This document shows positions 1 to 64,000 of a stretch of DNA of 64,000 nt, piece by piece. A program made the translations under genes and the position numbers. Where the stretch lies: the NCBI GenBank assembly GCA_963576725.1, contig OY755237.1, positions 67,467,472-67,531,471 on the forward strand. The letters run 5' to 3'. The notes under the pieces are model-generated. The model was not told the origin of the DNA. It did not search any database and saw nothing but the letters and a program-made list of their open reading frames with translations. Within the stretch, counting starts at the first letter, position 1; the number at the start of each line of letters is the position of its first letter. The DNA is from Azorinus chamasolen. Its lineage: Eukaryota > Mollusca > Bivalvia > Cardiida > Solecurtidae.

Positions 1-9
1 CGCAGATGA

Positions 10-125
10 TTGGTCAATCGCGTTACGTCATCAGATCCATGCAAATTTTTCCCGCTCGCATAGCTTCGATTGGTAGAGTTGCACAGGCGGACTATTTGAC
101 ATGCCAAAACATGCAACAGGTAAGT
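10..125 (+). promoter_or_regulatory. possible promoter with first coding exon and splice donor
   Basis: This 116-base block is the only stretch that resembles a gene start. Inverted CCAAT boxes (ATTGG) lie at 9-13 and 69-73, a CRE-like TACGTCAT at 24-31 and an octamer ATGCAAAT at 39-46. An ATG at 101 opens a 19-base stretch (M P K H A T, then a split codon) that ends in CAG and is followed at 120 by GTAAGT, a perfect eukaryotic 5' splice donor. A gene would run rightwards with its remaining exons in or beyond this window. I found no convincing downstream exon, so this could be chance. The motifs are seen; the function is inference. Confidence 0.3.
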
Positions 126-250
126 AATTTTCTCACTGGAATAACTACACTACTGGTTTAAGTCTGAACGCCCATTGATCTGACTGTAAATATACAATGC
201 CACCCGTCAACAGCGACCATATAATGAATAAACATGGGAGTCTATATGAG

Positions 251-342
251 GTGGTGGTTGCTTAATGCAGGACGAAAGTAATGCAGAAAGCTCCTCAAGG
301 AGCTTTCTGCATAACTTTCACCCTGCATTAAGCTACCAACTG
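251..342. mobile_element. family C palindrome (TA-class hairpin MITE core)
   Basis: An imperfect palindrome about 92 bp long. The arms read GGTGGTTGCTTAATGCAG inwards, and the centre is AGCTCCTCAAGGAGCT. This is the core of family C, whose better copies (for example 8421-8614) have CAGTAAAACC-type ends flanked by TA. Clear terminal repeats are not visible here, so only the core is annotated. Confidence 0.7.
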
Positions 343-697
343 TCTTCAAATCCCCAGAATTAGACTAATTTTGGATGGTGGCTATAGAAAGGCATTACTG
401 TAGCTATCACGATAGTGTGGGAAGGTATTGATCGACTCAACAGGTATTTCCGATATGCCAATGTAATAAACATTCAACCATACTCTACGACCGACTGTGA
501 ACAATTCGCGTATACGCTAGGCAGGGAAAGGACAAACGACTGGCAAGCTTTAATTTTTAAATCCCATCGCTTTCATTCTGTTTTTTCTCATGGGATAAAA
601 CAGCAGGAGGGGTCAGGTTTGGGTGAGAAAATAAGCCCGATGAACTGTTTTGTATAGCGTTTGACTCTCAGCATGCATGGCATATTGTCCTGTCTCG

Positions 698-913
698 GCC
701 CATTCCTTTTATGAATATTTATGTAAGGAATGACATAATGGTTGCTTTCTAGATTATTTTTTATAATGCCATATGAACATAGAACATGATATCTATATCA
801 TTTCATAAGCAAACTGAGTCGCCTTGACCACCCACCTCCTATAGGAGCCGTCTTCTATGCGTCTACACTGTTTGCAAAGACGTGATAACGTGTCTCAATG
901 AAGTAAAGGGTTA
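698..913 (-). mobile_element. family A element (TTAA-class), degraded
   Basis: Layout of family A: a long arm on the left containing GAATATTTATGTAAGGAATG and a stretch near CATATGAACA, a hairpin at 809-875, then a short arm ending AAAGGGTTA. The hairpin keeps the apex CTCCTATAGGAG and the outer GCAAAC..GTTTGC, but its left inner arm has decayed. The left TTAA is lost (GGCCCATTCC). Confidence 0.7.
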
Positions 914-1204
914 GCCCATTCCAACCTTTTTTTCAAGTGTTCTTGCCATAAATTGTAACTTTTTTCATAAACCAAGTTAAATTTCATATTGAATGGATGT
1001 TTCTGTGACATTTGAAAACTAATTTGAGAAGCAAAAATAAAAAATTGCATACTCTGATCAGAGAGTCCATTTGTATTGGTCTACATTGCTTACCTATGGC
1101 CAGGGTGCAGGGCAGAACTGGGTTAAAATTGTCAACTCATTTTATTTTAGTGAATTGTTAATTGTTGTATAGAAGACAACCATGGGCCCGCAAAGGTTGA
1201 AATA

Positions 1205-1611
1205 CAGTAAACCCCCTCTAAACCGGAATTTTAGTAGAAAAGAACTTTTAGGCAGTAGGCTGCTTATCCTATTACCTCATAGGCTATTTTTAGATACAAC
1301 CTCTGAATAAATCTACCGAAAAGTAGCATTAACTAGAGAAAAGGAAACTTTTAGAATTTTGTAGTTTGAAACCATTGTGATGAATAGAGCATTTTGTCCT
1401 ATAGGAGCAAATGTTATATTTATCACAATGCTTTCACAAAGTGACCTTTACAGAGTCGTCAAAGTCGTCAATACCAGGGAATGTATTAATATATGGTGGG
1501 AGTCATGCAACAAGCTCCTCTAGAGGAGCTATCTGTGTGACATTCACCCTGCATTAAGCTGCCATTTGTCTCAAAGACCGATATTTATACTAAATTTGAG
1601 AGGTTTTGCTG
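1205..1611. mobile_element. family C element (TA-class) interrupted by a family D insertion
   Basis: The left end CAGTAAACCCCCTCTAAACC follows TA (1203-1204). The right end GAGAGGTTTTGCTG is followed by TA (1612-1613). The internal palindrome is split: GGCTGCTTA at 1257-1266 and the rest (GTCATGCAACAAGCTCCTC and its complement) from about 1497. The 226 bp between them are a family D element placed exactly at the TTAA of the C stem word GCTTAATGCAG. Confidence 0.75.
1264..1489 (+). mobile_element. family D element nested in C
   Basis: A full-length but diverged family D element: left end TTATCCTATTACCTCATAGG, body with CAACCTCTGAATAAATCTAC, hairpin GAAACCATTGTGATGAATAG to its complement with apex GTCCTATAGGAGC, and right end GGGAATGTATTAA. 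The bounding TTA(A) at 1264 and TTAA at 1486-1489 match a TTAA target duplication inside the host C element. Confidence 0.75.
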
Positions 1612-1622
1612 TATCCCATGTA

Positions 1623-1984
1623 CAGTGTTCCCTCTCTACAACGACACCCTTTGGGATACGAAGATTGTATGTGTTGTTCAGGGGCAGTTGTTATAGGGAG
1701 GGAACATCAAACATAATAAGCTTGCTTGCAGATCCCCAGATAAGGTGTATTTCGAGAACTAAAACCGTTATGCCTCCCTCAAACCCTATGTTGTGACCAC
1801 TCTTTAGAATCGTCACAAAGTGACGTTTCTAAAGAGTGGTCACAACATAGGGTTTGATGGAGGCATAAAGAAAATACGATGGAAAAAAGTTGTTTCTGGA
1901 GCCTTGTTGTTTCGGAAACAGTGACATGCGTTGTTGTAAGGAGGGAATCATTATTGAGCGGGCCGTTGTAGGGAGGGAGCACTG
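1623..1984. mobile_element. TA-flanked MITE with CAGTG ends and a 99-bp central palindrome (family H core)
   Basis: The left end CAGTGTTCCCTCTCTACAAC and the complement of the right end (CAGTGCTCCCTCCCTACAAC) form terminal inverted repeats, flanked by TA on both sides (1621-1622 and 1985-1986). Related subterminal copies of the same motif lie near 1690-1710 and 1931-1955. The centre (1769-1867) is a near-perfect palindrome containing GTTGTGACCACTCTTTAGAA. The class is mariner/pogo-like by ends and target; there is no transposase. Confidence 0.75.
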
Positions 1985-2280
1985 TACCAATGACATGAGT
2001 TCCATAGTCTAACCTAAAGGCAGAAATATGGATAGATCTGGTGCGTAAATTACTTTTCCCTCTGATCAGAGGTTCGATCTGATGGCCAGCCAAGCATCAC
2101 CGGACAGTTAATAGAGGGTTATCCAATGGCTCGTTGTTTAGGTATGTTTAACCTGTTGTAAACATTCACTTTTGTTAACAACTTTCTGACACAAACTCTT
2201 CTGCCGTTAATGTATACGACGATAAAGTATCAATTATGTTTAAAATAATAAGCTGCTATGAAACAAACGTACTGGCATTA

Positions 2281-2349
2281 TCAAACAGTGTAGACCCAGA
2301 ACAAAGGGCTTCTAGAGGAGCCCTCTTACCAGGACGTGCACTGTGTGCC
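2281..2349 (+). mobile_element. family J/K-type hairpin
   Basis: A 69-base imperfect palindrome running CAAACAGTGTAGACCCAGAA to the complementary TGCACTGTG, with apex CTTCTAGAGGAG. The outer arm word CAGTGTAGACC distinguishes the J/K group from family A (CAGAGCAGACC). Element ends are not clear. Confidence 0.55.
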
Positions 2350-2401
2350 ATTCAAAATCCTGTCAAACATTATATCCTATTGGACTGATTGCACGTTATT
2401 G

Positions 2402-2658
2402 TTAACCCTTTACTCCATGAATATTCAGGCAAGAAATAATGACATCATGAATATTAATTCACTGACATTTCATAATGGTACAACGAACAAAATAATGTTT
2501 TATTGTGACATACATTGTAGAAACAGATCTATATTAACTCAAAAGCAAACGGAGCAGACCCTGATCAGACGGCTCCTATAGGATCCGTCTGATCTGTGTC
2601 TACTCTGTTTGCAAAGGCGTAGAAAGTAGAAACTCGTATTTATGAAATAAGGGGTAAA
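2402..2658 (-). mobile_element. family A element, nearly complete
   Basis: Left end TTAACCCTTTACTCCATG, long arm with GAATATTCAGGCAAGAAATA and ATGACATCATGAATATTAAT, hairpin at 2545-2612 (68 bp; apex GGCTCCTATAGGATCC), short arm with GCAAAGGCGTAGAAAG, right end GGGGTAAA. A good example of the long-arm / hairpin / short-arm order. Confidence 0.85.
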
Positions 2659-2825
2659 CAATAATGCCCCATTCCATTTTGAAAACATTCCAAAGTAAAC
2701 CCCGCCCATTTATTTTCATATATAGTAGGTAGTGATTTATGAATGTTCTTCACCCATGGGTGTTAAAAGTTGTTACAGTGCTTCACTGTGTCCCACCCTA
2801 TCTAGATTAGTGTTTATTTTCTTTC

Positions 2826-3065
2826 ACCCTTTGTCTGATACAAACACCCTTTCTATGCCTTTGCAAACACAGCAGACCCAGATCAGACGGCTCCTTTAGG
2901 AGCCGTCTGATCAGGGCCTGCTGTGTTTGCTCAATATAGACCGGATTTTACAGTTTCTGCTGTAGCTAAAATTCCCTGTGTTTCTATCCCATTGTTTAAA
3001 AGTATCTAATTTATATGCATGATGTCATTATTTCTTATATGAATAATAATCAGATACAGGGTTAA
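2826..3065 (+). mobile_element. family A element, opposite orientation
   Basis: The short arm (CACCCTTTCTATGCCTTTGC) is on the left, then a 68-bp hairpin at 2863-2930 with apex GGCTCCTTTAGGAGCC, then the long arm containing ACAGTTTCTGCTGTAGC and CATGATGTCATTATTTCTTA, ending GGGTTAA. The hairpin shows the recurrent single unpaired position: CCCAGATC on one arm against CCCTGATC on the other. Confidence 0.85.
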
Positions 3066-3292
3066 TGACTATACACAATACTAGACGCGTTGCAATGAAA
3101 ACCCTCCATTGTCATCGGCTCCCAGTAACAGATAAGTGTAGGTCTCAAATTCATACCTCATACAAATCATAATTAATAGTTTTTATCTCTTAATCTGTTA
3201 AATTATTAAAACTGGCTGCCCCCTTTCTGAAGGTTAATAAAAACAAAAAATTGTATCAAAATTTGCCATTGAAGAAAGTATTTTGTTTCGGT

Positions 3293-3366
3293 GAGCAGTG
3301 CAGACCCTGATCAAAGAGATCCCGCGCCCACGGAAGTCATTTGATCTATGTCTACACTGTTTGCAA
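3293..3366. mobile_element. degraded A/J-type hairpin
   Basis: The outer parts are recognisable (GCAGTGCAGACCCTGATCA and GTCTACACTGTTTGC), but the apex is scrambled (GATCCCGCGCCCACGGAAG). Sequence downstream ends CCCTTTAAGGGTTAA near 3405, which may be its right end. Confidence 0.45.
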
Positions 3367-3409
3367 ACATTCTATATACTCGAGTCCCGCCCTTTAAGGG
3401 TTAACTATC

Positions 3410-3690
3410 CTTTAGATTACGGATATCGCCATTCTTGTAAGATTTTGTGACAGATTATCACAAATACCGCTTCAACAACGTATATCAAACAAAAAAGCTT
3501 AAAACTTAAAGAAGTAAGGATTCCAAAAAGCTCCGCGATGCATGGTCTGGAAACAATACGATTGTACATATTGTCCTTAAAAGTAAAATAAAATGAAATT
3601 TGTTAATGAAGTTAACCGATCACGCGCTCTGCGAGAGAAAATTGTAATTTATTGTAAATCGGTATGACCGTGACTTATATTGGCGTCAAA
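3410..3690. other. no recognised feature
   Basis: About 280 bases between hairpin elements in which I see no hairpin, tRNA, repeat or open frame worth reporting. Confidence 0.4.
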
Positions 3691-3786
3691 TTCCTCCCCG
3701 GTTGTAAATAAAACAAACGTACAGCCTTGGCATTGTATAACGACTGTAAACCTGTTGAAATACGGGAAACGAGTTTACTGGCATTT

Positions 3787-3852
3787 GCAAACAGTGTAAT
3801 CCCAGATCAGAAGGCTCCTCTAGGAGCCATCTAATCATGGACTGCACTGTTT
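3787..3852 (+). mobile_element. family J hairpin
   Basis: Hairpin GCAAACAGTGTAATCCCAGA to the complementary TGCACTGTTTA with apex GGCTCCTCTAGGAGCC. It sits in a J element whose right end GCATTGAAAGTGTTAA lies near 3962. The left end is not clear. Confidence 0.6.
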
Positions 3853-4119
3853 ATCATTCGTTATCATAATTGAAACAAAATTATAGCATTTCATACTGAG
3901 TGGATCTTGCTGTTAAGCTCTAATGGGCCACTCCACTTTAAAAATTCGGCATTGAAAGTGTTAATTACCAATTATTTATATGACCTCTCTTGGGATCAAG
4001 GCAAACTATAAGAAACGTGGCAAACCGCACTATGAGAATATTTCGAGTCCTTTTTGTGTCCAAAATTGTTAAATCAGTTAAACTAGCTTAAAGATGTCCG
4101 GTTATGAGCTTGTATGACA

Positions 4120-4190
4120 GGTTGAAGCTTAATGCAGAAACAAATATGCATTGAGCTCCCTTATGGGCGTTTTATGCGTTACATTCGTTC
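4120..4190. mobile_element. degraded family C fragment
   Basis: GAAGCTTAATGCAG followed by GAGCTCCCTTATGGGCG: one arm and the apex region of a C palindrome with the other arm eroded. Confidence 0.35.
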
Positions 4191-4347
4191 CACACGAAAC
4201 AGTGACCTACTTTGAAGACAGTCATATTTATTCACGAGGTGGTTATTCATCGCTGTGGTTCGAATACCGAATACCGGTCTGGGCATTTGGATTTTTCGTG
4301 TGAGAAAGCCTTCCAGCTGGTTTGCGGTAGAGCGGTGGTTCTGACCG

Positions 4348-4401
4348 GATGCTCTTCTGTGCACGAAACAATATAATGTGTTCCGTGTACAGAAGAGCAT
4401 C
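4348..4401. repeat. 54-base inverted repeat
   Basis: GATGCTCTTCTGT at 4348 is repeated as its exact complement ACAGAAGAGCATC ending at 4401, with partly complementary sequence between. It is not related in sequence to families A-E. Confidence 0.5.
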
Positions 4402-4457
4402 TGGTGGTCTTCCTCCACCTGTAATTAGCAGAACGTCGTGATATGACTGAACTAGTG

Positions 4458-4707
4458 TTAACACTGTCCCTGTTCTATGTTTATTCCAAAATATAATACC
4501 TAATGAATATTCATGGACAAATTAGTTATAATGAAGTATAGAAGGTGGAACATTGTAGCCATTTTAGAAAGTGAAGAAATAGATCTATCAAATTCCAATT
4601 GCAAACAGAGCAGACCCTGATCAGACGGCTCCTATAGGAGACGTCTGATCTTGGTATTCTCTGTTTGCAAATGCGTGCAAACATGTTTATATGAGGGAAA
4701 GGGTTAA
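4458..4707 (-). mobile_element. family A element, subfamily A' (250 bp)
   Basis: Bounded by TTAA at both ends. The left end reads TTAACACTGTCCCTGTTCTA and the right end GAGGGAAAGGGTTAA. Subfamily A' has a different long arm, with GTTCTATGTTTATTCC, GGACAAATTAGTTATAATG and GTAGCCATTTTAGAAA. Hairpin at 4601-4668. Other full A' copies are also 250 bp (for example 42697-42946). Confidence 0.85.
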
Positions 4708-4818
4708 AGTGACGTAAACCCTGATGAAAACCAAACCTCATCACGAGGTGGATGGCTAAGTTTGTGTAAGGGTATAAAGTTTATACAATACACACCGTAA
4801 ACCAGGCATTATATAACA

Positions 4819-5001
4819 CTTGTCTATAACGGCCACTAAATTACATGAAGTATTTTGTGTTATAGGCAGGTGGTTGCTTAACGCAGTGTGAAAGTAAAAC
4901 AGAACGCTCCTGTAGGAGCGTTCTGTTTTACTTTCACCTTGCTTTAAGCCATAGATACCAACTAATTTACACAATTTAGTGGCCGTTATAGAGAGGTGTA
5001 C
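4819..5001. mobile_element. family E element (TA-class)
   Basis: The terminal repeat core TCTATAACGGCCACTAAATT is seen at the left and its complement at the right (AATTTAGTGGCCGTTATAGA). The outermost CAGTAAAACC is lost on the left. The internal palindrome at 4865-4950 has apex GCTCCTGTAGGAGC and arm word AAGTAAAACAGAAC. Confidence 0.75.
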
Positions 5002-5120
5002 AACGTATTGACGTCACGTCTCTCGTGCGACAAACTGGTCTGTTGTTGATAAAAGCAATATACAAGAGTATTTCAATTTTCAATAAGGTAAAAAATAAGT
5101 AGTTTAAACCTTTACATCGA

Positions 5121-5176
5121 TACACATCGGGTAGACCTAGATCAGACGATTCAAGTATGAGTCTGCTCTATTTGCT
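5121..5176 (+). mobile_element. degraded family A hairpin
   Basis: GGTAGACCTAGATCAGACG joined directly to GAGTCTGCTCTATTTGC; the apex and the inner right arm are deleted. Confidence 0.4.
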
Positions 5177-5385
5177 TATAAAATGGCAGACAATACGACA
5201 ATACTACTATAGCTACCACCACCACCATACTTATTGCGAGCAAAGAACGACACGGCTTCGCTCGTAAAACAACTATAAGGCTTAATCCTTACAACGCTGA
5301 TTTTTCAAATAGACTATTTCAATATTCAAACACATCAAGCTTATGGTGGATATGTAGAGATATTTCTAAAGAAAAGTGTAACATG

Positions 5386-5478
5386 ACAAACAGTGTATAC
5401 CCTGAGGAGCCCTCTCATCTGGGTCTACACTGTTTGCAAAGGACATTGGTGACTCGTTTCCAGCACAGTAAGGGTTAA
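5386..5478 (-). mobile_element. family K element, right part
   Basis: A shortened hairpin (5386-5437; ACAAACAGTGTATACCCTGA to GTCTACACTGTTTGC) is followed by a short arm ending AGTAAGGGTTAA. The inner stem is mostly deleted, leaving GGAGCCCTCTCA. Confidence 0.55.
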
Positions 5479-5772
5479 TGACCTAACCCAATGTTGCATG
5501 TCGTTACCTCGCCATTTAATTGCAATCCATTTATTATTCAAAATAAAATACTGCTTGCTGTGGTTTCATAATCATTATTAATTCACAATCAACTGAGCAG
5601 TGTTTTGTTCTGTAAATTACCATGCTCATGAATTATATGGGAGTAATTTTTAATACCAGTCTATTCCCCCTGATTGCAGCCCTGTAAAATATAATGACTG
5701 CGCAAATTTGCATCTGGTGTAATCTTGACTATTTCCGAATAAAGAAGCTTTCGAGAAAGGATTGACCGATAG

Positions 5773-5839
5773 TCAAACAGATTGGATCCTGATGAGACGC
5801 CGAGTTACTCGGCGTCTCGTCAGGATCCAAGCTGTTTGT
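5773..5839 (-). mobile_element. family B hairpin
   Basis: A 67-base palindrome with arms TCAAACAGATTGGATCC and the complementary GGATCCAAGCTGTTTGT. The inner stem is GAGACGCCGAG / CTCGGCGTCTC around TTA. The usual unpaired position is paired in this copy, since both arms carry the CCTGA form. Flanks resemble B arms (CGAGAAAGGATTGACCGATA), but TTAA ends are not clear. Confidence 0.75.
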
Positions 5840-6009
5840 AAATATGAATCTGATCGAGGTAGGCTGGTGGATGATTAATCGATTGATTTTCAAATGACAA
5901 AATATCGACGGATTGATGCTTGGTAATGCCGGGTCATATATATGATACATTGTAAAGATTATGACATCTATAAATAGGTCAGTTAGTGCATTCATGAGGC
6001 GTTTTGTAA

Positions 6010-6273
6010 CTCCATAGATACGCCTTTCTACACCCTGATACCCCTTTCTACACATTGCTACGTATTTGCAAACAGAACAGACCTAGATCAGACGGCTCCT
6101 AAAGGAGCCGTCTGACCTGGGTCTGCACTATTTGTTTATGAAAATAATATAGATACGGGTGCACAGTTTCTGTCATGGCCCAAAATCTTTGTGTTCATGT
6201 ATCATTATAGAAATTGATTTAATTGATACTATATAAACGTTCTTACATTAATAACCATGGAGTAATGAGTTAA
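6010..6273 (+). mobile_element. family A element
   Basis: Short arm with TACGCCTTTCTACACC, hairpin at 6068-6135 (apex GGCTCCTAAAGGAGCC), long arm with CACAGTTTCTGTCATGGCCC, right end GTAATGAGTTAA. The left boundary is uncertain. Confidence 0.75.
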
Positions 6274-6286
6274 AAGCAGGTGACCT

Positions 6287-6459
6287 TTAATCCCTTCAAT
6301 ATGTTTTTACACTAATTCATGACTTCATAAATATTTCATTATTTGTAAAATCAGACCTACATGTATATTATTTCATGAGAAAGCAGAGCAGACCACGGTA
6401 GCCGACGTATCTCCTTTTGTTAAGGTGTGAACAGACGTTTATATGAAGTAAAGGGTTAA
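6287..6459 (-). mobile_element. family A element with ruined hairpin
   Basis: Left end TTAATCCCTTCAATATG, long-arm words CATGACTTCATAAATATTTC, right end AAGTAAAGGGTTAA. Of the hairpin only AAGCAGAGCAGACC and short inner fragments remain. Confidence 0.6.
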
Positions 6460-6527
6460 GGCAAAACAAGCGTAATTCAGAAATAGTTTGCATTGTACAT
6501 TTCTTTTAAGTGACGTTTCGAGTGCGG

Positions 6528-6782
6528 TTTTACCCTTTACCCCGTGAATATTCATTAAGAAAATTGAATGTACATGTAGATATTAGACAATTGATTGTGT
6601 GTAATGGCAACATGAACAATGGCATGTTTCACCATGACAAAAACTCTAAAAATCGAATATATGTTAGTTCATAAAGCAAACAGAGCAGACCCTGATCAGA
6701 CGGCTCCTATAGGAGCCGTCTGATCTGGGTCTTCTCTGTTTGCAAATGTGTTAAAATGCGTATCTAAGAGGAACTGAGTTAA
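6528..6782 (-). mobile_element. family A element
   Basis: Left end TTTTACCCTTTACCCC, long arm with GTGAATATTCATTAAG, an intact 68-bp hairpin at 6676-6743 with apex GGCTCCTATAGGAGCC, and right end GAACTGAGTTAA. The hairpin shows the CCCTGATC / CCCAGATC mismatch. Confidence 0.85.
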
Positions 6783-7089
6783 TAGTTTTTAGATCTGTTA
6801 TTCTTGAAAACATTCTACTGTATTTAAATGAGGCTAAACTTCCAGGAATGACACAAACATGTAGGGATTGTAATTGATAGATGTATGAATAAATAAATAC
6901 CTTTTTGTTTGGTTGATTGGTTATCAATAAAAGAACACGCATATAATAATTGCTTTCTCGTTTCTAGTGCATGTTGATTTCGTGTTATGCATACAGTGGA
7001 TACTCTCTAAAGAGACCATACACTAAATGAGTCAACATATACACGTACAGTTTAAACTCGAATCTTTAGTACAGAAGAATTGAGAAATT

Positions 7090-7212
7090 TTAGGCAGTTG
7101 GTTGCTTAATGCAGAATAAAGGTAATGTATACAGCAGGTAATGCAGGTCAAAAGTAATGCAGAAAGCTCCTCTGAATAGCGTTTTACCTGCGTTATGCTA
7201 CCATCCATCTGC
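7090..7212. mobile_element. degraded family C element
   Basis: GGCAGTTGGTTGCTTAATGCAG, a 20-30 base disruption, then GGTCAAAAGTAATGCAGAAA, GCTCCTCTGAATAGCG and a decayed right arm (TGCGTTATGCTACC). Nearby ACAGTTTAAACTCGAATC may be the left terminal repeat. Confidence 0.5.
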
Positions 7213-7322
7213 CTTACACACCTATAATTAGACCTTTTGATAACCTTAATTGTCGCCGTCGAAATCGCCGGAAAGCGACCAGAAGGCTTGCTGCATGCAA
7301 TTAATGAATACGTGATTGCCTT

Positions 7323-7379
7323 GCAAACAGTTTGGGTTCAGATGAGACTGGGTAACTAACCAGGGTCCAAACTGTTTGA
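7323..7379 (+). mobile_element. family B hairpin, shortened
   Basis: GCAAACAGTTTGGGTTCAGA to GGGTCCAAACTGTTTGAC. The inner stem is reduced to GAGACTGGGTAACTAACC. It lies four bases from the adjacent TA-class element. Confidence 0.65.
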
Positions 7380-7383
7380 CATA

Positions 7384-7570
7384 CAGTAAAACCTCGATTA
7401 TTCGAATTTTCGTTATAGAAGAATTTAGACCCTTTTAGGCAGGTGGCTGCTTAATGCATGGTGAAAGTCATGCAGAAAGCTCATAGAGGAGCTTTCTGCA
7501 TGACTTTCACCATGCATTAAAGATCGATAATAATACGTATTTTAGTGTTCGGATAATCGAAGTTTTACTG
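7384..7570. mobile_element. pogo/Tigger-like MITE with C-type palindrome
   Basis: The ends CAGTAAAACCTCGATTATTC and the complement CAGTAAAACTTCGATTATCC form near-perfect terminal repeats. TA flanks both sides (7382-7383, 7571-7572). The palindrome starts GGCAGGTGGCTGCTTAATGC and has a shortened apex CTCATAGAGGAG. CAGT...TCGATTAT ends with a TA target resemble pogo/Tigger elements; there is no transposase. Confidence 0.85.
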
Positions 7571-7744
7571 TATCACTAACGCTTTAGAAAATTAAATGAG
7601 GGAAAGTGCAGTCTGAAACATGAAGCAAACGACATTAACTGCAGACGAAGATTATTCGGCGAAAAAAGAGTTGTACCCATAACTCCCAGGATACATGCAT
7701 GGCACATGCGCAAAACAGTGTAAACCCAGGGACGTCACGTTTTG

Positions 7745-8050
7745 TCATACACATCACATAGCAAGCATAGATCTCCGCGTGAAATGTGTTATACACATCA
7801 CATAGCAAGCATAGATCTCCGCGTGAAATGTGTTATACACATCACATAGCAAGCATAGATCTCCGCGTGAAATGCGTTATACACATCACATAGCAAGCAT
7901 AGATCTCCGCGTGAAATGTGTTATACACATCACATAGCAAGCATAGATCTCCGCGTGAAATGTGTTATACACATCACATAGCAAGCATAGATCTCCGCGT
8001 GAAATGTGTTATACACATCACATAGCAAGCATAGATCTCCGCGTGAAATG
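7745..8050 (+). repeat. 44-bp tandem repeat, about 7 copies
   Basis: The unit begins TTATACACATCACATAGCAA and continues GCATAGATCTCCGCGTGAAA plus TGTG. Copies start at 7745, 7789, 7833, 7877, 7921, 7965 and 8009 and are almost identical, so the array is young. No hairpin motif is inside the unit. Confidence 0.95.
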
Positions 8051-8104
8051 GGGATGGATGCCTTCAGCCTGGAGGATGTAACCTAACATAATGTGGGAAA
8101 TAAG

Positions 8105-8352
8105 CCCTTACACGATAGAGGGGCCTGTTGACGCCTTGCAAACATGTAAGACCCAGATCAGATGGATCATGTAGGAATCTGACCAGGGTCTGTTGAACTC
8201 TGTTCTGTTTTCTTATGGAAAATTTAAATCTCAGTCTACAGTTTTTGCTATGATAAACGAGTCCTGCGTTCATGTGCCATTTAAAAAGTCTTCTAGTTAA
8301 TATTCATAATATCAGAAATCATTACATGAATATTCACCAGATAAAAGGTTAA
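8105..8352 (+). mobile_element. degraded family A element
   Basis: A hairpin remnant at 8136-8220 (GCAAACATGTAAGACCCAGA ... GGGTCTGTTGAACTCTG), long arm with TACAGTTTTTGCTATG and TTACATGAATATTCACC, right end AAAGGTTAA. Confidence 0.65.
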
Positions 8353-8420
8353 ATAACACAAAGATTATGCGGTTAATGTATTCAACAAATCAACACCGTT
8401 ATCAAGTTAAATATCATGTA

Positions 8421-8614
8421 CAGTAAACCCCCTCTAATGCGACCACATGTCTGTCTTCATATAGCAGGTGGTTGCTTAATGCAGGACGAAAGTTATGCAG
8501 AAAGCTCCTGTAGGAGCTTTTCTGCATAACTTTCGTCCTGCATTAAGCTACCACCTGCCTTTGCCACTGTGAATTATGCAACTTTTTGCTGGTCGCATTA
8601 GAGGGGGTTTACTG
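8421..8614. mobile_element. family C element, complete (194 bp)
   Basis: The terminal repeats match over 25 bp (CAGTAAACCCCCTCTAATGC then GACCA) and are flanked by TA at 8419-8420 and 8615-8616. The internal 94-bp palindrome runs from GCAGGTGGTTGCTTAATGCA to its complement with apex GCTCCTGTAGGAGC and stem word ACGAAAGTTATGCAGAAA. Good reference copy for family C. Confidence 0.9.
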
Positions 8615-8641
8615 TACCAACATTGAAAAGAATATTCTGTA

Positions 8642-8858
8642 TTAACTCGTTCGCTGCCAATGTCACTTCAGTGATTACCGTCTGGAAACGGGTTGGATCC
8701 AGATGAGACGCCGAGTAAATTGGCGGCTCGTAGGGATCCAATCTGCTTGTCACCGTGGTAATGTTTTCTTAAAGGAAATGGGAGAAATTTAAAGAAAAAG
8801 AGTTTGTAGCAGACGACAAAGTTTGCAGACGACAATATTTGGCAGCAAAAGAGCTAAG
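8642..8858 (+). mobile_element. family B element, subfamily B2
   Basis: Left end TTAACTCGTTCGCTGCCAAT; hairpin at 8684-8750 around GGATCCAGATGAGACGCCGA; right arm with the repeated word GCAGACGACAA and TTGGCAGCAAAAGAGCTA as right end. CGCTGCCAA / TTGGCAGC is the subterminal inverted repeat of B2. Confidence 0.7.
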
Positions 8859-8917
8859 CACGAATATCTGACTAATCATTACCATGTTGTTCATGAGGTC
8901 TCGATTTTATCTCATAT

Positions 8918-8985
8918 GCAGTTTGGATTCAGATGAGACGAGGAGTAACTCGGCACTCTGTATCTAATCTGTATACAAACTGTTT
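8918..8985 (+). mobile_element. family B2 hairpin, degraded
   Basis: GCAGTTTGGATTCAGATGAG to a decayed complement ACAAACTGTTTGA, followed by B2 arm words (AAGCAGACGAAAAAATTAGC, AAGCAGACGACAA). Confidence 0.6.
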
Positions 8986-9137
8986 GATATTTGGAGTATT
9001 GTATTGAAACAGACAAATAACCCGTAGTTAACACTTTAAGCAGACGAAAAAATTAGCAGGCGGCAATTTAAGCAGACGACAATGATCTCAGCATGCCTAA
9101 CACTTTGGTTGACATGAGCGAATCCTTGACCATATTT

Positions 9138-9203
9138 GCAAACAGTTTGGATCCTGATGAGACGCCGAGTTACCCGGCGTCTAATCAGGATCCAAACTGT
9201 TTG
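9138..9203 (+). mobile_element. family B2 hairpin
   Basis: A near-perfect palindrome GCAAACAGTTTGGATCC ... GGATCCAAACTGTTTG with inner stem GACGCCGAG / CCCGGCGTC. The B2 arm follows, ending GTGGCAGCGACAGG near 9301. Confidence 0.75.
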
Positions 9204-9685
9204 ATGATGCTATTAAGATTTTGAAACAAAATCAAAGCAATTTCAAACAATAACATTGATCAGACGACAAATATTTAGACAACGATCTGTGGCAGCGACA
9301 GGATCAACGTAAACTCTACCAGTCAACACCTTCCAAAAAAGATATTATCATCTAAATAAAGAAGTTTTGCCAAATATATTCCGATAGCTCCGACAAAATG
9401 TCGTCTGCAAGACATATCGGTCCGGGTTGCAAAACAACGGATAAGGGGCGTATGTGAAATATCAAATTCGTAATGTCTTCCCCAAACTGTATAATGTAAT
9501 CATGCAGTAAACTGTTATTAGAAGTGTTAGAATCTTCTTTTCGATACGATTCTGAAGAAGAGTTGTCACAATATATGATTCGGTGAAGAAATTAAGGAGG
9601 TATTCTTGATACAGTTTTAATTCAGTTACGGTAAAACTTGTCAGCAATGAATACCATAAATACGTCTAATTATTTGTTATATGAC

Positions 9686-9776
9686 ATGTGGTAGCTTAAT
9701 GCAGGACGGAAGTAATGCAGAAAGCTCCTCTAGGAGCTTTCTGCATTACTTTCGTCCTGCATTAAGCAACCACCTG
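9686..9776. mobile_element. family C palindrome
   Basis: GTGGTAGCTTAATGCAGGAC to its complement with apex GCTCCTCTAGGAGC. Terminal repeats are not preserved beyond ACGGTAAAACTTG near 9628. Confidence 0.75.
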
Positions 9777-10204
9777 TTCTTATATATCTTATTCTTATTA
9801 AATATAGGGTCGCAATAGGAAGATACTACTGTCTTTAATATATGCCACTGTCTTTGGATCAAAACTGTTTAAAAAGGTTATCAAAAAAAAAATGTCAAAG
9901 GACACGTAGTATACACAGGCAAGCCGATACAAATTTTGCGACATCGCTAGATCTGTCTTGGAGAATATCCAGTCGCAAGAATAAGTCATGAGGTGAATGA
10001 CATTTTACTGAAGTAGGGCAAGCGTGTGTATTGCTAGCCAGCCAATTAATATTCTTTTGAGAAATTTAGAAATAAATGACATTTCTATAAGCAGTAAGTG
10101 TAGCGAAAAATGGTAGACGGACATGTTTAGGTTTTAGATTCAGGTCGTTATTATGTTTAATCTGAAAGCGATAACTGTTAGAGATAAATACGGAGGTCAT
10201 TAAA

Positions 10205-10448
10205 GGAATCCTTTCCCTATTACAAACGCCTTTTTCACGCCTTTGTAAACAGAGCAGACCTAGATCATACTGCTCCTGTAGGAGCCGTATGATCAGGGTC
10301 TGCTCTGTTTGCTTATAAATTCATCTGACTCTACAGTTTCTATCAATACCAAAACATTCCAGGTTCATTATGCCGTACTAAACATTTAACTAATAAATAG
10401 TCATGATGTTATATTTTTTTCATGAATATTGAACAGGGAAAAGATTAA
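10205..10448 (+). mobile_element. family A element
   Basis: Left end AATCCTTTCCCTATTAC, short arm TTCACGCCTTTGTAAACAG, hairpin at 10245-10312 (apex GCTCCTGTAGGAGC), long arm with CTACAGTTTCTATCAATACC, right end GGGAAAAGATTAA. Confidence 0.8.
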
Positions 10449-10525
10449 GGTAGCGAGACACGTTCAGCGCGTCATCGGAAGTCTTTATGCATAAATTCCG
10501 CCTTTCATTAGAATCTCAGCTGCCA

Positions 10526-10770
10526 TTAACCATGTCCTTCATATAAACGTTTTTTTTTTCATGCATCTGCAAACAGAAGAGACCCAGATCAGACGGCTCT
10601 TATAGGAACCGCCTGGTCTGGATCTGCTCTGTTTACTTATTGAATTTGAAAGATCTGCTTCTTTACTTTCCAAAATGGCTACAATGTCCCACCTTCCATA
10701 TTTCATTATAACTATTGTGTCTAAGAACATTCATATTAGATAGTATGTACTGTGCATGAACTAACCTAAT
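10526..10770 (+). mobile_element. family A' element
   Basis: Left end TTAACCATGTCCTTCATATA, hairpin at 10569-10636 with a weakened apex (GCTCTTATAGGAACC), A' long arm with CAAAATGGCTACAATG and CATTATAACTATTGTG. The right boundary is uncertain. Confidence 0.7.
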
Positions 10771-10925
10771 TCAGCCAAAAAGTGTGCCAATATTCAGAAT
10801 TATAAGCAATCCGGTTGAAAATGAAATAAAGAAAGATGTCAGGAGAAACAAAGAAAAATGAAAATAATTGAAAGAAGAAAGAAAACAGAGAAAGAAAGAA
10901 TAAGTGGTATGCACGTCTATATGTA

Positions 10926-11242
10926 CAGTTGAACTTCGATATCTCGAACTTCAGTGGACCATTCACATTAGTTCAAGATAACAGAAATCCGAGTTATCCA
11001 ATTTCTGATGTGGACACTTTCTAAAGTTCACAGCTTAATGCAGGTCTAAATAAATAGTAGGAGCTGTATGAGCGTTCAGCATTACTTTAAACTTGCATTT
11101 AAGCTGTTACACGTGTTTCTAGATATGCGTAGTTATACATTTTAGAGCAATTCTGTATTGTACGTTTTGGAAGGACTGGACTTTTAGTTCGAGTTATCTC
11201 GAAGTTCGAGTTATCCGATTTCGAGATATGGAAGTTCAACTG
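10926..11242. mobile_element. pogo/Tigger-like MITE, TA-flanked (317 bp)
   Basis: The left end CAGTTGAACTTCGATATCTC and the complement of the right end (CAGTTGAACTTCCATATCTC) are inverted repeats, with TA on each side. A second inner repeat CTCGAACTTC also occurs in both arms. The centre is an eroded C-type palindrome (CAGCTTAATGCAGGTC ... TTGCATTTAAGCTG). A sister copy is at 31415-31713. Confidence 0.8.
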
Positions 11243-11266
11243 TATTCATATCTAACAAAGGCATAT

Positions 11267-11491
11267 ATAACCCATTCCTCCAAAGGCTATTTATAGATCC
11301 AGTCACTTTGAATAAATTTACCCAAAAGGAGCATTAACTACAGAAAATGAAAATTTTGGAATTTTGTAGTTTGAAACCATTGTGATAAATGGAGCATTTG
11401 CTCCTATAGGAGCAAATGCTCTATTTATCACAATGGTTTCAAAAGGTAACTTTTATAGAGGTGTAGAAAGGCGTATTCATGGAGGAAAGGG
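11267..11491 (+). mobile_element. family D element
   Basis: Left end ATAACCCATTCCTCCAAAGG, body with GAATAAATTTACCCAAAAGG, a 68-bp near-perfect palindrome at 11373-11440 with apex GCTCCTATAGGAGC, right end GGAGGAAAGGG. The right TTAA is lost. Confidence 0.85.
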
Positions 11492-11668
11492 ATCCACAGA
11501 GTAGAACCAGATCAGGATATGCTCTGTTTGCTTATGATAAGCTAGTTTATGATGATTCTATAGTTTTAGCCATGGCCAAAGAGTCACGTGTCCATGCGCT
11601 ATTATAACTGTTATACTCTACATGATGTCATTATATCTTACACGGGTATTCATGGAATAAAGGGTTAA
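11492..11668 (+). mobile_element. family A element with collapsed hairpin
   Basis: ACAGAGTAGAACCAGATCA is joined directly to GGATATGCTCTGTTTGC, so the inner stem and apex are gone. The long arm follows and ends GGAATAAAGGGTTAA. Confidence 0.7.
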
Positions 11669-11710
11669 TTCACATGACCCGTTGCAATGGACGGATCTAT
11701 GGTTACCTTG

Positions 11711-11857
11711 GCAACCAGTTTGCTTCCAGATTAGACCCCGAGTAACTCGGCGTTTGTCACGTAAATGTTTGACACACCATTTAGAAAAGAAATAAAAAAC
11801 AACTTAAGCAGACGACATTGTATGCAGACGAAAACTGTTTGGCGCCCAAAAAGTTAA
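11711..11857 (+). mobile_element. degraded family B2 element
   Basis: A hairpin remnant (CAGTTTGCTTCCAGATTAGA ... CTCGGCGTTTGTCACG), arm words AAGCAGACGACATTG and TATGCAGACGAAAAC, right end GCCCAAAAAGTTAA. Confidence 0.6.
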
Positions 11858-12232
11858 ACCTTGACGAAGGTTGTATTATATATTGTGATGACAATACATT
11901 TAGTTTGTTGTTGAGCTTTTATCAAGGTCGTCATTAAGTAAACATTTCTTTATAAAGTTCGCGTGCAGTTACGCGCGTGAGATACAAACACATCTCACGC
12001 GACATATTTGTTAAAATTCACATTTATCCTGTCGCACGGAATATTATTCCAAAATGAACAGGTTTTTTGTTTTTTCTTGGTTTACGTTCTTAAAATTAAC
12101 ATTTTTGAAAACTATTGTCCACTGTGAGGAATCAAAACATCGAAGAAACAGACGCTGTTGAAGTCAACAGATCGCCGTGAATTTATCAGCTTAACGGTTG
12201 TTCTTATAAAGATTCGTTCCCCGCAATTAGTT

Positions 12233-12438
12233 AATGTTAACCCCCTCTAAAGCGAACATTGAAGCGTGAATCAATGTCAGCCTGTAAGAAAGCTGGCAGC
12301 TTAATGCAGGATGAAAGTCATGCAGAAAGCTCCTACGGGAGCTTTCTGCATGACTTTAATCCTGCATTAAGAAGCTACCCGTATATAAATATCTCTCAAC
12401 TATTCGTCACTTAACGGTCGGTTTTGAGAGACGTTGCT
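12233..12438. mobile_element. family C element
   Basis: Left end near TTAACCCCCTCTAAAGCGAA (CAG lost), right end GGTTTTGAGAGACGTTGCTG. The inner palindrome TTAATGCAGGATGAAAGTCA to its complement occupies 12301-12370 with apex GCTCCTACGGGAGC. Confidence 0.75.
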
Positions 12439-12585
12439 GTACTGTAGCATTGGCAGGCAGATCTATTTTACTGACAGAAGCTTGTCTTAATTCCAACTAG
12501 AGACAAATACAGCCGTGGGAAAAAGTTGTAAATGACCTGTCAAGTGGAAAAATGTCGAAACATTAAAATGCATTATTTATCAACC

Positions 12586-12835
12586 TTAACCCTTCGCTTG
12601 CTATTCACGTCAATCTACCTACCTGTAAATAGTGATGACCCAGATGAGACAGCTCCTGCAGGAGCTGTCTCATCAGGGTCTGCACTATTTACAAGTTGAT
12701 TGTGCAACCAGTACACTCCACAGCAGTGATTGCACAGCGAAATACTTGTACACATTGAAGATATGTGTAATTATACAACAGGGCGTGGGTAAAGAAGGAG
12801 AAATGTATTTTAAAATTCAGCAAGAGAAGGGTTAA
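12586..12835 (+). mobile_element. family G element (250 bp), complete
   Basis: TTAA at both ends: TTAACCCTTCGCTTGCTATT ... CAAGAGAAGGGTTAA. The 68-bp hairpin at 12625-12692 runs GTAAATAGTGATGACCCAGA to TGCACTATTTAC with apex GCTCCTGCAGGAGC and the same unpaired position as A and B. The other two copies (20024-20273 and 58553-58802) are also 250 bp. Confidence 0.9.
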
Positions 12836-12892
12836 ACTTGTCTTGAGAATCTCAACTCTCATCGTGCTATGTACGACGTGACGTATACGTAT

Positions 12893-13068
12893 GCGGACAG
12901 CTTGGATCCAGATGAGACAATGAATAACTTGGCATCTCATCAGGATCCAAGCAGTTTCACACTCGATCAGTACTTTCTCAAAAGTTAGAATGAATTTGAG
13001 GTGTAAGAAAACCTAACAACAGATCAGGGTTTCAGGAGACATCATTTTTTAAGAACGATAAGTGTTAA
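12893..13068 (+). mobile_element. family B element
   Basis: The hairpin at 12893-12958 (CGGACAGCTTGGATCCAGAT ... GGATCCAAGCAGTTTC) has a weakened inner stem. The long arm with CACTCGATCAGTACTTTCTC follows and ends AAGTGTTAA. Confidence 0.7.
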
Positions 13069-13179
13069 AAATCCCATTGATGAATCAGAATTGGTGCCAG
13101 AATGAGTCTGCAAGATTACAATATGACCTTTTAGTACTGACATGCAATTTTCTTTTACACCAAATGATATGAGTGTGCA

Positions 13180-13480
13180 TTAAACCCTATCTAAAGCGAC
13201 CATAAAATAAGTCTTATTCTGTTTTAACCCATTCCCTCATAGGCTACGTTTAGACCCAACCTCTGAATTATAATCTACTGAAAAGGAGCATTACTTTTAC
13301 TAGAAAACTAGATTTATTTTAGAATTGTGCTATTTATGGAGCAAATGCTGTATTTATCACAAAGGTTTCAAAAAAGGACTTTCATAGAGGTGTCAAAAGG
13401 CGTCAATATGGGGGATGGGTTAATACAGGGGGCACAGCTTTCTGCGTGAACTTTACCTGCATTATGCGTTCGCTATAGCG
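13180..13480. mobile_element. family C host, interrupted by family D
   Basis: Left terminal sequence TAAACCCTATCTAAAGCGAC. After the insert, TTAATACAGGGGGCACAGCT and TTTCTGCGTGAACTTTACCT continue a C palindrome whose right end is lost at the next element. Confidence 0.6.
13224..13423 (+). mobile_element. family D element nested in C
   Basis: TTAACCCATTCCCTCATAGG ... GGGGGATGGGTTAA, TTAA on both sides. The left hairpin arm and apex are deleted, leaving GGAGCAAATGCTGTATTTAT and AAAGGTTTC. It sits at the same TTAA position of the C stem as the copy at 1264. Confidence 0.8.
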
Positions 13481-13665
13481 TTAAATCCTTCCTCGTCTAA
13501 TCAAGATCTGACTCACATTTGCAAACAGCTTGGATCAAGATGAGATGCCGAGTAACTCGGCATCTCACCAAGAACGAAGCTATTTGGCACTCGGTCAATA
13601 GTTTCTCAAAAACTTGATCGAATCGGAAGGAGTCAAATAGCACAATTTTATCCAAATTTACAGGG
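13481..13665 (+). mobile_element. family B element
   Basis: Left end TTAAATCCTTCCTCGTC, short arm GATCTGACTCACATTTGC, hairpin at 13521-13587 with inner stem GAGATGCCGAG / CTCGGCATCTC (both arms carry T/A instead of the usual C/G), then GGCACTCGGTCAATAGTTTC and CTTGATCGAATCGGAAG. Confidence 0.75.
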
Positions 13666-13813
13666 TTGAACGGTGTGGCTCCAGACTAGATGTCGCGTCT
13701 ATGGTTTTGTTATAGTGAAAGAAAAGTAGGCCTACCACCCTGCTTTGTTTATTTGAATCATGTAGAAAAAAACCTGTAAATCAGAAATATCGAGGTAACC
13801 CAGTAAAAAGATT

Positions 13814-13886
13814 TGGAGAATCCGGGTATCGATCCCGGTACCTCTCACATGCTAAGCGAGCGCTCTACCACTTGAGCTAATTCCCC
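13814..13886 (-). tRNA. tRNA-Ala(AGC)
   Basis: A 73-base tRNA gene (72-base acceptor-to-acceptor body plus the discriminator A), no intron, no encoded CCA. It folds as a full cloverleaf: acceptor GGGGAAT / ATTCTCC with the G3-U70 alanine identity pair, D arm, anticodon loop TTAGCAT with AGC, T arm CCGGG/CCCGG. Box A (TAGCTCAAGTGG) and box B (GGGATCGATACC) are intact, so RNA polymerase III transcription is expected. A run of five T follows on the minus strand. Confidence 0.95.
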
Positions 13887-14100
13887 GATGCTCATAGGTA
13901 AATTACCTGTAGGTATTGTTACAGACATCCCGCCCCCTCCCTCCACCTCCTCACCTACCAAAATATATACATGTATTCTTAGTGCATGTAATCCTGGTAG
14001 ATGTGCCATGGGGGAAGGTAACAGTAACGTCTAGTGTAAGAAACAATACAATACTGTGAGATAAAATTAGTTTACACAGTGTCCTCTTCCGTGACAATAT

Positions 14101-14180
14101 CTCTGTGAAACCTCTCTAAACCGAACACTTAAACGGAGGTCTTTCAGACTGGGTGGTAGCTTAAACTTTAGCCTGCATAG
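14101..14180. mobile_element. family C left-end remnant
   Basis: GTGAAACCTCTCTAAACCGA followed by GGGTGGTAGCTTAAAC: a terminal repeat and the beginning of a palindrome, truncated. Confidence 0.4.
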
Positions 14181-14265
14181 CAATTCATTTTTACAGAAAT
14201 TTTCACAAGCTGTATTTTCAAAATTCAAGCAATAATCCAAGTGTCTACTAAAATGCAATCAGGAT

Positions 14266-14333
14266 GTCAAACAGTTTGGATCCTGATGAGACGCCGAGTT
14301 ACTCGGCGTCTCATCTGGATCCAAACTGTTTGC
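14266..14333 (-). mobile_element. family B hairpin, intact
   Basis: A 68-base palindrome GTCAAACAGTTTGGATCC ... GGATCCAAACTGTTTGC with GAGACGCCGAG / CTCGGCGTCTC around TTA. It has the single CCTGA / CCAGA mismatch. TTAA at 14373 may be the element end. Confidence 0.85.
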
Positions 14334-14394
14334 AAAGTTATACACCAATCCGCATACATAGCAGGCTAAAGGTTAATGAAAGGTGAAAATAAAT

Positions 14395-14561
14395 CGAATT
14401 TAGACAGAAGAATTGAGATATTTTTTGGCTAGTGTCTGCTTATTGCAGAGTAAAGTCATGCAGAAAGCTTTCTGTATGAGTTTCACCCTGCATTAAGCTG
14501 CCATCTGTATAAAGAGATTTAAATTCTTCTTTTAAAAAGTTTGGTGTATAGAGGTTTTTCT
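14395..14561. mobile_element. family C element with deleted apex
   Basis: CTGCTTATTGCAGAGTAAAG, then TCATGCAGAAAGCTTTCTG (apex GCTCCTATAGGAGC missing), then TTTCACCCTGCATTAAGC and right end AGAGGTTTTTCTG. Confidence 0.65.
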
Positions 14562-14878
14562 GTATACATTTTGCTTGAAAAAAAAGATATTTCGTTTGAT
14601 TGTTTTGAGAAATCCCCCTTTTTTAAATATCAACGAATAGATCTATAACAAGAATGGATTATGCACTGTGTTATAGTTTCTACTTTTTGTCTATTTTGTT
14701 GCTGTGTTTATACCTACATGTGTAACTTCGATCGGAATAAGATTGTGCGGAAATTAGTCACTCTCTTGCACTCGGTTACATTACATATATGTACATGTAT
14801 GTGAGAGTAACGAACGACAACTCTGCTTGGAGATTGGAAATTAGAGAATCTAGTTTCAACTGAAAAAATAAATAAATT

Positions 14879-14951
14879 TGGAGAATCCGGGTATCGATCC
14901 CGGTACCTCTCACATGCTAAGCGAGCGCTCTACCACTTGAGCTAATTCCCC
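14879..14951 (-). tRNA. tRNA-Ala(AGC)
   Basis: Identical over all 73 bases to the copy at 13814. The minus-strand downstream T run is six long within AATTTATTTATTTTTTC. The flanking sequence differs from the other copies, so it is not a simple tandem duplicate. Confidence 0.95.
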
Positions 14952-15108
14952 AGTCGATAAAATACTCAACATTACAACAATTCGACAGGTGTGCCTGTCT
15001 TAACATTTTCAAAATGTTTTGGAAAATCCTGAAATAATGATATAAAAAATGTGTATGAAATAAATCCGACACCTAGAGTTTGTCTCTGAAGAGAAATAGA
15101 ACATGCTT

Positions 15109-15493
15109 TTTAACGTTAAGAGTAAACCCAGATAAGACGGCTCTCGTAGGAGACGTCAGGGTCAGGCTCTGCACTGCTTGTTGATGGAATGATATAGATC
15201 TGTATCCATGCTTATAAAACGTTTAATTGAGTCTGGGCTCGTTCTCAAGTTTTTGATTGGTCAGATTTGAGCCAGAGGCTTGAGACGAACTCAGACTCGA
15301 CTAAAAAGTTTTATAAGCATGGACCCTGATTCTACAGTTTCTGTCATGGCCAATCGTTCTGTGTGCATGTGTCATTATAAAAAAAATATAGAGAATCTAT
15401 CTATAGAGAATCTATTCTTATTTACGTCATGTATAATTACGTCATGTCATTGTTGATAAGACGAATATTCACGACGTAGATCTAGAGAGTTAA
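15109..15493 (+). mobile_element. family A element interrupted by F
   Basis: The hairpin remnant GTAAACCCAGATAAGACGGC ... CAGGCTCTGCACTGCTTG and GATATAGATCTG are followed by the F insert. The long arm then resumes with TTCTACAGTTTCTGTCATGG and ends near GAGAGTTAA. Confidence 0.65.
15205..15323. mobile_element. family F foldback element
   Basis: Ends TCCATGCTTATAAAACG and its complement GTTTTATAAGCATGGA. The inner arms are GAGTCTGGGCTCGTTCTCAA and CGAACTCAGACTCGAC. The interior holds TTGATTGGTCAGATTTGAGC. This copy has lost part of one arm (119 bp against 172 bp in the other two). Confidence 0.8.
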
Positions 15494-15661
15494 ACAATAA
15501 AACAGATCTAGAATCTACTGTTGACGAAACTTTGCTCAGCATGTTAATGGGTAATACTTTGAAGTATCTGCAGCTTCTAATCTGCCTATGATACATGCCT
15601 ATAAAGTATGTCATGCCCATTAGATCTAGATCTACAGATGTTTAGTGACAAAAAAATATAT

Positions 15662-15734
15662 TGGAGAATCCGGGTATCGATCCCGGTACCTCTCACATGC
15701 TAAGCGAGCGCTCTACCACTTGAGCTAATTCCCC
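15662..15734 (-). tRNA. tRNA-Ala(AGC)
   Basis: The same 73-base sequence as the copies at 13814 and 14879. A run of seven T lies a few bases downstream on the minus strand. It is the third gene of a loose minus-strand trio spaced about 1.07 and 0.78 kb. Confidence 0.95.
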
Positions 15735-15895
15735 AGTATGACGCTTCGGTCTTAAACTGCTAATTTAAATAATTCACTTTTTTTTTAGAAAAAAAAGTTC
15801 ATAACACAGCCTTATGACGTCATAAACAAACATTTGACGTTATATAATGCGTCCTCAAATCCATGCGTCCTTATGTCACTGTATGTATATGTCTC

Positions 15896-15978
15896 TGGCT
15901 TTATGCAGGACGAAAACAATGCAGACATCTCCTTTAGAACCTTTCCGCATTACTTTCATCCTGCATTAAGCAACCACC
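15896..15978. mobile_element. family C palindrome, diverged
   Basis: GGCTTTATGCAGGACGAAAA to ACTTTCATCCTGCATTAAGC with a decayed apex CTCCTTTAGAACC. Confidence 0.6.
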
Positions 15979-16129
15979 TAGTAGTTAAGCAATGATGGTC
16001 CGTCGAAGAGACATCGATTTAGCCAGCGTTTGAAAACATGGGCTGATCAATAATATGTAATTTATGATGACTTGGTAGTGTGGTGTGGTGTTTCTGACTG
16101 TCAAATCGAATGTAGAATCTATGTATGTA

Positions 16130-16278
16130 TGCATAATTATCAGAGCTACAGATAAAGGTGCGTACCCAAATACTAAAGTCAACTCGTTATTTCTCCACCA
16201 AATCCTATACTAGCTGTGACCACTCTCGACGAGACGACTATATAGAGAGTGGCCAAAGTGTAGGGTTTGGTGGAGGAA
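16130..16278. mobile_element. family H element
   Basis: CAGAGCTACAGATAAAGGTG lies at the left; this is the terminal sequence of H at 32574-32767 in opposite orientation. The palindrome TTCTCCACCAAATCC ... GGGTTTGGTGGAGG spans 16191-16278 around GTGACCACTCTCGACGAGAC. Confidence 0.65.
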
Positions 16279-16955
16279 AACTATTCTTGAAAATGTTGAA
16301 ATTTACGCATCTTATCTGGACCTCTGCAAAATATTGATCGAGTTTAAAGTTCAATCATATTAATAATTTTGATCATGAGATATTGCACAAAATGTTTAAT
16401 CTCGTAATAATATCACAATTACGATCATATGAGCGTGCATCATGCTAGCAGGTGGTTAGGCTATCTGCCCTGACCTGATTCAAACCGCAAACAGATCGAT
16501 ATTTAAGTCACACATAGATTCCGAATGATTTTGGAATTCGATTATCTGTAAATAATCTGTTTATCTGTTGCAGGTCTAATCTGAGATTATAGTTTGTGAT
16601 TTTGTGTTTGCTTACTATTTTGGGAAACATTCTTCTACAATTGCCGGAATTTTTCGCCTGGGAGGTTCTGCAGATCCCTTTGGCAGATATGTACCTAGTA
16701 TACCCGAAAATCCAATAACAAAACATGGTGATGTATTGAAGAAGATTGCGACCTCTCACCCTTTATCTAGCATAGGCTCGAAACATTGAAAGGCCGAATG
16801 GAACGGGTATTATTCACGCGAAACTTGTAAACAAACAAAGACATGTTTTTAACACTTAATACACTAAGTAATTGTTGTCGGCAAAGTATGTCATCTGCCA
16901 ACAAATCTTAATGTCCTTTTACTTCATCGTTTTTCAAAGACCACACTCAGAATAT

Positions 16956-17020
16956 CAAGCAGTTTGGATCCTGATGAGACGCCGAGTTAACTCGGCATCT
17001 CATCTGGATCCAAACTGCTT
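16956..17020 (-). mobile_element. family B hairpin
   Basis: CAAGCAGTTTGGATCCTGAT ... GGATCCAAACTGCTT. The stem has GACGCC on one side and GGCATC on the other, a single-arm change that opens one pair. Confidence 0.75.
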
Positions 17021-17365
17021 CCATATGTAATCAATAACTTGCCGCTAGCGTGCAAGAAGTTAGAGCATAAATGTTCATGTATCTGTGTGCTCTTATTGTA
17101 TCGATATTCAGGCAAGATACGAGAAAATGATAAGAATGCGGCGCATAGTAGCCTAAATACCACAGGGTATAATCATTTGGATTCTAGATAAGAGATAGGG
17201 GAAGATAAGTTGTAATATATGTCAAAATATTTCGGTTTGTAAGTTTCCAAAACAATGTCTATCCTTTAGCACTTTAATAAGCAAGTGTCCAAAAGCCGAA
17301 TAACATCGCAGGCTATTTATTTTCGTGGACAATAATTCTCGCTTTTTCTTTTATTCGAATATCGA

Positions 17366-17427
17366 TGAGTTTGGACCCTGTTGAGACACCGAATCACTCG
17401 GCGTTTCATCAGGATCCACGTTAATTG
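17366..17427 (-). mobile_element. family B hairpin, degraded
   Basis: GAGTTTGGACCCTGTTGAGA ... CGTTTCATCAGGATCC; the outer right arm is lost. Confidence 0.5.
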
Positions 17428-17591
17428 CCGAGGTCATGATGAATACGACCCAACCTTGCTAAACGCTATGGTATGCTCTTCTTTACTAGCTAATAATCAT
17501 TGCAGAAAATGAATGAAAGAACGCACTTAGATTTTTGTAAACATTATACACAACAACCATGCTCATGCTAAGAGCATCATGACTGAAATTG

Positions 17592-17720
17592 GCAATCAGA
17601 TTGGGTCCGGATGAGATGCCGAGTAAACTCGGCATCTCGTCCGGATCCAAGCTGTTTGACACTCGGTCAGTAGTGTCTGAAACGTTTGATCGAGTCAAAA
17701 GTCCAGTAGAGTTTAACATA
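17592..17720 (+). mobile_element. family B element (hairpin plus long arm)
   Basis: The hairpin at 17592-17660 has the stem GATGCCGAG / CTCGGCATC (paired change against GACGCC/GGCGTC) and CCGGATGAG / CTCGTCCGG at the usually unpaired position. The long arm follows: GACACTCGGTCAGTAG, GTTTGATCGAGTC. Confidence 0.75.
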
Positions 17721-18014
17721 TCAGATATTGAGCAAACAGTGTTTTTTCAGTATTTGAAGGACTAATATAGTGTACTTATGTGCACACAATAGAAACGAAT
17801 ACCAGAGTATGTTAATTGTTCACACTTGTGTTACAATTCTTACTGATCTAAACAAAGTCCTTCTTTCATGCAATTATGACATTGTAAACACAAAACGAAA
17901 GGAATTCTCCGTCGAAAAAAACTAAGTCAATTGTACGAGAATGCCTTTGTCGAAATATGTGTCTGTTTTGAAGACAGTCATGTGTCTGTGTTTATCATAA
18001 TCCACAGAAGACAA

Positions 18015-18235
18015 TTAACTCTTTACTTAATAAATATTCATGTAAGATATAATCACATCGTGCATATTAATTAGATGGGGTTTACAATGGTATACGAACG
18101 CGTGGAGTATTGGCATTGCCAGAAAGTATAGAATCGAACCAGATATATATTATTTCATAAGAAAACTGAGCATACCCTGGGAAGACAGTTTTTGCATGAC
18201 ACACCTGATCTGGGTCTACTTTATACTTATTATTA
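18015..18235 (-). mobile_element. degraded family A element
   Basis: Left end TTAACTCTTTACTTAATAAA, long arm ATATTCATGTAAGATATAAT, hairpin remnant at 18161-18229 without a recognisable apex. Confidence 0.55.
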
Positions 18236-18272
18236 AGCGAAATTTCATTTGTTGAACACTAGATTTTTATAC

Positions 18273-18421
18273 AGCAGGTAGTTGCTTAATGCAGAGCAAA
18301 AGTAAAGCAAAAAGCTCCAATAGGAGCTTTGTGCATTACTTAAGACCTGCGTTAAGCTGCGACTTGTCTTAAACAACCAGAATTAGACCTCTTACATGCT
18401 CGCGTAAGACAGGTTCTACTG
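18273..18421. mobile_element. family C element
   Basis: The palindrome GCAGGTAGTTGCTTAATGCA to GCGTTAAGCTGCGACTTG has apex GCTCCAATAGGAGC. The right terminal region GTAAGACAGGTTCTACTG is preserved. Confidence 0.65.
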
Positions 18422-18714
18422 AACTTCAATAATGCGTAGCTATGAAGTATAGGATTAATAATAATGACTGAACTTAATGCTGATTGTTTTCAGAATAGTC
18501 ATATTCATTTGTGGTATGTATAGTCTCTTATAATTCTTTATAGAATGACTGTATACATAGTCTGATAATTTATCTATACATGTTTGTTGTTACTGTATAC
18601 AGATGAGACTGAAATAAATATAAATAATGAATAAAAGAACCATGCAAATACTTAAGCTATAACAAAACAACGAAACGATAAGAATCCAGCAACAACCACA
18701 ACTACGCAAGTAAT

Positions 18715-18960
18715 CTAACCCTTTACTCCACCCGCCTTTCTACACATTTGCCAACAGAATATACCCAGATCAGACGGCTCCTGAAGAAGCCGTCTGATCA
18801 GGGTCTGCTATGTTTGCTTTTGAAATATTTTAGATCTGATTCTACCATGTCTAAACTTTCCTGTGTCCATATATTATTCTAAAAAATACTCTAATGTATA
18901 TTCATGATGTCATTATTCTCTTGTCGCACGTGACATTGAATATTATATACAGAAAAGCAT
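18715..18960 (+). mobile_element. family A element
   Basis: Left end TCTAACCCTTTACTCC, short arm CGCCTTTCTACACATTTGC, 68-bp hairpin at 18750-18817 (apex GCTCCTGAAGAAGC), long arm CATGATGTCATTATTCTC. The right end is eroded. Confidence 0.75.
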
Positions 18961-19002
18961 ATCCACAGCGGCTAAAAAATAAGCCTAAATCTATGTTTAT
19001 AG

Positions 19003-19082
19003 CTTAATGCAGTAGCTTAATGCAGACCGAAGTTGTACAGAAAACTCCTCCAGAAGGACGTTCGTCCTGCCTTAAGCAACAA
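19003..19082. mobile_element. degraded family C palindrome
   Basis: TAGCTTAATGCAG occurs twice in a row (19003-19024), followed by a decayed stem and CTGCCTTAAGCAAC. Confidence 0.45.
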
Positions 19083-19159
19083 TTGACTCTCATTCTAGGA
19101 CAAGTAATACAGAAAGCTCCTTTGGAGTGATTATATAGATGCATTGTGCTACCCCATAC

Positions 19160-19372
19160 TCTATAAAACGCTTCTATATGCCTTTGGAAATTGAGTAGAC
19201 CCAGATCAGGGTCTGCTCTGTTTGCTTATGAAATAATATAGATATGAATTTTCAGTTTCTACCATGGCCAAAACAAAACCTACCGTGTCCATCTGCCATT
19301 AAACAAATAAACTAATTAATATTCATGATGTCAATGAAACTCACACAAATATTCATGGAATAAAGGGCTAAT
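19160..19372 (+). mobile_element. family A element with collapsed hairpin
   Basis: GAGTAGACCCAGATCAGGGT runs straight into CTGCTCTGTTTGC: the outer 18-20 bp of each arm remain and the inner stem and apex are gone. The long arm ends GGAATAAAGGGCTAA. Confidence 0.7.
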
Positions 19373-19429
19373 ACAAGCGTTACCTATATGTACACAGTGC
19401 AAATGCTTGAATTCAGCAAAGCATTGCCG

Positions 19430-19790
19430 AGTGGTAGAAGCTGGGAATCAAACACACAATGTTGAGAATGTTTTCGTAAACGGCGCAATATTATATTCTC
19501 ATGATAGCTGGGAACGAAGCAAACATGATGAGACCATTCAAATAATGTATTCCGATGAACGCTGGGAACCAAGCAAACATGATGAGAAAACGTTTGAGCC
19601 TAAAACCTCAGAATGTACGATGATGATAGCTGGGAACCAAGCAAACATACTGATAAAATGGTTGAGCCTGAAGTCGAAGATTGTTTTACGATGAAAGCTA
19701 GGATCTAAGCAAACATGTTCAGAATGTTTGAGTCTAAAATCCTAGAATGTATACTGATGGGAGCCGGTTACGAAGGAAACGTGATCTATA
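19430..19790 (+). repeat. degenerate tandem repeat, about 6 units of 55-70 bp
   Basis: Each unit contains a form of AGCTGGGAACCAAGCAAACA followed by TGATGAGA and then TTGAGCCTAAAA. The units are diverged. They create a 95-codon open frame with repeated peptide words, which I regard as incidental. Confidence 0.7.
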
Positions 19791-19853
19791 ACATTTTTAG
19801 CATTACTGGTTTGTGGTCAATGCTCTTTATCCATTTACTCAATAGGTGACTTA

Positions 19854-20326
19854 TTTTACCCCATTCCCTCATAGGCTATTTTTAGATCAAACCTTTGAAT
19901 AAATCTACCGAAAAGGAATAATATGTAGAGAAAAGGATTTTTTTTAATTTTGTAGTTTTGAAACCATTGTGATAAATAGAGCATTTGTTCCTATGGAGGA
20001 AATGCTCCATTTATCACATTTGTTTAACCCTTCGCTTGCTATTCACGTCAATATGCCTACCGGTAGATAGTGAATACCCAGATGAGACATCTCCTGCAGG
20101 AACTGTCTCATCAGGGTCTGCACTATTTACAAGTTGATTGTGCAACCAGTGCACTCACCAGCAGTAATTGCACAGCGAAATACTTGTACACAGTGAAGAT
20201 ATGTGTAACTATACAACAAGGCATGGGTGAAGAAGGAGACATGTATTTTAAAATTCAGCGAGCGAAGTGTTGAAAAAGTGCCTGCTACAAAGCGTCAAAA
20301 TGTGTCAATATGAAGGAATGGGTTAA
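19854..20326 (+). mobile_element. family D element carrying a G insertion
   Basis: Left end TTTTACCCCATTCCCTCATA, hairpin left arm GAAACCATTGTGATAAATAG with apex GTTCCTATGGAGGAAA, right arm interrupted at 20024 by family G. It resumes as AAGTGCCTGCTACAAAGCG and ends GGAATGGGTTAA. Confidence 0.75.
20024..20273 (+). mobile_element. family G element (250 bp) nested in D
   Basis: TTAACCCTTCGCTTGCTATT ... right end CGAAGTGTTGA. Hairpin at 20063-20130 with apex CTCCTGCAGGAA. Length identical to the copies at 12586 and 58553. Confidence 0.85.
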
Positions 20327-20401
20327 ACCGTCTGATTAGAGTCTACTCAAGTTTTAAAGTTTGTGTTTGTTCAATTTCTATATAAAAAGATAAACAGATC
20401 G

Positions 20402-20514
20402 GCAAACGGTTTGGATCCTGATGGAACACCGAATTACTCGGCGTCTCATCTGGATCCAACATGTTTGCATATGATGATATCAGAGACTCGTCTTCGTGGC
20501 ATTGAAGTGGTTAA
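20402..20514 (-). mobile_element. family B element, right part
   Basis: The hairpin at 20402-20468 (GCAAACGGTTTGGATCCTGA ... GGATCCAACATGTTTGC) is followed by the short arm AGAGACTCGTCTTCGTGGC and AAGTGGTTAA. Confidence 0.65.
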
Positions 20515-20534
20515 TGAATAAAGACGGGTGTCTG

Positions 20535-20615
20535 TCAGATAGGTGTTAGCTTAATTCAGAATGAATGTAAGCCATAAAGCTTCAGAACTCATAACTTTTG
20601 TCCTGCAACACATTC
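20535..20615. mobile_element. degraded family C palindrome
   Basis: GATAGGTGTTAGCTTAATTC ... TAACTTTTGTCCTGCAACA; apex lost. Confidence 0.4.
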
Positions 20616-20756
20616 TTAATTTTCAGAGAAAAACGGAATTAGACATTTCAACTGGTCGTTTTAGAGAAGGTATTTGAAACTGTAGTAGGTAAAGTTCTTG
20701 TATCTGATGTGTAAAAATGGAGATTGTCAAAAAAATTGTCAAAAGCTCCAACAAAA

Positions 20757-20840
20757 AACCCAGATGATCTGGGTCTTCTCTGTTTGCAAAGGCATGACAA
20801 AACTGTTTATAATTATGAGAGAACTGATCATCAAAGGCTA
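20757..20840 (-). mobile_element. family A right fragment
   Basis: ACCCAGATGATCTGGGTCTT then CTCTGTTTGCAAAGGCATGA: the right hairpin arm and short arm only. Confidence 0.5.
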
Positions 20841-21067
20841 AATGGGTGTTCAAGTATTTTTAAAAGGTTGGGTTATAGACACTTGTCCTTGCGTTAACCT
20901 GGCATACATGTATGTAAATCTTCTTGCGACTAAACCTTTGTATGTGTGGGCGGTGGAACCTTTCCAATAATTTATACAGTCAAATCTGGACAATTCAAAC
21001 TCTCTAACAAATATAACTACTGGTATTTGAGACAGATGGCAGCTAAATTCAGGTTGAATGTCAAACA

Positions 21068-21165
21068 GAAACCTTTACTCCATAAAGATACATGTAAGAA
21101 ATAATAACATCACGAATTTCAATTAGATTAATTTGTATTATGGCGAATAGATAGGACAGAAACTG
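21068..21165 (-). mobile_element. family A long arm (left boundary of the minisatellite)
   Basis: AACCTTTACTCCATAAAGAT, ATGTAAGAAATAATAACATC, then CAGAAACTGTAGAATACC. It stops where the hairpin should begin and the tandem repeat starts instead. See the inverted counterpart at 21850-21945. Confidence 0.7.
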
Positions 21166-21857
21166 TAGAATACCCGGCGCGTCTGATGTCTTAGAATAGA
21201 GTACCCGAGGCGTCTGTCGCAAGCCATCGGAGAAAGGAGTACCAGGGGCGTCTGATAGTATCCGAAGCGTCTGACTCCAGCCATCGGAGAAAGGAGTACC
21301 AGGGGCGTCTGATAGTACCCGGAGCGTCTGACGTCTTAGGATGATAGAATACCCGGTACGTCTGGTGTCTTAGGATAGATTACCCGGAGCGTCTGACGCC
21401 AGTCATCGGAGAAAGGAGTACCAGGGGCGTCTGATAGTATCCGGAGCGTCTGACGTCCTACGATGATCAAGTACCCGGAGCGTCTGACGCCAGTCATCGG
21501 AGAAAGGAGTACCAGGGGCGTCTGATAGTATCCTAAGCGTCTGACGTCCTAGGATGATAGAGTACCCGGAGCGTCTGACGCCAGCCATCGAAGAAAGGAG
21601 TACCAGGGGCGTCTGATAGTACCCGGAGCTTCTGGCGTCTTAGGATGATAGAGTACCCGGAGCGTCTGAAGTCTTAGGATGATATAGTACGCGAAGCGTC
21701 TGACGCCAGCCATCGGAGAAAGGAGTATAAGGAGCGTCTGACGTCATCAGATGAAATAGTACCCGAGGCGTTTGACGTCTTCGGATGATAGATTACCCGG
21801 AGCGTCTGGCGTCTTCGAATGATAGAGTGCCCGGAGCGTCTGACGCCAGCAATCGTA
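21166..21857 (+). repeat. minisatellite built on GCGTCTGAC units
   Basis: About 690 bp of interleaved units. One type contains TACCCGGAGCGTCTGACGTC then TTAGGATGATAGAG. Another contains GACGCCAGCCATCGGAGAAA then GGAGTACCAGGGGCGTCTGA. The units alternate irregularly, giving a higher-order structure. The frames read as repetitive peptide; I do not call them coding. Confidence 0.9.
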
Positions 21858-21945
21858 GTCCATGTGCTATTATAACAATGTGTCTAATTAATATTATATA
21901 ATGTCATTATTTCTTACATGAATATTTATGCAGTAAATGTTATAA
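21850..21945 (+). mobile_element. family A long arm, inverted (right boundary of the minisatellite)
   Basis: GTCCATGTGCTATTATAACA, TAATGTCATTATTTCTTACA, TGAATATTTATGCAGTAAAT. This is the complement of the same long arm seen at 21068-21165. Confidence 0.7.
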
Positions 21946-22067
21946 AGCATACAATGGCTTATTTAAGAACGACAGTCTCAAATGACTCTAAGACTGTATC
22001 CAGTGTAGTTTACGCTGTTGTATACGAATAATGCCAAGTCTTGGGTGTTCTAAGTGCATCTAGTTGT

Positions 22068-22460
22068 TTAACCCTTATCCAGCTCTGCAAAAATAATGCC
22101 TGCTCAAATTCGAATTTGGTGTAATTTTGATTACTTCTCATTCGATCGAACTTTTGAGAATCTGTATCCATGTTTATAAAACTTTTAGTTGAGGCTGAGT
22201 TCGTTCTCATGTTTTTGATTGGTCAGATTTGAGCCCTTGGCTCAAATCTGACCAATCAAAAGCTTGAGAACTCAAATCTGACCAATCAAACGCTTGAGAA
22301 CGAACTCAGACTCAACTTAAGAGCTTTATAAGCATGGACCCAGTTGACCTAGTGTAAATCAACTGGGATCCTCGTGAGACGTCGAGTTACTCGACGTCTC
22401 ATCTGAGTCCTAGATGTTTGCAAATACGAGTCAGATCGCGGATGGTGGGATAAGGGTTAA
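22068..22460 (-). mobile_element. family B element interrupted by F
   Basis: Left end TTAACCCTTATCCAGCTCTG, long arm up to GAACTTTTGAGAATCTG, F insert, then hairpin at 22356-22421 with the paired-change stem GACGTCGAG / CTCGACGTC, short arm GAGTCAGATCGCGGATG, right end GGATAAGGGTTAA. Confidence 0.8.
22167..22338. mobile_element. family F foldback element (172 bp)
   Basis: TCCATGTTTATAAAAC ... GCTTTATAAGCATGGA. Inner arms: GAGTTCGTTCTCATG and GAGAACGAACTCAGAC. ATTGGTCAGATTTGAGC lies in the left half and two copies of its complement lie in the right half. Confidence 0.85.
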
Positions 22461-22576
22461 CACATAAGTAAGGATCGGTGTGACATTTCGAAAGTCGTAA
22501 AGATTAGTTTTATCCATCACAATGTTTTGCTAATCTGCTGAAAACCAGATTTTAATTCTAAACTATTTCCCCCCGT

Positions 22577-22771
22577 GTTAAGATGGTATGTGCTAAGACA
22601 CAGATCTGTTGCAAGTTTTAGTACTTCCGATCGGTTCAATATTTTGAGAAACTACTGGCCGAGTATCAAACATCTTGGATCCTTGGGAGATGCCGTGTAA
22701 GATGACGTCACGTCTTGATCCAAGCAGTTTACAAATGTCAGTCAGCTCGTGAGTGTCAGGAAAAGCGTTAA
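22577..22771 (-). mobile_element. family B element, diverged
   Basis: The long arm with GATCGGTTCAATATTTTGAG and GGCCGAGTATCAAAC, a hairpin at 22666-22732 with a poorly paired inner stem, a short arm and GTTAA at the right. Confidence 0.6.
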
Positions 22772-22954
22772 CATTGCTTGAATTGTACCCTGTATACAAG
22801 GCGTTTATATTTAATATAAATATGTACGATGTATATTGTTAGGAATATTATGTATTAAGTGACACTTATGAAATTTGTACATTGTATATCTATTTGATTA
22901 AAACCTTTGAATGCGGCATGTACTGTACCGGTTATCTTTGACGTCGTCGCATTC

Positions 22955-23168
22955 TTAAGCATTTAAACGTGGGAAACGATCATAAGTTGGAATTTGTATT
23001 CCGTGTAGACTCAGAATAGTTGGCTCCTAGAGGAACCCCTGATCGGGATCTGTACTTTTTGTCTTACAATATACTCCATCAAATGTGATTTTTTCATACT
23101 GAATGGACTATGTCGTTAAACAGCGATGATCCATTCTATTTTAAATATTCAGCATTCAAAGTATTCAA
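22955..23168 (+). mobile_element. family J element
   Basis: Left end TTAAGCATTTAAACG, hairpin 22998-23062 (CCGTGTAGACTCAGAATAG ... apex GGCTCCTAGAGGAACC), long arm with TTCATACTGAATGGACTATG, right end CAGCATTCAAAGTATTCAA. Family J has the terminal word TTTGAATGC. Confidence 0.6.
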
Positions 23169-23196
23169 TGCTAAACACCCGAGTTTTAATCACTTT

Positions 23197-23408
23197 TTAA
23201 CGTTTATCATGCACAGAACGACCTAACTCACGTTTGCAAACAGCTTAGATCCAGATCAGACGCCTGGTTTTCTCAGCGTCTCATCAGGATCCAAGCTGTT
23301 TGACAATTCTGTCAGTAGTTTCTCAAAAGTTTGACCAACTGGTGTCAGTTAGAATATCAGCGGATCAGATTTTAAGCAGACACTATTTTTCGGTATGAGA
23401 ATGGTTGA
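23197..23408 (+). mobile_element. family B element
   Basis: TTAACGTTTATCATGCACAG, short arm CGACCTAACTCACGTTTGC, hairpin at 23236-23302, long arm GTCAGTAGTTTCTCAAAAG, AAGCAGACACTATTTTTCGG, right end GAGAATGGTTGA. Confidence 0.75.
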
Positions 23409-23531
23409 AATGAATGCAATTGTTTATGGTCTTTTATGTATGGAATTAAATTAAAACTTTTAAGTGCATTTTTTTTATAAATGCATTTAGCCTACCGTTA
23501 GCGCGCCACGGACGAATCAGTTCGAACAACT

Positions 23532-23597
23532 GCAAACAGTTTGGATCCAGATGAGACGCCGAGTAGCTCGGCGTCTCATCAGGATCCAAACTGTTCG
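23532..23597 (+). mobile_element. family B2 hairpin, intact
   Basis: GCAAACAGTTTGGATCCAGA ... GGATCCAAACTGTTCG with GACGCCGAGTAGCTCGGCGTC at the centre and the CCAGA / CCTGA mismatch. Left flank CCGTTAGCGCGCCACGG; the right arm is diverged. Confidence 0.8.
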
Positions 23598-23989
23598 ATG
23601 TGCTGTGATTATGTTTTAGAGGAAGAACATGTAGCTTTTACTTTATGGATGATGTTGACGATCCATTCTGCAGACAGTTTACTTGGCGTGCCTAAGGCTT
23701 GGATGTTATTCAGTTCTTCACCCCGGGTGGTTAAAGGCACTCGAAGAGAAGTGTTTTGTGTGCAAAGAGCTAAAACCCGTGACACTGTGACAGAATTAAT
23801 AAGTTTATCAGCACTTACATAAGCCCTTCAAAGTCTAAATACAAAACATTTATTTTGCACGCATTTTCACCTACGCATTTTTAATCGATGACTCGATCTA
23901 AAGGTTAAATATAGAATATCCGCCCCTTGTTCGTATTGTGACAAATCAACTTAGTTCGAATATTTTCAACTGAACTACAGTCGACCGAT

Positions 23990-24210
23990 ATACAGTATAT
24001 ATAATCTGCTATAGACTTTCATCAAAAAGAGGTCCTGTTATAGGTCTGTAAGACAGGAGATAGCTTAATGCAGGTCAAAAGTAATGCAGAAATCTCCTAT
24101 AGGAGCTTTCTGCATTACTTTTGATCTGCATTAATCAACCACCTGTTTTGTACGACTCCTATGTTCAATAAATGGACCGTTTAGGATTCATAAAAGTTTG
24201 AACCATTTTA
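23990..24210. mobile_element. family C element (AGAACCT subtype)
   Basis: ACAGTATATATAATCTGC on the left, AAGAGGTCCTGTTATAGG, then palindrome 24053-24146 (GCTTAATGCAGGTCAAAAGT ... apex CTCCTATAGGAG), right terminal sequence ACCGTTTAGGATTC. Confidence 0.65.
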
Positions 24211-24219
24211 ACTCATATA

Positions 24220-24408
24220 CAGTCAAACCCCGCTAATGCAGGTGGTAGATGTGCTAGATGCAGGTGGTAGCTTAATGCAGGACAAAAGTAATGCAGAAAG
24301 CTCCTAGAGGAGCTTTTTGCATTACTTTTTTCCTGCGTTAAGCAAACTACTGCTTATAAAGACGCCCATGTTTATTCATTAAGCAGTCGCATCAGAGGGA
24401 TTTTACTG
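24220..24408. mobile_element. family C element, complete
   Basis: CAGTCAAACCCCGCTAATGC ... GTCGCATCAGAGGGATTTTACTG, TA on both sides. Palindrome 24261-24352 with apex GCTCCTAGAGGAGC. GCAGGTGGTAG is partly duplicated just before it. Confidence 0.8.
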
Positions 24409-24414
24409 TACCCG

Positions 24415-24709
24415 TTTTTTAACGGCTTTGCAAGCAGAATATACCTGATGGGACAACTACTGTAGGATCCGTCTGATCAGAATCTGCTTTGTTTGTTTAT
24501 GAAATGATAAAACCTATACCTCATAGATTCGCCTTTCCACGTCTTTACAAACAGAATAGACCCAGATCAGACGACTACTGTATGATCTGCTTAGCTCGCT
24601 TATAGACTAATAAAATATTCACTTCGTAGATGCGCCTTTTCACGTTTATACAAACACAGTAGACCCAAATCAGATTTGATCAAGTCTTATCAGGCTCTGT
24701 TCTGATTGC
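24415..24709 (+). repeat. three successive short-arm family A copies
   Basis: Three tandem short-arm plus hairpin units at 24430-24495, 24546-24600 and 24649-24709. The second and third are preceded by a form of TCATAGATTCGCCTTTCCACG. All three hairpins are imperfect. A family A long arm follows only the last one (GCAGTTTCTCCCGTG). Confidence 0.65.
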
Positions 24710-24774
24710 TTATTGAATTATACAGATATAATTCTGCAGTTTCTCCCGTGTTTATATGCCATGTAGAACATGTC

Positions 24775-24987
24775 TTAACCGATTTGCGCCCAGTGGATTC
24801 TTCCATGTTTATATATTGGATTAGTACATTTTTTTATCTAAGGGGTGCATGGGCTTAAAATTCAATTTCGTTTTGTTTTATATTGAAATTCCTATCAGCA
24901 AACAGTGTAGACTCTGATCAGACGCCGCATTATGCGGCGTCTGATCAGAGTTTACCCTGTTTACCTACGAGGGAGCAAATGGGTTAA
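24775..24987 (-). mobile_element. family I element (213 bp), complete
   Basis: TTAACCGATTTGCGCCCAGT ... GGGAGCAAATGGGTTAA. The hairpin at 24898-24964 (GCAAACAGTGTAGACTCTGA ... apex GCCGCATTATGCGGC) pairs almost throughout and lacks the usual mismatch (both arms have CTCTGATC). Confidence 0.85.
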
Positions 24988-25039
24988 GTGGTCATAAAAG
25001 AAGGTCTAATTATGGGTATAACATCTACAGTTCTAGACC

Positions 25040-25181
25040 AAATGTAATAACTTATATAGATCTATTTCTTCAGTTTCTGTCATTATGAAAATTGTGTATA
25101 AAACAACTATAAACAATCATCTACTTAATATTCACATAGTCATCTTTTCCAGCATGAATATTTATCAGATGAAGAATTAAT
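25040..25181 (+). mobile_element. family A long-arm fragment
   Basis: CAGTTTCTGTCATTATGAAA, TCTACTTAATATTCACATAG, right end GATGAAGAATTAA. The hairpin and short arm are missing. Confidence 0.6.
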
Positions 25182-25237
25182 GCAGGGCGAACTCAGTGCA
25201 ACAATGTGAGGGATTTCTGTATTTTATCCGCCCCGCT

Positions 25238-25476
25238 TTAATCATTTTCCTCATGAATATTTATATAAGAAATAATGACACGTGGAGTATTAATTAGATG
25301 CTTGTTTTATAGTTGCACGTGAACAAGAAATTTTGACTACAACAGAACATTAAGAATCAGATCTATATTATTACGTAGGCAAACAGAGCAGACCCTGATC
25401 AGACGGCTCCTATAGGAGCCGTCTGATATGGGTCTACTCTGTTTGCAAATGTATTAAAGGGCGTCTGTATCGGGAC
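25238..25476 (-). mobile_element. family A element
   Basis: TTAATCATTTTCCTCATG, long arm with AAGAAATAATGACACGTGG, intact 68-bp hairpin at 25379-25446 with apex GGCTCCTATAGGAGCC, short arm GCAAATGTATTAAAGGGCG. The right TTAA is not preserved. Confidence 0.8.
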
Positions 25477-25630
25477 ACGTCTCAAGAACCATGATTTAGC
25501 TTTATTTTTACAGGCCACTCTAGAGATGGTTTACTGCAAAATTCTTCACCAGGGCAGAAATCACCTGGTTCGATTATTAACCTGAAAGTAAAAGCAAGGC
25601 TTGAAGAACATCGTTGTTACCCCTATAGGT

Positions 25631-25841
25631 TTAACCCTTACCCTCATGAATATTTATATAATAATTCGTGATTTAATAAATATTCATTACCTGATTTTGA
25701 ATATTGGTCAATAGATATGGAATATTTAGTCATTCTAGACACTGTAAAGTCATATTGTTTTATTACAACAGGAGCCGTCTGATCTGGGTCTAGTCTGTTT
25801 GTAAAGGAGCCAAAAGTCGTCAGTATGAGGGAAAGGGTTAA
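25631..25841 (-). mobile_element. family A element with half a hairpin
   Basis: TTAACCCTTACCCTCATGAA ... GAGGGAAAGGGTTAA. Only the right half of the hairpin is present, beginning at the apex: AGGAGCCGTCTGATCTGGGT. Confidence 0.75.
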
Positions 25842-25991
25842 GCAGGAAATTTATCAAAGCTCAAGGACCGTACAAACACCCTTAATGACATATGTATTGG
25901 ACATACCAAACTTTAGAAGGACCGGAACAACATATCAGCAGATAACCAGTGGGCTATCCTTTGTAAAAATGAACGCTGTGGTACCACCATT

Positions 25992-26059
25992 TGAAAACGG
26001 ATTGGATCCTGATCCGACGACCAGTTATTTGGTGTCTAATCAGGATCGAAACTGTTCGA
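25992..26059 (+). mobile_element. family B2 hairpin, diverged
   Basis: TTGAAAACGGATTGGATCC ... CAGGATCGAAACTGTTCG. The downstream arm has GGTAGCAGACGATAACTC and GAAGCAGACGAGATTCG. Confidence 0.6.
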
Positions 26060-26291
26060 ACTTTAGATCGTGAATTATTCGAAATTTCATGGCGAAGAAA
26101 TGAAATTAGAAGCGGTAGCAGACGATAACTCACGAAGCAGACGAGATTCGGGGTTTTGAAGGATATAGATATCGAAATACCGCGGCCTTATCCAAGAGAT
26201 TAACATAAGTGACGATATAATAGCAAAATAACGTACAATCAAAATCGATACACTCTCTGGTCAATACTTGATGATAAGATGTTGAAGAGGT

Positions 26292-26541
26292 TTAACCCTT
26301 TCTCTGTTGAATATTTATGTCAGAAATAATGACATCATGACTATTTTGTAGTTTAATTATTTGAATAGCACATAGACACACGGCTATTTGGTCATGATAG
26401 AAACTGTAGACTTATATTTGTATCGTTTCATAAAGCAAACAGAGCAGACCCTGATCAGACGGCTCCTATATCTATCGAAATAGTTTTAAAAATGACTTTT
26501 GCAGAGGCGTCAAAAGGCGTCAGTAGGAGGGAATGGGTTAA
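26292..26541 (-). mobile_element. chimeric element: left half of A joined to right end of D
   Basis: It begins as family A (TTAACCCTTTCTCTGTTGAA, long arm, GCAAACAGAGCAGACC through GACGGCTCCTATA) and stops at the hairpin apex. It continues as family D right arm (AAATGACTTTTGCAGAGGCG, GTCAGTAGGAGGGAATGGG) to TTAA. The two ends therefore come from different families. Confidence 0.7.
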
Positions 26542-26631
26542 ACATTTTGACAGTAAGTAACGTGTCTGCTTTGATTAACAAAGTGATTTTTATCTGTTTC
26601 CTTTAAAAAAAAAAGAGACATAATCAAGATA

Positions 26632-26698
26632 GCAAACAATTTGGACCCTGGTGAGACGCCGAGTTACTCGATGGCTCATCAGGATCCAAACTTTTTTC
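26632..26698 (+). mobile_element. family B2 hairpin
   Basis: GCAAACAATTTGGACCCTGG ... CAGGATCCAAACTTTT. The inner right arm is altered (CTCGATGGCTC). Confidence 0.6.
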
Positions 26699-27151
26699 AA
26701 AGGAGAAAAAAAAGGATTGGATTTGTCCCGTAACGTAGAAAGGGCAAATGATAAACATTATCACGATGCAGGAATGAAGTACCCTGGGTTACAATATGAA
26801 ATGGTTTGTATATCTTCAAGACAAGTCTGTATATCAGTAATGGACGCACGCGTTTATTAGACTTTTGATTAACGTATTTAGTGACTTTTAAGCGGCCTGC
26901 TTCAAGTTGTCATCTGCTTAATTTCTATTTATGAGTAACATTCGAAGAGGTCTGAAAACGTCTGCATTGAAAGGTGTCGTCCGCTTATTTTGTTCGTCCC
27001 AAGTTTTATTCATGTACCGCTGACGTAATTCTGTATGCCTAACATCCTACGTGTTATTCAATACCTAAGCTGTTGTAATCATTTATTAGCGTAACTTAGA
27101 TTAAAAGTCACTTACTCTTTTGCTACCGATGACCAATCCGTGATTACTTCT

Positions 27152-27301
27152 GCAAACAGTTTGGATCCAGATGAGACGCCGAGTAGCTCGGCGTCTCATC
27201 GGCATCCAAACTGTTTGATACTGTGACACTGATTTTTGAAACATATAAAGGAGAAATTCAAAATGAAAATTGAGGCAGACGACAAATTTTACAAACGACA
27301 A
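27152..27301 (+). mobile_element. family B2 element, part
   Basis: The hairpin at 27152-27218 has GACGCCGAGTAGCTCGGCGTC at its centre. Left flank CCAATCCGTGATTACTTC; right arm GAGGCAGACGACAAATTTTA and TACATGGCAGGGGAATAC. Confidence 0.75.
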
Positions 27302-27576
27302 TACATGGCAGGGGAATACTTAAATGCTAACGATTTTATGGCGTATTATAAAGCTTATCTTGAGTCACTGAAAGTGACCATGATTGCAGAGATAAGATGA
27401 ATGAATAGAATGTCAATTCGTCCCCAATTCGTTCGCCTTTGAGTAAACACATAGATAAAATTCAAAAGAAGTCCGAAACCTAAATAAACTACTATAAATG
27501 CACTTGTAAACACATTTGAAGTTCAGTTTACGTAGAATGTTACATTAGATCTTTGGCGAATATATGATAAATCTTT

Positions 27577-27642
27577 GCAAACAGGTTGGATCCAGATAAG
27601 ACGCCGAGCTACTCTGCGTCTCATCAGAATCCACACTGTTTG
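27577..27642 (+). mobile_element. family B2 hairpin
   Basis: GCAAACAGGTTGGATCCAGA ... AGAATCCACACTGTTTGG; left flank CTTTGGCGAATATATG. Confidence 0.65.
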
Positions 27643-27740
27643 GCACTGTTATTATGTTATTGAACAGAAAACTTCGAAAAATCTTGAGCAAAGGACAATC
27701 TTAGCAGATGAGATACCTGTACATGTACATGTATTTTTGG

Positions 27741-27799
27741 TAGAGAGAGTGAGTGTGTGTGTGAGAGAGAGAGAGAGAGATAGAGATAGAGAGAGAGAT

Positions 27800-27869
<70 letters not shown>
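27741..27869 (+). repeat. (GA)n microsatellite with GT and GATA interruptions
   Basis: A short GTGTGT block, then GATAGA-interrupted GA, then about 60 bases of pure GA. Its open frames in both directions are artefacts of the repeat. Confidence 0.98.
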
Positions 27870-27873
<4 letters not shown>

Positions 27874-27912
27874 CATAACAATGCAAACTCCTTGACTCTC
27901 GTAATCACAGGA

Positions 27913-28000
27913 GAGGGGGGGGGGGGGCATTTCATGGGTCTAGATGGTATAAAAAGTTTAAAAGAAATATTGATTGGGTCGATTTAGTGTTATAATGTAG
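27913..28000 (+). mobile_element. poly-G followed by one arm of the family L palindrome
   Basis: Thirteen or more G, then CATTTCATGGGTCTAGATGG and GATTGGGTCGATTTAGTGTT. This matches the left arm of the full palindrome at 51352-51511; the right arm is absent. Confidence 0.7.
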
Positions 28001-28111
28001 TATATAATGATCAGATCTATATAATACAATAAGCAAACAGAGTATACCCTGATATGGGACTACTCTGTTTGCAAATGCGTGAAAGGGCGTTTATATGAAG
28101 GAAAGGGTTAA
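28001..28111 (-). mobile_element. family A right part with collapsed hairpin
   Basis: ATCAGATCTATATAATAC, then GCAAACAGAGTATACCCTGA joined to TATGGGACTACTCTGTTTGC, then the short arm ending GAAGGAAAGGGTTAA. Confidence 0.75.
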
Positions 28112-28203
28112 ATAAATGAAAGAAAGCCAGTTTCAAAGTCCGAAGTAGAATACAATTAAATGTATAACAATCGATGGCATTTATTAGGATTATAGCCCTG
28201 TAG

Positions 28204-28247
28204 TCCTCTCACGCCCTCTCGCCCTCTGGTGCCCTCAGACGCCCTCC
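28204..28247 (+). repeat. CGCCCTCT-type short tandem repeat
   Basis: Five degenerate copies of a word like ACGCCCTC in 44 bases, just before a decayed C palindrome (28250-28325). Confidence 0.5.
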
Positions 28248-28369
28248 GATGTCGTGCAATGAAGAAACCTCTCCAGGAGATTTCTGCACTATACATCTGT
28301 CCTGTATTAAGCGTCCACGTGTATCTAAAGACGCATAATTTTATCCATTAACTCTCTACTCCATAAATA

Positions 28370-28573
28370 CAGTAAAACCTCTCTACAACGGCCACTAAAT
28401 TACATCAAGTATTTTGTGTTAAATGCAGGTGGCTACTTAAAGCAAGGTGAAAGGAAAACAGAACGCTCCTATAGGAGCGTTCTGTTTTACTTTCACCTTG
28501 CTTTAAGCAGCCACCTGCCCTAAATACCAACTAATTAACACAATTTAGTGGCCGTTATAGAGAGGTTTTTCTG
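28370..28573. mobile_element. family E element (204 bp) nested in A
   Basis: CAGTAAAACCTCTCTACAAC ... GTTATAGAGAGGTTTTTCTG, TA both sides. Subterminal GGCCACTAAATT in both arms. The 94-bp palindrome at 28424-28517 has apex GCTCCTATAGGAGC. Confidence 0.9.
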
Positions 28574-28678
28574 TAAGTCTTTCTACACCTTTACAAACAG
28601 AGTAGACCCAGAGCAGACGGTTTCAACCATGATCTAAAAGTCCTGTATTCACGTGCCATTATAAGAATTAATCTAATA

Positions 28679-28846
28679 CAGTAAAACCCCGCTAATGCGA
28701 CCACTTAATAAACAGCCACTGGCGTCGTTTAAAGCAGGTGGTTGCTTAATACAGGACGAAACTTTCGTCCTGTATTAAGCTACCACCTGCCTCTGCCGCC
28801 CAGAATTATGCCCATTTTTGGTGGTCGCATTAGCGGGGTTTTACTG
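28679..28846. mobile_element. family C element (168 bp) nested in A
   Basis: Perfect 26-bp terminal repeats (CAGTAAAACCCCGCTAATGC then GACCAC), TA both sides. The palindrome has lost its inner stem and apex and now reads GCTTAATACAGGACGAAACT against its complement (28734-28790). Confidence 0.9.
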
Positions 28847-29308
28847 TACATGTTTTCATGATTATAATATTTTTTTCATGAATATTCATGGAGTAAAGGG
28901 TCAAATTATCGCTTTTGAGACGTTCTATTTTAGTCTACATTTTGGTACTTCTTTGTACCCAGCCGGCTGGTTAAAAAACCGTTATGACCTTTCACCCTCG
29001 AAAGAATCCGATCCCATTTCATTTCAAACCTGTTAAATGAATTTTTCAAAACTCATATTTCATTATTTTATTTATCTACCCGACAGGACTGTTATGGACA
29101 TCCAAATATCTTTTACTCTGCTGAACAGATTGTCTTCTGTCGAATCTAAGATGTCGTCTGCCTAGATCACTTATACCCCACTTCGTTTATAAGTTTTAGT
29201 GATTAATATACTAAGTTGTTTGCAAAACTTTATGCTTGATCTGATTCAAAACTGTTTATAACATTCGTGATTCTTTTTCTAGATATGTAAAGGGTCTATC
29301 GCTTAATA

Positions 29309-29525
29309 TTAACCGTTCATCTGCTAAGCGCGACATGGCTCGCATTTTCAAACAGCTTGGATCCAGATGAGACGCCGAGTAACTCGGCATCTCACCTGGA
29401 TTCAAGGTGTTTGACACTCGGCCATTTGTCTCACCAATAATTTAACGACTCAAGGGTAAGTAAACAAAATTCTTATCAAATCAGAGTTTGAGCTGACATC
29501 ATTTTTACTGCAGACTAGGGGTTAA
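29309..29525 (+). mobile_element. family B element
   Basis: TTAACCGTTCATCTGCTAAG, short arm GCGACATGGCTCGCATTTTC, hairpin at 29348-29413, long arm GACACTCGGCCATTTGTCTC, GAGCTGACATCATTTTTACT, right end AGGGGTTAA. The last TTAA (29522-29525) is also the first TTAA of the next element. Confidence 0.8.
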
Positions 29526-29771
29526 CCCTTTCCTTCATATAAACGCCTTTTTCACGCATTTGCAAACAGAGTAGACCCAGATCAGACGACTCATATAGGA
29601 GCCATCTGATCAGGGTCTGCTCTGTTTGGTTATGAAAGAATATAGATCTGACAATACACTTTCTACCAATAAGAAAAATTCATGCGTACAAATGCCAACA
29701 TAAGAATTAAAGAAATAAATATTAATGATGTCAATATTTCCTTACCGAATACTGAACAAGGAAAGGGTTAA
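29522..29771 (+). mobile_element. family A element (250 bp)
   Basis: TTAACCCTTTCCTTCATATA, short arm TTCACGCATTTGC, 68-bp hairpin 29562-29629 (apex ACTCATATAGGAGCC), long arm, right end GAACAAGGAAAGGGTTAA. Confidence 0.85.
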
Positions 29772-30070
29772 AGAGATGGAGAATATTATCTTTATAAATC
29801 ACCATAGCTGGCAACGGTATTTAAGTTTCATCCGGGACAATTTTATCTTACCAATCTGCGTAAATTCGAGATTTGGGGTCGTTCATCGGAATTTGAAAAG
29901 AAAAACTAATTGAAATTGTACTATTAACCTCTAAAAATGGGATTCGTCTTAAGATGTCTTTCCTGTCACGTGACCGAACGACAGGTGCCGAGCCACGCGA
30001 CCAATCAAAAGCGGTCGCGAGCAGACGGTAGACGAAACATTTTTGCCAAATTGCAGTTTTTATCGCTTTA

Positions 30071-30245
30071 TTAACCCTTTCCATATCAAATAACTTTATT
30101 TTGTTATGTTTTGCCATCCGCTATAAATCTCAAAGAAAATATGTCTTCCATTTCATTTTCAAAAACTGTGTTATGGTGCCAAACAGTTTGGCTCCAACTG
30201 AGGTTCGGGGTTTCTCGAATACTCATCTGGATCTAGACTGTTTGC
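30071..30245 (-). mobile_element. family B element, diverged
   Basis: TTAACCCTTTCCATATCAAA and a hairpin at 30178-30245 (GCCAAACAGTTTGGCTCCA ... GATCTAGACTGTTTGC) with a poor inner stem. Confidence 0.6.
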
Positions 30246-30324
30246 AATGGTTAGCACAATTTGACCTACAGCGTGGAGAAATATTAAAGCAGCATGGAGT
30301 TGCTTAGTACGTCCGTTCACCTAT

Positions 30325-30526
30325 TTAACTCTCCTTATGCTAAAGTACGACCTGACCAACATTTGCAAACAGTTTGGATCCTGATGAGACGCCGAATAAC
30401 TCGGCGTCTCATCAGGATCCAAACTGTTTGGCACCCGGATCAATAGTTTCTTAAAGGATACTAGTAAAAATTATAATAGAACGGGGATTTAGCGGACAGT
30501 ATTTTTACCGGCACGAAAAGGGTTAA
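30325..30526 (+). mobile_element. family B element (202 bp), complete
   Basis: TTAACTCTCCTTATGCTAAA, short arm CGACCTGACCAACATTTGC, hairpin 30365-30432 with both arms of the CCTGA form (no mismatch), long arm AGCGGACAGTATTTTTACCG, right end GAAAAGGGTTAA. Confidence 0.85.
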
Positions 30527-30826
30527 ATTGGGGTGGAAAGAATAAGAAACCTAATGCCCGGGAATTCTTCTGCAGCCGTTCTCATTGTCCTGTCAACAGG
30601 TCGGTGGCAGAGGTGGGATTTGAGAACGGAAATAGATGCTCAACAGGTGAGAATTCAACAAAGTGCGGCAGATTAATCAAAATACGCGACACACTGCCTA
30701 GGTAACCAAATCCGGCACGACATGAAAATATTAACTCCTTAGAACGAATTCATTTTCATGTTTTAATCCCTACCCCCGTGACTGTTGTAGTGGAATAACT
30801 TAGTAAATGAACATGTGTGCACTTAC

Positions 30827-31035
30827 TTATCCTTGTACCTAATGAATATTCATGTAAGAATTAATAATTGTATGAATATGTGTTAGCTGTTGGTGTGACT
30901 TTATAACGATGACATCCTTGACAATAATACAAATTGTAGAATCATATCTATATTAAAACACACAATTAGATCAGATCCTGATCAGAGGGTTCCTGTGGAG
31001 TCGTTTTGGTCTACTCTGTTAACAGTAAACCCATG
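30827..31035 (-). mobile_element. degraded family A element
   Basis: CTAATGAATATTCATGTAAG, AAATTGTAGAATCATATC and a hairpin remnant at 30963-31026 (GATCCTGATCAGAGGGTTCC). Confidence 0.55.
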
Positions 31036-31045
31036 AGATACATAG

Positions 31046-31278
31046 TTAATTCTTTACTCCATAAATATGCCTTTTTACGCCCTCGCAAATAGAGTAGACC
31101 CAGATCAGACGCCTCCTACAGATCTACTCTGTTTGCTGATATATAAAATATCTATGATTCTAAAGTTTCTGCCATGACCAAAAGTCATGTGTCCATATGG
31201 GTTATTATGACATTTAATCTATTTAATGTTCATGGTGTCATAATTTCTTTCATGCAAATTCGTGGAGTAAAGTGTTAA
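31046..31278 (+). mobile_element. family A element with lopsided hairpin
   Basis: TTAATTCTTTACTCCATAAA, hairpin 31085-31136 with a full left arm (GCAAATAGAGTAGACCCAGA through GCCTCCTACA) but only GATCTACTCTGTTTGC of the right arm. The break is at the apex. Right end GAGTAAAGTGTTAA. Confidence 0.75.
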
Positions 31279-31414
31279 AGGCAAGTTGATGTTTGATGCA
31301 AGACGAAAAAAGCTTCCTGCCTCACTGTATTCCGTCAATACAAGCCTTTATCCATCGTACACACCCATATTGAGAACTGTTGTTGTTGTAGTGTGTGTTG
31401 CTTTATACCAAGTA

Positions 31415-31713
31415 CAATTGAACTTCAATATCTCGAACTTCAAGGGACCATACAAATTACTTTGAGATAACAAACACTCCAGTCATCCGATTTCTAATCT
31501 AGACAGGTTGCAGATTTTAAAGTAATGCCGAGAGCTTCTGTAGGAGCATTCGGCATTGCTTCCGCCCTCTAGTAAGCTGTCATATGTATTTCTAGATTTG
31601 CGAAGTGATACATTTTAGAACAATTCTGTATTGTAAATGTTAGAAGGACAAAACTTTACTTCGGTTATCTCGACGTTCGAGCGATCCGAGCTCTAGATAT
31701 CAAAGTTCAACTG
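31415..31713. mobile_element. pogo/Tigger-like MITE, TA-flanked (299 bp)
   Basis: CAATTGAACTTCAATATCTC ... CTAGATATCAAAGTTCAACTG; TA both sides. Internal palindrome AAGTAATGCCGAGAGCTTCT ... AGCATTCGGCATTGCTT. Sister of 10926-11242. Confidence 0.8.
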
Positions 31714-31719
31714 TAGTTG

Positions 31720-32180
31720 TATTGCATTTCAACAGAGTTTAGACTTGTTTCAATGTCTCAATTCATTCCGCGGCCACAAGAGCATTATTTAAAAACTCTC
31801 ATGATTCATTATTTCCTTATTTTCTTGATTGACAGTGGTTTGTCGCTCCATTCAAAATTTATTCGTTGGTTCGCTGATTCGTTGGTTGTTTGGTAAATTC
31901 GTCCATTCATTCATTAACTCCTTCATCTATCCATCGTCTTGAATTTATTTATTCCTTCTTCTTTTAGTATGGCTGTATATTCTTTTCTCTTTCAAAATTC
32001 TAATTGACATGACGGGGACCACCGGAGATTCATTGTAAAGCAGTATTTATGGAGCTTTTTCCGGCTTATGGTTTCCGGTTTTGTCCACTTTTACATACAA
32101 TTTGATTGACAAACAAACTTGTCTTATAACACGTTTGTAAGCTTCCCACGAGTGTTGGAATTAACATGGTGCATGCTTAG
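31720..32180. other. no recognised element
   Basis: About 460 bases with T-rich and ATTC-rich stretches (a loose ATTCGTTGGTTCGCTGATTCG block near 31861). I see no hairpin, tRNA or credible open frame. Confidence 0.4.
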
Positions 32181-32200
32181 GTGGAGCTCTAATTATCATT

Positions 32201-32267
32201 ACAAACAGGGTAGATCTAGATAGGACGCTGGTACTCTGTGCGACTTATCAGCATCCAAACCATGTGA
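32201..32267 (+). mobile_element. degraded family B hairpin
   Basis: ACAAACAGGGTAGATCTAGA ... CAGCATCCAAACCATGTG followed by GACACTCTCAATGG. Confidence 0.45.
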
Positions 32268-32368
32268 CACTCTCAATGGAATTTTGCAGAGGAATCGAAT
32301 ATGATTTGTATATTGAAATAGTGGACCTTAAAAACCAAAACGCTTCCCAAACTTTCCCATGATGGTAC

Positions 32369-32822
32369 ATATAAACCCCAATATAAACGCGTTTTGGCAT
32401 ATTTGCTTTTACAGAGTAGACCCTGACCAGATAGCTCCTATAGGAGCCGTCCAACCAGAGCCTGCTCTGTTTGCTAATGGAATCGGATATATCTGTTTCT
32501 TTACTTTCTAAAATGGCTACAATGTTTTACCTTCCATATTTCATTATAACTATTTTGTCAATGAATTGTATTACAGAGGTCGAGATGAGTTGCGTAAACT
32601 TAAACTTTTTCAAGAATAGCTCCTTTATTTCTCCACCAAACCCTATACTGTGACCACTCTTTAGAATCGTCTCTTAGAGACGATTCTAAAGAGTGGCCAC
32701 AGTATGCAGTTTGGTAGAGACATGACGAATTTTAGTAATTGGGTACGCACCTTTATCTGTAGCTCTGTAATTAAGTTTATATATTAAAATTTGGAATAAA
32801 CATAGAACAGGGAAAGGGTTAA
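32369..32822 (+). mobile_element. family A' element interrupted by H
   Basis: Left end ATAAACCCCAATATAAACGC, hairpin at 32404-32474 (apex GCTCCTATAGGAGCC), A' long arm AAAATGGCTACAATG to AATGAATTGTA, H insertion, then ATTTGGAATAAACATAGAAC and GGGAAAGGGTTAA. Confidence 0.8.
32574..32767. mobile_element. family H element (194 bp), complete, nested in A'
   Basis: Ends CAGAGGTC and TGTAGCTCTG with TA on both sides. The central palindrome CTCCACCAAACCC ... GCAGTTTGGTAGAG contains CTGTGACCACTCTTTAGAAT and a perfect AATCGTCTCTTAGAGACGATT apex. Confidence 0.8.
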
Positions 32823-33016
32823 GTCCTTGAATGCGAGAAACTAGTATTGGCATTTGAAGACAGTGTAGACCCAGAACAGAGGGTTCCTATAGGACCCCGT
32901 TGATGAGGGTCTGCACTGTTTATTATTCAAAATATTAATTCAGATCATACTGTTTCATACAGAAATAGACAATAACGGAACATTTCGCTTTGAAAAAATA
33001 GCATCCAAAGGGTTAA
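32819..33016 (+). mobile_element. family J element (198 bp)
   Basis: TTAAGTCCTTGAATGCGAGA ... AGCATCCAAAGGGTTAA. The hairpin 32856-32924 has the arm word ACAGTGTAGACCCAGAACAG and apex GTTCCTATAGGACC. Both boundary TTAA words are shared with the neighbouring A' and B elements. Confidence 0.8.
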
Positions 33017-33227
33017 TCTTTCTCAAGCTAAGGGCTACTTGAAGTAGTCATTTGCAAACAGCATGGATCCAGATGAGACGTCGAGCAACTCGACGTCTCA
33101 TCAGGATCCAAGCTGTTTGACATTTCTGTCTTGTTTCTGAAAACCTTGAACGAATCTAATGTCAGTTAAATTTTAACGAATCAGAGTTCGAGAGGAGGCA
33201 TTAGTTTTTCAGCATTCAAAGTATTAA
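33013..33227 (+). mobile_element. family B element with J-like right end
   Basis: TTAATCTTTCTCAAGCTAAG, hairpin 33053-33120 with the paired-change stem GACGTCGAG / CTCGACGTC, long arm GAGAGGAGGCATTAGTTTTT. It ends AGCATTCAAAGTATTAA, which resembles the J terminus rather than the usual B GAGAAAGGGTTAA. Confidence 0.75.
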
Positions 33228-33422
33228 GCAGTGATAATTCAACGATTTGTACTTGTAGCCCCATCACAGCTGTCTGTGAGCCGCCTGTGTTTATGAATAG
33301 GATAATGTCACGTGACTAGACGCAGCCTGTTAACATTTGATTGCCATTTAAAAGGATTTAGTGACTTTAAATCCACGAATGAAAACACATCCTTCCGGTA
33401 CTTTCGCAAAAAGGGTCGTACA

Positions 33423-33611
33423 TTAAAGATGATGTTTGCTCAAATTTGGATCGAATTTGATTACTTTTGATTCTATCAAGTTTTTGAGAAACTTTTAACC
33501 GAGTGTCAAACAGCTTGGATCCTGATGAGACGCCGAGTTACTCGGCGTCTCATCTGGATCCAAGCTGTTTGCAAATGTGAATCAGGTCGCGAATTGCAGA
33601 ATAAGAGTTAA
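33423..33611 (-). mobile_element. family B element (189 bp)
   Basis: TTAAAGATGATGTTTGCTC, GATTCTATCAAGTTTTTGAG, AACCGAGTGTCAAACAG, 68-bp hairpin 33505-33572 with canonical GACGCCGAGTTACTCGGCGTC and the CCTGA / CCAGA mismatch, short arm GAATCAGGTCGCGAATTG, right end AAGAGTTAA. Confidence 0.85.
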
Positions 33612-33792
33612 TACCGAAAGAAAAGGATCTTTTTACCACAATGATGTTATAAATTATTTACAAATAGAGGAAAATGGAATACCTGAGTAAAAGTAAATAC
33701 TCATGATACCTCAATTGTCATTGAATGAGAACAAAAAATGCGATAATAATGCAGTTTGATTTATATTCCACTAAATATTCTACAAAATACTA

Positions 33793-33985
33793 CAGTATAA
33801 CTTATCTATCGCGTCTTCATAAAGTGGGTCCCATTTTGGACTTTTAAGCTTAATGTAGGACGAAAGTAAAGCAGAAAGCTCCTCTAGGAGCTTTCTGCAT
33901 TACTTTCGACCTGCATTAAGCAACCACCTGGTCTTATAGACCCATGTTAAATTCATAATATAGTCGCTAGAGGTAGGTTTTTCTG
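33793..33985. mobile_element. family C element
   Basis: CAGTATAACTTATCTATCGC ... GTCGCTAGAGGTAGGTTTTTCTG, TA both sides. Palindrome 33849-33931 with apex GCTCCTCTAGGAGC. Confidence 0.8.
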
Positions 33986-34359
33986 TACATAACATACTTA
34001 ATATTCTATAAAAAGAGTAGGTCGAACGTTGTTGAGGGCGGTTGATTAGATTTGGAGATTTTGATTTAGTGACATCGTAATAACTACTTTTTCGTGATTA
34101 AGGCTATTGTTGCCTTCCACATAATCTGACACACTGTCGTTTGAAGGTGGGTTCAAACCCTGGTGTGAACAGTTGGAATAGCACTTAACTAGGTGTAATA
34201 AGCCGGCGGCTGGTTGAAAAGAACCGCCGACGAAAACGACATTATCTTTTTTCATACAAAATAAACATCGTTGTAAAACTTAATTCTGGTATTAAGTCAT
34301 GACAATTGATTTCAAATAGGTGCTTAATACTTATTATAGCTTCAGATTAGAATCGACAA

Positions 34360-34578
34360 TTTTACCCTTGTCTGCCTCTATTCGCGACTTTACCCGCTTT
34401 TACAAACAGCTTGAATCCAGATGAGACGCCGAGTAACTCGGCGTCTCATCAGGATCCAAGCTGTTTGACGCTTGGAAATATTTTCTCAAACGCTTGATCG
34501 ATTCGGAAGTAGTCAAAATGCGCCATATTCAAATTTAGAGAGATTCTATTTTTTCATAGTTGGATAAGGGAGAGTAAA
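34360..34578 (+). mobile_element. family B element
   Basis: TTTTACCCTTGTCTGCCTCT, short arm TCGCGACTTTACCCGC, hairpin 34401-34468, long arm CTCAAACGCTTGATCGATTC and GGAAGTAGTCAAAATGC, right end GATAAGGGAGAGTAA. Confidence 0.75.
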
Positions 34579-34784
34579 TCATGCATTCGACACGTTTACT
34601 AGCCTACCTCATACAGTTTTTATTGAGGGCGTTCTCGTCGACATACAGCGACTTTGATTTTGAAAAGTTTATGTAAGTTTTAATTCAGAAAAGTAAACAG
34701 AGGGGTGGTTGCTTTTGTTACACTGTACCATTATAAAACAATGATTGCAATACTTATCCTAAGTGTTCGAGCAATCAAGCCTAT

Positions 34785-34852
34785 GCAAATAGTGAAGACC
34801 CAGATCAAACGACTCTTAAAGGAGCCATTTGATCCGGGCCTGTACTATTTGC
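34785..34852 (+). mobile_element. 68-bp hairpin, G/K-like
   Basis: GCAAATAGTGAAGACCCAGA ... GGCCTGTACTATTTGC with centre GACTCTTAAAGGAGCC. Its arms resemble family G (AATAGTGAAGACCCAG), but flanks differ; ends are unclear. Confidence 0.65.
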
Positions 34853-35108
34853 TACTACTTCAGTCCAATTAAAAGTTGTGATAAGGTTCCAAAACTAACA
34901 TATTCAGCTGTACAAATGGTGAAGAGGAGAGGCTGAGGGTAAGAATACTTCGGGTATTTGGGGTAACATTGTGACCTAAACTTGTCACCTAGGTGGTGTG
35001 TCAGACAAGAGGCTTACGGGGCTTGTAAACATGTGATAAGCCTGTTATAAATTGTAATAAAGAAATTGGAGTATTTATCTGTTTTACAAAGGAAACTGTT
35101 GCTTCGAA

Positions 35109-35322
35109 AATACAGAAGAATTTGACTTAAGCGGCCATCAAAAAGATGTCTAATAATGGGTCTGTAAGGCAGGTGACAGTTTAATGCAGGTCAAAAGTAA
35201 TGCAGAAAGTTCCTATAGGATATTTCTGCATTACTTTTGCCCTGCATTAAGCAATTAAGCAACCACCTGCTACATGTATTTAAGATTCCATTGTCTAATC
35301 AATATAAGGTCGCTTAAGTACT
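35109..35322. mobile_element. family C element (AGAACCT subtype), diverged ends
   Basis: TTGACTTAAGCGGCCATC, palindrome 35169-35270 (apex GTTCCTATAGGATA; GCAATTAAGCAACC shows a small duplication), right side ATAAGGTCGCTTAAGT. Confidence 0.65.
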
Positions 35323-35367
35323 GAAATGTAAGAAAAAAATAGTAATGCTATACAGCCATATGATCGA

Positions 35368-35461
35368 TCGAGTGAATGATTGAGTACAATTGAGTGGGCG
35401 AGTGAGGTGAATGAGTGAATAAGAGAGTGTTAATGAGAGATTATGTGTTATTGAGTGAGTA
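35368..35461 (+). repeat. degenerate GAGTGA/ATTGAGTG repeat
   Basis: A run of short GAGTGA-like words (GAGTGAATGATTGAGTAC, GAGTGGGCGAGTGAGG). Confidence 0.6.
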
Positions 35462-35670
35462 TCCATCACAGTAGCACATTTCAGAGTACTGGACACCGTC
35501 ACAGACAAAAACTTTCAGCGTGCGTCTTGCATAAACATCGAGATTAAATAATGGGTATAAATTCAGCCGTTTAGTATTTCCTACAGACGCAGGGGGTACA
35601 GACAGTCAAGTGCCACACCCTTGAATTTCGATGGACTATTATCCAAGAAACGACAGTGTTCGTGTGTGTT

Positions 35671-35884
35671 TTAACCCCCTTCCTTATGAATATTTATGCA
35701 GGAATTGATTATTCCATGCACTTATTTGTTTTTGGGACGTAACACTTTCAAAATATTGTTTTGCTTCGACAAAAACTACAGGATCCTCAAAAGCAAATAG
35801 AGCAGCTCCTATAAGAGCCGTCTGATTTGGTTCTTCACTGTTTGCAAAGGCATGAAAATGTGTTTGTATGGAGGAAAGGGTTAA
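35671..35884 (-). mobile_element. family A element with partly deleted hairpin
   Basis: TTAACCCCCTTCCTTATGAA, hairpin 35793-35844 in which the left inner arm is missing (GCAAATAGAGCAGCTCCTAT), right end GGAGGAAAGGGTTAA. The last TTAA is followed at once by another A short arm (ACGTCTTTCCACACCTTGC) with only half a hairpin, to about 35975. Confidence 0.75.
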
Positions 35885-35996
35885 ACCATTTACTTGGTGT
35901 AGACGTCTTTCCACACCTTGCAGGTTAGGTTCTGCTCTGTTTGCATATGATTTGATATAAGATCAGGACAGAAATGTGTTGCAGGATATTTCTGCA

Positions 35997-36124
35997 TTAA
36001 CCCTTTCGTTCTGCAGTTACCCTTTCAGCGTGGGACACGAGTCACTAATGTCCAGTGCAAACAGTGTAGATCTAGATGATAGGACCCCAAGAGGAACCCT
36101 CTCATCAGGGTATGCACTGTTTGT
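35997..36124 (+). mobile_element. family K element, left part
   Basis: TTAACCCTTTCGTTCTGCAG, GGGACACGAGTCACTAATG, 68-bp hairpin 36057-36124 (GCAAACAGTGTAGATCTAGA ... GCACTGTTTG; centre GACCCCAAGAGGAACC). Confidence 0.65.
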
Positions 36125-36309
36125 CATGTTACACTTTTCTTTAGAAACACCCCTAAATATTCACCGTAAGCTTGACTTGTTTGAATTTTGGAATAGGCCA
36201 TTTTTTTTAAAAAAAAAAAAGCATTGTAAGGGTAACGGTAAAGAATTACAACCTTTTTTATTGGCCGCTCAAGACGAGTTTTATTGTAGTTTAGATGTGT
36301 AACGTGGTG

Positions 36310-36770
36310 CACAGTGTATGGAAGTCAAAGCACACATCAAAACTGCGTTAAATGATATATCGCATACGTTGACATGAAATAATGATTTATATAACATCAT
36401 GTATTATTTCTGCTTAATTGACAACTAGCCCACCTAAAATTCAATGTCAGTTTCACTTTACATACGGGACTTTACAAAATGTTTGACACTAATTTGATTG
36501 GTCACTGTGGCGCCTGGTTAAATTTACAAGTATTTTTTTCTGTCATAGCTAGAGGGGGCCATTACGCAAAGAGAGATGGGACGAGATATTGCGTAATGTA
36601 TCAATTTTGATTTTCACAGTCCCTAAATGGGGGTCCAAGTTGCTTGTGACTACACCCTGGGGTACTTTCGAAATTTCGCGAATAGGGGCTAGAAATTTAC
36701 CACGTGTTGACACCATGGTTGGTGCGATTTAGAGTTAGCTGTTTCTCGCTAAGTACGTCCCAAATTGGCT
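36310..36770. other. no recognised element
   Basis: About 460 bases of ordinary-looking DNA, including CTAGAGGGGGCCATTACGC and TACCACGTGTTGACACC. It lacks hairpins and has no frame worth calling. Confidence 0.4.
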
Positions 36771-36778
36771 AATTCAAG

Positions 36779-37242
36779 CTCAACCCTTTACATTCATATA
36801 AACCACATTTCCACGCCTTTGCAATCAGAGTGGTCCCAGATCAGACGGCTCCTACGGGAGCCGTCTAATCAGGGTCTGCTCTGTTTGCGTATGTCATTAT
36901 AACAGAACTAGCTTTACAGTTTCTACCAGTACCAGCCTATCTTGTGTAATATTCCTTTACATGTACAGTAAAACCTCTCTATAACGGCCATTTAATAGTG
37001 TTAATTAGTTGGTATTTAGGGCAGGTGGCTGCTTAAAGCAAAGTGAAAGTAAAACAGAACGCTCCTATAGGAGCGTTCTGTTTTACTTTCACATTGCTGT
37101 AAGCAGCCACCTGCCTTTAACACAAAATATTTGATGTAATTTAGTGGCCGTTATAGAGAGGTTTTACTGTAGATATATTTAGCTAATAGATATTGATGAT
37201 GTTAATATTTCTTACTTGATGATTCAACAAGGAAAGGGCCAA
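36779..37242 (+). mobile_element. family A element carrying an E insertion
   Basis: CTCAACCCTTTACATTCATA, hairpin 36821-36888 (68 bp; apex GGCTCCTACGGGAGCC), long arm to CCTTTACATG, E insertion, then AGCTAATAGATATTGATGAT and GGAAAGGGCCAA. Confidence 0.8.
36966..37169. mobile_element. family E element (204 bp), intact, nested in A
   Basis: Terminal repeats CAGTAAAACCTCTCTATAAC + GGCCA match over at least 25 bp, TA both sides. 94-bp palindrome at 37019-37112 with apex GCTCCTATAGGAGC. Same length as the copies at 28370 and 55661. Confidence 0.95.
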
Positions 37243-37313
37243 CCTATTACCTGCCCCTGTACTGCATTTGTAAACAGCTTGGACCTAAACACGACCCCGT
37301 GTGATTCAAAGTA

Positions 37314-37690
37314 CAGTAGAATCATCCTTAATCCATTGCATCAGAGGCTATTTTTAGATCCAACCTCTTTGAATAAATCTACCAAAAAGGAGCTCCGAAA
37401 AGGAGGATAAACGAGAGAAAAGGATTTTTTAAAAAGATTTTTGTAGTTCTGAAACCATTGTGATAAATAGAGCATTTGCTCCTATAGGAGCAAATGCTCT
37501 ATTTATCACAATGGTTTCACAAAGTGCCTTTTACAGAGTCGTCAAAAGTCGTCAATATGAGGGAAAGGGTTGAGCCGCAATTCATTTATTGAACATAGGA
37601 GCCTAAAAAAGCAGGTGGTTGTTTGAAGTAGGACAGAAGCTCCTATAGGAGTTTTCTGTATTACTTATGCCATGCATTAAACTAAATGTG
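37314..37690. mobile_element. family C host split by D
   Basis: CAGTAGAATCATCCTTAA, D insertion, then GCCGCAATTCATTTATTGAA, AGCAGGTGGTTGTTTGAAGT and palindrome with apex CTCCTATAGGAG. The right end is not found. Confidence 0.65.
37328..37573 (+). mobile_element. family D element nested in C
   Basis: TTAATCCATTGCATCAGAGG ... GAGGGAAAGGGTTGA. The 68-bp palindrome 37451-37518 pairs at all 34 positions. Confidence 0.85.
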
Positions 37691-37822
37691 CCAGACTCAC
37701 TTTCCTGACGAAGATTATTCGGTCCTGATACTTTTATTTAAGACATTGTGACAGAACCTAACGTAACAACATATATTCTAATGTGATTGATTTCACTGCC
37801 TCTGTCACTAGTTTGTATGTGT

Positions 37823-38151
37823 AGTAGAACCTAGTATCTTAAGCGACCACCAAAATGAGGTACAATTTTGGGTCTATATGGCAGGTGATAGCTTAATGCA
37901 TGTCAAAAGTAATGCATTAAGCAACCACCTGCTATTTAAGATTCAAATGTCTAATCAATATTAACCCATTTGCTCCCACGATCCCATATATGGGACGTAG
38001 GCTAACAGTGTAGACTGATAGGAAATTCAATATAAAACAAAACAAAAATCAAAATTTAGACCAGACATCCCTTAGATAAAAGATAGACTAGTCCAATATA
38101 TAAGTATGGAAGAATCCACTGGGAGAAAATGGGTTAAGACAGGTTCCACTG
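37823..38151. mobile_element. family C host split by a family I insertion
   Basis: GTAGAACCTAGTATCTTAAG, shortened palindrome GCTTAATGCATGTCAAAAGT then AATGCATTAAGCAACC (apex gone), CTAATCAATATTAA, insertion, then GACAGGTTCCACTG. Confidence 0.7.
37961..38137 (+). mobile_element. family I element with collapsed hairpin, nested in C
   Basis: TTAACCCATTTGCTCCCACG ... TCCACTGGGAGAAAATGGG + TTAA. Only AACAGTGTAGACTGATAGGA is left of the hairpin. Confidence 0.8.
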
Positions 38152-38156
38152 TGTGT

Positions 38157-38360
38157 GTAGCAGATCCTCTCAAATGCGACCACTGAATGAATACGCATGG
38201 ACGTCTTGAAAACAGGTGACTGCTTAATGCAGGACCAAAGTTATGCAGAAAGTTCCCATAGGAGCGCTCTGTATAACTATCACACTGCATTAAGCTACCA
38301 CCTGCCTTAAGACCCAGAATTAGAAATCATTCTGATGGTCACTTTAGGGGACCTTTACTG
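38157..38360. mobile_element. family C element (204 bp)
   Basis: GCAGATCCTCTCAAATGCGA ... GGTCACTTTAGGGGACCTTTACTG. Palindrome 38213-38303, apex GTTCCCATAGGAGC. Confidence 0.8.
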
Positions 38361-38483
38361 TAGCTGTATAATATTCTGGTTTCCTGACAATGGTACAAGT
38401 CTCGCGCTTACAAGAAAATAAAGTTTGGCAAGTTTTACTGATATTATATTCACTCAAGCTTTTAAAACACACTATTGACCGAG

Positions 38484-38588
38484 TGTCAACAGCATGGCTC
38501 CTGGCGAGACGACGACTTTCTCGTTGTCTCATCTGGATCCAAGCTGTTTGCAAAATTATACCCAGGTCGCACGTATGAGAATGTTTAA
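38484..38588 (-). mobile_element. family B hairpin and short arm
   Basis: The left flank has AACACACTATTGACCGAGTG. The hairpin 38484-38551 has an altered but still pairing centre (GACGACGACTTTCTCGTTGTC). The short arm GCAAAATTATACCCAGGTCG ends at a TTAA shared with the next element. Confidence 0.7.
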
Positions 38589-38812
38589 CCCTTTCCCTGT
38601 TCTATGTTTATTACAAATTTCAATACATACTGAATATTCATGGAGAAAATAGTTATAATGACATATGTAAGATGGAAGAGTGTAGCCATTTTAGAAACTA
38701 AAAAACTATATATATCTATCAAATTCCATGAGCAAACAGAGCAGACGCTGATCTGGGTCTACTCTATACTTGCAGATGCGCGAAAGGCCGTTTATATGAA
38801 GGAAAGGCTTAA
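38585..38812 (-). mobile_element. family A' element with collapsed hairpin
   Basis: TTAACCCTTTCCCTGTTCTA ... GAAGGAAAGGCTTAA. The hairpin is reduced to GCAAACAGAGCAGACGCTGA joined to TCTGGGTCTACTCTATACTTGC. Confidence 0.8.
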
Positions 38813-38945
38813 CCGAAATTTAATATTTTACTAAATGTAAATTCTGTTGTGTGTATTTTCACTGTTTCAGCCATTGGTTTTCTATGTATACTTTTTACTG
38901 TTTTGTACTATAATGACATTCGGTTAATGAACGATTTTCACACTT

Positions 38946-39160
38946 TTAACCACTTTCCCGCTATCTGCGACCTGTCCCGTATTGGCAAGCAGCTTGGATC
39001 CAGATGAGACGCCGAGTTACTCGGCATCTCATCAGGATCAAATCTGTTTGATACTCGGTCAATACTTTCTCGAAAGCCTTGTCAATTCGGAAGTAAAAAC
39101 ATCACCAGGTTCCAAATTAAAAAGACTTGCTATGAAACGGTTGATTATTTATTAACAATA
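38946..39160 (+). mobile_element. family B element
   Basis: TTAACCACTTTCCCGCTATC, short arm CTGCGACCTGTCCCGTATTG, hairpin 38985-39051, long arm ATACTCGGTCAATACTTTCT. The right end is diverged. Confidence 0.75.
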
Positions 39161-39880
39161 AACATAATCAAGCATTTTCTATCACCCATCAATGTCTGTT
39201 TTCTCTGATAACCGGTCTCGTATTTCGCGGGGTCGTAAAAGAGGCGAGAACAATAAAATGATACGCGTGACATTAATAGGTGAAATCAACTTCTTTATCA
39301 GTTGTCGCATCGATAATTGAATCGCTATCGATCTATCTATTTCACGCAGTATGTAAAACGATAATCGCGACATTTCTAAAGCTACCTAAAGGTAACTCGG
39401 GTATGGAAATACATGTAATACTCTTCTGGTCAAAACTGAAATTTGAACTTTGATTAATTTTAGCACTGTTTTTATAATATTCTAGAATGAACGATAACTT
39501 CAAATCGGAAGAATCAAATTAAGAAAACTTTTAAAACTTTTTGGCATGGGATCTTTTCTATGTACGCTCGACGGGACATTTTAATCAGGGGCTTGACACA
39601 CTGACTTCCCCCTGCAGTCACGATAATGGGTGATAATAGGGGTCGTAATCTTTAAGGGCCAATATTGCACAATCGGGTGTTATCGGACAACATCAGTTAC
39701 AATGCGAGACGTCTTTTCAACGAAAGGCAATAGATGGTGTCACTAATTCACACTGTGATGATAATTTGAGTGCCTGAGATTTCCTCTGTTTTGTACGCTG
39801 TGACATTGATAAGTGTTACGTAGACACGTGTCGTTTTTACTTATGTGCCAATTGCGCAATCTACTTAAAAAATGACGTAT
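39160..39880. other. no recognised element (about 720 bp)
   Basis: The longest stretch here free of hairpin elements. No tRNA, no repeat, and open frames of at most 63 codons without recognisable features. Confidence 0.45.
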
Positions 39881-39888
39881 GCTAATAT

Positions 39889-40028
39889 TCATAACCCTTT
39901 ACTCAATGCCTGCGTTTTTCTAACACCTTTGCAAAAACAGAACAGACACGGATCAGGCGGCACCTATGTGGGTCTCCACTGTTGCAAATGCATGAAAATG
40001 CGTTTATATCTGATAAAAGGCGTAAACC
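39889..40028. mobile_element. family A derivative with two short arms
   Basis: The left arm ACCCTTTACTCAATGCCTGC, CTAACACCTTTGC and the right arm GCAAATGCATGAAAATGCG, TATCTGATAAAAGG are both the short arm, in inverted orientation. Between them is a reduced hairpin (AACAGAACAGACACGGATCA ... GGGTCTCCACTGTTGC). No long arm is present. Confidence 0.7.
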
Positions 40029-40067
40029 CGTGCCAAACAATTATAGGAATAGGACCTACACAATACA

Positions 40068-40270
40068 CCCATCTAAACATCTAAACCGAAATTCTATGAA
40101 AGAAGAATTTAGATATTTTAGGCAGGTGGCTGCTTAATGCAGGGTGGAAGTCATGCAGAAAGCTCCACTAGGAGCTTTCTGCATGACTTTCACCCTGCAT
40201 TAAGCTGCCACCTGTCTAAGAGACCGGCATTAATACCATTTCGAACATCCGGGTTAGAGAGGTTTCACTG
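40068..40270. mobile_element. family C element
   Basis: CATCTAAACATCTAAACCGA on the left; GGGTTAGAGAGGTTTCACTG on the right. The palindrome 40121-40216 (GGCAGGTGGCTGCTTAATGC; stem GAAGTCATGCAGAAAGC; apex GCTCCACTAGGAGC) is almost intact. Confidence 0.8.
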
Positions 40271-40614
40271 TATATGAACTAAACGCCCACGAAGTTAGAA
40301 ATACCCCAATCTGGAATATAGTTCATATCGATCTCTTTTTTTTGCTGTACCTGTCTTTCATCGACGTAGATTTGATCGCCATTAATAACCCTGTTATATT
40401 TACATGTATTTCAGTCGTATATTTTAGGGGAAAAATAAAATTTGAAACAACTGTACTGTCATTTGCAAACCGTCTAAAATAGCCTAAAGCAGATGGTAGC
40501 TAAATACAGAACGAACATTCTTATACAATAAGCTCACACAGGCTCTCTCTGCACTGTTTTCTTTTCCCATGAATCATCTACGTGCTTTAAAAGTCACCCA
40601 TGTTTACATATGTA

Positions 40615-40838
40615 AGCTGCATAAAGTTATACGCATTTTCCACACCTTTGCAAATAGAGTAGACCCAGATCAGACGGCTCCTGTAGGAGCCGTCTGATCA
40701 GTGTCCACTCTGTTTATGGACTTACAGTTTCTGCCATGACCAAATATTGCTATGTTAATATATTATTATAAAATTTAAGATAATAAATATTCATACAAAC
40801 TTTATTTCTTACATGAATATTCATGGAGTAAAGAGTTA
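40615..40838 (+). mobile_element. family A element
   Basis: Short arm ACGCATTTTCCACACCTTTG, 68-bp hairpin 40650-40717 with apex GGCTCCTGTAGGAGCC, long arm TACAGTTTCTGCCATGACC and TACATGAATATTCATGGAG, right end AAGAGTTAT. Confidence 0.8.
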
Positions 40839-40883
40839 TTTATAAAATTACCGTTACAGAGAGGACCAACAGTATCTTAAATA

Positions 40884-41126
40884 CAGTAACCCTTCTAAAC
40901 TGGACGTTCAATTTAGTATAAACATCGATCTTTGAAATAGGTGGCAGCTTAATGCAAGGTGGAAATCATGCAGAAAGCTCCTCTAGGATATCAAGATACA
41001 ATGAATTACTCATAGCACACTCTAAAAGGAGCTTTCTGCATGATTTTCACCCTGCATTAAGCAGTCCCCTGCCTAAAAGTATCTAAAGTCTTCTCCACTA
41101 TAATTCAGTTTAGAGTGGGTTTACTG
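40884..41126. mobile_element. family C element with a 40-base insertion at the palindrome apex
   Basis: CAGTAACCCTTCTAAACTGG ... GTTTAGAGTGGGTTTACTG, TA-flanked. The stem GCAGCTTAATGCAAGGTGGA ... CCCTGCATTAAGCAG is intact, but CTCCTCTAGG and GGAGC are separated by about 40 bases (40991-41030) containing TATCAAGATA and ATTACTCATAG. Confidence 0.85.
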
Positions 41127-41145
41127 TACAATGTTTACAACAAAT

Positions 41146-41386
41146 TACCTGCTCAATATTCATGTACACTTAAATGACAGCATGAATATGTATTAGCTGA
41201 CCCTTTTTGTTTATAATAGTGCATGACCGTGCACAAGATGTGTTCACGTTGGCAGAAACTGTAGAATCACATTTAAATAGTTAAATACGCAAACAGAGCA
41301 GACCTTGATCAGACGGCTCCTACAGGAGTCGTCTGATCTTGCTCTACTCTGTTTGCAAAGTCTCAAAATGCGTCTTTACCAGTTAA
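41146..41386 (-). mobile_element. family A element
   Basis: CTCAATATTCATGTACACTT, AATGACAGCATGAATATG, 68-bp hairpin 41289-41356 (apex GGCTCCTACAGGAGTC), right end TTTACCAGTTAA. Confidence 0.75.
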
Positions 41387-41509
41387 ATCGCTATAGATTG
41401 TACTATGAGTAATCTAAGATATCTTGATACACCCAAAATAAACAAACAGGTTCGATAGGATAATCCAGCTTTAATCCTTAATCAGTTTTCCGTAACCTGG
41501 TCCGTATTT

Positions 41510-41625
41510 GCAAACAGCTTGTTTTTAGATGAAACACAGAGTTATTCGACGTCTCGACTGGAACTGCGTCTCTTTAACACCTGGTCAATCATATCTCTTT
41601 AATACCTGGTCAATCATTTCTCAAA
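41510..41625 (+). mobile_element. family B fragment with internal duplication
   Basis: A hairpin remnant (GCAAACAGCTTGTTTTTAGA ... GACGTCTCGACTGGAAC), then a 27-base long-arm piece (CTCTTTAACACCTGGTCAAT + CAT...) present twice in tandem. Confidence 0.6.
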
Positions 41626-41875
41626 ATATTGATTGAATCGGACGTAGTCCAAATTGAACAGATCGAAATTTGGGCAGATATTATGTTTTTTCCACAGAGG
41701 GGTAAGATAAAAAAGTTCATTTATGAACAGAAATAGCAAATATTTGATAATATATCCAAAACAGAAACGCTTCCTGGATTAAGATTTATCTGTCAACATT
41801 GAAGTTTGTATTCGAAGGATCATTATGAGACGAGGAGAGTATTTTGACTCCATGAATGAATTTCTGAAGATCTTT

Positions 41876-41942
41876 GCTAGCAGTTTGGATCCAGATAAGA
41901 CGCCGAGTGACTCGCCGTCTCATCAGGGTCGAAACTGTTGGA
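41876..41942 (+). mobile_element. family B2 hairpin
   Basis: GCTAGCAGTTTGGATCCAGA ... CAGGGTCGAAACTGTTGG; centre GACGCCGAGTGACTCGCCGTC. Confidence 0.65.
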
Positions 41943-42174
41943 AGTCTGGTTTCATTTGTTTTGAAAAGATATGGAAGGGAATTGTATTTTTGTGAATATT
42001 ATTAAACGATATTTTTTGTAGACGGCCACTGTTTTATAGGCAAAGAGCGAAATACTTGGAATGCAACACTTCAGCCACAAACATGCTTCTTATGATGAGA
42101 AAGAGTCCTTCACGGAATCATTACTGATTGTTGGGCTGACATTTGATTTATGGAGTACATATTGAGAATTCAGT

Positions 42175-42410
42175 GCAAAACTATTGTGCCAGTTTCTCAT
42201 GAATATACATATAAGAACTGATGACATCATGAATATTTGGTAGGTGATATTTATGTGATGACATACAACGCAGACGTATTTGTCCATGACTGAAATTGTA
42301 CTGAAATTGTAGAATCAGATCTATATAATTCCTTCAGCAAACAGAGCAGACCTTGACGAGACGACTTCTACAAAGGCGTTAACAGGCGTCTCTGTCAGGT
42401 AAATGGTTAA
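42175..42410 (-). mobile_element. family A element with half a hairpin
   Basis: CTCATGAATATACATATAAG, ATGACATCATGAATATTTGG. GCAAACAGAGCAGACCTTGA reaches GACGACTTCTACA and then the short arm AAGGCGTTAACAGGCG follows; the right hairpin arm is missing from the apex outward. Right end AAATGGTTAA, shared with J. Confidence 0.7.
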
Positions 42411-42600
42411 CCCTTCGAATGCGAGAAATAAATGGATTGGCATTTGCAAAAAGCATGGATCCAGATCAGAGTCGGATTGGGTCTGCACTGTTTGTCATTC
42501 AAAATGCTTTCGCAGATTACACCCTTCACATCGAATTGACTATATCGTTAAACAACGATGGGTCTGTCTACTTTGAAATTTAGCATTTAATAGACTAACC
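42407..42600 (+). mobile_element. family J element
   Basis: TTAACCCTTCGAATGCGAGA, reduced hairpin 42446-42496, AATTGACTATATCGTTAAAC, right side AATTTAGCATTTAATAGAC. Confidence 0.6.
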
Positions 42601-42696
42601 TTTATCTGGAAGTGCACACTTTCGCTTTCTTCAATTCTAAAACTATTTCATTCCATTTCTTTGAAGCTACTCAACTGAAGTGTCACACAAATTTGG

Positions 42697-42946
42697 TTAA
42701 CCCTTTCCATGTTCTATGTTTATTTCAAATTTCAATAGCTACTGAATATTTATGGACAAAATCGTTATAATGAAATACGGAAAGTGTAACAGTGTAAGCA
42801 TTTTAGAAACTAAAGAAACATATCTATCAAATCCCATTAGCAAACAGAGCAGACCCTGATCAGACGGCTCCTCTAGGAGCCGTCTGATCTGGGTCTACAC
42901 TGTTTGCAGATGCGTGAAAACACGTTTATATGAGGGAAAGGGTTAA
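42697..42946 (-). mobile_element. family A' element (250 bp), complete
   Basis: TTAACCCTTTCCATGTTCTA ... GAGGGAAAGGGTTAA with TTAA on both sides. 68-bp hairpin 42840-42907, apex GGCTCCTCTAGGAGCC. Confidence 0.9.
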
Positions 42947-42966
42947 CCACCGCCGTCTCCTCTGGT

Positions 42967-43200
42967 TTAACCCTATATCATACATATAGGATACAGAAAA
43001 CTCGTCCAAAATGAAAACCGGAACCATTCCATTTGTAATGTAAGGGTATTCTGCATAGGAAATGGATGCTGTCGAAATGTTTTGACATTGATCGGTATAG
43101 CAAACTGTGCAGACCTTGACCAGAGGGCTCCATCGAGAGCCCTCTGATCAGGGTCTGCACGATTTGCCTATGTCCCAAGCAAGGGACACGAGTTTAGCCA
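42967..43200 (-). mobile_element. family K element
   Basis: TTAACCCTATATCATACATA; hairpin 43100-43167 (68 bp; GCAAACTGTGCAGACCTTGA ... GCACGATTTGC; stem GAGGGCTC / GAGCCCTC); right arm CCAAGCAAGGGACACGAG. Confidence 0.7.
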
Positions 43201-43289
43201 TAAAGTGTAGTAACGATAGGTTTGCACCCAACGTGCAGATTTGTAAACAGTGTAGGTCCTCTCCAATATAGTCTCATTCTGGGTCTTTA

Positions 43290-43455
43290 GCTTTGTATGT
43301 TCATGTAGGAAATAATGACATTATGAGTATTGGTTAGACAACGTTTTATAATGGAATATGAACACAGGAAGTTTGGGCCAAGGTAGAAACTGCATACATG
43401 TAAACATATCTATATTAATAAGTAAACATAGTTATGTACTGATCATACGGCTCTT
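43290..43455 (-). mobile_element. family A left part
   Basis: GTTCATGTAGGAAATAATGA, TATAATGGAATATGAACACA, hairpin start TGTACTGATCATACGGCTC, cut at the apex by the D element. Confidence 0.6.
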
Positions 43456-43684
43456 TTAACCTATTACCTCATAGACTATTTTTAGATACAACCTCTTTGA
43501 ATAAATCTACTTAAAAGGAGCATTATCTAGAGAAAAGGAAAATTTTAGAATTGTGTAGTTTGAAACCATCGTGATAAATAGAGCATTTGCTCCTATAGGA
43601 GCAAATGCTCTATTTATCACAATGGTTTCACAAAGTGACTTTTACAGAGTCGTCAAAAGTCGTCAATATGAGGGAATGGGTTAA
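43456..43684 (+). mobile_element. family D element (229 bp), complete
   Basis: TTAACCTATTACCTCATAGA ... GAGGGAATGGGTTAA. 68-bp palindrome 43562-43629 with one mismatch. Same length as 60617-60845. It follows a broken A hairpin (GATCATACGGCTC). Confidence 0.9.
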
Positions 43685-43699
43685 GGAATTTTAGCTGTG

Positions 43700-43775
43700 G
43701 TAGAAACAGTTGGATTGGATATATATTATTTCATAACCAAATAGAGCAGACCCTGACCAGACGGCCTATTGGCCC
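43700..43775 (-). mobile_element. family A fragment
   Basis: GTGGTAGAAACAGTTGGATT, CAAATAGAGCAGACCCTGAC, CAGACGGCCTATTGGCC. Confidence 0.5.
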
Positions 43776-43907
43776 AACAGATGGTAGTAACGACACGTGT
43801 GTGCCAACCATCAAGATGATATTTCGTTAAACGCAACCAAAGCAACTATTAAAAAAACTATTTTCTTTCACCCGGTGTATTCTGAATTATAATATCTGAC
43901 TCCTCCC

Positions 43908-44074
43908 TCTTTGAATATTTATGAAGCAAACCACTAAAGCAACATTGCAGGATATGAATTGTATTAAAAACAGCACAGACACGGACCCAGAAGGCCCCTA
44001 CAAGAGTCATCTGATTTGGGTCTACATTGTTTGCAAATGACTGAAACATTTATTTCCTGCATATAAAGGGTTAA
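43908..44074 (-). mobile_element. degraded family A element
   Basis: CCCTCTTTGAATATTTATG, hairpin 43966-44035 (apex GGCCCCTACAAGAGTC), right end CATATAAAGGGTTAA. Confidence 0.65.
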
Positions 44075-44075
44075 G

Positions 44076-44135
44076 GCAGGTGGTAGCTTAATGAATCCCA
44101 TAGGAGCTTTCTGCATAACATTTATTATGCATTAA
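44076..44135. mobile_element. compressed family C palindrome
   Basis: GGCAGGTGGTAGCTTAATGA is joined to ATCCCATAGGAGCTTTCTGC; the TTAA of its right arm is the start of an A element. Confidence 0.6.
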
Positions 44136-44300
44136 CCCTTTACCTAACAGATATTCATGTAAGACACAATGACATCATGAATATTTATTAGTTGACTTTA
44201 TAAAATTATAATGGTATATGTACACAAGCATAATGTAGAATCAGATTTACATATATAATTCCATAAGCGAATAGAGAAGACTGTGACTGTTTGGGGATTG
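44132..44300 (-). mobile_element. family A left part
   Basis: TTAACCCTTTACCTAACAGA, ATGACATCATGAATATTTAT, GCGAATAGAGAAGACTGTGA; broken in the hairpin. Confidence 0.65.
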
Positions 44301-44309
44301 TGGAGAGAT

Positions 44310-44552
44310 AAACAATTTCCTCCATGAATTTTCAGTTACGAAGTTATTATTGCATGAATATGCATGGACTAGCATTTTACAAATACATATTACAAGAAGA
44401 GTTTTGATTGTGACAGAAACTTCAAAAACAGATCTGTACTATTCCAACTAGCAAACAGAGCAGACCTTGATCAGACGTCTCCTACAGAAGCTGTTTGATC
44501 TGGGTCTACATCTTTTGCAAAGGCGCCAATGGTCGTCAATGGAAAGAGTTAT
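44310..44552 (-). mobile_element. family A element
   Basis: ATTTCCTCCATGAATTTTCA, 68-bp hairpin 44451-44518 (GCAAACAGAGCAGACCTTGA; apex GTCTCCTACAGAAGC), short arm AAAGGCGCCAATGGTCG, right end GGAAAGAGTTA. Confidence 0.75.
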
Positions 44553-44641
44553 ATGCTGTATTGTAGAATCTTAGGAATTTGCTCTATTTACGTGCAGTCA
44601 TTGCGCAAGTGTCCTCATAACCGATATAACAGAATGGCCGA

Positions 44642-44945
44642 ACTGTGGTCAATATTTCAAATTCTTGGCAAAAACTAAAGTAATTTAAAGTAATTTACAT
44701 ATCAAATTCTATTATTGCAGTGTCTATATTTCAGTAATTTTGTAAGATCACAGTGAATCTTCAAATTCCACAGTTGTGTCTCAGAGAGATGACACGAACT
44801 TTGTGGTCAATATAATTTCGAATATTTGGCAAGAAACTGAAATAGTTCTCATGATAAAACCTATTGTATCATTACTTACATTTCATATATGTTGAAAAGA
44901 TACTATTGAATTTTCAAATTCCAAAGTTTTGTCTCATTTCATTGT
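44642..44945 (+). repeat. diverged tandem duplication of about 155 bp
   Basis: TGTGGTCAATATTTCAAATT + CTTGGCAAAAACT and TTCAAATTCCACAGTTGTGT recur as TGTGGTCAATATAATTTCGA + TTGGCAAGAAACT and TTCAAATTCCAAAGTTTTGT. Not a hairpin element. Confidence 0.6.
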
Positions 44946-45028
44946 TTTGAGTTTTAATTACATAATGGTCTGTCGTATCAGTGGTAGAAATACCACAGAC
45001 TTGACTCAAAAATCTGTCTCAATCATAT

Positions 45029-45229
45029 CCCTTGACCCTAAATCTGCAGTAAAAATGACATCTGCTTAAATTTTGATCTGTTGCAATTATACTTACTGCC
45101 GATCCGTCCAAGCTATTAACCGAGTGTCAAACAGCTTGGATCCTGATGAGACGCCGAGTTACTTGGCGTCTCATCTGGATCCAAACTAGTTGCAGATGCC
45201 AGACAGTCAGCATGCACTTGGAAGGCTAA
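45029..45229 (-). mobile_element. family B element
   Basis: AATGACATCTGCTTAAATTT, CCGAGTGTCAAACAGC, 68-bp hairpin 45126-45193 (centre GACGCCGAGTTACTTGGCGTC), short arm CCAGACAGTCAGCATGC. TTAA ends are lost. Confidence 0.75.
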
Positions 45230-45655
45230 TGGTTGATAAGTGAAATCGACACAGAAACTACGATCATTATTATACCAAGATATTTAATGCCAAAATTTAA
45301 ATTCCAATTAGTCATACGGTCATTGCAAGGAGATCTGGAGCCATACACTTTTTCAAACTCGTACCAAGTACGGCATTTTCTGTGTCAACAACACACATAT
45401 CAAATATCAATTATAGCAATATCAAATATGTTTATTACATTTGACAAGCACGTGACCGATATAGAAAAGAATGACAGGCAAATATGACAGGTAAATAATA
45501 CACTGTATTAACTCCCACATGGTTGATAGATAGCATTATAAACACCCTGGTAGGAGTTCTCCTATTGAGAATATTTTAAAAAAACATTTACAATTATCCG
45601 TGTAATTAACATACTTATATTGTCAACACCTAGTATGAAATTGGTCTACATAGCA
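45230..45655. other. no recognised element
   Basis: About 425 bases. An 84-codon open frame on + (45233-45487) has no recognisable motif and no splice or poly(A) context I could support. Confidence 0.4.
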
Positions 45656-45658
45656 CTA

Positions 45659-45874
45659 CAGTAAACCACATCTAAACCGGACGTTCAAATTAGTAAACAT
45701 AATTATAGGTCTTGGAGACAAGACTTAGTGGCAGCTTAATGCAGGATGAAAGTCATGCAGAAAGCTCCTCTAGGAGCTTTCTGTATGACTTTCGTCCTGC
45801 ATTAAGCAGCCATCTGCCTAACAATATCCTAATTCTTCTCTCCTAGAATTCCGGTTTAGGTAGGGGTTTTACTG
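45659..45874. mobile_element. family C element (216 bp)
   Basis: CAGTAAACCACATCTAAACC ... GGTTTAGGTAGGGGTTTTACTG; TA both sides. Palindrome 45730-45812, apex GCTCCTCTAGGAGC. Confidence 0.85.
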
Positions 45875-45899
45875 TAGTACCTGGTCTGTATTTCGAGAG

Positions 45900-46312
45900 T
45901 ACACAAGGACCTGTCTTTAGCGACCACTTAACAAAGTAACAAGCGCATGGCTGCTTTATCTTTATTCCGCCGCTATCCGCGATCTGACTCTCATTTGCAA
46001 ATAGCTTGGATCATAATAGGACGTCTAGTAAATCAGCATCTCGTCAGGATCCACGTTGTATGACGCCTGGTCAATAGTTTATCAAACACTTGTTGCTTGT
46101 ATGTCAAAAACTATTACCAGATCCAAAACTTAAGTGGACGTTATTTTTTCTTATCGCAGCGGGGTAAGAGTTAATGTAGAACGAGAGTAATACAGAAAGT
46201 TCCGACTAGAGCTTTCTATATATAGGTCTTGCTCTGCATTAAGCTGTTATAGATCTTAAATATCCAGCATTATCCCCCCTTTGATTGGTTGTTATATAGA
46301 GAGGTTTAACTG
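45900..46312. mobile_element. family C host split by B
   Basis: GACCTGTCTTTAGCGACCAC, ATGGCTGCTTTA, B insertion, then TTAATGTAGAACGAGAGTAA, TGCTCTGCATTAAGCTG and right end AGAGAGGTTTAACTG. Confidence 0.7.
45955..46174 (+). mobile_element. family B element nested in C
   Basis: TTTATCTTTATTCCGCCGCT, short arm CCGCGATCTGACTCTCATTT, hairpin 45997-46063 (diverged), long arm GCCTGGTCAATAGTTTATC, right end GGGGTAAGAGTTAA. Confidence 0.75.
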
Positions 46313-46344
46313 TATATGTGTGGTGTTAGTCTTTTCTCAGAGTA

Positions 46345-46547
46345 CAACTACACCGTACTAATGCGACCACCATGCAGGGGTTTAATTATGTGGGTTTAGT
46401 ATAAAGGCAAGCGGTAGCTTAATGGAGTACGAAAGTTATGCAGAAAGCTCCTGCAGGAACTTTCTGCATTTCTTTCGTTCTCCATTAAGCAACCACCCAC
46501 TTATCTATCTTTATTCCTTAAACCGTCGCATTAGAGGGGCTTTACTG
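46345..46547. mobile_element. family C element
   Basis: ACACCGTACTAATGCGACCA ... GTCGCATTAGAGGGGCTTTACTG; palindrome 46406-46497, apex GCTCCTGCAGGAAC, with paired GGAGTACG / CGTTCTCC changes replacing GCAGGACG / CGTCCTGC. Confidence 0.8.
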
Positions 46548-46559
46548 TATGCGGAGACC

Positions 46560-46880
46560 CAATTCAATGTAGGAGTTGGGTAAGTGTTATCATCGGCACT
46601 GAGCAAGATGCCATCTAAAACTATTGCAAATTAGGTAAATAATGTATGCATTTAATCAGTTGTAAATCTAATTATAATTCAAATATGATATTTATGCTAT
46701 GTAATCAGACAACCGATTCAGTTTTACATACATTTAGTAAAATTGTTACACTATATTTCGTTTATTTCATTACCGATATAGACGCTACATTTCCTCATGC
46801 AACAAAATACACGTCAGTGCCAGCAAAGCTGGCCCCAGATTTGTGTTTTTTTGGCGAGTCACCCTGATCTGCACAACAAG
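46560..46880. other. no recognised element
   Basis: 320 bases with a 73-codon open frame on + (46646-46867) that resembles nothing I know. Confidence 0.35.
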
Positions 46881-46882
46881 TA

Positions 46883-47310
46883 CAGTAAATCTCCTATAAA
46901 CCTTTTCCCTAATGAATATTCATGAAGGAAAATAATGACATCATGAATATTAATAAGATTATTTTTATAATGGCATATGAACACAGGACAATTTGCCTCA
47001 GACAGAAACTGTAGAATCAGATCTATATTACATCATAAGCAAACAGAGCAGACCCTGATCAGACGGCTCCTATAGGAGCCATCTGATCTGGGTCTACTCT
47101 GTTTGCAGACTCGTCAAAATGCGCTTACATAAGGGAAAGGGTTAAGCGACAGCATGAAAGACACATAGTTCTAGGTCTTAATGTCAAATGGGAGGTTAAT
47201 GCAGGACAACATAAGTCCCTGCAGGTGTTTTTGCATTACTTTCATCCTGCATTAAGCAACCACCTGTTTTAAAGACTCCAATTTCTATTCATTAATTGGT
47301 CGATGTTATG
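46883..47310. mobile_element. family C host split by A
   Basis: CAGTAAATCTCCTATAA, A insertion, TTAAGCGACAGCATGAAAGA, GGTTAATGCAGGACAAC, ACTTTCATCCTGCATTAAGC. The right terminal repeat is eroded (GGTCGATGTTATGC). Confidence 0.65.
46897..47145 (-). mobile_element. family A element (249 bp) nested in C
   Basis: TAAACCTTTTCCCTAATG, long arm ATGACATCATGAATATTAAT, 68-bp hairpin 47039-47106 (apex GGCTCCTATAGGAGCC), right end AAGGGAAAGGGTTAA. It occupies the TTAA of the C terminal repeat. Confidence 0.85.
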
Positions 47311-47311
47311 C

Positions 47312-48012
47312 TTTACCCTTTGAATATTCATGTAATATTGATGTTATTGTGACTCCGTGGGTATCAATTGGTTGCTTTTTATAATGACACACTGACAAGG
47401 GAAGCTTTGGCAATGGCAAAAAAGCAGAACGAGATCTACATTATTTTATAAACAAATAGAGCAGATCCTGATCAGACGGAACATACAGGAACTATCTGAT
47501 ATGGGTCTGCTCTGTTTGCATATGAAATTATAATACTTACATTCATATCTTTATTTCCTCCAATAAGGATCTGACTACACTTTCTTCTAATACCAAACAT
47601 CCGTGTGGTTATAAAAAAAGTACCTACTGTAGTTATAGTCTACTTTCAGTCCGAATGACCGCTCAGCCGACTACATTTACTCCCCTGGTCATTGAGTCAT
47701 TCGCCTACAGTATTGAGCACTGCTAACATATGGCGCAATCATGCAGCCGCGGTACCGGCGAGTGACCCTCACAGGTACCCATTTTAACCCCTGGGTGGAG
47801 AGTATGTGCGGGTGGGAGACATGGAAAAGCGTCTCTGAAATTTCCGGGTGGGACCGAGATTTGAACCCCGGACCTCCGGACTGATAGTCAAGCGCGTTAC
47901 CACTAGACCACCGCCACCTACAACCATATATGCCATTATTACAAAAAATCAGCTAATACATATTCATGGTGTCATTATATCTTACATGAATATGCAACAG
48001 AGGAAGGGTTAA
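47312..48012. mobile_element. family A derivative with two long arms, carrying a SINE
   Basis: Left long arm CCCTTTGAATATTCATGTAA; hairpin 47450-47519; then a second long arm in inverted orientation (GATCTGACTACACTTTCTTC, CATGGTGTCATTATATCTTA, ATGAATATGCAACAGAGGAA, GGGTTAA). No short arm. The right arm is split by the SINE. Confidence 0.75.
47640..47925 (-). mobile_element. tRNA-headed SINE
   Basis: Read on the minus strand, a tRNA-related head (47847-47918) starts GGTGGCGGTGGTCTAGTGGT and holds the box-B-like GGTTCAAATC. A body follows with the complement of CCCATTTTAACCCCTGGGTG, a type of central block common in marine invertebrate SINEs. The tail is near 47640. The acceptor stem (GGTGGCG / TCCCACC) has a mismatch, so this is a retroposon head rather than a working tRNA gene. 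Confidence 0.75.
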
Positions 48013-48071
48013 CCAAAATCTATCAGGCGAATCGCTGATTGGTTGATACAATGTGGAGAAAATGATCAAAT

Positions 48072-48144
48072 GGGGAATTAGCTCAAGTGGTAGAGCGCTC
48101 GCTTAGCATGTGAGAGGTACCGGGATCGATACCCGGATTCTCCA
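48072..48144 (+). tRNA. tRNA-Ala(AGC)
   Basis: First gene of the right-hand cluster. All 73 bases match the consensus described for 13814, including G3-U70 and both internal promoter boxes. Nine T follow within ten bases of the 3' end. It lies 60 bp after the end of an A-type element. Confidence 0.95.
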
Positions 48145-48420
48145 AATATTTTTTTTTATATAAATACTGGTATCGATATTTATTTCGTGAGTCAGATGAT
48201 GTCGAATCGGGCAAGTGCATGTCGTAATACAGTAGAACCTGAGACCGCGAACTAATTAATCTTAACTAATCATATTCGCTCCTTCAAATAAGTAATGAAT
48301 TTGTTCAAAATACAATTATATACAAAAATAATATGAAATATAACACATGAAATTTAAAGTATGATTTGAAACAAAAAGCTTCAATAAATTTTGGTCCGTG
48401 AATTACCGTAAAAATATTTT

Positions 48421-48493
48421 TGGAGAATCCGGGTATCGATCCCGGTACCTCTCACATGCTAAGCGAGCGCTCTACCACTTGAGCTAATTCCCC
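48421..48493 (-). tRNA. tRNA-Ala(AGC)
   Basis: Consensus sequence. It lies in the first of several duplicated units: on + the order is AATTATATACAAAAATAATA, GCTTCAATAAATTTTGGTCC, the tRNA complement, CAAACGTTAGGTCTACATTG, then a C palindrome. T5 lies downstream on the minus strand. Confidence 0.95.
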
Positions 48494-48567
48494 ATACAAA
48501 CGTTAGGTCTACATTGTATCATTTTGACAATTCTTCGGCAAATGTCGCATAGTCATCGCCCTTGGAG

Positions 48568-48690
48568 ACAGGTGGAAGCTTAATGCAGAGTGAAAGTTAT
48601 GCAGAAAGCTCATATGGGAGCTTTCTGCAAAACCTTTATCCTGCAGTAAGCATCCCCCTGCCAAAAAGTACCTAAATTCTTCTCTACACT
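48568..48690. mobile_element. family C palindrome in the tRNA unit
   Basis: ACAGGTGGAAGCTTAATGCA ... CCTGCAGTAAGCATCC with apex GCTCATATGGGAGC. Related copies at 48973, 50961 and 51572 share the altered apex, so they were duplicated with the tRNA. Confidence 0.7.
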
Positions 48691-48825
48691 AGACCCAGAT
48701 CAGGGTCAAAATACAAGTATATACAAAAATAATATGAAATATAACATGAAATTCAAAGGATGATTTGCAATAAGAAGTTTCAATAAATTTTGGTCCATGA
48801 ATTACATATACCATAAAAATATATT

Positions 48826-48898
48826 TGGAGAATCCGGGTATCGATCCCGGTACCTCTCACATGCTAAGCGAGCGCTCTACCACTTGAGCTAATTCCCC
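48826..48898 (-). tRNA. tRNA-Ala(AGC)
   Basis: Consensus sequence, 405 bp from the previous copy and with the same upstream and downstream flanks, so a tandem duplicate. T5 lies downstream on the minus strand. Confidence 0.95.
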
Positions 48899-49164
48899 AT
48901 ACAAAAGTTACGTCTACATTGCAACAGGTTGACAATTCTTCGGCAAATTTCGTATTGTTTTCTGCCTTGGAAACAGGTGGCAGCTTAATGCAGGGTGACA
49001 TTACACTTTCAGGACCGGTCATTACACTTCCCCTGTCATAATGTAAACTTCAATGATAGTGTGTATATGCCCTTGACAGTTGTTTGTTCGATATAGTTTT
49101 AATTTTAATATTTCTTCCTTTTATTTCATTTGAGAGTCCATTCTTACTTTAATTATTGCAATTA

Positions 49165-49361
49165 AAAGTTTGCCTTTGCATACAGGGTAGACCCAGATCA
49201 GATGGCTCCTGTACAGTGTAGGGGCTTTCTGATCAGGGTCTGCTCCATAGTTCTATAGTTCCTACTTTCGGAAAACATTCATGTGTTAATCTGCCATTTT
49301 TTTTATCTAATTAATATTCACGATGCCACCATTTATTACATGACATGGAGTAAATGGTTAA
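49165..49361 (+). mobile_element. family A element
   Basis: Hairpin 49178-49247 (GCATACAGGGTAGACCCAGA; apex disrupted by a GTACAGTGTAG duplication), long arm TCTAATTAATATTCACGATG, right end AGTAAATGGTTAA. Confidence 0.65.
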
Positions 49362-49396
49362 CACGTTCAAGCAGTTTGATCTTGATCCTTCAAGAC

Positions 49397-50573
49397 GGTG
49401 TGCGGTAAAAATGCCACAGGTAAAAATGCCTTAGGTAAATATGCCATAGGTAAAAATGCCTTAGGTAAAAATGCCACAGGTAAAATGGTAAAAATGCCTT
49501 AGGTAATAATGCCTTAGGTAAATATGCCATAGGTAAAAATGCCACAGTTAAAAAAAAAAAAATAATAACAACACATATTTATAAATTTAAATATGTTGTA
49601 ATATCATTTCATTATCAATCTTGGTCTATCTTTATTTAAATAATTGTATGAAAAATCTTTTTTTCATTTTGGACTAATATTTGTTACTAAATAATGTTTT
49701 TATATACCTCTGAAAAAAAAATTAAAAAAAGAAAGAAGAAAATATGTTGTACTATCATTTCATAATCAAGTTTGGTGTTGTCTCGGTCTATTTTTTTGCA
49801 AATAATTGTAATGCAAAACAGAGTAGATCCAGATTAGAAGACTCCTATCGGAAATGTCTGATCTGGGTCTACTCTGTTTGTTAATGGAATTTGACAGATC
49901 TGTTTCTGTGTTTCATTATTGTTTCAAAAGATAGTATTATGTATTGTAACATACTAAAGATAAAAAACAAATCACAAGTAATGCAAAAACAGAGCAGATC
50001 CAGATTATAAGACTACTATAGGAACTGTCTGATCTGGGTCTACTCTGTTTGTTACTGGAATTTGATAGATCTGTTTCATTATTGTTTCAAAAGATAGTAT
50101 TATGTATTGTAACATACTGAACAAATAACAAATATTTTGAAAATTGGTCTGAATCCAAAATAAACAAAAAGATTTTTCATACAATTATTTAAACAGAGTA
50201 GACCCAGCCACCAAAATTGATTATGAAATGATATTATAACATATTATTTCAAAATATAGTTTTCCTTTTATAAATTCAAAAATATTTGTTATTAATTATT
50301 TTTTTTTATAACTGTGGCATTTTTAAACAGAGTTGACCCAGACACAACCCGTCAAATGCCAGAAAATAATAATAAATATTTTTAATCTTGAATATATTTA
50401 GATGGTTTTATATACTAAAATTGATTATGAAATGATATTATAACATATTTTTTTCAAATTATTCAGTTTTCCTTTTATAAATTTAAAAATATTTGTTATT
50501 ATTATTATTTTATTTTTTAACTGTGGCATATTTACCTAAGGCATTTTTACCTGTGGCATTTTTACCTACATTC
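49397..50573. mobile_element. family N foldback element (about 1.2 kb) with GGTAAAAATGCC ends
   Basis: The left end (49397-49555) is an array of about nine units like GGTAAAAATGCCACA. The right end (50515-50570) is the inverted array GGCATTTTTACCT. AT-rich subterminal sequence is also inverted (AATATGTTGTAATATCATTT against AAATGATATTATAACATATT). CTTCAAGAC occurs directly at both borders (49388-49396 and 50573-50581) as a 9-bp target duplication. The interior has two copies of an A-type hairpin (49813-49881, 49983-50051). No open frame. Confidence 0.75.
49407..49555 (+). repeat. GGTAAAAATGCC tandem array
   Basis: Units of 15-16 bp alternate between GTAAAAATGCCACAG and GTAAATATGCCATAG forms. 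Part of the N terminus. Confidence 0.9.
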
Positions 50574-50813
50574 TTCAAGACATTGAACTTCTCTTGCAAA
50601 TTTCAGTGACTGAATAAAACGGTATGGACCCAGATAAAACGTTTCTTTATTGGTGGCAGCGCCACCTGGTTGGACAGGGGCAGAGAACCGACAAAAGGCC
50701 CTCATTATATACAAAAATAATATGAAATATAACATGAAATTCAAAGTATGGTTTGAAACAAGAAGCTTCAATAAATTTTGGTCCGCGAATTACATGTACC
50801 ATAAAAAAATATT

Positions 50814-50886
50814 TGGAGAATCCGGGTATCGATCCCGGTACCTCTCACATGCTAAGCGAGCGCTCTACCACTTGAACTAATTCCCC
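50814..50886 (-). tRNA. tRNA-Ala(AGC), one D-stem change
   Basis: Differs from the consensus only at position 11 (C to T), which turns a D-stem C-G pair into a T-G wobble and alters box A (TAGTTCAAG). The rest, including AGC and G3-U70, is intact. Probably still functional. T7 lies downstream on the minus strand. Confidence 0.85.
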
Positions 50887-50960
50887 ATACAAACGTTAGG
50901 TCTACATTGTATCAGGTTAACAATTCTTCGCCAAATTACGTATAGTATTCTGCCTTGGAG

Positions 50961-51118
50961 ACAGGTGGCAGCTTAATGCAGGGTGAAAGTTATGCAGATA
51001 GCTCATATGGGAGCTTTCTGCATAAATTTCAAGCAGCCCCCTGCCAAAAGTATCTAAATTCTTCTCTATTAGAATTCCGGTTTAGATGGGTTTTACTGTA
51101 GACCCAGATCAGGGTCAA
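50961..51118. mobile_element. family C remnant in the tRNA unit
   Basis: ACAGGTGGCAGCTTAATGCA ... AGCTTTCTGCATAAATTTCA (right arm shortened), then GGTTTAGATGGGTTTTACTG and a hairpin stub GTAGACCCAGATCAGGGTC. Confidence 0.65.
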
Positions 51119-51251
51119 AATACAATTATATACAAAAACAATATGAAATATAACGGTATTCAATATAACACATGAAATTTAAAGTATGGCTTGAAACAAG
51201 AAGCTTCAATAAATTTTGGTCCGCGAATTACATGTACCATAAAAAAATATT

Positions 51252-51324
51252 TGGAGAATCCGGGTATCGATCCCGGTACCTCTCACATGCTAAGCGAGCG
51301 CTCTACCACTTGAGCTAATTCCCC
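51252..51324 (-). tRNA. tRNA-Ala(AGC)
   Basis: Consensus sequence, 438 bp from the previous copy, with the same flanking unit. T7 downstream on the minus strand. The L palindrome begins 28 bp beyond its 5' side. Confidence 0.95.
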
Positions 51325-51351
51325 ATACAAATGTTAGGTCTACATTGTATT

Positions 51352-51511
51352 ACAGGGGGCCATTTCGTGGGTCTACATGGTCTAAAAAGTAAAAAAAAAT
51401 ATTGATTGGGTCGATTTAGTGTTATATTATATACGTATATAATATAACACTTAATCGACACAATCAATTTCTTTTGACTTTTTAGACCATGTAGACCCAC
51501 GAAATGGTCCC
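51352..51511. mobile_element. family L palindrome (about 160 bp), complete
   Basis: GGGGGCCATTTCGTGGGTCT, ACATGGTCTAAAAAG, TGATTGGGTCGATTTAGTGT, then its complement to CACGAAATGGTCCC. The centre is TATATACGTATATA. It splits the sequence that follows the tRNA in other units (ACATTGTAT ... GCATTGTATCAAGTTG), so it is an insertion. Confidence 0.85.
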
Positions 51512-51571
51512 ATGTGCATTGTATCAAGTTGACAATTCTTCGGCAAATTTCGTATAGTTATCGGCCTTGGA

Positions 51572-51738
51572 GACAGGTGGCAGCTTAATGCAGGGTGAAA
51601 GTTATGCAGATAGCTCATATGGAAGCTTTCTGCATAGATTTCAAGCAGCCCCTGCCAAAAAGTACCTAAATTCTTCTCTATTAGAATTCCGGTTTAGATG
51701 GGTTTACATGTACTGTAGACCCAGATCAGGGTCAAAAT
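51572..51738. mobile_element. family C remnant in the tRNA unit
   Basis: A close copy of 50961-51118, again ending in GACCCAGATCAGGGTC. Confidence 0.65.
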
Positions 51739-51848
51739 ACAATTATATACAAAAATAATATGAAATATAACATGAAATTTAAAGTATATATAATTTGCAA
51801 TGAGAAGCTTCAATAAATTTTGGTCCGTGAATTATCATAAAAAATACT

Positions 51849-51921
51849 TGGAGAATCCGGGTATCGATCCCGGTACCTCTCACATGCTAAGCGAGCGCTC
51901 TACCACTTGAGCGTATTCCCC
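51849..51921 (-). pseudogene. tRNA-Ala(AGC) copy with damaged box A
   Basis: The 73-base body is otherwise consensus, but the linker between acceptor and D stem reads AC instead of TA. It loses the near-invariant U8 and the start of box A (TAGCTC becomes ACGCTC). The cloverleaf stems still pair. Transcription and folding are probably impaired, hence pseudogene; a weak gene is possible. Confidence 0.65.
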
Positions 51922-52142
51922 ATACGAACGCTAAGTCTACATTGTATCAAGTTGACAATTCTTTGCCAAATAGGTCCCCCTTGTCCACTGAAATGGTATT
52001 GTTCTCTTGACTTTGCAAACAGTGTTGATCAAACTCAGCCGCTTACCCTTATTAGATATTTCATTCCAACACATCGGATGAACTGGGTCTACACTTTGTA
52101 GAAGTGCCTCAGTATTTCTGAAGACGATAAATATCAACAACT

Positions 52143-52215
52143 GGGGAATTAGCTCAAGTGGTAGAGCGCTCGCTTAGCATGTGAGAGGTACCGGGATCGA
52201 TACCCGGATTCTCCA
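52143..52215 (+). tRNA. tRNA-Ala(AGC)
   Basis: Consensus sequence, divergent partner of the damaged copy at 51849 with 221 bp between them. The intervening DNA recurs at 61186-61562. T4 downstream. Confidence 0.95.
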
Positions 52216-52327
52216 AATATTTTGTTTTATTATCGTAGATATTTCGATCCATCACGTGTATCATGTGACATGGGCGCCTATGTGAGCTTCCTGAATGACT
52301 CTAATCTTGTATTACGCAACCATCTGC

Positions 52328-52640
52328 TTAACGCTTTCCTTCATATAAACGTAGATCTCTGACCAGAGTCCATGCTTATAAAACGTTTAGTTGAGTCTGA
52401 ATTCGTTCTCAAGTTTTTGATTGGTCAGATTTGAGCCTATGGCTAAAATCTGACCAATCAAAAGGTTGAGAACTCAAATCTGACCAATCAAAAACTTGAG
52501 AACGAAACTCAGACTTAACTAAACGCTTTATAAGAATGGACCCTGGTTCTGTTCTGTTTGCTATGAAGTTTTACTTGACCAGACTCTACAATTTCTACCA
52601 ATACAAACATGCATGTGGACATTATCAAACCTCAGTAGCC
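52328..52640 (+). mobile_element. family A element interrupted by F
   Basis: TTAACGCTTTCCTTCATATA, a short arm and hairpin stub, F insertion, then GGTTCTGTTCTGTTTGC, CTCTACAATTTCTACCAATA. Confidence 0.65.
52369..52540. mobile_element. family F foldback element (172 bp)
   Basis: TCCATGCTTATAAAACG ... CGCTTTATAAGAATGGA; same length and inner layout as 22167-22338. Confidence 0.85.
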
Positions 52641-52722
52641 GATAAACATGTACGATGCCAATGTACATGTATATTCAATTCTTCTTTACAAAAAGGTTTG
52701 TATTAGCGAGGTGTTACTGATA

Positions 52723-53177
52723 CAGTAGAACCTGTATTAAGCGACTTTAAATTGATTAAACTAAGAAATCTTAAAAAGCAGGTGGTGGCTTAATGCAGAG
52801 CAAAAGTCATGCAGAAAGTTCCTATATTGACTTACATTAAGCTACCACCTGCCCTACAGATCCCAGGCGCGGATTTAGAAGGGGGGGGGGGGGGGGGGGG
52901 CGGCGTACACCCCCACTGAAATTGCCCAAACAATTTTTTTTGTAATATTTTAGATCTAAAAATCAATAAAACAATGATTTAATCGTATTTATTTTATCCC
53001 CCTCATCCAATTCAGCTCTTTTTTCAACATGTATTACAGTTATGTTATCAAACATAAAAATCTACGCCCCCACCCTTGCAAAAACATTCTACCCCGCCCC
53101 TAATCTGAAATCCTGGATCCGCACCTGGATCCCTAATATGACCTCGTTTTGACGGTCGCTTAAGCGAGGATTTACTG
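52723..53177. mobile_element. family C element (AGAACCT subtype) split by O
   Basis: CAGTAGAACCTGTATTAAGC, palindrome GCAGGTGGTGGCTTAATGCA ... CATTAAGCTACCACCTGC (apex decayed), O insertion, then AATATGACCTCGTTTTGACG and GTCGCTTAAGCGAGGATTTACTG. Confidence 0.75.
52865..53126. mobile_element. family O element with poly-G tract
   Basis: Begins AGGCGCGGATTTAGAAG followed by about 22 G and ends TCCTGGATCCGCACCTGG. The ends are short inverted repeats (CAGG.GCGGAT). The body has CGCCCCCACCCTTGC. It lacks a coding frame. Confidence 0.65.
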
Positions 53178-53219
53178 ATATTTGTTTTCGCTTTGTTTTG
53201 TCTCAGCGTCTGTATTGTC

Positions 53220-53361
53220 CATTTACCTCATGAATATTTATATAAGAATTCATGACTTGGAGAAAAGCAAACAAAGCAGACCTTCCTCAGACGATTTGAG
53301 TCGTGTAATCTGGGTTTATACTGTTTTGTAAAGACGTCAAAATGCGTAACTATTAGGTATT
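53220..53361 (-). mobile_element. degraded family A element
   Basis: CCATTTACCTCATGAATATT, hairpin 53262-53326 (GCAAACAAAGCAGACC ... GGGTTTATACTGTTTTG) without apex. Confidence 0.55.
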
Positions 53362-53432
53362 TGGCTATATTTGTTATCAGTTTTGTTAGAAAAAGTAATG
53401 TTACATATCAAGAATGTTTGATTTTTACAACC

Positions 53433-53505
53433 GGGGGATTAGCTCAAGTGGTAGAGCGCTCGCTTTGCATGTGAGAGGTACCGGGATCGATACCCGGATT
53501 CTCCA
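53433..53505 (+). tRNA. tRNA-Ala(TGC)
   Basis: Differs from the AGC consensus at two bases: A5 to G in the acceptor stem (still pairs as G-U) and A34 to T, giving anticodon TGC in loop TTTGCAT. It keeps G3-U70. TGC is a normal alanine anticodon, so the change preserves identity while altering codon reading. T7 downstream. Confidence 0.92.
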
Positions 53506-53558
53506 TTTATCTTTTTTTGATATACATGTATACATATGGGTATCGAACTATCGATATA

Positions 53559-53757
53559 CAGTAAAACCTCTCTATAACGACCACTAAATTGTGTTAATTA
53601 TTTGGTATTTATTGCAGGTGGCCGCTTAAAGCAAGGTGCAAGGTTAAAGCTCCTATAGGAGCGTTCTGTTTTATTTTCACCTTGCTTTAAGCGGCCACCT
53701 GCCTTTTACACAAAATAATTGATGTAATTTAGTGGTCGTTATTGAGAGGTTTTACTG
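53559..53757. mobile_element. family E element (199 bp)
   Basis: CAGTAAAACCTCTCTATAAC ... GTTATTGAGAGGTTTTACTG; TA both sides. The left palindrome arm has a small deletion near the apex (GGTTAAAGCTCCTATAGGAG). Confidence 0.9.
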
Positions 53758-53931
53758 TATATCTTTCGTGAGTCAGAGGATGTATAGTCGGGGCAAGTGA
53801 ATGTCGTAATATACAATAGGACCTATTTATAGACAGAGAACGCGAACTAATTAGTCTGAACTAATCATATTCGCGCATTTTTATACCAGTAATTACATCT
53901 ATTCACCAACTGTTTTATACCTTTAATAAAC

Positions 53932-54004
53932 GGGGAATTAGCTCAAGTGGTAGAGCGCTCGCTTAGCATGTGAGAGGTACCGGGATCGATACCCGGATTC
54001 TCCA
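53932..54004 (+). tRNA. tRNA-Ala(AGC)
   Basis: Consensus sequence. The only nearby terminator is GTTTTA, a T4 run nine bases downstream. Flanks are unlike the duplicated unit. Confidence 0.95.
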
Positions 54005-54259
54005 AGAATAAGTTTTACCACGGTTCAGGTTTTAAATGGAAGATTTATCACTCAAAAATTAACATTTTATAAACGTTGAACACTGTATAAAAATAATCCA
54101 AAGAATTGAATACCATATGTTTTCATAGTTTGTCTATTAAAACTCGAATGCTGTAAAGCTTTCAATCTTTTACCTGACAGAGCAGCTTTTTCAGAGTTTG
54201 ATTAGAGCCTGTTCTGTATGTTTATAAAACTGTAGGAATAGAGGTATGTGTTTTCATAA

Positions 54260-54326
54260 GCAAACTGTGCAAACTCAGATCAAATGGCACTTACTGAAGT
54301 CAACTGATTTGGTCTGCTCTGTTTGC
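54260..54326. mobile_element. A/K-type hairpin, degraded
   Basis: GCAAACTGTGCAAACTCAGA ... GGTCTGCTCTGTTTGC; apex ACTTACTGAAGTC. Confidence 0.5.
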
Positions 54327-54404
54327 AATGATGACAACACATTTCCCCATGGAGGAAATGGACAAAAAGCATGCTTGTCTAACAATGTAGACGCTGATAG
54401 GATA

Positions 54405-54546
54405 ATTGGCAATATCCTGGAATAGCCACCACAGCTATAATCGCAATATCTCGGAATGAGTGTATACTTAAATACCAATGGAGGCAATATCAAAGGTATT
54501 CCGATTCATTCCGTTGTGTGGGGAGCTATTCTAGGATATTGCCAAT
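54405..54546. repeat. 142-base foldback with ATTGGCAATATCCTGGAATA arms
   Basis: The left arm and its complement (GCTATTCTAGGATATTGCCAAT) are 22 bp with one mismatch. Inside, CAATATCTCGGAATGAG and GGAATACC words repeat weakly. Not related to A-E. Confidence 0.65.
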
Positions 54547-54621
54547 GTCGAGAATGGACAGTCAGAACTGGAGGAAAGTGTCAGTTGTCAATATTAAAAC
54601 AGTAGATAATGCAGTATGACT

Positions 54622-54694
54622 GGGGAATTAGCTCAAGTGGTAGAGCGCTCGCTTAGCATGTGAGAGGTACCGGGATCGATACCCGGATTCTCCA
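54622..54694 (+). tRNA. tRNA-Ala(AGC)
   Basis: Consensus sequence, T5 seven bases downstream. Confidence 0.95.
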
Positions 54695-54858
54695 ATTATA
54701 TTTTTATCATGTTTAGTGTTACAAGATAGGAGATGTATCATTCCAAAATGTTTTTCTTATAAACTTTAAACTCTCCATCAGATGGAATTACAAAATTGTC
54801 TAAACAATGATATGTATTTTTTTTATGGTTTGTATAAAGCTTTGGGAAATGAATTCGA

Positions 54859-55033
54859 CAGAACCTCTCTAAAGCGACCACTTAATAAAGTAACATGAAT
54901 GTGCTCGAAAGTTGTTGTTTAATGCAGGATGAAAGTAATCCTATGGGAGCTTTCTGCATAACTTTCATCCTGCATTAAGCTTCCATCTGTCTTTAAAACC
55001 CAGTCAGTCTGGTCGTCTTATGGACTTTTTCTG
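54859..55033. mobile_element. family C element
   Basis: CAGAACCTCTCTAAAGCGAC ... GGTCGTCTTATGGACTTTTTCTG. The left palindrome arm is shortened (GATGAAAGTAATCCTATGGG). Confidence 0.75.
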
Positions 55034-55162
55034 TGATTGCAAATGTAACAGGACAGCGTTAATTGTACACTAGTAAATGTATAATATTAGGGATATTTTC
55101 TATCGGTAGTCAGATAAACCTGCGTCACTTATCAGGCACAGTATACATACATAAACCACATA

Positions 55163-55363
55163 GAGTAAAACCTCTCTAAACCCGGACGTTCAATTTAGTA
55201 TAAATATCAGTCTTAGAGACAGTTGGCAGCTTAATGCAGGATGAAAGTCACGCAGAAAGCTCCTCTGGGAGCTTTCTGCGTGACTTTCACCCTGCATTAA
55301 GCACTTTCCTAAACTTATCTAAATTCTTCACTACTAGAATTCCGGTTTAGAGTGATTTTACTG
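55163..55363. mobile_element. family C element (201 bp)
   Basis: GAGTAAAACCTCTCTAAACC ... GGTTTAGAGTGATTTTACTG. Palindrome 55220-55304 with paired change CACGCAGAAAGC / GCTTTCTGCGTG replacing CATGCAG / CTGCATG. Apex GCTCCTCTGGGAGC. Confidence 0.85.
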
Positions 55364-55503
55364 TATACATTAGATTGGATATGCATTAAAAACAAGCATC
55401 TCTTTCAATATTTTTGTAAATACATGTAATAAGTTGAGTCTGATTGATGTAAGCAAATGCGTTACGATATAATTCTTATAGTACCACAAAAGCCAATCTC
55501 TTC

Positions 55504-55956
55504 TTAACCCATTACCTCATAGGGACGCATTTTTACTCCTACACAAACAGAGTAGACCCAGATCAGACGACCCCTGTTGTAGCCGTCTAATCAGGGTCCG
55601 CTCTGTTTTCTTGTGACATAATGCGGATATGGTTTTACAGTTACTATCATGTAACGTATACAGTAAAACCTCTCTATAACGACCACTAAACTACATCAAG
55701 TATTTTGTGTTATAGGCAGATGGATGCTTAAAGCAAGGTGGAAGTAAAACAGAACGCTCCTGTAGGAGCGTTCTGTTTTACTTTCATCTTGCTTTAAGCT
55801 GCCACCTGTCTTAAATGCTAACTAAGTAACACAATTTAGTGGCCGTTATAGACAGATTTTACTGTACCTCGTTCGGAACGGTAATATAAAGCATCAGCTG
55901 ATTGGTATTCATAAGTAATTATTTCTAACATGAATATTCATGAGGTAATGGATTAA
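55504..55956 (+). mobile_element. family A element carrying an E insertion
   Basis: TTAACCCATTACCTCATAGG (an end shared with family D), hairpin 55542-55609, TTTTACAGTTACTATCATG, E insertion, TAACATGAATATTCATGAGG, TAATGGATTAA. Confidence 0.8.
55661..55864. mobile_element. family E element (204 bp) nested in A
   Basis: CAGTAAAACCTCTCTATAAC ... GTTATAGACAGATTTTACTG; TA both sides; apex GCTCCTGTAGGAGC. Confidence 0.92.
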
Positions 55957-56080
55957 TGTGAAGCTAGAACGAAATGTTTCATTTGAAAAGTGTGCAGACC
56001 CAGATCAGAGACTCGGCTTCTGTCCAATACCTATATCACCCGTCAGGTAAAATATTGAAGATGGCGATATGTGTCATTCA

Positions 56081-56324
56081 TTAACCCTTTACTCCATAAA
56101 TATTCATATAAGAAATGCTGATATTATGAATATTAATTAAACCAATTTTTAAAATGATATAATAATACAGTGAAAATTTTGCAGAATCTGTAGAATCAGA
56201 TCAATATAATTCCATTAAGGAAACAGAGCAGACCCTGATCAGACGGTTTCTGTAGGAGACATCCGATCTGAGTCTATTCCGTTTTCAATGCGTAGAAAGG
56301 CATATTTATGGAGTAATGGGTAAA
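56081..56324 (-). mobile_element. family A element
   Basis: TTAACCCTTTACTCCATAAA, ATATTCATATAAGAAATG, hairpin 56219-56286 (apex GTTTCTGTAGGAGAC), right end GAGTAATGGGTAAA. Confidence 0.75.
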
Positions 56325-56628
56325 TGTCACATGACGTAAGAGTTGCCATGGTTGGTCGATGCATATAAATCAAAGTGATGGAATTACTGTTAGTAGGTAC
56401 TTATACCCTTTGTACAATATATTTTGCATGGCTAGTCAAAGCTATAAAAATCGTGTTCCGGTACAATTATACGAATTCAGCTAATGAATATGTCTGGTGT
56501 CGGTTCTACAATGAATAGTGAACAGGTAAAGGGTTTAGTAATATCAATATATTATATGTTAGCATTTCTGTTATGATCATATAACACCATCTCTGGTGTT
56601 GTACTTTATAGTATATAAATTATGTATG

Positions 56629-56858
56629 TTTAATCCATTACCTCATAGGCTATTTTTAGATACAACCTCTTTGAATAAATCTACCGAAGAGGAGCATTTA
56701 CTAGAGAAAAGGAAAAGTTTCGAATTTTGTAGGCTGAAACCATTGTGATAAATAGAGCAGTTGCTCCTATAGGAGCAAATGCTCTATTTATCACAATGGT
56801 TTCACAAAGTGACATTTACAGAGTCGTCAAAAGTCGTAAATATGAGGGAATAGGTCAA
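56629..56858 (+). mobile_element. family D element (230 bp)
   Basis: TTAATCCATTACCTCATAGG ... GAGGGAATAGGTCAA; 68-bp palindrome 56736-56803 with one change (GCAGTTGC against GCAAATGC). The right TTAA (now TCAA) is shared with the following A element. Confidence 0.88.
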
Positions 56859-57085
56859 TCCCTATTCGTGCAAGAAATAATGATAAAATTAATATTAATT
56901 AAATTATCTTTTATAATGGCATATAAAGACATGCCATGTTTTGCTTAGGCAGAAACCGTAGATTCATATCTATCTTATACCATAAGCAAACAGAGCAGAC
57001 CCTGATCCTAAAGGAGCCGTCTGATCTGGGTGTACTGTGTTTGCAAGTGCGTGAAAAGGCATTTATATGAAGAAAAGGGTAAAGA
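56855..57085 (-). mobile_element. family A element with arm deletion
   Basis: TCAATCCCTATTCGTGCAAG, TTATAATGGCATATAAAGAC. Hairpin 56986-57044, in which GCAAACAGAGCAGACCCTGA + TCC is joined to TAAAGGAGCCGTCTGATCTG, so the left inner arm is missing. Right end AGAAAAGGGTAAAG. Confidence 0.75.
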
Positions 57086-57234
57086 ACCAATAAGATGTGG
57101 TATCATAAAAATACATGTACGTTATTTTAACCTTTGAACTCTGAATTATCAAAGTGGACTGTCCAGTCAGTGTCGTACATGTACAGATAGTTCAATCCGG
57201 TATGAAATGGTTATATCTGAGAGGAGCTGGAATG

Positions 57235-57482
57235 GCAAACAGTGCAGATTCTGGCCATGGGCTCCGCTATGAGCCCTCTCATCTGGGTCTATATGTTTGT
57301 TTTGCAAATGCCAGTAAATGTACATTAGTTTGTTTTAATGACAATCAGTGCAGTCCCTGATCAGGTGGCTCAACTATATGAATCATCTGATCTTGGTCTA
57401 CATCGTTTGAATAACAAACAGTGTAGACCCTATAAATCAGGCTCCTCTAGAACCCCCCTGATCTTGGTCCACCCTGTTTGCA
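57235..57482 (-). repeat. three successive family K hairpins
   Basis: 57235-57299 (GCAAACAGTGCAGATTCTGG; centre GGGCTCCGCTATGAGCCC), 57341-57409 (ACAATCAGTGCAGTCCCTGA) and 57414-57482 (ACAAACAGTGTAGACCC; centre GGCTCCTCTAGAACCC). Spacers of 41 and 4 bases. The outer right arm GCTAGTACACTCGTTTCG is K-type. Confidence 0.65.
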
Positions 57483-57667
57483 AATGCTAGTACACTCGTT
57501 TCGTGTACATAATGTCAGTGTGTCAAGTATCACATTATCTTGTCTCGTATCATTTTACTTCATATATAGGGCAATAAAATGCAGAGAAATTAAAAATTAA
57601 ATATTTTTTTCCATAATTAGTGAAGCGAGGCAGACTAGTAGAAAGGACAGTTGTAGCGATAGCCACC

Positions 57668-57740
57668 GGGGAATTAGCTCAAGTGGTAGAGCGCTCGCTT
57701 AGCATGTGAGAGGTACCGGGATCGATACCCGGATTCTCCA
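57668..57740 (+). tRNA. tRNA-Ala(AGC)
   Basis: Consensus sequence, T6 eleven bases downstream. Confidence 0.95.
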
Positions 57741-57891
57741 AATTATTATTTTTTATAATTGTTTTAATATTATAAGTGAGTAACAAAATAAATGAATGAC
57801 ATAGTAATGGTGTCTATGGAAATTGCAGCAAGTCATAAGTGAAACAGATACGCAACTTAAAACTTACACACTACAAATACAGTTGATTATA

Positions 57892-58095
57892 CAGTATAAC
57901 CTCTCTTAACCTGAATTCTAGTAGATAAGAAATTAGACACTTATAGGCTGGTGGCTGCTTAATGCAGGGTGAAAGTCATGCAGAAAGCTCCTAGAGGAGC
58001 TTTCTGCATGACTTTCACCCTGCATTAAGCTGCCACCTGTCTCCAAGACCGATATTCATACTAAATTTAACGGCCGGTTAAGAGAGGTTTTACTG
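57892..58095. mobile_element. family C element (204 bp), intact
   Basis: CAGTATAACCTCTCTTAACC ... GGTTAAGAGAGGTTTTACTG; TA both sides. Palindrome 57948-58037 nearly perfect (stem GTGAAAGTCATGCAGAAAGC; apex GCTCCTAGAGGAGC). Confidence 0.92.
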
Positions 58096-58164
58096 TATTG
58101 TATTTATCATATTGCGATCTGTACCTTTGATTGCACAGTGAATGTAACTTTTTGCCATTTTTCA

Positions 58165-58304
58165 GATACCATTGAACAGCCCTTTACGCCTTTGCAAACA
58201 GAATATACCCACACCATGGTCTGCTCTGTTTGCTTATCAAATGCTATAGACCTGATTCTACAGTTTGTGTCATGGTACACTACTCCCCCTGTACATAACA
58301 TTAA
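58165..58304 (+). mobile_element. family A element with collapsed hairpin
   Basis: CCCTTTACGCCTTTGC, GCAAACAGAATATACCCACA joined to CCATGGTCTGCTCTGTTTGC, GATTCTACAGTTTGTGTCAT, ending at TTAA. Confidence 0.7.
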
Positions 58305-58500
58305 CAGTTAAGCGCGACCTGACTCGTATCTGCAAACAGATTGGATCCAGATGAGACGACGAGTTACTCGACGCCTCATCATGATCCAAGATATTTCACA
58401 CACGGTGTACAGTCTCTCAAACACTTGTACAAATCAGAATTCAGTAAAAATGCAACAGATCAGAGTTTTGACAGGCATATTATTTTCAGCACGAGGGCAC
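58301..58500 (+). mobile_element. family B element
   Basis: TTAACAGTTAAGCGCGACCT, hairpin 58332-58398 (stem GACGACGAG / CTCGACGCC), long arm CACGGTGTACAGTCTCTCAA, GACAGGCATATTATTTTCAG. Confidence 0.7.
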
Positions 58501-58868
58501 AAGTTATGCAGAAAGCTCCTATAGGAGCTCTCGGTATTACTTTTAACCTGCATTATCCCTTCGCTTGCTATTCACGTCAATATACCTACCTGTAAATAGT
58601 GAAGACCCAGATGAGACAGCTCCTGCAGGAGCTGTCTCATCAGGGTCTGCACTATTTACAAATTGATTGTGCAACCAGTGCACTCCACAGCAGTTATCGC
58701 CCAGCGAAATACTTGTTCACAGTGAAGATATATGTAATTATACAACAGGACATGGGTAACGAAGGAGAAATGTATTTTAAAATTCAGCAAGAGAAGGGTT
58801 AACATACCAGGCCTTACAGACCCATAATTAGACATCTTTGTGATGGCCACTGAAGACAGATTCTACTG
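58496..58868. mobile_element. family C remnant split by G
   Basis: AGTTATGCAGAAAGCTCCTA, TAGGAGCTCTCGGTATTACT, TTTAACCTGCATTA, G insertion, then ACATACCAGGCCTTACAGAC and GTGATGGCCACTGAAGACAG + ATTCTACTG. The left end is missing. Confidence 0.6.
58553..58802 (+). mobile_element. family G element (250 bp) nested in C
   Basis: TTATCCCTTCGCTTGCTATT ... CAAGAGAAGGGTTAA; 68-bp hairpin 58592-58659 with apex GCTCCTGCAGGAGC. Confidence 0.9.
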
Positions 58869-58920
58869 AATACATTCATTATTTCTAACATGAATAGTCA
58901 CAAGGTTAAGGGGGTAAATA

Positions 58921-59135
58921 CAGTAAAACCCCTCTAATGCGACCACCAAAAAGGGGCATAATTCACAGTGGCAAGGGCAGGTGGTTGCTTAATGCAGGAC
59001 GAAAGTTATGCAGAAAGCTCCTATAGGAGCTTTCTGCATAACTTTCGTCCTGCATTAAGCAACTACCTGCTTATGAAAACAGCCATGTTTGTTTAAGTGG
59101 TCGCATTAAGTGGTCGCATTAGTGGGGTTTTACTG
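58921..59135. mobile_element. family C element
   Basis: CAGTAAAACCCCTCTAATGC ... GGTCGCATTAGTGGGGTTTTACTG, TA on the left. The 95-base palindrome 58976-59070 is almost perfect (apex GCTCCTATAGGAGC). AAGTGGTCGCATT is duplicated in tandem in the right terminal region. Confidence 0.9.
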
Positions 59136-59330
59136 TAAGTATCATTATCAGAAAACGGTTTCGGCTTCTGATTTATCTTTTCATATTTCCGTTTGACCAA
59201 CGTTTATTATCTTTTGTTAAACTATGTGATAACTCAGTTTGAAACAATAAATTATTTATATTTCAATTGTAGTAATGTTAACTCGATATTTCGGATACAC
59301 GTTGAATATACATGTATAGTAGATACAACA

Positions 59331-59403
59331 GGGGAATTAGCTCAAGTGGTAGAGCGCTCGCTTTGCATGTGAGAGGTACCGGGATCGATACCCGGATTCT
59401 CCA
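59331..59403 (+). tRNA. tRNA-Ala(TGC)
   Basis: Only one change from the AGC consensus: A34 to T (loop TTTGCAT). Acceptor and box sequences are consensus. T6 eleven bases downstream. It arose separately from 53433, or that copy gained its extra acceptor change later. It lies on + under the longest reverse open frame of the window, which is therefore spurious. Confidence 0.94.
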
Positions 59404-59650
59404 AACGAATATTTTTTAACGCTTCCAAGTCTCCAGATAAATATTCCAGAAATATAAATAAAATAGATTCTAATAAAAGACAAATAATGAAAGATTGTCC
59501 AACGTTTTGGGGCACCATTTCGAAAATCCTATAGACAATGTACAGCTGTAAATATGTAAAAAGCACCAACAAAACAATTACGTTTTTCACATTACAATGA
59601 AACAGTATCCTTTTAATTCTTTCACCGCCGAAGTTGCCAATGCAGCACGA

Positions 59651-59720
59651 CAAACAGTGTAGCCCAAAGTCAGACGCCACCCTTTCAAGGCGGCGTCTGA
59701 TCAGGAACTTTGCTGTTTGC
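59651..59720. mobile_element. I-type hairpin
   Basis: ACAAACAGTGTAGCCCAAAG ... GAACTTTGCTGTTTGC with stem CAGACGCC / GGCGTCTG and apex ACCCTTTCAAGGCG. Flanks unrecognised. Confidence 0.6.
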
Positions 59721-59775
59721 CTCAACCTCTAGTTCTATGATGTCTGCCAATCATTCCTTTGAATTTTGCATTTAT

Positions 59776-59989
59776 AGTAGAACCTATCTTAAGTGATAAT
59801 CAAAAACAGGTATAATACTGGACCTATAAGACAGGAGGTAGCTTAATGCAGGTCAAAGGTGTTGAATATACTTTGAATATACATGTATAGTATATACAAC
59901 TTTTGCCTTGCATTAAGCAACCACCTGCTTTTTTAAAACTGCTATATTCAATAAATGAATGGGCGCTTATGACAGGACAGGACCTACTG
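59776..59989. mobile_element. family C element (AGAACCT subtype) with replaced apex
   Basis: GTAGAACCTATCTTAAGTGA ... GACAGGACAGGACCTACTG. The outer stem GGTAGCTTAATGCAGGTCAA pairs with TTTGCCTTGCATTAAGC, but the inner stem and apex are replaced by about 40 bases (59861-59900) containing TTGAATATACATGTATAG. Confidence 0.8.
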
Positions 59990-60149
59990 TATTTGTAATA
60001 TTTTATCTAGATTCTCTTCTCTTCTCTTTTATCGAAATGATTTAACAAAAAATTGGGCTTGGTATTATAGTCGACAATTAGAAATTTGGCGTCAAAGAAG
60101 TAAAACGTTTGCAATAAGGTGTTTATTCGATGTTTCAATTGAAATTATG

Positions 60150-60272
60150 TATATGTATGAAATGTATATAACTATGTAACTATGTGACGGTCATCTGTAC
60201 TAACATTGTTTAAATGGCAAAATATATTGTATTGGTCGATTTGCCAATAAACTTTGAAACTTGAAACTTGAT
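60150..60272 (+). mobile_element. possible 3' end of a non-LTR retrotransposon
   Basis: GCCAATAAACTTTGAAAC followed by TTGAAACTTG: a poly(A)-signal-like AATAAA and a short GAAACTT tail, the kind of 3' terminus seen on 5'-truncated LINEs and related SINEs. No reverse-transcriptase coding remains upstream. Confidence 0.4.
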
Positions 60273-60297
60273 ATACATGTACAGTTGTACATGTAAT

Positions 60298-60512
60298 TTA
60301 ACCCTTTCGCTGCCAATGCCGGATCTGTGATTACCTATGCAAACAGTTTGGATACAGATGAGACGCCGAGTAACTCGGCGTCTCATCAGAATCAAAACTG
60401 TTTGTTACTGTTACTATGTTTTTGAAACAAAAATGAAGAAAATCAAAAGAATGAAAATGTGTAACAGACGACAAAGTTAGCAGACGACAGAGTATGGAAG
60501 CGAAAGGTTTAA
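60298..60512 (+). mobile_element. family B2 element (215 bp), complete
   Basis: TTAACCCTTTCGCTGCCAAT ... GTATGGAAGCGAAAGGTTTAA. Hairpin 60339-60405 (centre GACGCCGAGTAACTCGGCGTC), right arm with two GCAGACGACA words. Confidence 0.88.
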
Positions 60513-60616
60513 TAAGTTCATATGTATCCATGTGACATTTACACAATTTATTTACATGTTATTATTACTCACACAGTCATTATTTTAGGCATGCATATTC
60601 ATAAAAATAGAGGTGA

Positions 60617-60845
60617 TTAACCCATTACCTCATAGGCTATTTTTAGATCCAACGACTTTGAATAAATCTACCGAAAAGGAGCATTAACTAGAGAAAGGGA
60701 ATATTTTAGAATTTTGTAGTTTGAAACCATTGTGATAAATAGAGCATTTGCTCCTATAGGAGCAAATGCTCTATTCATCACAATGGTTTCACAAAATGTT
60801 TTATACAGAGTCGTCAAAAGTCGTCAATATCAGGGAATGGGTTAA
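60617..60845 (+). mobile_element. family D element (229 bp), complete
   Basis: TTAACCCATTACCTCATAGG ... AGGGAATGGGTTAA; 68-bp palindrome 60723-60790 with one change. It ends 24 bp before the next tRNA copy. Confidence 0.92.
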
Positions 60846-60869
60846 TGTGTAGTTGCATATGTGACAACT

Positions 60870-60942
60870 GGGGAATTAGCTCAAGTGATAGAGCGCTCGT
60901 TTAGCACGTGAGAGGTACTGGGATCGATACCAGGATTCTCCA
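60870..60942 (+). pseudogene. diverged tRNA-Ala(AGC) copy
   Basis: Full length with AGC and G3-U70, but five substitutions: G18-region GTGATAG, anticodon stem CTCGT and loop end CAC, and T stem CTGGG...CCAGG, which opens one pair and weakens another. Box B is changed from GTACCGGG to GTACTGGG. T5 lies 17 bases downstream. It could be a weak gene; I lean to pseudogene. Confidence 0.6.
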
Positions 60943-61112
60943 AAGTTTATCGTATATAATTTTTATATCAAGCTATCATGTACATATCATATTTCAAAAT
61001 ATTTATACAATTATATACAAAAAGGATATGAACTATAACACAATTTAAAGTATGGCTTGCGACAAGAAGCTTCAATAAATCTTAGTACGTGAGTTGTCAT
61101 AAAAAAAATATT

Positions 61113-61185
61113 TGGAGAATCCGGGTATCGATCCCGGTACCTCTCACATGCTAAGCGAGCGCTCTACCACTTGAGCTAATTCCCC
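61113..61185 (-). tRNA. tRNA-Ala(AGC)
   Basis: Consensus sequence with the duplicated-unit flank on its left (AATTATATACAAAAAGG, GCTTCAATAAATCTTAGTAC). T8 downstream on the minus strand. Confidence 0.95.
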
Positions 61186-61284
61186 ATACAAAAGTTAGGT
61201 CTACATTGTATCAAGTTGACATTTCTTCGGCAAATAGTCACACGTCCTTGTCCACTATAATGGTTTTATTTGCTTGACTTTGCA

Positions 61285-61345
61285 ATCCGGGTATCGATCC
61301 CGAAACCGCTCACATGCTAAGCTCTACCACTTGAGCTAATTCCCC
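61285..61345 (-). pseudogene. tRNA-Ala pseudogene, two deletions
   Basis: Lacks the 3' acceptor strand and six bases of the anticodon stem (GCGAGC), and has changes in the T stem (CGAAACCGC). The D arm and 5' acceptor are intact. Confidence 0.85.
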
Positions 61346-61562
61346 ATTTGTTGATAATTATCGTCTACAGAAATACTGAGACACTTCTACAAAGTGTAGT
61401 TCCAGTTCATCCGATGTGTTGGAATGAAATATCTAATAGGGTAAGCGACTGAGTTTGATCAATACTGCTTGCTAATAAAACCATTTCAATGGACAGGGGA
61501 GGGGCGGGGTTTACTTGCCGAAGAATTCTCAACTTGATACAATGTAGACTTAACGTTTGTAT

Positions 61563-61635
61563 GGGGAATTAGCTCAAGTGGTAGAGCGCTCGCTTAGCAT
61601 GTGAGAGGTACCGGGATCGATACCCGGATTCTCCA
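61563..61635 (+). tRNA. tRNA-Ala(AGC)
   Basis: Consensus sequence. The DNA before it (CTCAACTTGATACAATGTAG, ACTTAACGTTTGTAT) is the complement of the sequence that follows the minus-strand copies, so this copy lies in an inverted duplicate of the unit. T5 downstream. Confidence 0.95.
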
Positions 61636-61796
61636 AATATTTTTATGATAATTCACGCACCAAAATTTATTGAAGCAAACCATAGTTTATATTTGATGTG
61701 TAATATTTCAAATTCTATTTGCATATAAATGTATTTTGAAATATAAGATTTACATGTGGGTTTGATATATTTACATGTACGATAAAAATAAAAAAT

Positions 61797-61854
61797 ATCG
61801 ATCCTGTACCTCTCACATGCTTAGCGAGCGCTCTACTACTTGAGCTAATTCCCC
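61797..61854 (-). pseudogene. tRNA-Ala pseudogene, truncated
   Basis: The 3' acceptor strand and half of the T stem are gone (ATCGATCCTGTACC). U33 in the anticodon loop is A (TAAGCAT), and one D-arm base is changed. Confidence 0.8.
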
Positions 61855-61904
61855 ATTTGTTGATACCGAGGCACTTCTACAAAGTGTGGACCCAGTGTAG
61901 ACCC

Positions 61905-62052
61905 ATTTTAGAAAGTAAAGAAACATATCGGTCAAATTAATTTAGCAAACAGAGCAGACCCTGATCAGACGGCTCCTATAGGAGCCGTCTGATCTGGGTC
62001 TACTCTATTTGCAAATGCATGAAAAGGTGTTTATATGAGGGAAAGGGGTTAA
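61905..62052 (-). mobile_element. family A' element, left-truncated
   Basis: CCATTTTAGAAAGTAAAGAA, intact 68-bp hairpin 61945-62012 (apex GGCTCCTATAGGAGCC), short arm, right end GGGAAAGGGGTTAA. The missing left part is replaced by tRNA-unit DNA. Confidence 0.8.
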
Positions 62053-62059
62053 AATTAAT

Positions 62060-62270
62060 TCAATACACGTTCACTGTAGGCAAATTAATATCTCCAATGG
62101 CAGTTTGGAGGAAAAAGTTTTGTAAATGCTATTTATTCCCCAGTTGTGTCTTATCAGTGCCTAATTTTCATTAGAATAGATTATAACAAAATAGGAACCA
62201 ATTAATCTTGTATATTTCAATAGCAGTATGTAATAGGTGATAGTAGCACCATTCGAAGATTTACGATGTA
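62060..62270. other. no recognised feature
   Basis: About 210 bases between the A' element and the last tRNA remnant; no structure seen. Confidence 0.4.
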
Positions 62271-62274
62271 CCAG

Positions 62275-62334
62275 TGGGAGGCTAGCTCAAGTGGTCGATC
62301 ACCCGAGGTACCAGGATCGCTACCCGGATTCCCA
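62275..62334 (+). pseudogene. tRNA-Ala relic
   Basis: GGGAGGCTAGCTCAAGTGG still shows the D arm and box A, and GGTACCAGGATCGCTACCCG the T arm. The anticodon arm is deleted (GTCGATCACCCGAGG). Confidence 0.75.
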
Positions 62335-62499
62335 GTGATTTAACGTATTTTTTTGTCAGTTTAAATTCAATAATTAAACTTTTAGGCTCAATGTAAGTCC
62401 TTCATTATCTGTTTATCAGAAAAAAACATATAGATGCACTTTATGAAGAACATTTATCTTTGCAATTATGTTTGTAAGGCTTACCCTTAATTGTGTATA

Positions 62500-62704
62500 C
62501 AATACACTCTGTCCAAAGCGGCCATTTATTTATTGCACCTATGAATATTAAAACAACAGGCAGTTGCTTAATGCATGGTAAAAGTAATGCAGAAATATCC
62601 TATTGGAAATTTCTGCATTACTTTTGACCTGCATTAAGCTCTACCACCGACCTTACCAACCCGTTATTGGACCTCTTTTTGAGGGCCGCCTAAGATATGT
62701 TCAG
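62500..62704. mobile_element. family C element, diverged ends
   Basis: ACTCTGTCCAAAGCGGCCAT ... GAGGGCCGCCTAAGATATG. Palindrome 62557-62648 with apex ATCCTATTGGAAAT. Confidence 0.65.
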
Positions 62705-62838
62705 CTGTGTCTACATATTCGGGGACTGATTGCAAGGCTGTACTATCAACGTTATTCAACCATTAGAATTGAATATAACTACTGTTTTAAAATTGTAAAA
62801 ACAAATCTTTTATTATTTTAGATAAATACTATCAGAGT

Positions 62839-62897
62839 ATCAAATAGTTTGGACCCCAGTGTTACTCGGCGTCTCATCTGGATCTAAACTGTTTGCA
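62839..62897 (-). mobile_element. family B hairpin, left inner arm deleted
   Basis: TCAAATAGTTTGGACCC is joined to CAGTGTTACTCGGCGTCTCA and GATCTAAACTGTTTGC. Confidence 0.6.
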
Positions 62898-62924
62898 AAG
62901 GTTATCACGAGTACACGCTGTATA

Positions 62925-63128
62925 CAGTAGAATCTGTCTTAAGCGACCGTCAAAAGAGGTCCGATTATTAGTCTGCAAGACAGGAGGTATGTTAACGCAG
63001 GTCAAGACTAATGCAGAAAGCTCCTATAGGAGATTTCTACTTTACGTTTGCCCTGCATTAAGCAACCATCTGCTTTTCAAGATTCCTAGGTCCAATGAAT
63101 GAATGACCACTTAGGACAGGCTCTAATG
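62925..63128. mobile_element. family C element (AGAACCT subtype, 204 bp)
   Basis: CAGTAGAATCTGTCTTAAGC ... GACCACTTAGGACAGGCTCT. Palindrome from about 62982 to 63074, apex GCTCCTATAGGAGA. Confidence 0.75.
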
Positions 63129-63139
63129 TATGTATTGCA

Positions 63140-63620
63140 CTTTGCGCCCAAATCTCGTATAGGTAAACTACATGTAGGGAGATATACTAATATAATAAGT
63201 ACATATTCACAAAGATCCTTAGGAATAATACATCCATTGGGCAACTTCAGGAGAATAAGTATGTCTGTCTCAATCTGTAGTAAACTACGGATAAAATGTT
63301 CAACCAATGACTCTCAGAATAGTTAATAACATGCATCATCTATATTGTTTTCTACCGCGAGGGTAGTTTTTCATTCAGTGACCGTTATGAGAACAAGGGA
63401 TAATCAAGAATTTTCTTTACAAATTCTCTATTAGGAGCTTTATATAATAATTAATTAAAAATAAATAAAATAATAGATAAACTACAGCGCCGGATGAATA
63501 AGGTCTGCACGCCAATCAATGCCTTGCTACTGACTTATATGTGAAGACATGAGTGTTTGGTCATGGCACCAACTGTAGACTTAGAACTATACTGTTCCAT
63601 GTGCATTTTACAAGTAAAAT
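63140..63620. other. mostly unrecognised
   Basis: No hairpin element. GTTTGGTCATGGCACCAACT at 63555-63574 resembles part of an A long arm, the only homology seen. Confidence 0.4.
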
Positions 63621-63631
63621 ATGTATTAGTG

Positions 63632-63835
63632 TAGTAAAACATCTCTATAACGACCATTAAATTACATCAAGTATTTTATGTTAAAGGCATGTGGATGCTT
63701 AAAGCAAGGTGAAAGTAAAACAGAACGCTCCTATAGGAGCGTTCTGTTTTACTTTCACCTTGCTTTAAGCAATCACCTGCCCAAAATACCAACTAATTAA
63801 CGCAATTTAGTGGTCGTTATAGAGGGGATTTACTG
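63632..63835. mobile_element. family E element (204 bp)
   Basis: TAGTAAAACATCTCTATAAC ... GTTATAGAGGGGATTTACTG. Palindrome 63687-63780 with apex GCTCCTATAGGAGC. Confidence 0.88.
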
Positions 63836-63861
63836 TATAAGCCATTGTTATCAATGAATTC

Positions 63862-63923
63862 AGCAAACTGCAGACCCTGATCAGAGGGCTCATTCGGGAT
63901 CCCTCTGGGTCTACACTGTTTGT
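63862..63923 (-). mobile_element. family K hairpin
   Basis: GCAAACTGCAGACCCTGATC ... GGGTCTACACTGTTTG; stem GAGGGCTC / GGATCCCTC; the right inner arm is partly deleted. Confidence 0.6.
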
Positions 63924-64000
63924 CTTTGTCCTGTTTATGTACACTTGGGCCTAATGCATTAATTTCTAGAAACTATATATAAATTATGTATACGAGTTCA

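Follow-up and report, generated by a model that had tools for sequence, protein, structure and literature searches.

Palindromic elements of the window

The window, a 64,000-nt stretch of the genome of the bivalve Azorinus chamasolen (contig OY755237.1), holds elements of about 200-260 bp, each with a hairpin, nearly perfect and roughly 64-96 bp long, that is off-centre in elements of families A, D and G and central in those of C and E. We also use class names for these families (A = H1, G = H1b, D = H3, C = H4, E = H4b). The elements and hairpins, with the motif at their apex (the tip), are:

60617..60845, + strand: family D (H3) TTAA element, full length, ends TTAACCCATT / AATGGGTTAA; consensus from 24 of 28 copies
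About 60722-60791, + strand: family D hairpin inside the preceding element, exact tip 60750-60763
43456..43684, + strand: family D (H3) TTAA element, exact tip 43589-43602
37447..37522, + strand: family D (H3) hairpin, exact tip 37478-37491; DNA fold -37.5 kcal/mol, z -14.5
11370..11443, + strand: family D (H3) hairpin, exact tip 11400-11413
56735..56804, + strand: family D (H3) hairpin, exact tip 56763-56776
2402..2657, + strand: family A (H1) TTAA element from consensus, right end decayed, tip 2572-2585 with 1 mismatch
25379..25446, + strand: family A (H1) hairpin, exact tip 25406-25419; DNA fold
6676..6743, + strand: family A (H1) hairpin, exact tip 6703-6716
12586..12835, + strand: family G (H1b) TTAA element, tip GCTCCTGCAGGAGC at 12652-12665
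58919..59137, + strand: family C (H4) Tigger-like element, TA flanks, CAGTAAAACC ends
58977-59070, + strand: family C hairpin inside the preceding element, exact tip 59017-59030; DNA fold -55 kcal/mol, z -19.1
36964..37171, + strand: family E (H4b) Tigger-like element, exact tip 37061-37074; DNA fold
28368..28575, + strand: family E (H4b) Tigger-like element, exact tip 28465-28478
53557..53759, + strand: family E (H4b) Tigger-like element, exact tip 53649-53662
63686..63781, + strand: family E (H4b) hairpin, exact tip 63727-63740
57890..58097, + strand: H4 hairpin with a second Tigger-like end type (our typing), tip GCTCCTAGAGGAGC at 57987-58000
7382..7572, + strand: H4 hairpin with a third Tigger-like end type (CTCGATTATTCGAA), tip 7479-7492 with 2 mismatches
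9139..9203, + strand: H2 counter-example, A-type arms with another tip (GCCGAGT/ACTCGGC type; here ACCCGGC)

The ends given to these families in the preliminary description were recovered: consensuses of H1, H1b and H3 run TTAACCC...GGGTTAA between flanks without consensus, and C and E elements have TA flanks and CAGT inverted ends. TTAA at both ends together with short inverted ends agrees with piggyBac-type MITEs for A, D and G, and the TA flanks and CAGT ends of C and E agree with the pogo/Tigger type, a label that we take from those ends. The elements are without coding capacity and in high copy number, as MITEs are; in the 7 tried of the window's 22 frames of at least 90 codons, no Pfam match exceeded the cut-off. 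Both transposase families occur in the genome: DDE_Tnp_1_7 (PF13843, presumably the piggyBac class) has 110 matches, with open frames up to 695 aa, and is the candidate mover of A, D and G; open-frame copies lie, for example, at C6:75565597 and C5:94222348. DDE_1 (PF03184) has at least 151, many with open frames, one of them at C3:19842795, and is the candidate for C and E. The idea that two transposase classes are involved stands as regards the element ends and the presence of both families; no autonomous copy was tied to the elements. One locus assigned by the classifier to H4b (L023_220) has a left arm and left end that by eye resemble another Tigger end type.

A common tip on unrelated arms

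The tip consists of a GCTCC stem and a TNNA loop. At up to 2 mismatches, its sequence GCTCCTATAGGAGC has 58 matches in the window, where 100 shuffles average 0.09. In the whole genome (1.72 Gb) it occurs exactly 178,273 times and the reversed-pattern control 0 times; a 200-kb sample (20 x 10 kb at fixed places on six contigs) holds 99 tips at up to 2 mismatches, 25 of them exact. All nine places where the apex motif had first been reported carry the tip, eight of them exactly and the ninth (2572) with a single mismatch. Of the 157 tips in the window and the 200 kb, 113 sit at the centre of a called hairpin belonging to one of five classes, and most of the other 44 look by eye like decayed copies. 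When the two arms were scored separately (window and loci L001-L028), both fell in the same class for 166 of 178 tips (H1 group 94, H4 37, H3 19, H4b 16), the other 12 having one arm without a class; none of these 178 local tips had a mixed-class hairpin. Folded as DNA, each of the four hairpins tested forms a single long hairpin with a 4-base loop (z -12.7 to -19.1), with internal mismatches in two. Flank-based clustering of copies was uninformative, giving a single component of 189.

Homology was judged from alignments against 500 shuffles. The arms of H1 and H3, H1 and H4, and H3 and H4 do not align (each P>0.2), and the tip thus caps three unrelated arm classes, A and D in TTAA elements and C/E in TA/CAGT Tigger-like elements. 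The claim that the families' arms do not align holds for A against D and for A/D against C/E, and fails for C and E and for A and G: the arms of C and E are homologous, as are those of A, G and the GCCGAG-tipped H2. 'Unrelated families' was likewise too strong for A and D, whose arms are unrelated but whose element ends show homology along a gapless alignment of 44 columns (500 shuffles). Since A and D share this 44-bp end, and the arms of G resemble those of A and the arms of C those of E, the sole case of a tip common to unrelated elements is that of A/D against C/E. By eye, the arms of two further groups, H1c and H1d, also look A-like and carry other tips.

Hybrid hairpins joined at the tip

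Each of the three class pairs has hybrids whose two halves meet at the tip, and these are scattered over the chromosomes. Exact genome-wide searches gave 22 places for H1/H4, 23 for H1/H3 and 15 for H3/H4, and 0 for the reversed patterns. Of 26 hybrid loci that we read, 19 are by our reading clear chimeras (H1/H4 5 of 10, H1/H3 8 of 10, H3/H4 6 of 6), 3 are complex, 1 is unclear and 3 are false; in two of the complex loci a piece of H1 arm is inserted between two tips. H1 hybrids are rare, the 22 and 23 exact places (some false) standing against 49,215 exact H1 cores genome-wide.

As an internal control, we scanned from left arm to right arm with a free gap of 0-30 bases. A-left to C-right (H1..H4) gave 48 places, 12 of which are one repeat family; 18 of the other 36 are in tip register, while any other gap has at most 2. 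D-left to C-right (H3..H4) gave 45 places, 3 of them identical; 19 of the other 42 are in tip register, while any other single gap has at most 4. About half of the joins in these scans thus miss the tip register. Spread as a mobile family was seen for none of the hybrid classes; the join with 12 copies belongs to a larger composite repeat. A control without a shared tip, H2 left to H4 right, gave 1 place; H2 is the rarer, with 8 half-tips against 37 in the 200-kb sample (24 against 23 in the window), so that the sample predicts just about 3-5 such joins and this control is weak.

The hybrids suggest that the tip is the spot where families swapped halves, and the exchange of hairpin tips between families, put forward in the preliminary description, gains support from their presence in all three pairs and from the agreement of the gap scans. 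They could, though, merely follow from a tip already shared for another reason.

Origin of the common tip

We give about an even chance to a reading in two joined parts: the elements are very abundant non-autonomous DNA transposons (MITEs) of the piggyBac-type TTAA and pogo-Tigger-type TA/CAGT kinds, and their hairpin cores evolve as modules of end, arm and tip, with the tip as the exchange point between families. Hairpins would extrude or stall replication; a strand might then leave one hairpin at its tip and continue on another with an equal tip, through template switching or microhomology-mediated joining. The families would in this way trade arms and ends and keep the tip in common, so that exchange, rather than descent or selection, would account for the shared sequence. 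PMC3855049 describes Rad51 template switching at hairpins in yeast. PMC5139131 places junctions of one clam satellite inside palindromes, 13 of 16 in the longer of them; counting against exchange, this satellite was the only one of those examined there with non-random junctions.

Among the alternatives, functional convergence fares best, though we think it unlikely: a hairpin with this tip or TNNA loop would be recognised by one protein, or be needed for a hairpin step as both kinds of element spread, and be selected in each family. It would suit a tip common to three unrelated arm classes and a genome containing both transposase families, and PMC11707139 reports 19-bp palindromic sequences in piggyBac ends and cysteine-rich domains that bind a palindromic sequence. 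Against it, the conservation peak expected at the apex is not there. Tip minus arm identity is merely -0.027 to +0.033 in the five classes; the tip decays like the arms, and few positions vary as much as its centre, although such post-insertion decay says nothing on constraint acting on source copies. In H1 (n=87) the apex dinucleotide diverges by 0.38 and 0.32, about four times the 0.09 of other A/T positions; CpG positions diverge by 0.28, and tip G/C by 0.158 against 0.130 for non-CpG G/C overall. Of the plus-strand H1 cores listed, 52 in number and all exact in their 24 flanking bases, 26 have AT at the apex. Together with the different tip on the homologous arms of H2, these figures leave the earlier suggestion of a binding site for one protein unsupported. 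No Rfam family except tRNA scored above gathering in the window, which also weighs against convergence.

Readings of the hairpins as RNA were rejected. Matches to miRNA models at 58800-62100 fall below the gathering score, several on both strands, and no miRNA family exceeds that score in the whole window; besides tRNA, the 58800-62100 interval has sub-threshold matches only, mostly to miRNA models, and no histone stem-loop.

Under nesting, which we find a little less credible than convergence, an older palindromic element of Tigger-like kind would have received, in the TTAA at its apex, a small TTAA-flanked palindrome bearing the tip. A TTAA does lie 31 bp from the apex in both H4 and H4b arms, and the expected empty site, CAGGTGGNNGCTTAAGCNNCCACCTG, has 13 exact empty-looking occurrences; of ten read, nine have a Tigger-like end, of one type or another, on both sides, and the tenth (L035) adjoins a recognisable right end only. 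However, these arms collapse more often at an inner TGCA, taken as a control (76 places, with a shorter pattern of 18 fixed bases against 22). The empty sites thus resemble the products of ordinary deletion within hairpins, and the H4 arm outside the tip is without similarity to the TTAA families. That two kinds of element came by the same short, GC-rich tip through coincidence is quite improbable. The tip has just 7 independent bases, and common descent may explain it in A and D, so that a single coincidence (A/D vs C/E) would be needed; yet the chance is 6e-5 (even bases) to 2.5e-4 (tip composition) for one given pair, 9e-4 to 4e-3 for any of 15 pairs and 7e-8 to 1e-6 for any triple, in a search that was post hoc.

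Compensated double changes in the arms exceed independence in H1 (59 observed vs 15.6) and H4 (84 vs 21.9) and are not clearly in excess in H4b (3 vs 1.6), H3 (0 vs 1.1) and H1b (1 vs 0.1); as subfamily structure confounds these counts, we make no claim of fold-back correction of the arms.

To return to exchange at the tip, the usual view has each MITE family evolving by descent inside a single transposase class, and here two element kinds share an internal module at which the genome keeps dozens of junctions. More tentatively than for exchange itself, the tip may be a recombination module through which non-autonomous transposons swap halves across superfamilies genome-wide, giving rise to new combinations of arm and end, among them elements with TTAA at one end and CAGT at the other. 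Its roughly 178,000 exact copies would make a natural experiment on template switching and microhomology joining sites at hairpins, and the genome also informs how non-autonomous elements could acquire new ends. In open-licence PMC literature, as represented by titles and abstract openings, we found no tip common to transposon superfamilies.

The elements resemble piggyBac and pogo-Tigger MITEs in being short, with no coding match in the tested ORFs, TTAA or TA ends, short inverted ends and many copies; they differ in the long hairpin, the tip spanning both kinds and the tip-joined hybrids. With foldback or palindromic elements they share long inverted arms and extrudable hairpins, but their hairpin lies inside the element as a module, with ordinary transposon ends on either side. 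The breakpoints and switches at palindromes described in PMC3855049 and PMC5139131 are similar, whereas here the junction sequence is shared by unrelated transposon families and leaves chimeras of element halves. Ends of piggyBac and piggyBat likewise combine a TTAA target with palindromic sequences nearby, which in PMC11707139 are short protein sites (19 bp in piggyBac), unlike the hairpins of the TTAA families, which in the consensuses are about 68-74 bp long and start about 39-55 bp from the element end.

Hairpin classes, element ends and the common tip

In the 1.72-Gb genome (137 contigs, of which C3 carries the window at 67467472-67531471), hairpins with a score of at least 14 numbered 74 in the 64-kb window and 124 in a 200 kb sample drawn from set positions on six contigs. 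From these two hairpin lists we set eleven arm groups (arms being the stem halves outside the apex), which take in 189 of the 198 hairpins; nine are others.

Arm groups: hairpins in window plus 200 kb; tip; mean tip/arm identity. Identities are for copies found by arms alone, against a palindromic reference that lowers arm values at non-pairing positions.
H1: 50; GCTCCTATAGGAGC; 0.833/0.860 (n=87)
H4: 37; GCTCCTATAGGAGC; 0.859/0.826 (n=39)
H3: 29; GCTCCTATAGGAGC; 0.970/0.959 (n=17)
H2: 22; differing
H4b: 15; GCTCCTATAGGAGC; 0.943/0.918 (n=15)
H1b: 13; same motif with GC centre; 0.960/0.930 (n=12)
H6: 9; differing
H7: 8; differing
H1c, H1d and H8: 2 each; differing

The preliminary description had placed one apex motif on several families, and the palindromic tip GCTCCTATAGGAGC is indeed present on H1 (its family A), H3 (D), and H4 and H4b (C and E), and on H1b (G) with a GC centre. 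With two mismatches allowed, the window has 58 matches to it, vs 0.09 expected; exact matches number 178,273 genome-wide, where the reversed-pattern control has none. The part common across classes is GCTCCTNNAGGAGC, which on a folded strand gives a GCTCC stem with a TNNA loop. At the 178 tips scored locally for both arms, the arms were of equal class in 166 and one was unassigned in 12, with no mixed-class hairpin among them.

Consensuses bear out the described contrast between TTAA and TA/CAGT families, and the tip is common to two kinds of transposon. TTAA stands at both ends in H1 (best 24 of 50 copies and, separately, clusters of 18 and 8, with at least two body types), H1b (13 copies) and H3 (best 24 of 28); a third H1 cluster of three copies lacks clean ends, and a cluster of four H2/H1c/H1d copies, being a mixture, was left out. 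The H4/H4b hairpin lies near the centre of elements ending in CAGT and flanked by TA, for which we typed about five kinds of end, a cluster of 25 mixing several. The genome has 110 matches to DDE_Tnp_1_7 (presumably the piggyBac class) and at least 151 to DDE_1 (which we take to be pogo/Tigger), some of each with open frames and none linked to the hairpin elements.

Relations between arms and decay of the apex

Arms were compared outside the tip (36 pairs, 500 shuffles each). They are homologous among H1, H1b and H2, with non-pairing positions 17 and 24 from the apex common to H1 and H1b, and between H4 and H4b. Local comparison gave no arm homology for H1-H3 (P 0.30), H1-H4 (P 0.99) or H3-H4 (P 0.98); H3-H4b (P 0.084 local, 0.016 tip-anchored) is not significant across 36 pairs. 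The families had been called unrelated, which holds for A and D against C and E, where only the tip is common. A and D are akin by their ends: on the hairpin side, the ends of H1 elements and those of H3 elements align as homologues across 44 columns with no gap (0/500 shuffles), so the two families are related, though their arms differ, and have one tip. Arms, ends and tips are modular.

The suggested conservation peak at the apex did not appear: in H1 and H4, the most diverged classes, few positions vary as much as the apex. Against oriented consensuses, divergence at the apex dinucleotide is 0.38 and 0.32 in H1 (other A/T sites 0.09, CpG 0.28) and 0.31 and 0.44 in H4, vs 0.12 for other A/T sites (CpG 0.46). 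The classes that have diverged less show a raised value at only one apex position (H3 0.06, H1b 0.17, H4b 0.13), the other being 0. Neither identity nor divergence, which measure decay after insertion and not constraint on source copies, gave any sign of a conserved site at the tip, and we think it unlikely that function explains its commonness.

The tip's central dinucleotide is highly variable in H1 genome-wide, even with both 12-bp flanks perfect (window 2890, 3814 and 10272 are examples), which suggests either apex hypermutation or several source copies.

Hybrid hairpins and their joins

If classes exchange halves at the tip, some hairpins should combine an arm of one class with an arm of another. 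Exact genome searches found H1/tip/H4 hybrids at 22 places, H1/tip/H3 at 23 and H3/tip/H4 at 15, spread over many contigs. We read 20 of the 45 H1 hybrids and 6 of the 15 H3/H4 hybrids, calling clear those in which one element's arm and neighbouring sequence lead up to the tip and the other element's follow it.

Hybrid loci read
H1/H4, clear: L040, L042, L043, L044, L048
H1/H4, complex: L039; unclear: L047
H1/H4, false (H4 arms with chance changes): L041, L045, L046
H1/H3, clear: L049, L050, L052, L053, L054, L056, L057, L058
H1/H3, complex: L051, L055
H3/H4: clear in 6/6

An element end is visible on many, not all, hybrid sides (L054 and L064 are without it on one side). H1 hybrids are rare, roughly one for every two to three thousand of the 49,215 exact H1 cores. 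The hybrids differ in end and body types, which, provided that they are not assembly errors, argues for many separate joining events. L039 has an H4 arm on each side and, between these, a tip, an H1 arm piece and a second tip; L055 has an H1 arm piece between two tips inside an H3 hairpin. Both resemble a switch into another hairpin followed by a return.

Joins favour the tip. The complete genome listing of H1-left to H4-right joins at any gap of 0-30 bases has 48 places, the longer H1 word used here excluding the three false loci. Twelve are one repeat family with an identical join; 18 of the other 36 fall in tip register, with a gap of 14 and 9 or more of the 14 tip bases, and every other gap is at two or fewer (binomial P 7e-18 vs equal gaps, a crude null). 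For H3-left to H4-right, 45 places less 3 identical ones leave 19/42 in tip register and 4 at the next gap, some joins outside the register being chance, as the H3 word has only 8 bases. H2-left, with its other tip, meets H4-right at the apex in 1 place, vs about 3-5 to be expected given how common H2 is in the 200 kb sample, a weak control.

We give spread by exchange about an even chance of accounting for the tip's commonness, and favour it over function, nesting and coincidence. Joining may proceed at hairpins that extrude or stall, either through template switching or through microhomology-mediated repair. PMC3855049 and PMC5139131 offer precedents for template switching or palindrome junctions; the latter reports non-random junctions in only one of the satellites examined. 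Nesting is a rather doubtful explanation, a little more so than function. Coincidence is improbable, the chance of the same tip being 6e-5 to 2.5e-4 for one given class pair and 9e-4 to 4e-3 for any of 15.

Other repeats and genes

The 12-copy repeat with the H1/H4 join is composite; the copies read (L065-L067) lack clear TTAA or CAGT ends and include more hairpin pieces resembling H1, along with internal repeats. Collapsed H4 hairpins (CAGGTGGNNGCTTAAGCNNCCACCTG) occur 13 times genome-wide (examples are L029-L038, in Tigger-like elements), vs 76 collapses at an inner TGCA, a shorter pattern. H7, a foldback palindrome with ends like CTGGGTCCATGC, appears to have inserted at GGGTC within H1/H2 arms (L014:524, L016:1106, window 52438) and would be a second element targeting these hairpins.

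Further features of the window
7743-8050: tandem array, 44-bp unit, 7 copies, 98% matches
13814-15735 and 48071-61636, two groups on both strands: 16 tRNA-Ala genes (ARAGORN; 14 AGC, 2 TGC); Rfam gives 18 tRNA matches
21200-21855: nested tandem units of 19-140 bp, AGTACCCGGAGCGTCTGACG type
49404-49554, 50514-50568: GGTAAAAATGCC-type repeats, inverted relative to each other across about 1 kb and close to tRNA-Ala genes
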